Part shown: one piece after another, positions 1 through 27,732 of the stretch | How the letters are laid out: every line of letters begins with the position of its first letter | Position numbering within the stretch: the stretch's first letter is position 1 | From: a virus | Direction: 5' to 3' (one strand) | Length of the DNA stretch: 27,732 nucleotides | Virus record (IMG/VR): IMGVR_UViG_3300005264_000054 | Span: 1 to 27,732 of that record | Notes under the pieces: model-generated | Told to the model about the DNA's origin: nothing | Seen by the model: only the letters and a program-made list of their open reading frames with translations | Databases searched by the model: none | Translations under genes and position numbers: made by a program

Positions 1-165
1 TTCTTTCAATTCAACTATCCATTTGTTTTGTTTTTCATCAGTTATATTTTTAACCTTCTGTCTTAATTTTTTATTTTCCAACCATTTTTTAATATAACCG
101 GCTAGAGTTATCGCTAAACCTGACCCTATTATAAGGTCGCTCCATTGTTTTATTATTTCTATCAT
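1..165 (-). CDS. Small membrane protein, 3' end cut by window edge (holin/spanin-like?)
   Basis: An ATG at 165 opens a frame with no stop through position 1, giving the first 55 residues of a protein that continues outside the window. After a short start (MIEIIKQWSDL) there is one hydrophobic segment, about residues 12-25 (IIGSGLAITLAGYI), then a highly charged Lys/Glu/Gln stretch that looks helical. It starts 4 nt after the stop of the fibre fragment (TAA-TACA-ATG), so it belongs to the same transcript. One N-terminal membrane helix followed by a charged helix, placed just after tail fibre genes, fits a small holin or inner-membrane spanin in a lysis cassette. That function is inferred from position and topology only. 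No family is recognised and the C-terminal half is unseen. Confidence 0.6.
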   Translation of the reverse strand, partial: MIEIIKQWSDLIIGSGLAITLAGYIKKWLENKKLRQKVKNITDEKQNKWIVELKE

Positions 166-169
166 TGTA

Positions 170-994
170 TTATGTTATAATTTTGTAACTTCCGTGAGCA
201 TTAAAAGAATGACTAGCTGTATTATTACCTGTCACAATAATATATAAACTATTAAATGTAGTACTCGCTTCTATAACTCCACTTTCTTTAACTCCAGTTA
301 CTACACCTATCGCATCATTAACTGATGAAAAATTACTGGCTATAGGCAATGAAACATAGAATCTAGTTGTGGCACTTGAATTTGGGTCATATCCACCTTT
401 AATATCAAAAGTAACTATATCGCCTTGCCTTGAGTACCTTGCAACAATTACTGAAGATGATGAACAATTAGTTGAGTTGGTTGTAGTTGCTGTCCATGTA
501 CCGCTAGTCCCTATATTATCGTCTACATATTTTTTTGTTGCTGGCTCATAGTCGTTATCGGGTGTAAACGATGTAGTATTATTAAGTTCTAGTACATTGT
601 TTTTATTAGCTTTGTCGTCTACAGCATCATCTAGAGTTTCCAACGCTTTTTGCACATTATCATCATCGCTAGACAATGCACCATCAAAATTACTTGTATC
701 AGTTGGAATGTCTGACGCATAACTAGTTGATGAACCTGTCCCACCGCTAGCCCCTTTTAACTTTCTTAAATCGTAGAATAACGAACCATCTGCGAGCTTT
801 TGTAATTTTCCATTTCTATTTACTATTACAGCATATAAGAATATAAATTCTGGATTTGGCAAACCGTCTGTTACAATATTATCAATTTCTTTTTCAATTG
901 CATTTCTGGCATTATTTCTACTTGGATACGCGTTTTGACCTAATAATTTAACTATTTTATTTCCAGATATACTCGGCATTGCGACAAAAAACAA
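170..994 (-). CDS. Tail fibre C-terminal part, probably split from the upstream ORF by a frameshift
   Basis: The protein starts with a conserved-looking fibre segment (FFVAMPSISGNKIVKLLGQN, then GLPNPEFIFLYAVIVNR and DGSLFYDLRKLKG). A linker (ALSSDDDNVQKALETLDDAVD) and a C-terminal beta-rich head of about 110 residues follow, with the phrase RQGDIVTFDIKG typical of small receptor-binding beta-sandwich domains. No convincing start exists: the listed start is TTG, an ATG lies at 979, and neither has the A-rich leader seen elsewhere. The frame is open upstream to 1072, overlapping the end of the preceding fibre ORF, and the unstarted residues (LTQGTASTDYWIL) read as a natural continuation of that protein. 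It is therefore best read as the distal half of one long fibre gene that is out of frame here. The role would be host receptor binding at the baseplate edge. Confidence 0.75.
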   Translation of the reverse strand: MFFVAMPSISGNKIVKLLGQNAYPSRNNARNAIEKEIDNIVTDGLPNPEFIFLYAVIVNRNGKLQKLADGSLFYDLRKLKGASGGTGSSTSYASDIPTDTSNFDGALSSDDDNVQKALETLDDAVDDKANKNNVLELNNTTSFTPDNDYEPATKKYVDDNIGTSGTWTATTTNSTNCSSSSVIVARYSRQGDIVTFDIKGGYDPNSSATTRFYVSLPIASNFSSVNDAIGVVTGVKESGVIEASTTFNSLYIIVTGNNTASHSFNAHGSYKIIT

Positions 995-1032
995 TATCCA
1001 ATAGTCGGTTGATGCTGTACCTTGAGTTAATT

Positions 1033-1932
1033 TTAAGCATGTGTGCTTGCACTCATTCTTATCCCGTGTTGTTCATTACCTACACGACTTTCCCCTTGTG
1101 TTGCGTTCCAATATACTAATGCTACCAACGCATATTGATATATAGTTTCAATAGGCATTGAGTCTTCTGCTACTTGCTGTAAAGTCCCTGAATTATCAAA
1201 ATATATATAATAAGCACCTGTAGTATCAGGAATAGTTACTGACTGTGTAGTTGTTTTTATTATTTTTTTCCCATTTACCCAAAAATAAAAATTAGGTTGC
1301 CCGCTCTTAACTTCAAGGCTTACAGTTCGACCCGAAATATCAATAGTCCCTAGACTATCAGGTGTTTGTAGGTCAAAACCGTTTATATATTTAGTCTCTC
1401 CTATTTCTTTAAACGCATCTTCAATATTAGTTGCATTATAATAGTCTTCTGTATCGGAAATATCAATATCTGACGCTTCTAGCTCTACAACTCCTACTTT
1501 CCCATTTACTGAAGTGATTTTATCGGTGTTATCTATTTTCGCCCAGCCTGTTTCTGTCTTAATGACCCAATCATTCACTTTCCAGTCTGTAATACCGCCT
1601 ATATCGGTACTTCCTGCGACTGATACTATCCAAAATTTACCTGTTGCTGTTTCGGTACTTATATCTGGAGTATTTGTATCAGCATTCCAATTTCCCTGCG
1701 GAATTAATGAACCTTGAAGTAAATCAATTAAATCTTTTAATTGTTTTACTGTATTCGCAGATGCTGGTTTATTTGTCTCTGTAGATGTTAATACATCAAT
1801 TATCTCATCAATAGTAACAACATCTGTTAATATTTGATCATTTAAGTCATGTAACACCTGTCCTTTTATACTCCTTTGAGTATTTTGTGTTATGGTTAAC
1901 GTATTTAACGCTTTTAATTCTGCTTTTGTCAT
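1033..1932 (-). CDS. Tail fibre / baseplate-attached fibre, N-terminal part
   Basis: This 299-residue protein has a fibre-like build. An N-terminal region (about 1-75) has short helices and ends in NKPASANTVKQLKDLIDLLQ. Next comes a motif seen in many phage fibres (GNWNADTNTPDISTETATGK through GDWVIKTETGW-like residues, about 80-130), then KITSVNGKVGVVELEASDI, a frequent hinge in fibres. The second half is beta-rich and ends in GNEQHGIRMSASTHA. In fibre proteins of this general type a THxYLHL-like motif normally continues after this point, but here a TAA interrupts it, and a continuation is readable in the -1 frame. The gene follows the small LysM-like protein after 14 nt with an A-rich leader. 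Its role would be distal baseplate structure and host attachment. It is probably truncated relative to its ancestor. Confidence 0.75.
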   Translation of the reverse strand: MTKAELKALNTLTITQNTQRSIKGQVLHDLNDQILTDVVTIDEIIDVLTSTETNKPASANTVKQLKDLIDLLQGSLIPQGNWNADTNTPDISTETATGKFWIVSVAGSTDIGGITDWKVNDWVIKTETGWAKIDNTDKITSVNGKVGVVELEASDIDISDTEDYYNATNIEDAFKEIGETKYINGFDLQTPDSLGTIDISGRTVSLEVKSGQPNFYFWVNGKKIIKTTTQSVTIPDTTGAYYIYFDNSGTLQQVAEDSMPIETIYQYALVALVYWNATQGESRVGNEQHGIRMSASTHA

Positions 1933-1946
1933 AATTTAGTTTTTTG

Positions 1947-2216
1947 TTATGATTCAAATGATAAATCAAACGATGTATCAAATGATGAGTCTACTAGGTC
2001 AAACGTATCGTTAGTTTTTGATCCTATAATACTCGTATTATCTTTAGTTAGTATGCTTGTTTTTATGATTGGTCCATCTGTTGCAAAGTCTTCTATTTCA
2101 TTATAGTCTTGTTCAATCATAAAATCTATCAAATCATCTTCAATGCTCCCATTGTGATTTATAATGAAGTCCAATATGTTTTCACTCGAATCTTTTCTTA
2201 TTTTTTCCTTTCTCAT
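1947..2216 (-). CDS. Small LysM-like tail protein (gpX-like, tentative)
   Basis: This is an 89-residue acidic protein. The central part (SENILDFIINHNGSIEDD, then LIDFMIEQDYNEIEDF and TDGPIIKTSIL) has the spacing of the degenerate LysM repeats found in short tail proteins of many myoviruses: an 'S-hydrophobic-D-I' start, a 'GS-I-E' turn, a helix, and a final 'G-x-hydrophobic-K' strand. The C-terminal 25 residues are a low-complexity tail of Asp, Ser and Phe (FDLVDSSFDTSFDLSFES). The start codon overlaps the preceding gene's stop as ATGA, so the two are probably translationally coupled. Such proteins usually sit near the baseplate hub, which matches its place between the gp25-like gene and the fibre. 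The LysM assignment rests on pattern only, without clear identity. Confidence 0.55.
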   Translation of the reverse strand: MRKEKIRKDSSENILDFIINHNGSIEDDLIDFMIEQDYNEIEDFATDGPIIKTSILTKDNTSIIGSKTNDTFDLVDSSFDTSFDLSFES

Positions 2217-2506
2217 AATACTACTTTAAGTTTGTTGTTTTGATATATGATGTCTTTTACATCAATATTATCGTATTTAAGTCCCGCTATTGCTCGACTC
2301 TTAATATAAGGTGTTAATTGACCTTTTAACATAGTATCTATACCTACACCTACGTTCAAATCACTTTTCAAATGTCCTTGTACATATTTCATATTTAAAG
2401 CTATTTCTTGTGATAAACTTTGTTTTACAACAAAATCTCCTTTAAAAAACTCCAAATCGGTAGAATTATTGTCTATGTTTTTAATTAAAATATCTTTTGC
2501 TCTCAT
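2213..2506 (-). CDS. Baseplate wedge protein, GPW/gp25 or Mu gp46-like
   Basis: This 97-residue protein carries the usual elements of the small gp25/GpW/Mu gp46-like baseplate family. GDFVVKQSLSQEIALNMKY places a strand followed by a Q-E-I helix, and GHLKSDLNVGVGIDTMLKG is the 'G-x-hK-x-x-P/D-x-x-GVG' signature in which a small strand leads into GVGI. A basic helix (SRAIAGL) and a final pair of strands (VKDIIYQNNKLKVVL) follow. In T4-type baseplates gp25 nucleates sheath assembly and sits in the inner wedge, so the same role is likely here. The gene lies directly after the hub gene and overlaps the following small gene by 4 nt. Length is somewhat below the usual 110-130 residues but complete. 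Confidence 0.6.
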   Translation of the reverse strand: MRAKDILIKNIDNNSTDLEFFKGDFVVKQSLSQEIALNMKYVQGHLKSDLNVGVGIDTMLKGQLTPYIKSRAIAGLKYDNIDVKDIIYQNNKLKVVL

Positions 2507-2540
2507 ATATAATATAATTTAGAAATGTTTTAGACGCTAT

Positions 2541-3764
2541 TTAAGCTCTATTGATTTTATTCTTAGATAAGTAATTCTCATCTAAATAGACTGTTTGTGT
2601 ATATCCTTTATTATTGAAAGTTTTTATAACTTTTTCAACTAAAAAATAATTCAAGTCTAAGTTTTTATTTGTTATTTCAACTCCTCGCACATCAACCATA
2701 TTTAAAGCTAATAATACTGTATCATTAGGGTATAATGTAGGAAAACCAAATGTGGTAAAATTACCTGTATAGTTATCAGTCGGATAGTTATATAAGTTGC
2801 TTTCACACAATTGGATACCATCTGCATCGCTAAGATTTACATCGTTTATTACTATCTTATGATAGTCATTATATAATGGTGGTATGTCTGTTGTTTGTAC
2901 ATCGGGTTGGTCATATGTCAACCAGTATGTTTGTTTACTGTTATCAGCCTGTGTGACATTCACAATACTTATTAAATCGTCATTTACATATAGTTTATTC
3001 AGGTTATTTTTAATTATAGGATAACTTTTAACTTGGTTACTGCTTTTATAAATACTCTTTCCTACAGATGTATTTACAAAATCGAAATAAGGATAGTCAA
3101 ATACATATACTCTATTAGCATTTGTCTGTTCTGTTACTGTATTTAACGGATATTTATGCCCTGCATATAATTTTCCTTTCAAATAATAAACATAAAAATT
3201 ATAATTATCTTTTAACATCTTCAATACTTCTGTTTTCAACATATATCCGTCTGTTCTCAGTTTAGGTAAAGTAAAGTCTATTATGTTGTTTTCGTCCCAT
3301 GTATTCGATATAGCGGTATCAAACTTCATATCTTTTAACAACTGCTTTAAACTAACACTATCGTATGATAGTTGAATTTTAGGCTGTATTTTAAAATAAT
3401 ACATATTATCTTGCAAATTTAATACAATACTGTCTTGTTTTATTTCAAAGTTTGTAAAGTATCCTGTGAATACTTGTTCTATACGAGAGTTATATCCCAA
3501 ATATATATCAATTTTATCATTAAAATACAATTTGTTATTGTTATCATCAGTCCTATATTTTAAAAACTTGTCTGTATTTCGAGGTAATAATAATTCTTTT
3601 TTAGGTAATTCGATACTTGCGGTGTTAGTCAGTGTATTAACATCTAACTCCACTTTAACAGAGATAATATTCTTTATTTCAATATCCAATTGTTCAACAT
3701 CTACTACACCTTTAGCGTTGTTATTGTGAGATGCTTTTATCAATACGTTTGTTTCTAATACCAT
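2541..3764 (-). CDS. Baseplate hub protein (gpD / gp27-like)
   Basis: This 407-residue protein has the order of features seen in hub proteins related to P2 gpD, T4 gp27 and the VgrG N-terminus. The N-terminal domain has the phrase DKIDIYLGYNSRIEQVFTGY (about 88-107) followed by FEIKQDSIVLNLQD; this 'D-x-h-x-h-x-h-G-Y ... F-x-G-h' pattern marks the first hub barrel. A helix-rich middle (VSLKQLLKDMKFD, YMLKTEVLKMLKDNYNF) and a second beta domain follow (YAGHKYP, NRVYVFDYPY). The C-terminal part (GNFTTFGFPTLYPNDTVLLAL) matches the late barrel in which a P-G/N-D turn precedes a strand. It would form the trimeric hub joining tube to spike. It lies 5 nt downstream of the small hub-linked protein. 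No lysozyme domain is present. Confidence 0.75.
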   Translation of the reverse strand: MVLETNVLIKASHNNNAKGVVDVEQLDIEIKNIISVKVELDVNTLTNTASIELPKKELLLPRNTDKFLKYRTDDNNNKLYFNDKIDIYLGYNSRIEQVFTGYFTNFEIKQDSIVLNLQDNMYYFKIQPKIQLSYDSVSLKQLLKDMKFDTAISNTWDENNIIDFTLPKLRTDGYMLKTEVLKMLKDNYNFYVYYLKGKLYAGHKYPLNTVTEQTNANRVYVFDYPYFDFVNTSVGKSIYKSSNQVKSYPIIKNNLNKLYVNDDLISIVNVTQADNSKQTYWLTYDQPDVQTTDIPPLYNDYHKIVINDVNLSDADGIQLCESNLYNYPTDNYTGNFTTFGFPTLYPNDTVLLALNMVDVRGVEITNKNLDLNYFLVEKVIKTFNNKGYTQTVYLDENYLSKNKINRA

Positions 3765-3769
3765 AATTT

Positions 3770-4366
3770 TTATTTAAAAGATGTTAACGAGATAGAACCA
3801 TTTTCAATGTATTTTCCAAACATCTCATACTTTTTAACTTTACTCATAGATAGAGTAACATCAATTATATTTGAGTATGTTGGATTCGGACTATCTTTTA
3901 TATTTTCTATAATTACATCGTAAATGTCGTACTTGTTATTTAATAAATCATTTGTTATTGTTATCTCTTTGTTTATTTTCATTACATTTAAGTAGTTTTC
4001 AAAGTCATCTCTTGTTCTTTTCCATGTTTTATCTGTAATAAACGAGAAACTCATTGATATATTGTAGTCCCCGCCCGATGTAACTTGTATTATAGAATTA
4101 TCTAAACCCGATACTTGTGTCTTAATAACTGTTTTCTTACGTGTTATGTTAATAATAGGAGCCTCTATTGTAATATTGTAATAAGGGTCATATGAAGTTA
4201 ACTGTGCCCATTTATCTCCTAAAGGTGTTTTTAATTGGTCACTCTTGCCGGAATCAGCAACATACACATCTGGTGAGTATATATGGTCTCCTTCAATACC
4301 TTTAATAGCATTAACTGCTATATTGGTTCCTAATTGGGTTACACGTCTTATAATGTTTGTTTCCAT
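3770..4366 (-). CDS. Tail/baseplate hub-linked protein (DUF6046-like)
   Basis: This is a 198-residue protein lying between the tape measure and hub genes. The centre (ITIEAPIINITRKKTVIKTQ, then VSGLDNSIIQVTSGGDYNIS) follows the pattern of the DUF6046-type protein of Bacteroidota phages: a strand 'P-x-I', then 'KKT-x-h-x-T-x-V-x-G', then an 'h-x-x-G-D-Y-x-I' element. The C-terminal half has a helix (RDDFENYLNVMKINKEI) and strands ending in SISLTSFK. In comparable tails the equivalent position holds the gp53/XkdP-type protein, which joins the tube end and tape measure to the hub. That role is inferred from position. The domain name is from memory and not verified. A stable hairpin lies just upstream at 4396-4431. 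Confidence 0.6.
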   Translation of the reverse strand: METNIIRRVTQLGTNIAVNAIKGIEGDHIYSPDVYVADSGKSDQLKTPLGDKWAQLTSYDPYYNITIEAPIINITRKKTVIKTQVSGLDNSIIQVTSGGDYNISMSFSFITDKTWKRTRDDFENYLNVMKINKEITITNDLLNNKYDIYDVIIENIKDSPNPTYSNIIDVTLSMSKVKKYEMFGKYIENGSISLTSFK

Positions 4367-4395
4367 TTTTAATTTTTATATGTTAATGTAAGGGT

Positions 4396-4431
4396 GTAAC
4401 AGCAGTCAAAACAACAAAAGACCACCGTTAC
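4396..4431 (-). terminator. Hairpin between tape measure and hub-linked gene
   Basis: In the minus-strand RNA, GUAACGGUGGUC (4431-4420) pairs with GACUGCUGUUAC (4407-4396) over 12 bp with an U-rich 12-nt loop. Three of the pairs are G-U wobbles, which pair only in minus-strand RNA and suggest the structure acts at the RNA level. No T-run follows, so it is more likely a pausing, processing or 3'-end protection element than a full terminator. Confidence 0.5.
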
Positions 4432-4438
4432 CCGCTTA

Positions 4439-6220
4439 CTAATATCCTCTAGTATCTATTACTGCTTTTCTGAGCATTCTAGTTATAATATCTTGTACTT
4501 CCATTTCACTCTCTTTAAGCTCTGTTGTTTCTATTGTTAGCTCATTTACCAATGACTCTATATTGAACGTGTAATTCTTTATTTGCCTGTTTGTTTGAAG
4601 TTGTACACTATCTTTTTTAAGTCCGCCTGAAACATCGTTATTGTTTCCAGGAGTAAAACCGCCAAAAAAAGAACCTGTCTTGCCATCTTCTTCGTCTTGG
4701 TCTGGTATATCAACATTTATTTCTTGTCCTTGTGGTATTACATTCTGGTTACCTTTATTTCTTTTAAGCAATATCTTATCCATTAACTTGGTCAACCATG
4801 TAATAACATTACCTATCCATGATATAATAGGTTGTAATATTTTACTATAAAACCACCCTATAACTTTAAATATCGCTTTGAATACTGGCATTAGTATTGT
4901 ACCTAATACTTCGGCTAATTTTAATATAAACTTGACTATCTTTCCTATAACAGAAAATAATGTTTTGAGATAACCACCTATTTGACTAAAAAACCCTCCA
5001 ACTTTATTGAAATTAGCAAATAACTTGCTAAATATCCTTTTAAATGTGATGAAAAAGCTCTTAATAGCATTCCATATGTTCATTAATGGCTCTTTAACTG
5101 CATTCCATATATTATTAAATATAGCCTTAGTTTTATCTAAAAATGCTTTAAATTTATCACTCTGTACAAATGAATCTACTTTGATAACAATATCTTTTAA
5201 CCATGTTGATAGTTTATTAACCGCTGGTAATAATAATGCCCCGAATGTTTCACCCAAATCACCAATAGTCATTCCTAATTGTTTCATTGGACCTAAACCT
5301 GCCTTAGCTGCTGCTTCCGCACTACCACCAAATTCTACTTGTAATTCTTTGTTAATTATTGCTTGTGCTGATGCCAAGTCGCCTGCTTCTTGATAATATT
5401 TTATTTGTTCTTTCTGTGCGTCTGTAAATTCAACACCCATTCTAGTCAAAGCACTTACCCCTTTAATAGGATTGTTTAACGCTTTACCCATCATTACAGA
5501 TATACCTTTAAGGTCATTACCTGTTTTGGCTGCCATATCAACTGCATTTTGTTGTGCATTTTTAAACGCATTACCTGATATATTTGTAAACGTTTGAAAT
5601 TGAGCTGTCACATTCTTTAAAATGTCTTCATCGCCGAATAAACTTTTTTTCTGTAAATCACCAGCCATTTGTTTATATTGACCCATGCTGAAACCTGCCG
5701 CATTACCTGTACTCTTCATACCTGCTTGTACTTGTGCTTCGGCTTGTTGTTGAACATTGGCTCCTTTTAATGTTCCGCCTACCATTCTACCAACACCAGC
5801 TACTGCACCACCAATCATACCTATCTTACCTAACGTGCCCATTGCTGACATCATTCCGCCACCATACGATGTTCTTCCTGATGTTTTTTGTAATTTGATA
5901 CTTTCACGTATTTCACGATTCTTCTGCCGCATTAACTTTATTTGCTGGTTAAGGGCGGTTTTTTCTTTCTTATTAGCTGTCAATGTTGCTCGTTGAATTG
6001 CTATAATTGAACGTCTATTCTTGGCATATAACGCATTTAACTCTTTTACACTTCCCGATACCTTTTGAAAGCTATATCCTACCTTTTTAGCAACAATACT
6101 CGCTTCTTTTCCTTCTCTATTGAAACGGTCAAAAGGATTGAGTTTATTTATTTTGTTTTGTATTTTGAGCAACTTACTTGTGACTAGATCGTTTACGCTC
6201 AAATCAAATGAATAATTCAT
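4439..6220 (-). CDS. Tail tape measure protein
   Basis: This is the longest tail gene, 593 residues, in the standard position after the chaperone pair. Residues about 55-112 form a charged coiled coil (RATLTANKKEKTALNQQIKL region). Glycine/methionine-rich and Ala-rich segments follow. About 245-305 carries the usual tape measure core: NNPIKGVSALTRMGVEFTDA, then QEAGDLASAQAIINKEL and FGGSAEAAAK. The C-terminal half has amphipathic and hydrophobic helices (IFKVIGWFYSKILQPIISWI, about 440-470), as in proteins that help the DNA cross the membrane. It sets tail length: at roughly 0.15 nm per residue, a known approximate rule, 593 residues would suggest a tail near 90 nm. The gene is preceded by the repeat cluster at 6247-6328 and starts after an A-rich leader. 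Confidence 0.88.
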   Translation of the reverse strand: MNYSFDLSVNDLVTSKLLKIQNKINKLNPFDRFNREGKEASIVAKKVGYSFQKVSGSVKELNALYAKNRRSIIAIQRATLTANKKEKTALNQQIKLMRQKNREIRESIKLQKTSGRTSYGGGMMSAMGTLGKIGMIGGAVAGVGRMVGGTLKGANVQQQAEAQVQAGMKSTGNAAGFSMGQYKQMAGDLQKKSLFGDEDILKNVTAQFQTFTNISGNAFKNAQQNAVDMAAKTGNDLKGISVMMGKALNNPIKGVSALTRMGVEFTDAQKEQIKYYQEAGDLASAQAIINKELQVEFGGSAEAAAKAGLGPMKQLGMTIGDLGETFGALLLPAVNKLSTWLKDIVIKVDSFVQSDKFKAFLDKTKAIFNNIWNAVKEPLMNIWNAIKSFFITFKRIFSKLFANFNKVGGFFSQIGGYLKTLFSVIGKIVKFILKLAEVLGTILMPVFKAIFKVIGWFYSKILQPIISWIGNVITWLTKLMDKILLKRNKGNQNVIPQGQEINVDIPDQDEEDGKTGSFFGGFTPGNNNDVSGGLKKDSVQLQTNRQIKNYTFNIESLVNELTIETTELKESEMEVQDIITRMLRKAVIDTRGY

Positions 6221-6246
6221 TATTTTGTTTTTTAAATGTTTTATTT

Positions 6247-6328
6247 AATACACTTTCTCACAACACCCTCATTATTAAGAATATATGAGAAAAGTGTATT
6301 GGGTATATATAGATAGAAAAGTGTATTG
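6247..6328. repeat. Intergenic repeat cluster A (two direct copies, one inverted)
   Basis: On the minus strand the core CAATACACTTTTCTC starts at 6301 (perfect) and CAATACACTTTTCTA at 6328, exactly 27 bp apart. A third, inverted copy reads AATACACTTTCTCA on the plus strand at 6247-6260. The inverted copy can pair with the 6301 copy through 14 bp with one bulged T. The block lies between the chaperone extension, whose stop is at 6330-6332, and the tape measure start. It shares the downstream block TTAATAATGAG with cluster D at 24.7 kb. Confidence 0.85.
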
Positions 6329-6329
6329 G

Positions 6330-7069
6330 TTACTTCTTATTATCACTTCCGTTTATTTTAGGTAAAATCCATTCAAGCTCTGTTACTCTCATTGCCCAAT
6401 CATCTTCATTTAATGTATCAGGCTCTATATTAAAGTAATATCTTAACATTGCATTCTGTTTTCTTACAAACCCATCATCATTGTCAGATAACCTGTATTT
6501 ATCTAATTTTTTTTTATACTGTAATGTTTAACCTGTATTAACTTCTCAACGACTTTAATAACAGACATAAATAACTTATTGTTAGTTTTAATATCTTCGT
6601 CGCCGGAAATCCAACATACGTCCAACATATATTCAGTTGCACCAAATATATCACCTCTATTATACATGTCGACTATTTTAGTCAAATCACCTATTTCTAA
6701 ACTTTTTAATACGCAGTGTTTTCTATTCTTTATCAAACGGTCATTCTTTATTTCAACATGAAATTGTTTATCCTTTTCGTCAATACTTAAATCGTAAGGT
6801 TCTATTAAATTTAATACAGGTTCCATTGCTGATAAAAAGATAGTACTGTCTTCAAATACATCTCTATCGCCGCCTAAGAAAACATCTTTTAATATAATTT
6901 CATAGGCTCTCATAGGCTTATCTTCTAATAATTTACCTATTTTCTTAAGTGTTATACGTTCAATATCTGATATATAAAATTCAATATCTTCTATATTGAT
7001 TGTATAATAAGTAATATTTTTTTCTGCGAAGCTCTTTTTAAGGCTTTCGTATTTATTTTCTTTTGTCAT
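6330..7069 (-). CDS. Tail assembly chaperone, long form made by -1 frameshift (gpGT-like)
   Basis: Translation starts at 7069 and follows the short form to the A9 run at 6515-6507. Slipping back one base there re-reads position 6509 and enters a frame that stays open to a TAA at 6332-6330. This adds 59 residues after K187, for about 246 in total. The added part starts KLDKYRLSDNDDGF, includes EDDWAMRVTELEWILPKI and ends GSDNKK. It has no start codon of its own in a suitable place, looks like real protein, and sits directly before the tape measure gene. This is the layout of lambda gpG/gpGT and many other tail chaperone pairs, where the short part coats the tape measure and the extension recruits tube subunits. 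The existence of the extension is seen in the sequence; the frameshift itself is inferred. Confidence 0.8.
6503..7069 (-). CDS. Tail assembly chaperone, short form (gpG-like)
   Basis: This is the in-frame product, 188 residues, ending HYSIKKN at a TAG just after an A9 run. It lies immediately before the tape measure gene, as tail chaperones do. The protein is largely helical and seems to hold two related halves: residues 54-90 (RAYEIILKDVFLGGDRDVFE then FLSAMEPVLNLIE) and 143-179 (GATEYMLDVCWISGDEDIKT then FMSVIKVVEKLIQ) share A-x-E, a Leu, G-D-x-D and a later F-x-S plus LI at matching spacing. Chaperones of this kind bind the tape measure during tail assembly and are absent from the virion. 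The gene starts 21 nt after the second tube-like gene, so it is made from the same transcript. Confidence 0.75.
   Translation of the reverse strand: MTKENKYESLKKSFAEKNITYYTINIEDIEFYISDIERITLKKIGKLLEDKPMRAYEIILKDVFLGGDRDVFEDSTIFLSAMEPVLNLIEPYDLSIDEKDKQFHVEIKNDRLIKNRKHCVLKSLEIGDLTKIVDMYNRGDIFGATEYMLDVCWISGDEDIKTNNKLFMSVIKVVEKLIQVKHYSIKKN
6507..6515 (-). promoter_or_regulatory. -1 ribosomal slippery site (A9 run)
   Basis: Codons in the zero frame are ATA AAA AAA AAT TAG, so both A-AAA-AAA and A-AAA-AAT fit the X-XXY-YYZ heptamer for -1 slippage. The zero-frame stop follows directly (6505-6503), and the -1 frame stays open for 59 more codons. No obvious strong stem was seen just downstream. A slippery run plus an adjacent stop may be enough, as in other tail chaperone genes. 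Confidence 0.78.
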
Positions 7070-7090
7070 ATTGTTGTTTTTTATTGTTGT

Positions 7091-7630
7091 TTAAATTATT
7101 GTATCTATAACGCCTAGTTTTTGAAACTCAGGGCTATAAATATCAATTAAATTATTATTGTAACGAAATTTATTAAACGTTATTCTGTCTGTAGGTATTT
7201 TTAACACATGTGAAGCTACCATATTTATTGTAACGTATGTATTAGTTGCATTTTGTTTAATGTCTATGTTATTATCTATTACTTTACAATTGTAAATAAT
7301 ATATGTAAAAGGTATATTATCATCATTATCAATAAATGAAATCGTTACAGGGAAAGGTGGTAAATTAAAAAGACTCTCTTCGTTAGCCGCTGTTAATAGT
7401 ATTCTAAACTCTTCTACATCTACAGTTAATTGTACCGTTGTACTTATCTTGCCATATCCGTATCCAATTGGAAATACATTATCTCCATATATTGGTTTAA
7501 CATCTTGTTTTTCTGTAAATTTAACAGATGTTATACCGAAGAATAAAGATGTTCCTATTGAAACATTAACAGATGCCCAATCATACGATTTACCATTTAT
7601 TAACAGTGTTTTCTTTTCTATTTTATTCAT
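7091..7630 (-). CDS. Tail tube-like protein, second copy
   Basis: This 179-residue protein is a clear relative of the tube protein encoded just upstream. Both share LING-x-x-(Y/F)DWASV near the N-terminus, then FGI/FGV-x-x-(I/V)K, a P-I/V-x-x-G segment with GYGYGKIS matching WGRQNIS, an EF/EFHKL helix, a LP-x-F-x-V strand, and IIYNCK/IIRNCH near residue 115. This copy has a longer C-terminus of about 35 residues (ILKIPTDRITFNKF...). Tandem tube-like genes can encode the major tube plus a tube-end or initiator protein that contacts the hub or terminator. Which of the two is the major tube is not certain, although the upstream copy is closer to a compact tube protein. Its start overlaps the end of the 46-codon ORF by 8 nt. 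Confidence 0.65.
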   Translation of the reverse strand: MNKIEKKTLLINGKSYDWASVNVSIGTSLFFGITSVKFTEKQDVKPIYGDNVFPIGYGYGKISTTVQLTVDVEEFRILLTAANEESLFNLPPFPVTISFIDNDDNIPFTYIIYNCKVIDNNIDIKQNATNTYVTINMVASHVLKIPTDRITFNKFRYNNNLIDIYSPEFQKLGVIDTII

Positions 7631-7763
7631 ACTCTTTGTTTTTATGTTTACGCTTCCTAAATGGTTTATTCCGTTTTGACTTATGTCCCCCTGTTTTAAA
7701 CGATATAGGTAAGTGTTTTAGTCGTAACTTCTGTTTTATAATTTCTTCCTTAGTTATCTTCAT
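7623..7763 (-). CDS. Small highly basic protein, 46 residues
   Basis: An ATG at 7763 opens 46 codons ending at TAA 7625-7623, overlapping the start of the second tube-like gene by 8 nt. This is the kind of overlap used for translational coupling. The N-terminal part looks helical (MKITKEEIIKQKLRLKHL). From about residue 22 it is mostly Lys, Arg and His (KTGGHKSKRNKPFRKRKHKN), like a nucleic-acid-binding or ribosomal-type tail. The ATG follows an A/T-rich leader (ATCATATATT). It fills an otherwise empty gap between two tube-like genes. No family is recognised; it could bind RNA or DNA, or be a small assembly factor. Confidence 0.55.
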   Translation of the reverse strand: MKITKEEIIKQKLRLKHLPISFKTGGHKSKRNKPFRKRKHKNKEYE

Positions 7764-7777
7764 AATATATGATTTAA

Positions 7778-7809
7778 AATAAGTGTCTGTATTAAAACAA
7801 ACACTTATT
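7778..7809 (-). terminator. Hairpin after the tail tube gene
   Basis: AATAAGTGT (7778-7786) pairs perfectly with ACACTTATT (7801-7809), extended by TGT/ACA across one C-A mismatch, with a 6-nt loop. It starts 8 nt after the tube stop. In the minus strand only four Ts follow, so it is a weak terminator or an RNA 3'-end stabiliser. Confidence 0.5.
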
Positions 7810-7816
7810 GAAATTC

Positions 7817-8266
7817 TTATACATTAAAGTCAATGAACGAAGGATTTAACTCTGTATCAACTTTACTTTCCGGGTCATTTTGTGATAGACTTCTACCATT
7901 CTTAGTCAAGTGGCAGTTTCTAATTATATCAGTTCTAGTATTTCCGTCAGCTGTTTCATACAATACAATAACATCAAACATAGGAAGATCTTGTATAACA
8001 CCTTCTGGGGCGATGTCTTCTAATTTGTGAAACTCTGCGGCACTTAAAGTAAGTGATGCTGTTGCTGATATGTTTTGTCGTCCCCACGATACAGGTATTC
8101 TACCTTTGCCGAAGTTGTTTGTAACAGGCATATCGTTTTCATAGTCTATTTTAGACACACCGAAAATTACTTGGTCTGTTAGTCCAGGTAAATTGAAACT
8201 TAATGTAACAGATGCCCAATCAAATGCAGCACCGTTAATTAGTATTTTGCTTTTATCTATAGCCAT
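7817..8266 (-). CDS. Tail tube protein
   Basis: This is a 149-residue, beta-rich protein placed between the sheath region and the chaperone, where myoviruses keep the tube gene. It starts KSKILINGAAFDWASVTLSF and continues with VIFGVSKIDYE, IPVSWGRQNISATASLTLSA, a helix FHKLEDIAP, then DLPMFDVIVLYE and IIRNCHLT. This layout of two beta sheets with one helix fits the tube fold. A second copy lies just downstream at 7091-7630. It would polymerise into the inner tube that the sheath drives through the cell envelope. A hairpin follows its stop codon. The start has the typical A-rich leader (AAATAAAATTATG). Confidence 0.7.
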   Translation of the reverse strand: MAIDKSKILINGAAFDWASVTLSFNLPGLTDQVIFGVSKIDYENDMPVTNNFGKGRIPVSWGRQNISATASLTLSAAEFHKLEDIAPEGVIQDLPMFDVIVLYETADGNTRTDIIRNCHLTKNGRSLSQNDPESKVDTELNPSFIDFNV

Positions 8267-8288
8267 AATTTTATTTTATTTATTTTTA

Positions 8289-8672
8289 TTAAGAATGTAA
8301 TAAAGTAATATCTTTGTTAGCACTAGACTCTATTGTTAAATAGTTCTCTACTGCAAAGTCGTAAACTTTATGAGTTAATACTACATCATCTTGTTCAATA
8401 GTTACTACTGCTTTAGCAATACCTGTATCCCAAAGTTTTGTTTCATCACGTGATGTTATAATAGTAATTATATTATCGTTAACTGTTAATTCACCAAAGT
8501 CCACACCCATATCTATTAAAGAATATTGTGCGAATTTACTACCTTTGTTCTCTAACGTTACAATAACATTTGTAGTTGCAGATGTACCCAATGGCATTGC
8601 GACACCGTTTTCATCTAATACTGTTAATTGTAATGCTATTGTTTCTCCTTGTCTTATTGTGTATAGTGACAT
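8289..8672 (-). CDS. Small Ig-like beta-sandwich tail protein (unassigned)
   Basis: This is a 127-residue protein between the sheath and tube genes. It is made mostly of beta strands: YTIRQGETIALQLTVLDENG at the N-terminus resembles the first strands of immunoglobulin-like domains in phage baseplate upper proteins ('R-x-G-D/E-T ... h-x-h-x-h-x-D-x-x-G'). It continues NVIVTLENKG, then IITSRDETKLWDTGIAKAVV and VYDFAVENY. It could be a virion decoration, a tube/sheath accessory or a baseplate component. No exact family is recognised and the Ig-like call rests on strand pattern only. It is separated from the sheath gene by a hairpin at 8699-8734 and followed after 22 nt by the tube gene. Confidence 0.55.
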   Translation of the reverse strand: MSLYTIRQGETIALQLTVLDENGVAMPLGTSATTNVIVTLENKGSKFAQYSLIDMGVDFGELTVNDNIITIITSRDETKLWDTGIAKAVVTIEQDDVVLTHKVYDFAVENYLTIESSANKDITLLHS

Positions 8673-8698
8673 ATTTTCTTTTTTTAAAGTGGTTTATT

Positions 8699-8734
8699 AT
8701 AGCGTAGTGTGTAATTATATACACACTTTGCTAT
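8699..8734 (-). terminator. Hairpin after the sheath gene
   Basis: An inner stem GTGTGTA/TACACAC (7 bp, loop ATTATA) and an outer stem ATAGC/GCTAT are separated by a 3x3 internal loop. It starts about 20 nt after the sheath stop on the minus strand. No T-run follows, so partial termination or RNA processing is more likely than complete termination. Confidence 0.5.
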
Positions 8735-8753
8735 TTATTCAAAAATTAGCGAC

Positions 8754-9971
8754 TTAAAGAGACGCTGTAAATCCAATTGTTATTGAAATTTCTCTAGCTG
8801 TTCCGTAAGGCACCAACTTAATTTCAACTTCTACTTTAGAAGTTACTAATACATTTTGACTTGGGTCAATGTAAACACTATACCCTGAAATTTCAGCATT
8901 AGATGTCATTAAGTTTAGAACATTTCCTATTACATTAGACCATGTGATAATTGTTAATTTATCCAATTTTCCTGTCTTTGCGTCAATCTTAATAGGCGAG
9001 TTCAAATAAGGTAACATTGATGTTCTTACTTCTCTAACAGCTTTATCTCCAACTCTTACTTCGTTCATATAAGCATAGTCAGATGTAATTACATCGTTAG
9101 TGTGGTTATCATTAAAGTAAGTTCCTGTAATTCCTACATGTTTAACTCCAAAGATATATCCGTAGTTATTCAATTGATTTAAAGTACTCAATATTGTATT
9201 TTTAACTAATATCCCATTACCAAATGCTGGTTCATCTAATTCGCCGTCTCCGGAGATATTAAATTTTTCAACCCATGCTATACTTTCGTTTACATTTGCG
9301 TAAGATACTGCACCAGTAGTTGCACCAATCGCTGGAATAGAATATCCTGCTGTTGTAGCTAATGTGGCACCGTAGTTATTACCATCTTGTAAAATTACAG
9401 TAGAAACATTTTTACTAGGAGTTGATAGTGTTCTAAGGTTTGTTAATGATGTTAAATCAATTGATGATGAATCTGCACCATAAATAAAAGATACAGGTGT
9501 ATGCAATGTTGATAATGTTGTAGCAATTCCTTGTACTTTTTCTATTTCTGTATTTGTTAAAGTTGTTTCTCCTGCAACTACACCGATTTGACGAATTTCT
9601 CCGTTTGCGTAAGTTTGCATATCAGATAACTCGCTGTAAGTCAATGGAACTGGTGTACCTTCTAAATTAGTATTGTAGAATAAACCTACATACAATTTAG
9701 TATCTCCTGCGATTCTGAAAAACTCTTTTACTTGATACCATACTTCTGATGTTAAAGCATTATTAAAATCAATACCTGTTGCAATCTCAAACTCATCTAA
9801 CGATGTGTAACTTTTGATACGGTTATCGGCGTCAATGTCCGTAATACCTGCTGCATCAAAATCTGATTGTGCTTTTAAATCAGTATATATAGCCAATCCA
9901 GAAATAGCATCATAATTACTAACATCTCTAGCTAGCCCACCGTTACCCAGTGTTATATTTATATCGTTCAT
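8754..9971 (-). CDS. Contractile tail sheath protein (DUF2586-like)
   Basis: This 405-residue protein follows the major capsid gene and its terminator. The N-terminal domain has KSYTSLDEFEIATGIDF (about 53-70), then EVWYQVKEFFRIAGDTKLYVGLFYN, the usual sheath pattern in which a 'S-x-D-E-F' helix and a 'hhR-x-x-G-x-x-LYVG' strand appear early. The central part (GVVAGET..., STVILQDGNNYGATLATTAG, AIGATTGAVSYANVNESIAW) fits a sheath core. The C-terminal part (KIDAKTGKLDKLTIITWSNV, then IDPSQNVLVTSKVEVEIKL) has the strands that interlock neighbouring subunits and ends in a short arm (ISITIGFTASL). It would form the contractile outer tail. It shows that the virion is a myovirus. Confidence 0.8.
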   Translation of the reverse strand: MNDINITLGNGGLARDVSNYDAISGLAIYTDLKAQSDFDAAGITDIDADNRIKSYTSLDEFEIATGIDFNNALTSEVWYQVKEFFRIAGDTKLYVGLFYNTNLEGTPVPLTYSELSDMQTYANGEIRQIGVVAGETTLTNTEIEKVQGIATTLSTLHTPVSFIYGADSSSIDLTSLTNLRTLSTPSKNVSTVILQDGNNYGATLATTAGYSIPAIGATTGAVSYANVNESIAWVEKFNISGDGELDEPAFGNGILVKNTILSTLNQLNNYGYIFGVKHVGITGTYFNDNHTNDVITSDYAYMNEVRVGDKAVREVRTSMLPYLNSPIKIDAKTGKLDKLTIITWSNVIGNVLNLMTSNAEISGYSVYIDPSQNVLVTSKVEVEIKLVPYGTAREISITIGFTASL

Positions 9972-9999
9972 ATTTTCTGTTTTTGTTTTTGTTTATTTA

Positions 10000-10038
10000 A
10001 AAAATGGTGTGGCATAATAACTAAACCACACCATTTTT
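10000..10038 (-). terminator. Rho-independent terminator after the major capsid gene
   Basis: A perfect 13-bp inverted repeat, AAAAATGGTGTGG (10000-10012) and CCACACCATTTTT (10026-10038), has a 13-nt loop. On the minus strand it ends in a run of six Ts after a GC-rich core (GGTGTGG/CCACACC). It is the strongest terminator-like structure in the window and sits between capsid and sheath genes. No recognisable promoter follows, so some read-through to the sheath gene is needed. Confidence 0.8.
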
Positions 10039-10070
10039 AATGTTAAATTCTTCTTTAAACTGTGTTATGC

Positions 10071-10964
10071 TTACGCACCTTCGATGATGTTTACAACACC
10101 AACATCAGTAGTTTTAACGCTTTTAACAGCACCAGAACGTACTAAACTTGAAATAACTGAACCATAATATTCAGGTTTTTCGTTGTCTGCAAATACTTTT
10201 ACATTACCCATTGCGATTCTCACGAAATCAGGGTGCCAGATAAGTAAACCTAATTTGTCAGTTGCAGCTGCTGTTGCACCTACTGCTTTTTTAGCACCAC
10301 TACCATCATAAATAACAGATGGAGTTCTTACAAAAACATCAGCACCTAAAATAGTACCAATAGAACCTGTAGTTAAAATACCTGTCATTAATGTTTGACT
10401 TGATGTGAATTGTGTCATGTTCATTAAGTCTTGATACATATAACCATCAATTAACATTTTACGTCCTTCCATAGGTACGTTTTGAATATTTAATATACCC
10501 ATTGCTTTTACAATGTCTTCATACACTAATGTTTTACGTGTACCTGTTTGTGTAGATAAATAAGCTGCTCTGTTTGACCCTGTTGTTTCAACAACGTTAA
10601 CGTCAGTAGACCATTCATAAGCTGTGTGTGTACCAATTGCTTTATAAATAGATTTTCCCATTTGTGAAGTTACACTTGCTAATTTGTCATAAGATGCTTC
10701 TGTTTCTTCAATGTTTGTTATAACGATTGGGTCGGCAGAGTATTCATTAACAATGTATGTTAAATCAACATCATTTCTTTGACCAATTGTAGCTGGTAAA
10801 GTAGTTCTATTTTTTTCAGCTTCGTTTAAAGCACCTGCTTGAGGTACGTGTACTGAATGACCTTCAATAAACGCAGAATCATTAATTGCGTTTTTATAGA
10901 AAGCGTTATCTGGGAACAAAAGCTCTTGAACTTTATTGATCCACAATTCTTTTTGTATTGCCAT
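10071..10964 (-). CDS. Major capsid protein (HK97-type fold expected)
   Basis: This 297-residue protein lies just after the protease-scaffold gene, the standard place for the coat protein. It begins WINKVQELLFPDNAFYKNAI and continues with SVHVPQAGALNEAEKNRTTL, the N-terminal arm and early strands seen in small coat proteins of this type. A strand segment (DLTYIVNEYSADPIVI) leads to a long spine-like helix region (DKLASVTSQMGKSIYKAIG). Central parts include VYEDIVKAMGILNIQNVP and EGRKMLIDGYMYQDLMNM, typical of the axial domain. The C-terminal region (LLIWHPDFVRIAMGNVKVFA, then SVISSLVRSGAVKSVK) matches the final helix and strand of HK97-like coat proteins. No cleavable delta domain is seen at the N-terminus. 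It follows its own candidate promoter element and is followed by the strongest terminator. Confidence 0.82.
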   Translation of the reverse strand: MAIQKELWINKVQELLFPDNAFYKNAINDSAFIEGHSVHVPQAGALNEAEKNRTTLPATIGQRNDVDLTYIVNEYSADPIVITNIEETEASYDKLASVTSQMGKSIYKAIGTHTAYEWSTDVNVVETTGSNRAAYLSTQTGTRKTLVYEDIVKAMGILNIQNVPMEGRKMLIDGYMYQDLMNMTQFTSSQTLMTGILTTGSIGTILGADVFVRTPSVIYDGSGAKKAVGATAAATDKLGLLIWHPDFVRIAMGNVKVFADNEKPEYYGSVISSLVRSGAVKSVKTTDVGVVNIIEGA

Positions 10965-11040
10965 AATAATTTTTAATTTAAGTTTTTAGTTTTAATTTAA
11001 AATCAATTCTTAGGTAAAGTTGATAAAACTCTATCGTCCT

Positions 11041-11056
11041 TATATATAATAGTATT
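11041..11056 (-). promoter_or_regulatory. Candidate phage (late) promoter element upstream of capsid gene
   Basis: On the minus strand AATACTATTATATATA lies about 80 nt upstream of the capsid start, in the 120-nt gap after the protease gene. The same 16 bases occur only once more among the intergenic regions, at 15401-15416 upstream of the head operon. It lacks the TAnnTTTG host signature. A promoter read by a phage-modified polymerase is an inference. Confidence 0.4.
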
Positions 11057-11084
11057 TAGGATATTATTTTATACTAAATAAGAC

Positions 11085-12320
11085 TTATTTGTTTAAGTAC
11101 TCTTTTATTAACTCGTCGTAAGCATGTAAATCGTTTCTCTTCAACTCAATTAAGAATGAAGGGTCATTTTTTTGATACCACTCAAAATTATGAACAGTAT
11201 TCTTTTTATTATCATCTTCGATAACCGATGTTAGCTTATTCTCATTGCTTAAAGTCACTTTTGAGTTCTCTATAATTTCTTTAACTTCGTCAAACATTCC
11301 TTTATTAGCTATAATAGAATACTTTTCGTATTGAACTTTGTTAATTTTATTGTCTTCTAATGCTTTGTCTAAGTATACAGTAATAGTATTGTGTTTTAAT
11401 TCACTTCTTAATTCTTCAACTTCTTTATTCAATTTTAACAGTTGTTTATCTTTATTTTCACTACGTTCTGATAACTCTAATATAACTTTAGAATACTTGT
11501 TCTCATTAGGTTTAATTTCAATACTGAATGTTTTAATAAGTCTATCTGCTAAAGATTTCATATCTTCTGACAAGTCTATCTCTTGACCTTCATCAATTTT
11601 AGCGATATTAGCATCTTCCACTGCGATAGAATCAACATCTACATTATCATCAATATCAATGCCGTTCTTAACTTCATCTTTAACTTTAGCTTTAGTAGCT
11701 TTTTTAGCTTTCTTTACTTTAGTTTTAGGTGCATCGTTCTTTGGTTCTTCTGTTTTTACTTCATCTTCTTTTACTTCATCTTCTTTTTTATCTTCTATTT
11801 TAACAGCATCACCATTAACTTTATCAGCAATTTGTTTTTTAATGTTGTTGTGGTTAACTGACGCAAGTAACTTGTCTTTAATGTTATTCATGTCTTTTTC
11901 ACCACTAAAGTCTAATGTAAATGTTACAGGAATTGATACATCATCGGATAATTCAATTCTAGCTTCACTATTAGCCGGTAAAGGTGTTATACTTGCTTCT
12001 AACAAAGTACTCTCTGTAATTATAATATCTTCTGTATCATCAGGGATATGTACTTTATCAATAGATAAGCCTATAGAAATGCCATCTATAAATCCTTTTT
12101 TTACTTTGTCGTAAATAACCTGTGTATCTTCATCTGTATCCCATACAGGTTCACCAAATAACACATCTCCTTCCTTAGTTATATTAACCCAGTTACCTAA
12201 TACTTTACTGCTATTATGTCCTAATAACATTGGTATATTCTTATTAGGTATTTTGATACCATTTGTTTTTACTTGAATACCATAAGCGTTGAACGCTTCT
12301 GTTGAAAGTTTATATTTCAT
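11085..12320 (-). CDS. Prohead protease fused to scaffold-like domain
   Basis: The 411-residue protein has two parts. Residues 1-125 look like an HK97/U35-type prohead serine protease: MLLGHNSSKVLGNW with His35, GFIDGISIGLS with Ser82 after a short turn, and LLEASITPLPANSEA (about 107-121), the 'EhS-h-h-P-x-PAN-x-x-A' signature; the acidic member of the triad is probably Glu108 or nearby. From about 150 on the sequence is highly charged: a Lys/Glu/Asp low-complexity stretch (EDKKEDEVKEDEV, KTKVKKAKKATKAKV), then a coiled coil (KDKQLLKLNKEVEELRSEL) and a C-terminal helix region. Such a scaffold is expected to guide coat assembly and then be degraded by the protease. It precedes the capsid gene by 120 nt. 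Separate production of the scaffold from an internal start was not established. Confidence 0.78.
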   Translation of the reverse strand: MKYKLSTEAFNAYGIQVKTNGIKIPNKNIPMLLGHNSSKVLGNWVNITKEGDVLFGEPVWDTDEDTQVIYDKVKKGFIDGISIGLSIDKVHIPDDTEDIIITESTLLEASITPLPANSEARIELSDDVSIPVTFTLDFSGEKDMNNIKDKLLASVNHNNIKKQIADKVNGDAVKIEDKKEDEVKEDEVKTEEPKNDAPKTKVKKAKKATKAKVKDEVKNGIDIDDNVDVDSIAVEDANIAKIDEGQEIDLSEDMKSLADRLIKTFSIEIKPNENKYSKVILELSERSENKDKQLLKLNKEVEELRSELKHNTITVYLDKALEDNKINKVQYEKYSIIANKGMFDEVKEIIENSKVTLSNENKLTSVIEDDNKKNTVHNFEWYQKNDPSFLIELKRNDLHAYDELIKEYLNK

Positions 12321-12332
12321 AATTGTTTAATT

Positions 12333-12887
12333 TTAATTTATTTTAACTGTTATTTTTGTTTCTAAATCAATAGGTTCTTCCAATGTTGTGTATTTTTTCA
12401 ATGCACTAAAGTCCGAAACCATTGCTTTAAATGTAGTCTTAGTTATTTTATTAAGACCATCTATATCTACATAAGTCACTCCATCTCTATGCAACGAATG
12501 TATAAAATATTTATCTGTATCTTTATTAAATGTTGGTAATAGTTTACCATTTGTACCTTCTAATATATCAAATATCTTATCTGCAATGTCTAAACTTGCT
12601 AAAAAATCATCTGTCATTCCTTCTAAACTCGATAAATTATTAGGCACCTGTGTTATACTGTGTATAATTATATCAATATTATGACGTTGTGCTTTTTCTG
12701 CAAATTGTTCTATACTATTACTAGGTTTTATCTCTAATAAGATTGAAGGGTATACTAATACCGCCTTATCGTAAATATAAGGAGAATATATCCCAAACGA
12801 CTTTATATTTAATTTCTCGTTCACATCTCTATCAACATCACTGTCAATTATAAAGTATTTGATAAAATTATAAATGTATCTTAACAT
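12333..12887 (-). CDS. Tail terminator / neck protein, Mu gp37-like (tentative)
   Basis: This 184-residue protein has mixed helices and strands. A strand pair (KAVLVYPSILLEIKPSNSIE) leads into QFAEKAQRHNIDIIIHSITQ, then a helix (LSSLEGMTDDFLASLDIADK) and KIFDILEG. The C-terminal third has strands KYFIHSLHRDGVTYVDID, then KTTFKAMVSDFSA and ETKITVKIN. The pattern of one extended sheet with helices on one side, where a 'YP-x-h-x-h' strand comes early and the last strands are hydrophilic, is seen in tail terminator and neck proteins. Its place after the gp10/gpG-like gene agrees. It starts 6 nt after the preceding stop. The exact family is uncertain. Confidence 0.55.
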   Translation of the reverse strand: MLRYIYNFIKYFIIDSDVDRDVNEKLNIKSFGIYSPYIYDKAVLVYPSILLEIKPSNSIEQFAEKAQRHNIDIIIHSITQVPNNLSSLEGMTDDFLASLDIADKIFDILEGTNGKLLPTFNKDTDKYFIHSLHRDGVTYVDIDGLNKITKTTFKAMVSDFSALKKYTTLEEPIDLETKITVKIN

Positions 12888-12893
12888 AATTTG

Positions 12894-13250
12894 TTATTTT
12901 AAAAGTTTTGATAATATTGAACCCATTCGTTTTTGAATAATATTATCTATTTTTCGTTTTAGTTTAATTTCGCTGTCTTTTTCCAAACCTATAAACTTTC
13001 GCTGTTTTATAGTATCAGTACCTTCATTATGATATTTCGCATATTCTACAGCTGTTACATTAACTCCTTTCTTAGAACTACTAAATTTAATACTATTTTT
13101 CATTTTTCCGCTCTTTATTAACGAATTAGGACTTTTTTTCCATTTCTTCTTACCCCAACTCTTAGTTGAAAATGCTTCGCTTGTATCTTGTTCCATCTCT
13201 TTTTTAATTGTGGTAGATATTTCAGCCATTAGATTGTTTAACAAATTCAT
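12894..13250 (-). CDS. Head-tail connector, HK97 gp10 / phage virion morphogenesis-like
   Basis: This 118-residue basic protein has the phrase set of the gp10/Mu gpG-like head completion family. LIKSGKMKNSIKFSSSKKGV (about 44-63) matches 'L-x-x-SG-x-h-x-x-Sh', VEYAKYHNEGTDTI matches 'h-x-YA-x-x-h-x-x-G', and QRKFIGLEKDSEIKLKRKI matches 'x-R-x-F-h-x-h' followed by the last helix. These proteins join the portal complex to the tail. The N-terminal helix (LLNNLMAEISTTIKKEM) is followed by WGKKKWKKSP. It starts 2 nt after the zinc-finger gene stop and continues into the tail terminator-like gene. Assignment to this family is fairly secure. Confidence 0.72.
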   Translation of the reverse strand: MNLLNNLMAEISTTIKKEMEQDTSEAFSTKSWGKKKWKKSPNSLIKSGKMKNSIKFSSSKKGVNVTAVEYAKYHNEGTDTIKQRKFIGLEKDSEIKLKRKIDNIIQKRMGSILSKLLK

Positions 13251-13252
13251 TT

Positions 13253-13444
13253 TTACTTTTTAAGTTTTGTATTAATTATTACACCCTTTCTGTTGGGTTT
13301 ATTATTAACAGACTCTTTCATACATTTATCAGAACAAAACGTCTTATATAATATGCCGTTACTTCTTTGGCGTGTATACTCTTCCAATGTTACTTTAAAT
13401 ACTTTTCCGCAATTATCACATAATATTCTTACTTTTCTTACCAT
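13253..13444 (-). CDS. Small zinc-finger protein
   Basis: This 63-residue protein contains two Cys pairs in the arrangement of a treble-clef or zinc-ribbon finger. CDNC is at about residues 9-12, and FCSDKC about 25 residues later has Cys37 and Cys41. The intervening part (KVFKVTLEEYTRQRSNGILY) would form the beta hairpin and connecting helix. The tail is very basic (NKPNRKGVIINTKLKK). It lies between the tRNA and the gp10-like gene in the head operon, with a start preceded by an A-rich leader. Small fingers of this sort often bind DNA or RNA, or act in head completion or packaging. Its function here is unknown. Confidence 0.65.
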   Translation of the reverse strand: MVRKVRILCDNCGKVFKVTLEEYTRQRSNGILYKTFCSDKCMKESVNNKPNRKGVIINTKLKK

Positions 13445-13485
13445 TTTTAATTTATTATTTGTTTTAAATTAGTATTAGTGTTTAA

Positions 13486-13557
13486 AGCCGAATGAAGGAC
13501 TCGAACCATCATACTCTGTGTACAAAACAGAAATAATAACCATTATATTAATTCGGC
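13486..13557 (-). tRNA. tRNA-Thr (anticodon UGU)
   Basis: On the minus strand a full cloverleaf folds. The 7-bp acceptor GCCGAAT/ATTCGGC is perfect. The D arm is weak, with three A-T pairs (ATA/TAT) and GG in its loop. The anticodon stem TCTGT/ACAGA encloses the 7-nt loop TTTGTAC, giving anticodon TGT at the right place. A 4-nt variable region is followed by a T arm GATGG/CCTTC with the loop TTCGAGT and one T-T mismatch in the stem. G1-C72, C2-G71 and the G35-U36 anticodon bases match known threonine identity elements. The discriminator base is T and no CCA is encoded. It lies alone in a 236-bp gap in the head operon and would read ACA codons. Confidence 0.85.
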
Positions 13558-13593
13558 AGTTTTATTGTTAATTACACTTTACAATATTCTATG

Positions 13594-13679
13594 CAATACA
13601 CTTATCTCTTATTAAAAACATCAATACACTTTTCTTTTATTAACTTAATAGTCAACACTTTAGCCGGAAAAGTGTATTA
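13594..13679. repeat. Intergenic repeat cluster B (two direct copies, one inverted)
   Basis: Plus-strand copies begin at 13594 (CAATACACTTATCTC, then TTATTA) and 13622 (CAATACACTTTTCTT, then TTATTA), 28 bp apart. An inverted copy AAAAGTGTATTA lies at 13668-13679, next to the portal stop codon. A degenerate piece (CAACACTTTAG) sits at 13653. The cluster fills the gap between the portal gene and the tRNA. Confidence 0.85.
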
Positions 13680-13680
13680 T

Positions 13681-14814
13681 TTATTTTTCAAACTCGACCC
13701 TATATGTATTTTTTAAATAATTTTGGTCTAATGTTTTCATCTTATTTAATTCTTTATCTACTGTAATTCTGTCGGTCAATGATAAATTCTCAAAGTTATC
13801 AAATTTGAATTTCAAACCTTTAGGTATCAATTTTAAATTAACCATCTTTGGAAACAGTCTATCTTCTATTACAAATGTCATCTTGCGTAAATCACTCTTT
13901 ATTTTCGAGTTAAATTGATTGTCATGTACTTTACTTTGAGCATATCCACTTCCCGCAGACGAGTCTGTTATATCAGTGCCACCTAATATTCTTTTACTTA
14001 TCTCTTTATTAATAAGTTCAATGTATTTTTCATACACATTATAAGCATCTGTGTGAGAACTCTCTATAAACTCTATTGTTTGTTCTTCATCTATCACTGC
14101 CCATGCACTCTTTGATAGTCCTTTAAGGAACGTAGCCAATCTCTGTCTATCTGTCTCAATATTAGAACTTGTTTTCCCTATTCTTATCGGCATACCAAAT
14201 ATTTCTGTATATTCTGCCCATGCACCCATCGCACTCTTTTTCCACAATACTAACGGAATTAAGTCGGAAAGTACTCCTAAATTAGTTACATCTTCTACAA
14301 CTTCAATTAACCATTTTGCGTAAGTCTTATTAGCGTAGTTAATACCATTGTTTCTATCATATACATTTGGATATAATAGTGTTTTTTCAACATCTACATT
14401 TGAAAATGGAACTTGTGTAACGTCATAAATATTATTATCTAATACTCCGTCAATCTGTATAAGAGAAAACCCCCAATATAACTCGTCTAAACTCATATTT
14501 ATAAACGAGTAAAACCATTTAGCGTCAAACATCTCTTTATTAGAATAAGGAGTGCCATCTGAATTAAAAACATTAAAGCTGGTTCCTAAAACTCTATCTT
14601 TACGTAATTCTATGATACCTGCTAAATGGTTATCTCTCAAGGCTTCTTTATATAATTTATACAATTGTACTCTATTGCCGTTAATAGCTTGTCTTAAAGC
14701 TGTCTTATATGTTTGTATACTACCTGTTACAGTATACTCATATTTATCTAATATTTTGCTAGTCAATTTTTTTCCTTTGACTGTAGGTTTTAATATTTTC
14801 TCAAATAATGACAT
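13681..14814 (-). CDS. Portal protein (DUF935, Mu gp29-like)
   Basis: This 377-residue protein has the main marks of the DUF935 portal family of Mu-like heads. LRDNHLAGIIELRKDRVLG (about 58-76) is the early helix with the 'D-x-x-h-x-x-h-x-x-R-x-x-x-V-h-G/A' pattern. LDELYWGFSLIQI (about 109-121) is the 'h-x-x-G-x-S-x-x-E/Q-h' strand. MGAWAEYTEIFGMPIRIGK, near the middle, is the diagnostic 'W-x-x-Y-x-E-h-F-G-x-P-h-R-h-G' motif. LGGTDITDSSAGSGYAQSKV follows, as in Mu gp29. It would form the dodecameric DNA gate at one capsid vertex. It is a little shorter than the common 400-500 residues but seems complete. It starts 11 nt into the end of the DUF1320 connector region, with no room for another gene between. 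Confidence 0.8.
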   Translation of the reverse strand: MSLFEKILKPTVKGKKLTSKILDKYEYTVTGSIQTYKTALRQAINGNRVQLYKLYKEALRDNHLAGIIELRKDRVLGTSFNVFNSDGTPYSNKEMFDAKWFYSFINMSLDELYWGFSLIQIDGVLDNNIYDVTQVPFSNVDVEKTLLYPNVYDRNNGINYANKTYAKWLIEVVEDVTNLGVLSDLIPLVLWKKSAMGAWAEYTEIFGMPIRIGKTSSNIETDRQRLATFLKGLSKSAWAVIDEEQTIEFIESSHTDAYNVYEKYIELINKEISKRILGGTDITDSSAGSGYAQSKVHDNQFNSKIKSDLRKMTFVIEDRLFPKMVNLKLIPKGLKFKFDNFENLSLTDRITVDKELNKMKTLDQNYLKNTYRVEFEK

Positions 14815-14824
14815 ATATCTGTTA

Positions 14825-15247
14825 TTAAATTTGTGTATTGTTAATTTTATCTAAGCCTCCGAATAATATCTGCGAGCTTCCTGAATCGTATTTGTTATTT
14901 TTAACAGGATAATTCGGGGTTATCTTACCTTTCGCTACATTTTCAAGATATTCTATCGCCTTAGCGTATTTACTTGTTTTAATTTCCGGTATATTATCAG
15001 AAGTAGTTCTGGCATATAATTGGAATAACATTATGTCTATAACTAGACTTATCAGATAAGGGTTTCTTTTATCGTTTCGTTTTGCAAACATTACATCAGT
15101 ATTGTATTTACCCGATATATATCCGTCTATCTCTGAAATAGCATATTTCTCAATGTTATCTAATATATTGTTGTTTTTAGATGTCAAGGCGTCTAAAACG
15201 CCTTCTTCTATGTATGTTAATAATTCTTCTCTTTTAATAAAGACCAT
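14825..15247 (-). CDS. Head-tail connector, DUF1320 (Mu gp36-like)
   Basis: This 140-residue helical protein fits the DUF1320 adaptor family. It starts FIKREELLTYIEEGVLDALT, then ILDNIEKYAISEIDGYISGK with the 'A-h-x-E-h-x-G-Y-h-x-x-(R/K)Y' motif at about 34-50. NPYLISLVIDIMLFQLYART provides the central 'h-x-x-h-x-x-D-h-x-h-Y-x-h-Y-x-R' helix, and YAKAIEYLENVAKGKI the 'R/K-Y-x-x-A-h-x-h-L-x-x-h-A-x-G' helix. The C-terminal tail (SSQILFGGLDKI) is typical. It sits under the portal as a neck adaptor. It is the first gene of the head operon, after a 257-bp control region with repeats, a hairpin and a candidate promoter element. Confidence 0.75.
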   Translation of the reverse strand: MVFIKREELLTYIEEGVLDALTSKNNNILDNIEKYAISEIDGYISGKYNTDVMFAKRNDKRNPYLISLVIDIMLFQLYARTTSDNIPEIKTSKYAKAIEYLENVAKGKITPNYPVKNNKYDSGSSQILFGGLDKINNTQI

Positions 15248-15295
15248 ATGATTTATTTTTAAAAGTTTTTATTTATTTTTTCTCAATGTTAAAGT

Positions 15296-15326
15296 AAAAC
15301 GGCAATGACGGTAACACTGCCGTTTT
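15296..15326. terminator. Hairpin in the head-operon leader
   Basis: AAAACGGCA (15296-15304) pairs with TGCCGTTTT (15318-15326), 9 bp and loop of 13 nt. Four Ts follow the stem in both directions. It lies about 50 nt upstream of the DUF1320 start and downstream of the candidate promoter at 15401, so it could act as a leader attenuator or a stabilising 5' structure, or end a transcript from the upstream operon. Confidence 0.55.
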
Positions 15327-15364
15327 CATGAAAAAACACCCAAACTACCCAAACATCAAGATAT

Positions 15365-15391
15365 GTAACTACACTATATACGTATAGTTAC
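15365..15391. repeat. Inverted repeat in head-operon leader
   Basis: GTAACTA (15365-15371) is repeated inverted as TAGTTAC (15385-15391) around an AT-rich centre containing TATACGTATA. It lies directly next to the 16-bp candidate promoter element at 15401-15416 and could be an operator or a short hairpin in the leader. Confidence 0.45.
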
Positions 15392-15400
15392 GTGCTTCTC

Positions 15401-15416
15401 TATATATAATAGTATT
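15401..15416 (-). promoter_or_regulatory. Candidate phage (late) promoter element upstream of head operon
   Basis: This is the second copy of the minus-strand 16-mer AATACTATTATATATA, about 155 nt upstream of the first head gene. Flanks differ from the capsid copy except for purine-rich bases downstream. It has no TAnnTTTG match, so a host sigma is unlikely to use it as its -7 element. Confidence 0.4.
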
Positions 15417-15451
15417 CTCAAATAAATCTATCATCATATAAGAATATAAAT

Positions 15452-15517
15452 AAAAAAGTGTATCGTTATCAATACACTTTTCTCTTATTATAAACCCAAT
15501 ACAGTTATCTCTTATTA
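15452..15517. repeat. Intergenic repeat cluster C (two direct copies, one inverted)
   Basis: Direct plus-strand copies start at 15470 (CAATACACTTTTCTC then TTATTA) and 15497 (CAATACAGTTATCTC then TTATTA), exactly 27 bp apart. An inverted copy AAAAAAGTGTAT lies at 15452-15463, here before rather than after the pair, and can form a hairpin with the first copy that ends in T6 on the minus strand. The second direct copy overlaps the last codons of the RecB-like nuclease gene. Confidence 0.85.
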
Positions 15518-16242
15518 TTTGATACGTATTTGCGGCGTTCTTCTAATATCGCTTTGGTTTCTTTATCTGTATTAGGTATATCTGTATTGTAAAATATCTT
15601 AAAAGTCTCATCATCATTTAACTGAATTATTAACTTGTTATTTAACGGACAACTTTTTAACATACAATATATATTTGCTTGTATACTATACTTAACTAAC
15701 GGAGAGTTCTGTAAATTAATAGGCGAATACAGTTTATTATAAGTTTTATACATATCCTTAGTTGTTTTCCAATCGCCGATATATAACTGTTTAGTTTTTT
15801 TATGTTCTAATATTAAATCTATTGTACCAGCTAATAATAACTCTGTATCAAATACTTGTTCTTCTTGACCTATAATAATAAACTCTTTTTCTAACTCTTT
15901 TATAGCTGCAATAACAGCTTTCTCTGAACCATTAGACGGCGTAATACTTCTATCTAACATATATAATTCTGAGAAAAGATGTGTGGCTGTACCTAAAGTA
16001 CTGCGATATTCTCCATTTAACTTCCAATATTTACGAAGTAATATAGGGTCAGTTATACCTGTATTATCTCGCTTATTCTTTTTAGCTTTGGCGTTTGATG
16101 CAAATATCGCATTAAATGGTTGTGTATATTGACTTATTAGTTTAGTTACACTTGTTAATTCATGTCCGTCCACTGTATATCTGTGGGTTTTTGAATTAAA
16201 CTGTAATAAGCCTTTTTTTACTAAATCTGGGTCTATAAACAT
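15505..16242 (-). CDS. RecB/Cas4-like PD-(D/E)XK nuclease
   Basis: This 245-residue protein has the ordered motifs of RecB-type exonucleases. GTATHLFSELY (about 84-94) gives the 'G-x-x-x-H-x-x-x-E' helix with His88. LLLAGTIDLIL (136-145) gives the first catalytic Asp142. LYIGDWKTTK (153-162) gives Asp157-x-Lys159. KYSIQANIYC (184-193) gives the conserved Q-x-x-x-Y helix. These are the usual motifs I, II, III and QxxxY of the Cas4/AddB nuclease group. It probably degrades or processes DNA during phage replication, recombination or packaging. It is the third gene of the short operon that starts at the host-type promoter near 17.2 kb. It lacks the four Fe-S cysteines of true Cas4 proteins. Confidence 0.75.
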   Translation of the reverse strand: MFIDPDLVKKGLLQFNSKTHRYTVDGHELTSVTKLISQYTQPFNAIFASNAKAKKNKRDNTGITDPILLRKYWKLNGEYRSTLGTATHLFSELYMLDRSITPSNGSEKAVIAAIKELEKEFIIIGQEEQVFDTELLLAGTIDLILEHKKTKQLYIGDWKTTKDMYKTYNKLYSPINLQNSPLVKYSIQANIYCMLKSCPLNNKLIIQLNDDETFKIFYNTDIPNTDKETKAILEERRKYVSNNKR

Positions 16243-16263
16243 ATCTTGTTGTTTTATTTTGTT

Positions 16264-16641
16264 TTAATAAATAGTTAAATCTCGTTTGATTTTACTTTCC
16301 ATTATTTTTTCTAACTGTTTGTTGTCAGAATAATTGAATTTTCCACGTCTCTTATACTCGGCAATGATATATTGTTTAAATAACTGAGTTATAATAGCTG
16401 TAAGTTTATATTTTTCAAAATCGAAATTATCTATTTTCTCCCATATATCACTACATACATCGTTTGTGACATTATCCCTATCATATAGTGTTATATTATC
16501 AGTCACGCCCGATATTGTTTTTTTCGTTAAATATTCACGCATTAAAACATAAAGTTTGTTATAATACTCTATGTTTTTTGTTTTTTGATATTTAATTGCT
16601 AAATTCTGCAATTTGTTTGTTGTTGTTTGTGTGTCTACCAT
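16264..16641 (-). CDS. Sigma-70 region 2-like protein (phage sigma factor candidate)
   Basis: This 125-residue protein resembles an isolated sigma region 2. An N-terminal helix (LQNLAIKYQKTKNIEYYNKL) is followed by a second helix (YVLMREYLTKK). VTNDVCSDIWEKIDNFDFEK (58-77) then lines up with the core-binding 'D-h-x-Q-E-h-F-h-x-h-W-E-K-h-x-x-F-D' motif of ECF factors. ITQLFKQYIIAEYKRRGKF (84-102) lines up with the -10 recognising 'h-h-x-x-h-h-x-N-x-h-h-D-x-h-R-R-x' helix. Region 4, which reads -35 elements, is absent. T4 gp55, the late sigma factor, is likewise a reduced region-2 protein that ends in a similar basic helix. The likely role is to redirect host RNA polymerase to phage promoters. 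Its position in the host-promoter operon agrees. This is an inference from sequence pattern. Confidence 0.6.
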   Translation of the reverse strand: MVDTQTTTNKLQNLAIKYQKTKNIEYYNKLYVLMREYLTKKTISGVTDNITLYDRDNVTNDVCSDIWEKIDNFDFEKYKLTAIITQLFKQYIIAEYKRRGKFNYSDNKQLEKIMESKIKRDLTIY

Positions 16642-16647
16642 GTTGTT

Positions 16648-17166
16648 TTATTTTAAAATTGTTTTTAAGTAAGTATTTATTGATTTGTAAAAATCTTTTT
16701 TATGCTTTTTATATCTCAATGAATATTGATGTTTCTCTTTGACTAATTCTAGCATTCTTTTATTCTTTTCTTTTTTAATGTAGTTATAAAAAACTATATT
16801 GACTAACTCTTTAAAGGAGTAATAACTATTATGTACTACATTATAATACTGTACAAATTCCATGCCAGACTGTATATATGTGGCTAAATATAAATAAGCT
16901 GTCGTTTTGTCAGCTGGACTTTGTACTAAATTTACTACATTGTCTAATTCTGCCGGAATGTCACCTATTTTATCTTTAATAAGTTCTAATTCGGAGTATA
17001 CTTTATCATAAGTATTTATGTCAGGTTTTGTACTACCTGTCATTAAAGCTATACCTATTAATGTTTTTAAGTTTCTTCTTTCGATATAACTTCTTTTGTT
17101 CTTACTGGCGATATCGCTTGGTTTAACTATACCTTCAACGAATATCTTTGTTTTTTTGTCTGTCAT
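16648..17166 (-). CDS. Unknown helical protein, first gene of the sigma-like operon
   Basis: This 172-residue protein follows directly on the host-type promoter at 17.2 kb. The first 30 residues are charged (KTKIFVEGIVKPSDIASKN, then RSYIERRNLK). A hydrophobic helix (TLIGIALMTG) and helices such as TYDKVYSELELIKDKIGDIP and ELVNIVFYNYIKKEKNKRML follow. The tail is strongly basic (YSLRYKKHKKDFYKSINTYL). No catalytic motif, zinc site or transmembrane segment is evident. Basic C-terminus and position next to a sigma-like gene would suit a regulator or polymerase-binding accessory factor, but nothing in the sequence proves this. It lies 6 nt before the sigma-like gene. Confidence 0.5.
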   Translation of the reverse strand: MTDKKTKIFVEGIVKPSDIASKNKRSYIERRNLKTLIGIALMTGSTKPDINTYDKVYSELELIKDKIGDIPAELDNVVNLVQSPADKTTAYLYLATYIQSGMEFVQYYNVVHNSYYSFKELVNIVFYNYIKKEKNKRMLELVKEKHQYSLRYKKHKKDFYKSINTYLKTILK

Positions 17167-17200
17167 CTTGATTGTTTTTATTTATTTATTAAATATGCTA

Positions 17201-17232
17201 CAAATATACAAAAAATAATTGACAATACCAAA
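17201..17232 (-). promoter_or_regulatory. Bacteroidota-type promoter for the sigma-like operon
   Basis: On the minus strand TTTG (17232-17229) is separated by exactly 20 bp from TATATTTG (17208-17201), matching the -33 TTTG and -7 TAnnTTTG consensus of Bacteroidota housekeeping promoters. A start point about 6-7 nt further would give a leader of roughly 28 nt before the ATG at 17166. TTGTCAA lies inside the spacer, as in the promoter at 24.5 kb. Confidence 0.65.
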
Positions 17233-17254
17233 TATTTTGTATATTTATAGTTAT

Positions 17255-17995
17255 TTATTTAAGTAGTTTTGCAATATCTAATTTCAACGATAGAATATCA
17301 GTTCTAGATATAGGGTCTAACATTACAGTAATAGGTGGACTGGTAACAGTGCCAATATATACTGCATCAACGAACTTATCTACTATATTATCCATTATAT
17401 CTTTAATAGACCCGAAATTGTTTCTTATTTCGATTGGCGTGTTATTATAAGATGTTACTGATATACCGTCATTATCACTCAATATTATTTCATTCATAAC
17501 TTTTCCATTCTTTGTCACTTGAAAACGAATACGGGCAACATCGCTAATTATAATATCTTTATCAATAATTGAAAAATAACCACCTTTATTTGTTTCTACC
17601 TTAAATTGGTCGCTTTCAATTTCATATACACTCTGGTCATTTTCAACTTTCATTTCAACAACATTAGTCTTACCATTATTACTTACAGTTTGTCTAACAT
17701 ACGCTATATCTGATAGTTGCACAACATAAGCATCGTATTTATTTGTAAATATAATTATACCCACAGTATCAACTTGTGGTATTTTTAAGTGTTGTTCACT
17801 CACATTAAGCCTTATCCCTTTTATTACCGCACCGCCGTCCATAGGTAGTCCATCTACAACTGTAACTTGCGTATTAGTATTAGGGACTGTTATCTTATAG
17901 TCAGTCCTATTAGTGTTCTCATGTTCAATAAAAGTAACGATTTTTGAATATACTTCGCCGTTATCTTTTAGTAATTGTTTTAGTAATTTATCCAT
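17255..17995 (-). CDS. Baseplate spike-like protein (gpV-type OB fold), shorter copy
   Basis: This 246-residue protein looks like a tail spike/puncturing protein. An OB-like domain runs to about residue 105 and holds IPQVDTVGIIIFTNKYDAYV and VQLSDIAYVR, the 'P-x-h-x-T-x-V-x-h-h-x-T/D' strand set of gpV and gp5. Regular strands follow (VVEMKVENDQSVYEIESDQF, then IIDKDIIISD), as in spikes with a beta-helical shaft. The C-terminal part (FGSIKDIMDNIVDKFVDAV, then ILSLKLDIAKLLK) resembles the distal region of gpV-like proteins in Bacteroidota phages. It would cap or extend the hub and pierce the envelope. It is directly downstream of a larger relative and after the terminase gene, away from the main baseplate genes. 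Confidence 0.6.
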   Translation of the reverse strand: MDKLLKQLLKDNGEVYSKIVTFIEHENTNRTDYKITVPNTNTQVTVVDGLPMDGGAVIKGIRLNVSEQHLKIPQVDTVGIIIFTNKYDAYVVQLSDIAYVRQTVSNNGKTNVVEMKVENDQSVYEIESDQFKVETNKGGYFSIIDKDIIISDVARIRFQVTKNGKVMNEIILSDNDGISVTSYNNTPIEIRNNFGSIKDIMDNIVDKFVDAVYIGTVTSPPITVMLDPISRTDILSLKLDIAKLLK

Positions 17996-17996
17996 T

Positions 17997-19457
17997 TTAA
18001 TTGGTTTTAAGTATTTGTTTTATTTGAATTTTATTATTATTGTAATATAGTAATATTACTTTTCCGTCTTCTACAGAACCTGTTGACGAAGGAGTTATTT
18101 TTAAATTAAGGCGTTGTAGTTTCTCGCACATATCTATAAATAAATTACCTAAATTTTGATTGTTGTTAGATGTAGATAATACATTTCTGTTCAAATCGGC
18201 GAGTATTGCTTTATAACTCTCTTGTAATGCTAATAATATTTGAATTATATCATTTATTGATGTGATAGTTTCTGATAAATTAACACTTTCGTCATTCCAT
18301 GTCTGTGTATACCTGTATAATAAATCTACATTGATTTTATATATTACATTATAAAATTGGGTATATATATCTGTTTTAGTTACACTTGTAGGTTTATTGT
18401 GAGTAATATTTATTATAGCTTGACCTAAGGCACTGGTAAGAGTTGTATATATTGTATTTAATGCACCCATATTTGTAAAGAAATAACCTTTAGTTATAGC
18501 ATCTGTGAATTGTTTACCATACTTTTTCATTTTAACATTGTTACTAAATATATTCATATTGAGTGTTTTTGAAATTAATTTGTTGTATACAGCGTTTGAA
18601 TATCGTGTACTACCAACATAATTCTTAATAAAGACCTTATAATTCTTTGTACCATACCAATTTTGATAATTAAGAATACTCTCTGGTAGGCTGAACTGCT
18701 TTGTATATTCATCTAACAAAGTGGTTGTTATTTTTACATTACTTTTATCTTTATTTACACCATACCAATAGATATAGTCAAATATAAGAGCATTATAACT
18801 TCTACTTGCATTAAATCCAATTTGCATTATATCAAATATACTTAACTGTGCCACTGTATTTATATTATTATTTATCATTTGTAATAAGGTATCCTTTTCA
18901 TCAACAACATTCAATTCTTTGAAACCTATATCAACTGTTTTTGTTTTAGCATTTATTGAGATAATATTCGACATATAAATTCTAATGAGCTTATCTTTCA
19001 TCTCATTCTCTATAAACATGTCTATATTAGATACATTAAACTTGATTTCTGTATTGTCTATTTCTCCACCTAACTCTACTATCTTATTTAAACGTATAAT
19101 GTCACTATTTACCGAGTATACAGTACCATTCATTTTAAGTTTAGTATCATCGGAACCTAATGTATATCGCTCACTCTCTCCTGTTATAATTACATACCAG
19201 TTATTAGTATCTATTTGTGTTATAATAACAAATGTGTTTATTTTAGGTCGTTGTATATTAACTGCACTACCATATATTGCTACAAGTGGTGCAATTCTAA
19301 CATTCCGTACAAAGTTATCAAGATTGATTTTTCTTATAGAGAAGTCATTTTTTACTATCTCTACATCAATTGTTTGGGCTTGTGTTGCTGTTTGTCTAAC
19401 TATCGCTAGATGAGTACGTTGCGTAACTCCTGTTATTTCTTTTAATTCTTTAACCAT
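17997..19457 (-). CDS. Baseplate spike-like protein (gpV-type OB fold) with long helical tail
   Basis: This 486-residue protein begins with an OB-like domain (about 1-110). VRNVRIAPLVAIYGSAVNIQ is followed by RPKINTFVIITQIDTNNWYV and IITGESERY, the 'P-x-h-x-T/F-V-h-I-x-x-h-x-x-x-x-h-h-h' strand pattern of gpV. Residues 110-210 are beta-rich (KLKMNGTVYSVNSDIIRLN, then EIKFNVSNIDMFI). From about 215 it is unusual: a long helical stretch rich in Tyr, Asn and Ile (IFDIMQIGFNASRSYNALIF, SINDIIQILLALQESYKAIL) without similarity to known shafts. It may serve as a trimeric spike or central hub extension. It lies 10 nt after the terminase gene and 1 nt before the shorter copy. The OB-fold call is moderate and the long tail is unexplained. 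Confidence 0.55.
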   Translation of the reverse strand: MVKELKEITGVTQRTHLAIVRQTATQAQTIDVEIVKNDFSIRKINLDNFVRNVRIAPLVAIYGSAVNIQRPKINTFVIITQIDTNNWYVIITGESERYTLGSDDTKLKMNGTVYSVNSDIIRLNKIVELGGEIDNTEIKFNVSNIDMFIENEMKDKLIRIYMSNIISINAKTKTVDIGFKELNVVDEKDTLLQMINNNINTVAQLSIFDIMQIGFNASRSYNALIFDYIYWYGVNKDKSNVKITTTLLDEYTKQFSLPESILNYQNWYGTKNYKVFIKNYVGSTRYSNAVYNKLISKTLNMNIFSNNVKMKKYGKQFTDAITKGYFFTNMGALNTIYTTLTSALGQAIINITHNKPTSVTKTDIYTQFYNVIYKINVDLLYRYTQTWNDESVNLSETITSINDIIQILLALQESYKAILADLNRNVLSTSNNNQNLGNLFIDMCEKLQRLNLKITPSSTGSVEDGKVILLYYNNNKIQIKQILKTN

Positions 19458-19467
19458 ATTTTTTATT

Positions 19468-20928
19468 TTAAAAAATGTTTAATTGTCTCACACCGGTTAA
19501 TATTTCACCAGACCGTCTAATAAGTTTATTTATTGTATTTATAGCACTTTCTAGTGCATCTATGCCGTCATCATTCTTTGCTGATGGAAATGTAACATAT
19601 TCATAATAAAACTGTTTAAAATCAGGTTTATCTTTAATATTCTCGGCAAATGATATAAGCCCTTGTTCAAAGAATATAGCCATATTTTCGATACGAGCTA
19701 TTTTATTATCTTTCTTAGACTTATCCCACACAATAGGTAAAGGTATCCCACGCTTCTTATATACGTCGTTATACGTGTCTTTATGTAGGTCTTGTGCAAA
19801 GTTTGCTTCAATATAGATTCTATGGTTCTTATAGTCCATATCATATAAATAATTAAATACAACTGTCATTGTAGTCTTTCTTTCAAACATATCAATCACA
19901 TAATATTTACCATTTGAATATCCGACTGTTACAATAGCTTTAAAATCAGCATCTTTCTTAAACGATGGGTCTACATAACTAACAACATAGTCGAAATTAT
20001 GACCGCCTTTCCTATAAAACTCTAACCATTCTGTTTTAAATACTGAACCTTCAATGATAGGGTTATTCATATACTCTCGTTCAAACCTTATACTACCAAT
20101 CTTGCTCTTTATATTAAGTAAATCGTTAGGTGAGAACCTTTCTTTCCACGACACTTCTCCGTTATTATCAAATGCATTGACTTTTAGTACTTCCACTCCA
20201 TCTATTTCTTCCATAAGACGAGTTAAAACCATATCTATACTAAATCTATTACCTAATACTACAAATCTATACTTCTTTATACTCATTGCAGGGAATACAC
20301 TTTGCAACACCCAATTGGTTTGCTTATTTATTGTATTCTTATTTAACACATCTTTATCAGTGTCTATGTCATCTAATATAACCAAATCCGGACGATAATG
20401 TTTATATTTAAGTCCACGTGTACTCTGTCCTTTACCTACACAATAGAATGCTGTTTCATATCTTTCAACAATAAAGTTTCCTTTAGACCAATTTCCCAGC
20501 TTTACAAACTCGCCAAAGTCATTTATTAACTTTATATTAGTTTCTAATTCTGCCTGTATGTTTATAATTTGTTTAACTGCGAGGTCTTTTGATGCCGCAA
20601 CTAAAAGAACAAAATGAGTTTCTCCTTTTAACATTAGATAGATAGGTAAAAATAAGGAAAATATAGTCGTTTTTGCGTGGTTTCTTGCTATTTGTACTAC
20701 AGCTTCATACGTAGTATTGTTGCTTATTTTACGAACTAAATCTTTATGGAATTGAGCTAACGGTATTTGTTTACCGAACTCATCTTTAGTGTGATGTGAA
20801 AAGTATTTCTCAACAAAATCTTTAAAGTCCAGGTTTGTATATATCCGCTCTTGACTTATCATAGTTATTAACGCCTTATACAAGCTATCTCTCTCTTTAC
20901 TGTAATAGTTTTCTGTTTTATTCGACAT
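19468..20928 (-). CDS. terL: Terminase large subunit (ATPase-nuclease)
   Basis: This 486-residue protein is the DNA packaging motor. Residues from the ATG at 20928: a Walker A variant RNHAKTT (82-88), a Walker B LVILDD (182-187) with Asp186-Asp187, and a coupling region (VLGNRFS). The nuclease domain starts with SYVDPSF (Asp320), then YIEANF (Glu374) and DDGIDALE with Asp454 and Asp457 as the last metal ligands. It cleaves concatemeric DNA and pumps it through the portal. A TTG two codons upstream is possible, but ATG 20928 is preferred because its ATG overlaps the 85-residue gene's end by 11 nt (ATGTCGAATAA) in coupled fashion. Length is normal for the family. Confidence 0.9.
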   Translation of the reverse strand: MSNKTENYYSKERDSLYKALITMISQERIYTNLDFKDFVEKYFSHHTKDEFGKQIPLAQFHKDLVRKISNNTTYEAVVQIARNHAKTTIFSLFLPIYLMLKGETHFVLLVAASKDLAVKQIINIQAELETNIKLINDFGEFVKLGNWSKGNFIVERYETAFYCVGKGQSTRGLKYKHYRPDLVILDDIDTDKDVLNKNTINKQTNWVLQSVFPAMSIKKYRFVVLGNRFSIDMVLTRLMEEIDGVEVLKVNAFDNNGEVSWKERFSPNDLLNIKSKIGSIRFEREYMNNPIIEGSVFKTEWLEFYRKGGHNFDYVVSYVDPSFKKDADFKAIVTVGYSNGKYYVIDMFERKTTMTVVFNYLYDMDYKNHRIYIEANFAQDLHKDTYNDVYKKRGIPLPIVWDKSKKDNKIARIENMAIFFEQGLISFAENIKDKPDFKQFYYEYVTFPSAKNDDGIDALESAINTINKLIRRSGEILTGVRQLNIF

Positions 20929-21175
20929 TATCAAACTTGGTTTTAATAAACTCTAATAAATTGAGTTTTTGTTTTTTATCTAAATATTTAAGCTGTGTTA
21001 TATCACTAGATATTTCTGTGTATAGTTTGTTTAAAACCTCTTTGATTGGTAAAGAAAAACTAGCGTCCAAATTCTCAAGTACATATTTTACAGCGGACAG
21101 TTGGTCATCTTCAACTGCCGCCTTTAATTTCTTACGACTTGTATGTACTATATCGTTTATCCATTTGTTATCCAT
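20918..21175 (-). CDS. Possible terminase small subunit (85 residues)
   Basis: This is a short helical protein directly before, and overlapping by 11 nt, the large terminase gene. NKWINDIVHTSRKKLKAAVE is followed by DDQLSAVKYVLENL, which resembles the 'A-h-x-x-G-D-x-x-A-h-K-x-h-L-E' helix found in several small terminase subunits. A helix with SLPIKEVLNKLYTEI and a final YLDKKQKLNLLEFIKTKF follow. No clear helix-turn-helix is visible, so the DNA-binding half may be missing or diverged. Position and helix pattern support a TerS role (recognising packaging sites and stimulating TerL). The identification is inferred. Confidence 0.5.
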   Translation of the reverse strand: MDNKWINDIVHTSRKKLKAAVEDDQLSAVKYVLENLDASFSLPIKEVLNKLYTEISSDITQLKYLDKKQKLNLLEFIKTKFDNVE

Positions 21176-21177
21176 AA

Positions 21178-21645
21178 CTACGTTATTTTATTTTCGTTAA
21201 AGTCTATTACATCTGCGTATTTTTCAGCTGTATCACAAGGTATTAAAAAGCCTTTAGATGTTCCTGTCTCTATATCCATTTTATTACTATATTTAGTGTT
21301 TAATAACCGTCTCAATATCTTTTTAGAGAACATATACACTTTATTTTCGTCACCTATAATATAATATAACGCATTATCCTTAGCCATTATACCACTAGGT
21401 ACCCATGTTGTACTATATATATCACGTTTCTCTGCGGTTTCAATAAAAAGGTTTCCTGTACCTTTCATATTCATATCTAGCTTTATTTCATGTCTTGAAA
21501 AACTCTCCCCTTTATTGTATTGATACTTTTGCGACGAATACGCCATAATTATAATACCGACTCTCGCTAAGTTTGCGACTACATAGTCTTGAAATTGCAA
21601 ACCTTGTTCTAATTTATCTCTGTAATTTTCTGTAATTTTACTCAT
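21178..21645 (-). CDS. PD-(D/E)XK-like endonuclease (tentative)
   Basis: This 155-residue protein has a restriction-nuclease-like pattern. LQFQDYVVANLARVGIIIMA (16-35) resembles the first helix and strand of small PD-(D/E)XK nucleases. YQYNKGES is followed by HEIKLDMNM with Asp57. NLFIETAEKR (65-74) has Glu69 and Lys73 on the next strand, and a WVPSGIMAKDNALYYIIGDE segment (about 81-100) matches the 'W-x-x-S-G-h-x-x-x-x-x-D/N-h-h-h' strand found in phage nucleases of this type. It could be a Holliday-junction or repair-type endonuclease acting with the upstream primase-helicase. Catalytic residues are only tentatively matched. It starts 22 nt after the primase-helicase gene. Confidence 0.55.
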   Translation of the reverse strand: MSKITENYRDKLEQGLQFQDYVVANLARVGIIIMAYSSQKYQYNKGESFSRHEIKLDMNMKGTGNLFIETAEKRDIYSTTWVPSGIMAKDNALYYIIGDENKVYMFSKKILRRLLNTKYSNKMDIETGTSKGFLIPCDTAEKYADVIDFNENKIT

Positions 21646-21667
21646 GATTTGTTGTTTTTATTGTTTA

Positions 21668-24511
21668 TTAAAATGGTAATATATGTGATAAGGATAAAGA
21701 CTGTTTAGTTCTTAATAAATTGTTTTTATCTATATCTATACTTATGTTATTTTTATAAGCATTATTTGATAGTATGTTATATGTTCTTGTCTTATCTGCT
21801 GATTTATATCTAGTCTTTACTTCAAATATGTCTTTAAATATCTGTGTACTCTTTGTTTTATTTACATTTAATTTATAAGGTGTTTCTTTTCGCACAAATA
21901 AGTTAACAATACTGTTTATCTCATTTGCTGTATATGTCTTATTAACATCAAAATATTCTCTTATCTTTAAATAAGAAAAACTCATTATAATTCTTTTGTG
22001 TGTTTGATTGAATTTACGGTTATTATCGCCGATTTCTTTCAATATTTCAGCGGCATCTTCAACATTTACATCTATTTTATCCTGTATAGCTGTTATTTTA
22101 TTTGCAATACGTTGTGATTCGTATATATCGACACTTTCATGGTCGTCAAGTTCTCTTTTCCCTGTAATAACATCTATTGTTTTTTCAAATTTAATTTGTC
22201 TTTTATCTTTTAATTGTTTTGCCACATTATTTATTTCAGTTTTACTTGCTCTATCCATCTCTTCTCCATCTATAATAATGTTGTTCATTTTAAAGTTATA
22301 ACCTAATAGTTTTTGGACCAATAATGCAGGGTTATTCCAATAGAACTGAGTGTTTCTTGTATACACTTCATAGTTTATACCTATAATATTCAATGATAGT
22401 TTACCTTGTTTATTATAAACCAAGTTACCATATTTTTCAGAGTATTGTTCAATTGTACTTTTAATAAGAGTTCCTGAAAACTTATTATACACTTTCTCTT
22501 CTTCCATACTCATTGAATCGTCAACTAACCAATTTGATGACACATTGTTCATTAAATTAACACTGTCTATAATACGTTGCCCTTCTCGTTTTAACAACTC
22601 TCTGTACTTTTTAACTGAAAAACTATTATAGTCTAACGAAAATAACGCTGATTTGTTATTAATATAAATAAATGTAGTCTCTACTGCTTTGTTTTCAGGT
22701 CTTTCGCTCATTTGATATATAAGCTCTGGACTTATTTTACTTAACAAATGTAACGCTTTAAAATCTTCATAGAATCTAAACCCTTCACCTAATATACTTG
22801 TTGTTAATACAATATCCACACCTTTCTCTGTTTTACCATTCAATATCAACTCTGTATAGTCTTCAACTGTATCAGATGTTACTAATTGGGTTTTAAGACC
22901 TTTATTGTTAAGAACAATTTGTATCTTTTCTAACTCTTTCTTATTGTTTAAATATACTATTTGTTTACCATCTACATTTTCTATTTGTTTCAACACTGTA
23001 CTCATCTTATCTTTATAGAATATCATATTAAGCTCTTTACTTCTTCGTACTTTCTTTTGTACAGTCATTTTATATACACTGTTCATTAACACATCTGTTT
23101 CGATTGGAGATGCTGTTAGATAAACGTAATGTTTTGCAGTTACTTCTTTTATAAGTCTCATTGCTTTTTGTCTAAACGTATGGTCAGATGATACAGATAA
23201 GTTGTGTGCTTCATCTACTACAACAATAGCTTCTTTTAACCATTGTTCTCCGTTTGATTTTTTGAACTTCGATAGACCGTCGTAAGTAGATATAATTAAC
23301 TCTTTAGAAAAATCAGGTTGGGAACCACTTAATACCGCCGATACTTCAATCTTTTCTTTGCGTAATTTACCAACTAATTGTTTGACTAAATTACGAGTTG
23401 GTACCAATATAAGAGTTCTCTCTGTTATATGAGTAAAAAAGAATGTTTTACCAATGTTTGTATCTGCTTCAATTAAAAGACGTTTGTTACTTTTCATTTT
23501 ATCAGCAATAACAGTTTTTAGCTCTGTTAAATACTCATCTACTTTATAAATATCTTTATCGTTTTTAGTGCTTATGACACTTTTCAAAATAGTCTTTTTA
23601 TTCGATGTACTTCTTTTAAAGAAATAAGGATTTATATCAACAACTGCGGTTTTTAAATCTCTGGCAACTTTACCTTTATGTTCTTTTGTTTCATAAGGTT
23701 CTAAGGTCAAAATAATATCATTATCGCTCATTCCTGCCCCTTTTAATTGCATTAGAGCGGCATATAACCAATCATGAGTAGTTCCTGTCCCTTTACCTGT
23801 ATAACTGCTTAAAACACGATTTAAAGTGCGTTGTTGTTTAGACTTATCAAACTCTCCGCCATCAGTATTTATAATTAAACTTTTTCTATTTTTAAGCTCA
23901 TTGTCTCTATCTGATGATGATATTTCATTTATTAGAGTAGCTTTCTTTAACACATCTTCTAACGAATATACATCACCGTTATTATATTTTAATTTAGGGT
24001 CTCTTTTATTATCGTAAAATACAGGTGCGTACATTAATGTATTGCGTTTGAATGAGTTTTTATCAGCGTAAGGGAAAAGAGAAGATAATTCATTTTTCAT
24101 TATCTTTAATTCTTCACTAGTATAAGACCTATCTAGTGCTATGATAATTCTGAAACGGTCTCCGTCTTTAAGACCATTAGAATAAGAAAAATAACTTATA
24201 TATTCATATTCGGCGAATATTTTTTCTACTTCATTTCGGTTTATCTCGCCGTCAATGTCTAAGAATAAATAATTAAGTGTTCCAGTTTGTCCTGCCAACA
24301 TACCATATTTTAACGAAGTTGTCATTAAATAAGGAAGTTGATGTTTACTAGAATTTGAAAACTCTCTATTTGTTATACGCTTGTTTAAAATACTGTATAA
24401 CTGAGTTAAATTATCATATTTAACCGAGTTGTCTATACTTATAAGTTTTTTACCGTCATAACTATAAGTATTTTTTGAAATAATTAAATTTTGTAATTTT
24501 TGTTTTTCCAT
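21668..24511 (-). CDS. Primase-SF2 helicase fusion (replication initiator)
   Basis: Counting from ATG 24511 this is a 947-residue protein. Residues 75-165 look like an archaeo-eukaryotic-type primase core: YLFLDIDGE with Asp85 and Asp87, RFRIIIALDR (119-128) and NTLMYAPVFYD (157-167). Residues 240-295 fit a PriCT-like helical domain (THDWLYAALMQLKGAGMSDN, ILTLEPYE). An SF2 helicase follows, with a Walker A-like DTNIGKTFF (Lys355-Thr356), LILVPTRN (motif Ia), VVVDEAHNL (433-436 DEAH), YLTASPIE (III), IVYLNNKKE (IV), VLTTSILGEGFRF (V) and YQMSERPE (VI). It should unwind and prime phage DNA. A TTG start at 24571 is rejected because the promoter -7 element at 24548-24555 lies inside that stretch. 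Downstream residues from about 700 are unassigned. Confidence 0.8.
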   Translation of the reverse strand: MEKQKLQNLIISKNTYSYDGKKLISIDNSVKYDNLTQLYSILNKRITNREFSNSSKHQLPYLMTTSLKYGMLAGQTGTLNYLFLDIDGEINRNEVEKIFAEYEYISYFSYSNGLKDGDRFRIIIALDRSYTSEELKIMKNELSSLFPYADKNSFKRNTLMYAPVFYDNKRDPKLKYNNGDVYSLEDVLKKATLINEISSSDRDNELKNRKSLIINTDGGEFDKSKQQRTLNRVLSSYTGKGTGTTHDWLYAALMQLKGAGMSDNDIILTLEPYETKEHKGKVARDLKTAVVDINPYFFKRSTSNKKTILKSVISTKNDKDIYKVDEYLTELKTVIADKMKSNKRLLIEADTNIGKTFFFTHITERTLILVPTRNLVKQLVGKLRKEKIEVSAVLSGSQPDFSKELIISTYDGLSKFKKSNGEQWLKEAIVVVDEAHNLSVSSDHTFRQKAMRLIKEVTAKHYVYLTASPIETDVLMNSVYKMTVQKKVRRSKELNMIFYKDKMSTVLKQIENVDGKQIVYLNNKKELEKIQIVLNNKGLKTQLVTSDTVEDYTELILNGKTEKGVDIVLTTSILGEGFRFYEDFKALHLLSKISPELIYQMSERPENKAVETTFIYINNKSALFSLDYNSFSVKKYRELLKREGQRIIDSVNLMNNVSSNWLVDDSMSMEEEKVYNKFSGTLIKSTIEQYSEKYGNLVYNKQGKLSLNIIGINYEVYTRNTQFYWNNPALLVQKLLGYNFKMNNIIIDGEEMDRASKTEINNVAKQLKDKRQIKFEKTIDVITGKRELDDHESVDIYESQRIANKITAIQDKIDVNVEDAAEILKEIGDNNRKFNQTHKRIIMSFSYLKIREYFDVNKTYTANEINSIVNLFVRKETPYKLNVNKTKSTQIFKDIFEVKTRYKSADKTRTYNILSNNAYKNNISIDIDKNNLLRTKQSLSLSHILPF

Positions 24512-24547
24512 GTTGAAAAATGTTTTATTTGTTTGTATTAGATACTG

Positions 24548-24579
24548 CAAAGATAATAAAATTTTTGACAATATCTAAA
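24548..24579 (-). promoter_or_regulatory. Bacteroidota-type promoter for the primase-helicase
   Basis: On the minus strand TTTA (24579-24576) lies 20 bp from TATCTTTG (24555-24548), a TAnnTTTG -7 element. Transcription would start near 24541, about 30 nt before the ATG at 24511, which decides the start of the gene. TTGTCAA sits in the spacer, 9 bp from the -7 element (10 bp in the 17.2 kb promoter). Confidence 0.6.
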
Positions 24580-24660
24580 ACTTTTTAATTTTGTGTTTAT
24601 ATTCGATATTATATATACAAATATAGTGCCAAGAATTGTAATGTGGGAATATTTATCAAT

Positions 24661-24721
24661 CAATACACTTTTCTCTCTTTAATAAAGCAATACACTTTTC
24701 TCGCACTTTGTTAATAATGAG
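24661..24721. repeat. Intergenic repeat cluster D (two direct copies)
   Basis: Perfect copies of CAATACACTTTTCTC begin at 24661 and 24688 on the plus strand, exactly 27 bp apart. After the second copy an 8-bp spacer leads to TTAATAATGAG (24711-24721), also found after the second copy of cluster A. No clear inverted copy is present. The cluster lies between the peptidase and primase genes. Confidence 0.87.
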
Positions 24722-24758
24722 ATGGTTAGTATATAACTGTATCTTTTTTAAAGGTAAA

Positions 24759-24830
24759 TGACAACTTGTCAGTATGACATTTTGTTATGTCAGGTATGTC
24801 AGATAACTCTTTTTGCTTTGACAAATTGTC
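24759..24830. promoter_or_regulatory. Cluster of TGACA/TGTCA palindromes (operator-like)
   Basis: The segment holds a perfect 13-bp palindrome TGACAACTTGTCA (24759-24771), an imperfect inverted pair ATGACAT/ATGTCAG (24774-24793), a further ATGTCA (24796-24801) and GACAAATTGTC (24820-24830), which is inside the peptidase gene. The half-site TTGACAA also occurs in the spacers of both host-type promoters, suggesting a shared regulator. RNA hairpins at the end of the peptidase transcript are an alternative. Confidence 0.45.
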
Positions 24831-25281
24831 GTTTCCAATATTTGTTCCATATGCGAGACCCTATACTGTCAATTTGACTACCTTTTGAAACTGCTTGTAT
24901 TATCTTATTATCGCCCAAATACATCGCAACATGTGTTATTTTGTTATGTTGTGAACTAAAAAACAACAAGTCATATTTTTCAATACTGTCTATTTTAATT
25001 TCTTCGCCTAAATAACTCATTGTTTGTGCAGTTCGGGGCAATGTTACATTTAATTTCTCATCATAAAACATTTTTATCAATCCGGAACAGTCTGTACCCT
25101 TTTTGCTATTACCACCCCACATATATTTTATTCCTAGATATTCAGATATACTTAACCTTCCTTTTATATTAATATTTTTGTGTTCATATGCTTTTATTGC
25201 ATTTGAACTAGGTTGTTTATTTGAATTTGTTATATATAAACCTATCATTATTAAAAAAGATAGGTTTTTTATTAAATTCAT
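24799..25281 (-). CDS. Secreted NlpC/P60 cysteine peptidase (endolysin-like)
   Basis: This 160-residue protein has a hydrophobic N-terminus (LIKNLSFLIMIGLYITNS) that reads as a signal peptide or membrane anchor. The NlpC/P60 domain starts with YLGIKYMWGGNSKKGTDCSG (48-67), including the catalytic Cys65. LPRTAQTMSYLGEEI follows, then KYDLLFFSSQHNKITHVAMY with His117, and YLGDNKIIQA, where Gln129 takes the usual third polar place. It would cut peptide links in peptidoglycan. With an export signal and no holin next to it, it could act as a lysis enzyme or help virion entry. It directly follows a fibre gene and ends 287 bp before the primase gene. There is no Cys for a lipobox. Confidence 0.8.
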   Translation of the reverse strand: MNLIKNLSFLIMIGLYITNSNKQPSSNAIKAYEHKNINIKGRLSISEYLGIKYMWGGNSKKGTDCSGLIKMFYDEKLNVTLPRTAQTMSYLGEEIKIDSIEKYDLLFFSSQHNKITHVAMYLGDNKIIQAVSKGSQIDSIGSRIWNKYWKRQFVKAKRVI

Positions 25282-25289
25282 ATATGGTT

Positions 25290-26057
25290 TTAAAGTGTAT
25301 AAGTATCATTTAAGTAATAAGTACCGAATAAAATATCATCTGGTACTGAAACAGCAACTGTTCCTGCATTACTTATTATCATACTCATTGTAGTTCCAGC
25401 ATCTGCTGTAGCACCGCCTTGATAACCTTTGCAAAAGTTCACCATTGTTGTAGGTGTGTATTTAGCATCTAAGGTTCCTACGAGAATTTGTGCATTTTGT
25501 TCACTTGCTAAGCGAGTTACTGATACTTCGCCTTTAATTTCTACTTTGTTATTAACCAACCGTCTTATTTTCAACGATGAGAAATTAACCAAGCTACTAT
25601 CATTTAACGTAATATCTTCCCATTTACCGTAACCATCTAAGTCTGCGATACTTTCTCTCCATTCTACACCACTCATAGCATCAATATCAGCTGTTTTAGC
25701 TATACCTATTGTGTTTAATTTATAAGTATCGTGTGTTGTACTATCATTAAATAGTTTGTTTCCGTCAATATCATACACAGGTATGTAATATACTTCATAG
25801 TCAGTAGGATATGTTGCTGCAACAGTATCGCCTTGATATGAGTATAACTCATCATTATGAATCATTACTCCCGCAGATAATTCAAGTGTACTGTTATCAA
25901 ATTCCAAACCGTATAATACAGCGTTATTTATCGCACTATTACCTGTGATTGTTTTTACAACATCAATGAACGTATCCATTGTGTTTTTTTGCAAGAACCC
26001 TAAATCATCTAATGTGAAAGGCATTCCGCCGTTATAAGTTGTTATTAATTTGTTCAT
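25290..26057 (-). CDS. Tail fibre / baseplate-attached receptor-binding protein
   Basis: This 255-residue protein has an N-terminal part (NGGMPFTLDDLGFLQKNTMD, then VKTITGNSAINNAVLYGLEF) that resembles the attachment region of fibres encoded next to gpI-like genes. LELSAGVMIHNDELYSYQGD and YEVYYIPVYDIDG form a second beta domain. The C-terminal 110 residues are a small beta-sandwich head (LKIRRLVNNKVEIKGEVSVT, then AQILVGTLDAKYTPTTMVNF and GTVAVSV) of the same kind as in the fibre at the left end of the window. The likely role is binding the host surface. It starts 17 nt after the gpI-like gene with an A-rich leader. Confidence 0.65.
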   Translation of the reverse strand: MNKLITTYNGGMPFTLDDLGFLQKNTMDTFIDVVKTITGNSAINNAVLYGLEFDNSTLELSAGVMIHNDELYSYQGDTVAATYPTDYEVYYIPVYDIDGNKLFNDSTTHDTYKLNTIGIAKTADIDAMSGVEWRESIADLDGYGKWEDITLNDSSLVNFSSLKIRRLVNNKVEIKGEVSVTRLASEQNAQILVGTLDAKYTPTTMVNFCKGYQGGATADAGTTMSMIISNAGTVAVSVPDDILFGTYYLNDTYTL

Positions 26058-26074
26058 TTTTATTTATTTTATAT

Positions 26075-26611
26075 TTAGTAATAAAGTATTGTTGGTATTA
26101 GTCCGCCCGCTCTATAATTATCAATTAAACCAAACATTATATTCTCAAAATTGGTATAAGTACTGAAACTAGACGGCACATTAATACTAAAGTTTTTTAA
26201 GTTATCATATTCATTATTTGCATAAATATATAACGGTAAGCTCTCTGATTTTAAGTATAAAGTACGTTTATCGTTTGTTAATAAAGATATTTGTTCATGT
26301 GTTTTAAATAAGAAGTTCTCATCAGTATTAATTATTGTTTCAATATACATATCATTTTGGACAGATGTACTGAAAGGTAGTCCGAAATAACTATTGATAT
26401 AATGTTCTAATACTAATACTTGCCCGCTATGATTTAAGTTATAAAAACTCTCGTCTCTTGTACTATAGAATATATCACATAATGTTTTAATTGGTTTTAT
26501 CAAACTTATTAGCCATTGACCATTGTCATTTTCAGTAATAGGTTTGTTTTTCCATATACTCGGTAATAAGTTATGTAATAATTCGTTAAAGTTAATATTA
26601 AATATTGTCAT
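26075..26611 (-). CDS. Baseplate protein, gpI-like (tentative)
   Basis: This 178-residue protein is directly after the J-like gene, where P2-like phages have gpI. NFNELLHNLLPSIWKNKPIT is the N-terminal 'h-x-x-L-L-P-x-h-h' helix. WLISLIKPIKTLCDIFYSTR, then LVLEHYINSYFGLPF and a beta stretch follow. The end (IDNYRAGGLIPTILYY) resembles the 'h-x-x-Y-R-x-A-G' ending seen in gpI-like tail proteins. It would be an intermediate part of the baseplate wedge, to which fibres attach. The assignment is based on order and these weak patterns, since the sequence is divergent. Confidence 0.5.
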   Translation of the reverse strand: MTIFNINFNELLHNLLPSIWKNKPITENDNGQWLISLIKPIKTLCDIFYSTRDESFYNLNHSGQVLVLEHYINSYFGLPFSTSVQNDMYIETIINTDENFLFKTHEQISLLTNDKRTLYLKSESLPLYIYANNEYDNLKNFSINVPSSFSTYTNFENIMFGLIDNYRAGGLIPTILYY

Positions 26612-26623
26612 TTTTAAAAGTTT

Positions 26624-27493
26624 TTATCGTGCTATATAAGTTATAGTACTTGTTAATGGATATGAAGGTGATATTGTATTCCACCCTGCTACACTATTAT
26701 AGTAATTGGTAATAGGTATCCAAGTAGTGTATGTATTTGGTAAGCCGCCACTTTGCGTTGCGTCAAAATCTACCCCTTCAACTCCGTCTATATTTTGAAT
26801 ATTGTCTACTAATTTTGTAATATTTATAGTACTGTCAAATTCTATGTTTTGAATATACTCGTATATTACATCTTCAACATTAGACTGAATTATTGTTGAG
26901 TTATACATACCTTGATAATATATAGTAAAATAAAGTTTTAATTCATCTCCTGGATAATTCAATATACTCACACGTTGTCCAGCGATTTTAATATTGTTGA
27001 TATAATTAACGAATGATGTCATTTCAGGACCTGATAGTATGTCTGTATCCTTTCTTCTCACTTTAAGTTGTACATTTCCACCACTCTCTGTAGCGTTAGC
27101 ACTACCTATGATTTGTTTATTTTCATCTTTAACAGTATAATATAAATTATAATAGTCTGTATCTAATGTAAGGTCATCACCGTATTGGAATTTCTTAGCT
27201 TCGTTTATAAGCCATTTTCTGGTTCCTACGAACGATGTATCTATGATACTGGTTACATCTTTTTTAAATTGATACCACAAACCTTCATGGACATATATAA
27301 CAACAGCAGTCAGATATGCCCATAACTTCCATATAGCGACTTTACTTGAACTTGACAAACTATCTAATAAATCTTGTTCATCACTTAGTGTTGTACTACC
27401 ATCTTCGTTGGTAAGTTTATTACGCAACGTTTCCATATTGTTTTTTTCTACGATAATACTCTCGTATATCTCGTTAATTGTTCTTTGTGCCAT
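26624..27493 (-). CDS. Baseplate J-like wedge protein
   Basis: This 289-residue protein starts with AQRTINEIYESIIVEKNNME and a region (SSKVAIWKLWAYLTAVVIYV, then HEGLWYQFKKDV) that matches the J-like protein layout of Bacteroidota phages. The second half carries the recognisable wedge motif: IKIAGQRVSILNYPGDELKL, then LYFTIYYQG. A helix (VEDVIYEYIQNIEFDS) and INITKLVDNIQNIDGVEGVD close it, in which a strand-helix unit ends with 'h-x-x-x-h-x-x-h-x-G-V'. These are features of gp47/GpJ-like proteins that ring the hub. It is the second gene in the window and ends 12 nt before the gpI-like gene. Confidence 0.65.
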   Translation of the reverse strand: MAQRTINEIYESIIVEKNNMETLRNKLTNEDGSTTLSDEQDLLDSLSSSSKVAIWKLWAYLTAVVIYVHEGLWYQFKKDVTSIIDTSFVGTRKWLINEAKKFQYGDDLTLDTDYYNLYYTVKDENKQIIGSANATESGGNVQLKVRRKDTDILSGPEMTSFVNYINNIKIAGQRVSILNYPGDELKLYFTIYYQGMYNSTIIQSNVEDVIYEYIQNIEFDSTINITKLVDNIQNIDGVEGVDFDATQSGGLPNTYTTWIPITNYYNSVAGWNTISPSYPLTSTITYIAR

Positions 27494-27498
27494 TATTT

Positions 27499-27732
27499 TT
27501 ATTTTTTAATTTCTTTAGTGTACAGTTCGATAATGTTATTAATGTTATTGATATTGAATCTCATACCCAAATCACTTAATGCTTTTCTTCTCTTCTGTAA
27601 ATTACAAAATTCATATATAAATACTTTGACACTAGGATATAATATATCATCTTCTAATTTTTTAAGAAAATCTAAAGGATTCTTTAAACCTAATTCATTA
27701 ACATTTACCATTTGACGTGCATTATCTAAATG
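27499..27732 (-). CDS. Unknown protein, 5' part beyond the window
   Basis: The frame ending at TAA 27501-27499 is open to the last base, because an additional seven codons (HLDNARQ) precede the only visible ATG at 27711. That ATG has no A-rich leader, so the real start is probably outside the window. The visible 77-78 residues include FLKKLEDDILYPSVKVFIYE, then CNLQKRRKALSDLGMRFNIN and a helical end (NIIELYTKEIKK). No motif is recognised. It precedes the J-like gene by 5 nt and probably belongs to the same baseplate operon. Confidence 0.55.
   Translation of the reverse strand, partial: HLDNARQMVNVNELGLKNPLDFLKKLEDDILYPSVKVFIYEFCNLQKRRKALSDLGMRFNINNINNIIELYTKEIKK

Follow-up and report, generated by a model that had tools for sequence, protein, structure and literature searches.

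Paired 15-bp repeats in four intergenic gaps of a Bacteroidota phage: putative tandem recognition sites or gene-end hairpins

What is the role of a short word that recurs, in direct pairs of nearly constant period, in four separate gaps between the genes of one phage? The question is raised by IMG/VR record IMGVR_UViG_3300005264_000054 (phage W), a 27.7-kb contig; the window analysed here is the whole of that stretch, 27,732 nucleotides. The minus strand carries every recognisable gene, including those for a Mu-type portal and gp36, terminase, the major capsid protein, tail sheath, tape measure, a primase-helicase-like protein and an NlpC/P60 protein. Genes are cut at both ends and the contig is therefore incomplete. 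The annotated phages closest to it, with protein identities of about 30%, belong to Bacteroidota; they include Winoviridae such as FPSV-S1, Peternella and pippi8-1, and phages of Porphyromonas and Bacteroides. W is treated here as a Winoviridae-like phage of Bacteroidota.

The core word, GAGAAAAGTGTATTG (reverse complement CAATACACTTTTCTC), is 15 bp long, asymmetric and non-palindromic. Eight copies form four direct pairs, clusters A, B, C and D at 6.3, 13.6, 15.5 and 24.7 kb, with periods of 27, 28, 27 and 27 bp, respectively. The features are:

Cluster A pair: 6287 to 6328, plus strand, GAGAAAAGTGTATTG / TAGAAAAGTGTATTG, period 27, oriented against the genes; units 6287-6301 and 6314-6328 (CAATACACTTTTCTC matches on the minus strand).
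Cluster B pair: 13594 to 13636, minus strand, period 28; units 13594-13608 and 13622-13636 (CAATACACTTTTCTC matches on the plus strand).
Cluster C pair: 15470 to 15511, minus strand, period 27; units 15470-15484 and 15497-15511 (CAATACACTTTTCTC matches on the plus strand).
Cluster D pair: 24661 to 24702, minus strand, period 27, both units perfect, no hairpin; units 24661-24675 and 24688-24702 (CAATACACTTTTCTC matches on the plus strand).
Cluster A inverted arm: about 6247 to 6259, minus strand, with a 1-nt deletion, 26 bp from the pair.
Cluster B inverted arm: 13665-13679 (13666 to 13679 as a 14-mer), plus strand, 28 bp from the pair.
Cluster C inverted arm: 15451 to 15465, plus strand, 5 bp from the pair, on the opposite side relative to A, B and D.
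Cluster D candidate inverted arm: 24730 to 24743, plus strand, 9/14 at a 27-bp offset; p 0.30 taken alone, not significant.
Promoter-like box TATATTTG: 24618 to 24625, minus strand, a match to TAnnTTTG (the Bacteroides -7 box); the D pair is 35 bp upstream of it, and the helicase start follows 54 bp downstream.

These positions bear out a preliminary description of the window, which had reported the pairs, their spacing and inverted copies beside three of them. With up to three mismatches allowed, CAATACACTTTTCTC has 10 matches in the window; 100 dinucleotide shuffles averaged 1.8 and never exceeded 7. In the 2.3 kb of intergenic DNA the family amounts to nine copies in four gaps (maximum of 4 in 20 shuffles). 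Tandem pairs of any word 20-40 bp apart form nine clusters, compared to 0-4 in the nulls. The gaps that hold the repeats are the four largest of the contig (227-282 bp). A profile built from the core gives 20.7 bits or more to each of the eight pair copies, every one of them in a gap, and 12.3 bits to the best coding match. The one overlap with a gene end that had been described is at C, where unit 15497-15511 includes the stop codon of the nuclease gene 15505-16242. At A, unit 6314 abuts the stop (6330-6332) at which the tail chaperone's second frame ends. Start codons are about 65-260 bp from the units, which are away from ribosome sites; the nearest unit is 6287, relative to the start at 6220.

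A, B and D are built alike: read along GAGAAAAGTGTATTG, the inverted arm comes first, unit 1 follows after 26-28 bp and unit 2 after a further 12-13 bp. The inverted arms match the core at 12/14 positions in B, 11/14 in C, 9/14 in D and only 10/14 ungapped in A because of the deletion there. Pair copies retain 13-15 of 15 bases, and the spacers between them vary. The variant letters ATAACTGTAT occur twice, in the direct unit at 15497 and in the putative inverted arm of D. The flanks of A and D are also alike (18/30, p 0.0002), which suggests that a longer piece was copied, and part of the core conservation may therefore reflect recent ancestry.

Is the repeat a conserved part of this phage family? 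Absence is stated here for relatives at roughly 70% identity or below. The closest relative compared, L071, has a tail sheath 73% identical to that of W and about 70-74% DNA identity on either side of the gene joint at cluster A. Its 9.2 kb contain no copy of the repeat with three or fewer mismatches, and at joint A it carries an ordinary terminator hairpin (GTCCCA...TGGGACTTTTT) instead; in L073 the same joint is just a short bare spacer. At joint B the portal gene of L072 and of L073 continues straight into the next gene, so the repeats of W, a tRNA-Thr and a gene for a 63-aa protein are extra DNA. The proposal that the repeats are conserved module joints for recombination therefore fails at both joints compared, by a refuting condition that had been stated with the proposal itself: relatives are without the repeats there. 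Nor are A and B seams between modules of different origin, because the two sides of each match one and the same relative with similar identity. The tRNA-Thr (TGT) is at 13486-13557, inserted with the 63-aa gene between the portal and the next head gene, and relatives have neither; weak hits suggest that the 63-aa protein is possibly a zinc-finger, treble-clef-like protein. The tail assembly chaperone of W has a probable programmed frameshift (6503-6515): nine consecutive A on the coding strand shortly precede the stop of the 188-aa gene, and a second open frame ends at 6330-6332; the A run and second frame are also conserved in L071 and L073.

The CAATACANTTNTCT pair pattern identified no other viral contig in IMG/VR holding the true family; its two matches lie inside a coding gene of glycosyltransferase-rich contigs and were set aside as chance. 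The inverted form of the pattern and a wider-spacing form had no matches in IMG/VR, and a single 19-mer had two, neither with a second good copy. The pair was not found in 295 Bacteroidales genomes, and blastn against annotated phages gave nothing above chance-level matches. Because related phages are without the repeats at the joints compared, we consider them a probable novelty of W, a control element or RNA hairpin that spread recently, and not a conserved part of the phage family.

The same absences, from joints A and B of relatives and from other viral contigs, would be expected of a small dispersed repeat, functionless now, that was copied within W (REP/MITE-like or by recombination) and is tolerated between genes only. 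Such an origin would account for the flank sequence that A and D have in common, and the different repeats of relatives are what fast turnover predicts. It accounts poorly for a steady 27-28 bp period across differing spacers with near-perfect cores; moreover, target duplication was not seen at A, intergenic DNA is scarce in W, and neutral copies would be expected to decay quickly. We consider this explanation unlikely.

Three clusters face one way and one the other relative to genes that are all on the minus strand, as had been noted correctly, and this mixed orientation had been taken as an argument against a role in RNA. That argument does not hold because a unit and its inverted copy make a hairpin in either orientation of the pair. 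On the mRNA strand, clusters A, B and C fold better (z -3.8, -2.9 and -3.9, respectively) than on the antisense strand (-1.4, -2.0 and -2.3). In A, the 6287 unit and the inverted arm form a hairpin of about 24 bp on the sense strand, and in B the 13622 unit pairs with the inverted arm in a sense-strand hairpin. In C, unit 15470 and the inverted arm form a 14-bp stem with a 4-nt loop and a U-rich tail, which is terminator-like on the minus strand; as read from the letters, two of the three changes in this arm preserve pairing as G-U on the mRNA strand. Cluster D has no hairpin (z +0.3) despite its two perfect units. The idea of partial terminators thus survives for C, which alone has a stem-loop and adjacent U-tract on the coding strand, but not for A and B, whose stems are without the U-tract, or for stemless D. 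Joint alignment of the four clusters gave no common RNA structure, and Rfam returned the tRNA alone in the window and nothing in the loci of four relatives.

The block 15505-17166, which ends at cluster C, is missing from the gene order of six larger relatives, and nothing related to its proteins occurs in the loci compared. A Bacteroides-type promoter, TTTG-N20-TATATTTG, is present at 17201-17232, upstream of 16648-17166 and of this phage-specific block. With its own promoter at the front and the terminator-like hairpin of cluster C at the end, the block is apparently a self-contained moron. The C gap holds a second, GC-richer hairpin at 15295-15325 (AAAACGGCAGTG...CATTGCCGTTTT, z -4.0), just upstream of the gp36 gene.

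These folds raise the possibility, a real one if doubtful, that the clusters are gene-end RNA hairpins: post-stop stems at which the mRNA would be ended, slowed, cut (RNase III-like) or protected. One stem would have spread by copying to several gene ends, and the second direct copy would have arisen incidentally when an arm was duplicated, or would offer that arm another partner to pair with. Besides the stronger sense folding of A to C and the complete terminator form of C, it is favoured by the hairpin that L071 has at joint A and by the stop-proximal hairpins found in most gaps of W, L071, L072 and L073, whatever their sequence. The other gene-end hairpins of W, however, are made without the repeat sequence, and the lack of a U-tract directly after the stems of A and B, the lack of a stem in D and the failure to find a structure common to the four clusters are all contrary to it. 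So is the lower conservation of the paired arms compared to the pair copies.

A second phage of the group bears on the same possibility. IMGVR_UViG_3300033512_000117 (G6; loci L023, L058 and L059), with a terminase 47% identical to that of W, likewise has a private intergenic repeat family, TTCCCCTGTAATAAA, but one unrelated in sequence to that of W and arranged in inverted, not direct, pairs (10 copies in 5 gaps). Long hairpins form from the four short pairs and are mostly the stronger on the sense side, with z of -7.7, -6.5, -7.3 and -3.1 on the mRNA strand and -5.4, -4.5, -4.0 and -3.3 on the antisense strand, all relative to simple first-order Markov resamplings (60 draws each). In other contigs the G6 motif gave single matches, or second copies that were distant or apparently in-gene. 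The remaining large relatives have no comparable multi-gap repeat family. Other features were seen in the group. At 12376-12614, L058 has a 239-nt intergenic stretch, upstream of a candidate terminase small subunit, that forms one long rod on the mRNA strand (z about -7) and has no Rfam match. A 29-bp unit (GGTCTTAAAGTTAAA...) is repeated head-to-tail at 11162-11367 of L067 (G001 22662-22867), in an array that runs off the contig end, and a 66-77 bp repeat is present in three copies in one gap of the relative G007 (L060 3320-3560).

The tandem protein site is slightly favoured over copied gene-end hairpins. In this reading, which we hold tentatively and with somewhat less than even confidence, the pairs are putative tandem recognition sites for one sequence-specific protein at transcription-unit borders, similar to stoperators. 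The protein would recognise two same-strand copies of the asymmetric 15-bp word, set a fixed step of 27-28 bp apart, in either orientation relative to the genes, with a weaker inverted third site usually about 27 bp away. Once bound, it would alter transcription across or into the next unit, as a stoperator-like block or a local operator, and it would most likely be encoded by W itself. We infer all three of these: protein binding, phage encoding and the transcriptional effect. The gaps would be transcription-unit borders, judging from their size, the hairpins and the promoter-like box at D. Both explanations may apply together at A to C, where the unit and inverted arm probably add a second layer as a gene-end RNA hairpin.

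Several observations argue for a protein site. The pair copies are near-invariant while their spacers vary, the period is steady, coding copies fall below the pair copies in score, and the inverted arm is at much the same distance from the pair in A, B and D (26, 28 and 27 bp). The pairing arms hold just 9-12 of 14 positions, suggesting that the pair sequence is constrained beyond base pairing. Since D has two perfect units with no hairpin and pairs are better kept than arms, the pair itself appears to be read, which favours sequence-specific recognition. The recurrence of ATAACTGTAT is as expected if those positions were tolerated variants in a putative binding site. On the other side, 27 bp is about 2.6 helical turns, a non-integer, and copies are found in both orientations; the better folding of A to C on the mRNA strand is not needed by a pure DNA site, and the likeness of the A and D flanks means that conservation may partly be recent ancestry.

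A regulator gene was not identified. The W-only proteins (16264-16641, 16648-17166, 13253-13444 and 21178-21645) have no assignable DNA-binding family, and Pfam, PHROGs and NCBIfam scans of candidate proteins gave no repressor; the contig, again, appears incomplete. The sigma-like protein proposed earlier found no support in HMM libraries or in a low-confidence fold: the model predicted for 16264-16641 had a pLDDT of 60 and no PDB match at E below 1. The fold predicted for 16648-17166 was poor (pLDDT 41). No Bacteroides -7 box or promoter was at a constant offset from the pairs, and sigma-70-type promoters were at shuffle level.

Origin iterons, with D beside the primase-helicase gene as the origin, had also been proposed. 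Direct repeats do adjoin a replication gene there and AT-rich DNA is near, but there are four equivalent sites of two units each, three of them adjoining structural genes, in place of one multi-iteron locus at the replication gene, and the cumulative GC skew shows a steady fall across the window and does not switch at D. The proposal gained no positive support and we regard it as very improbable.

Among known systems the nearest kinds would be the stoperators (PMC6550527) and the 17-bp repeats of Cluster O mycobacteriophages (PMC4351075), and we claim membership in neither. Cluster A mycobacteriophages carry about 30 stoperators, each a single 13-bp site and most of them oriented with transcription, at which one phage protein, a known repressor, blocks elongation (PMC6550527, PMC9283540). 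Like the W repeats, they are short asymmetric words dispersed over one phage genome, their letters differ between relatives and many are not at promoters; in place of single sites W has four tandem pairs, with three clusters facing one way and one the other, and no repressor was found in the candidate-protein scans. The Cluster O repeat is palindromic and has 34 copies, of which about a third are in genes; the positions are mostly similar in every member (PMC4351075). It resembles the W family in being phage-private, present in many copies between genes, unexplained in function and absent from the usual hosts and other phages, whereas the W unit is non-palindromic, paired and missing at joints A and B in relatives. 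The SAS/ESAS of Cluster K are also short intergenic repeats, some having imperfect inverted pairs with a variable spacer, but SAS are placed 3-7 bp away from start codons and are similar to ribosome sites (PMC3203893); the nearest W unit is about 65 bp from a start. Intergenic heptamer repeats of Bacteroidetes, Beggiatoaceae and Cyanobacteria are direct and between genes, and the distant relatives L083, L028 and L143 have 7-bp arrays resembling those known from Bacteroidetes, but these are head-to-tail runs of 7 bp, unlike 15-bp words with a 12-13 bp spacer (PMC4679880). A CRISPR-repeat mimic (Racr), which would show a match to a CRISPR repeat, was considered as well (PMC10651486).

It is conceivable, though rather unlikely, that each phage of this group evolves an intergenic word of its own, which serves at several of its transcription-unit borders and gives way entirely to another word in relatives. 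Such a word would be read by a fast-changing private regulator, or would act as an RNA switch in which one arm pairs with either of two identical partners. To our knowledge, the regulation of Bacteroidota phages is barely known. A border-marking repeat with a different word in a related phage would offer a handle on regulators or RNA-processing sites, and it also tests the speed at which phage control codes turn over. If it is merely a dispersed repeat, it would show the copying of gene-end hairpins within one phage.
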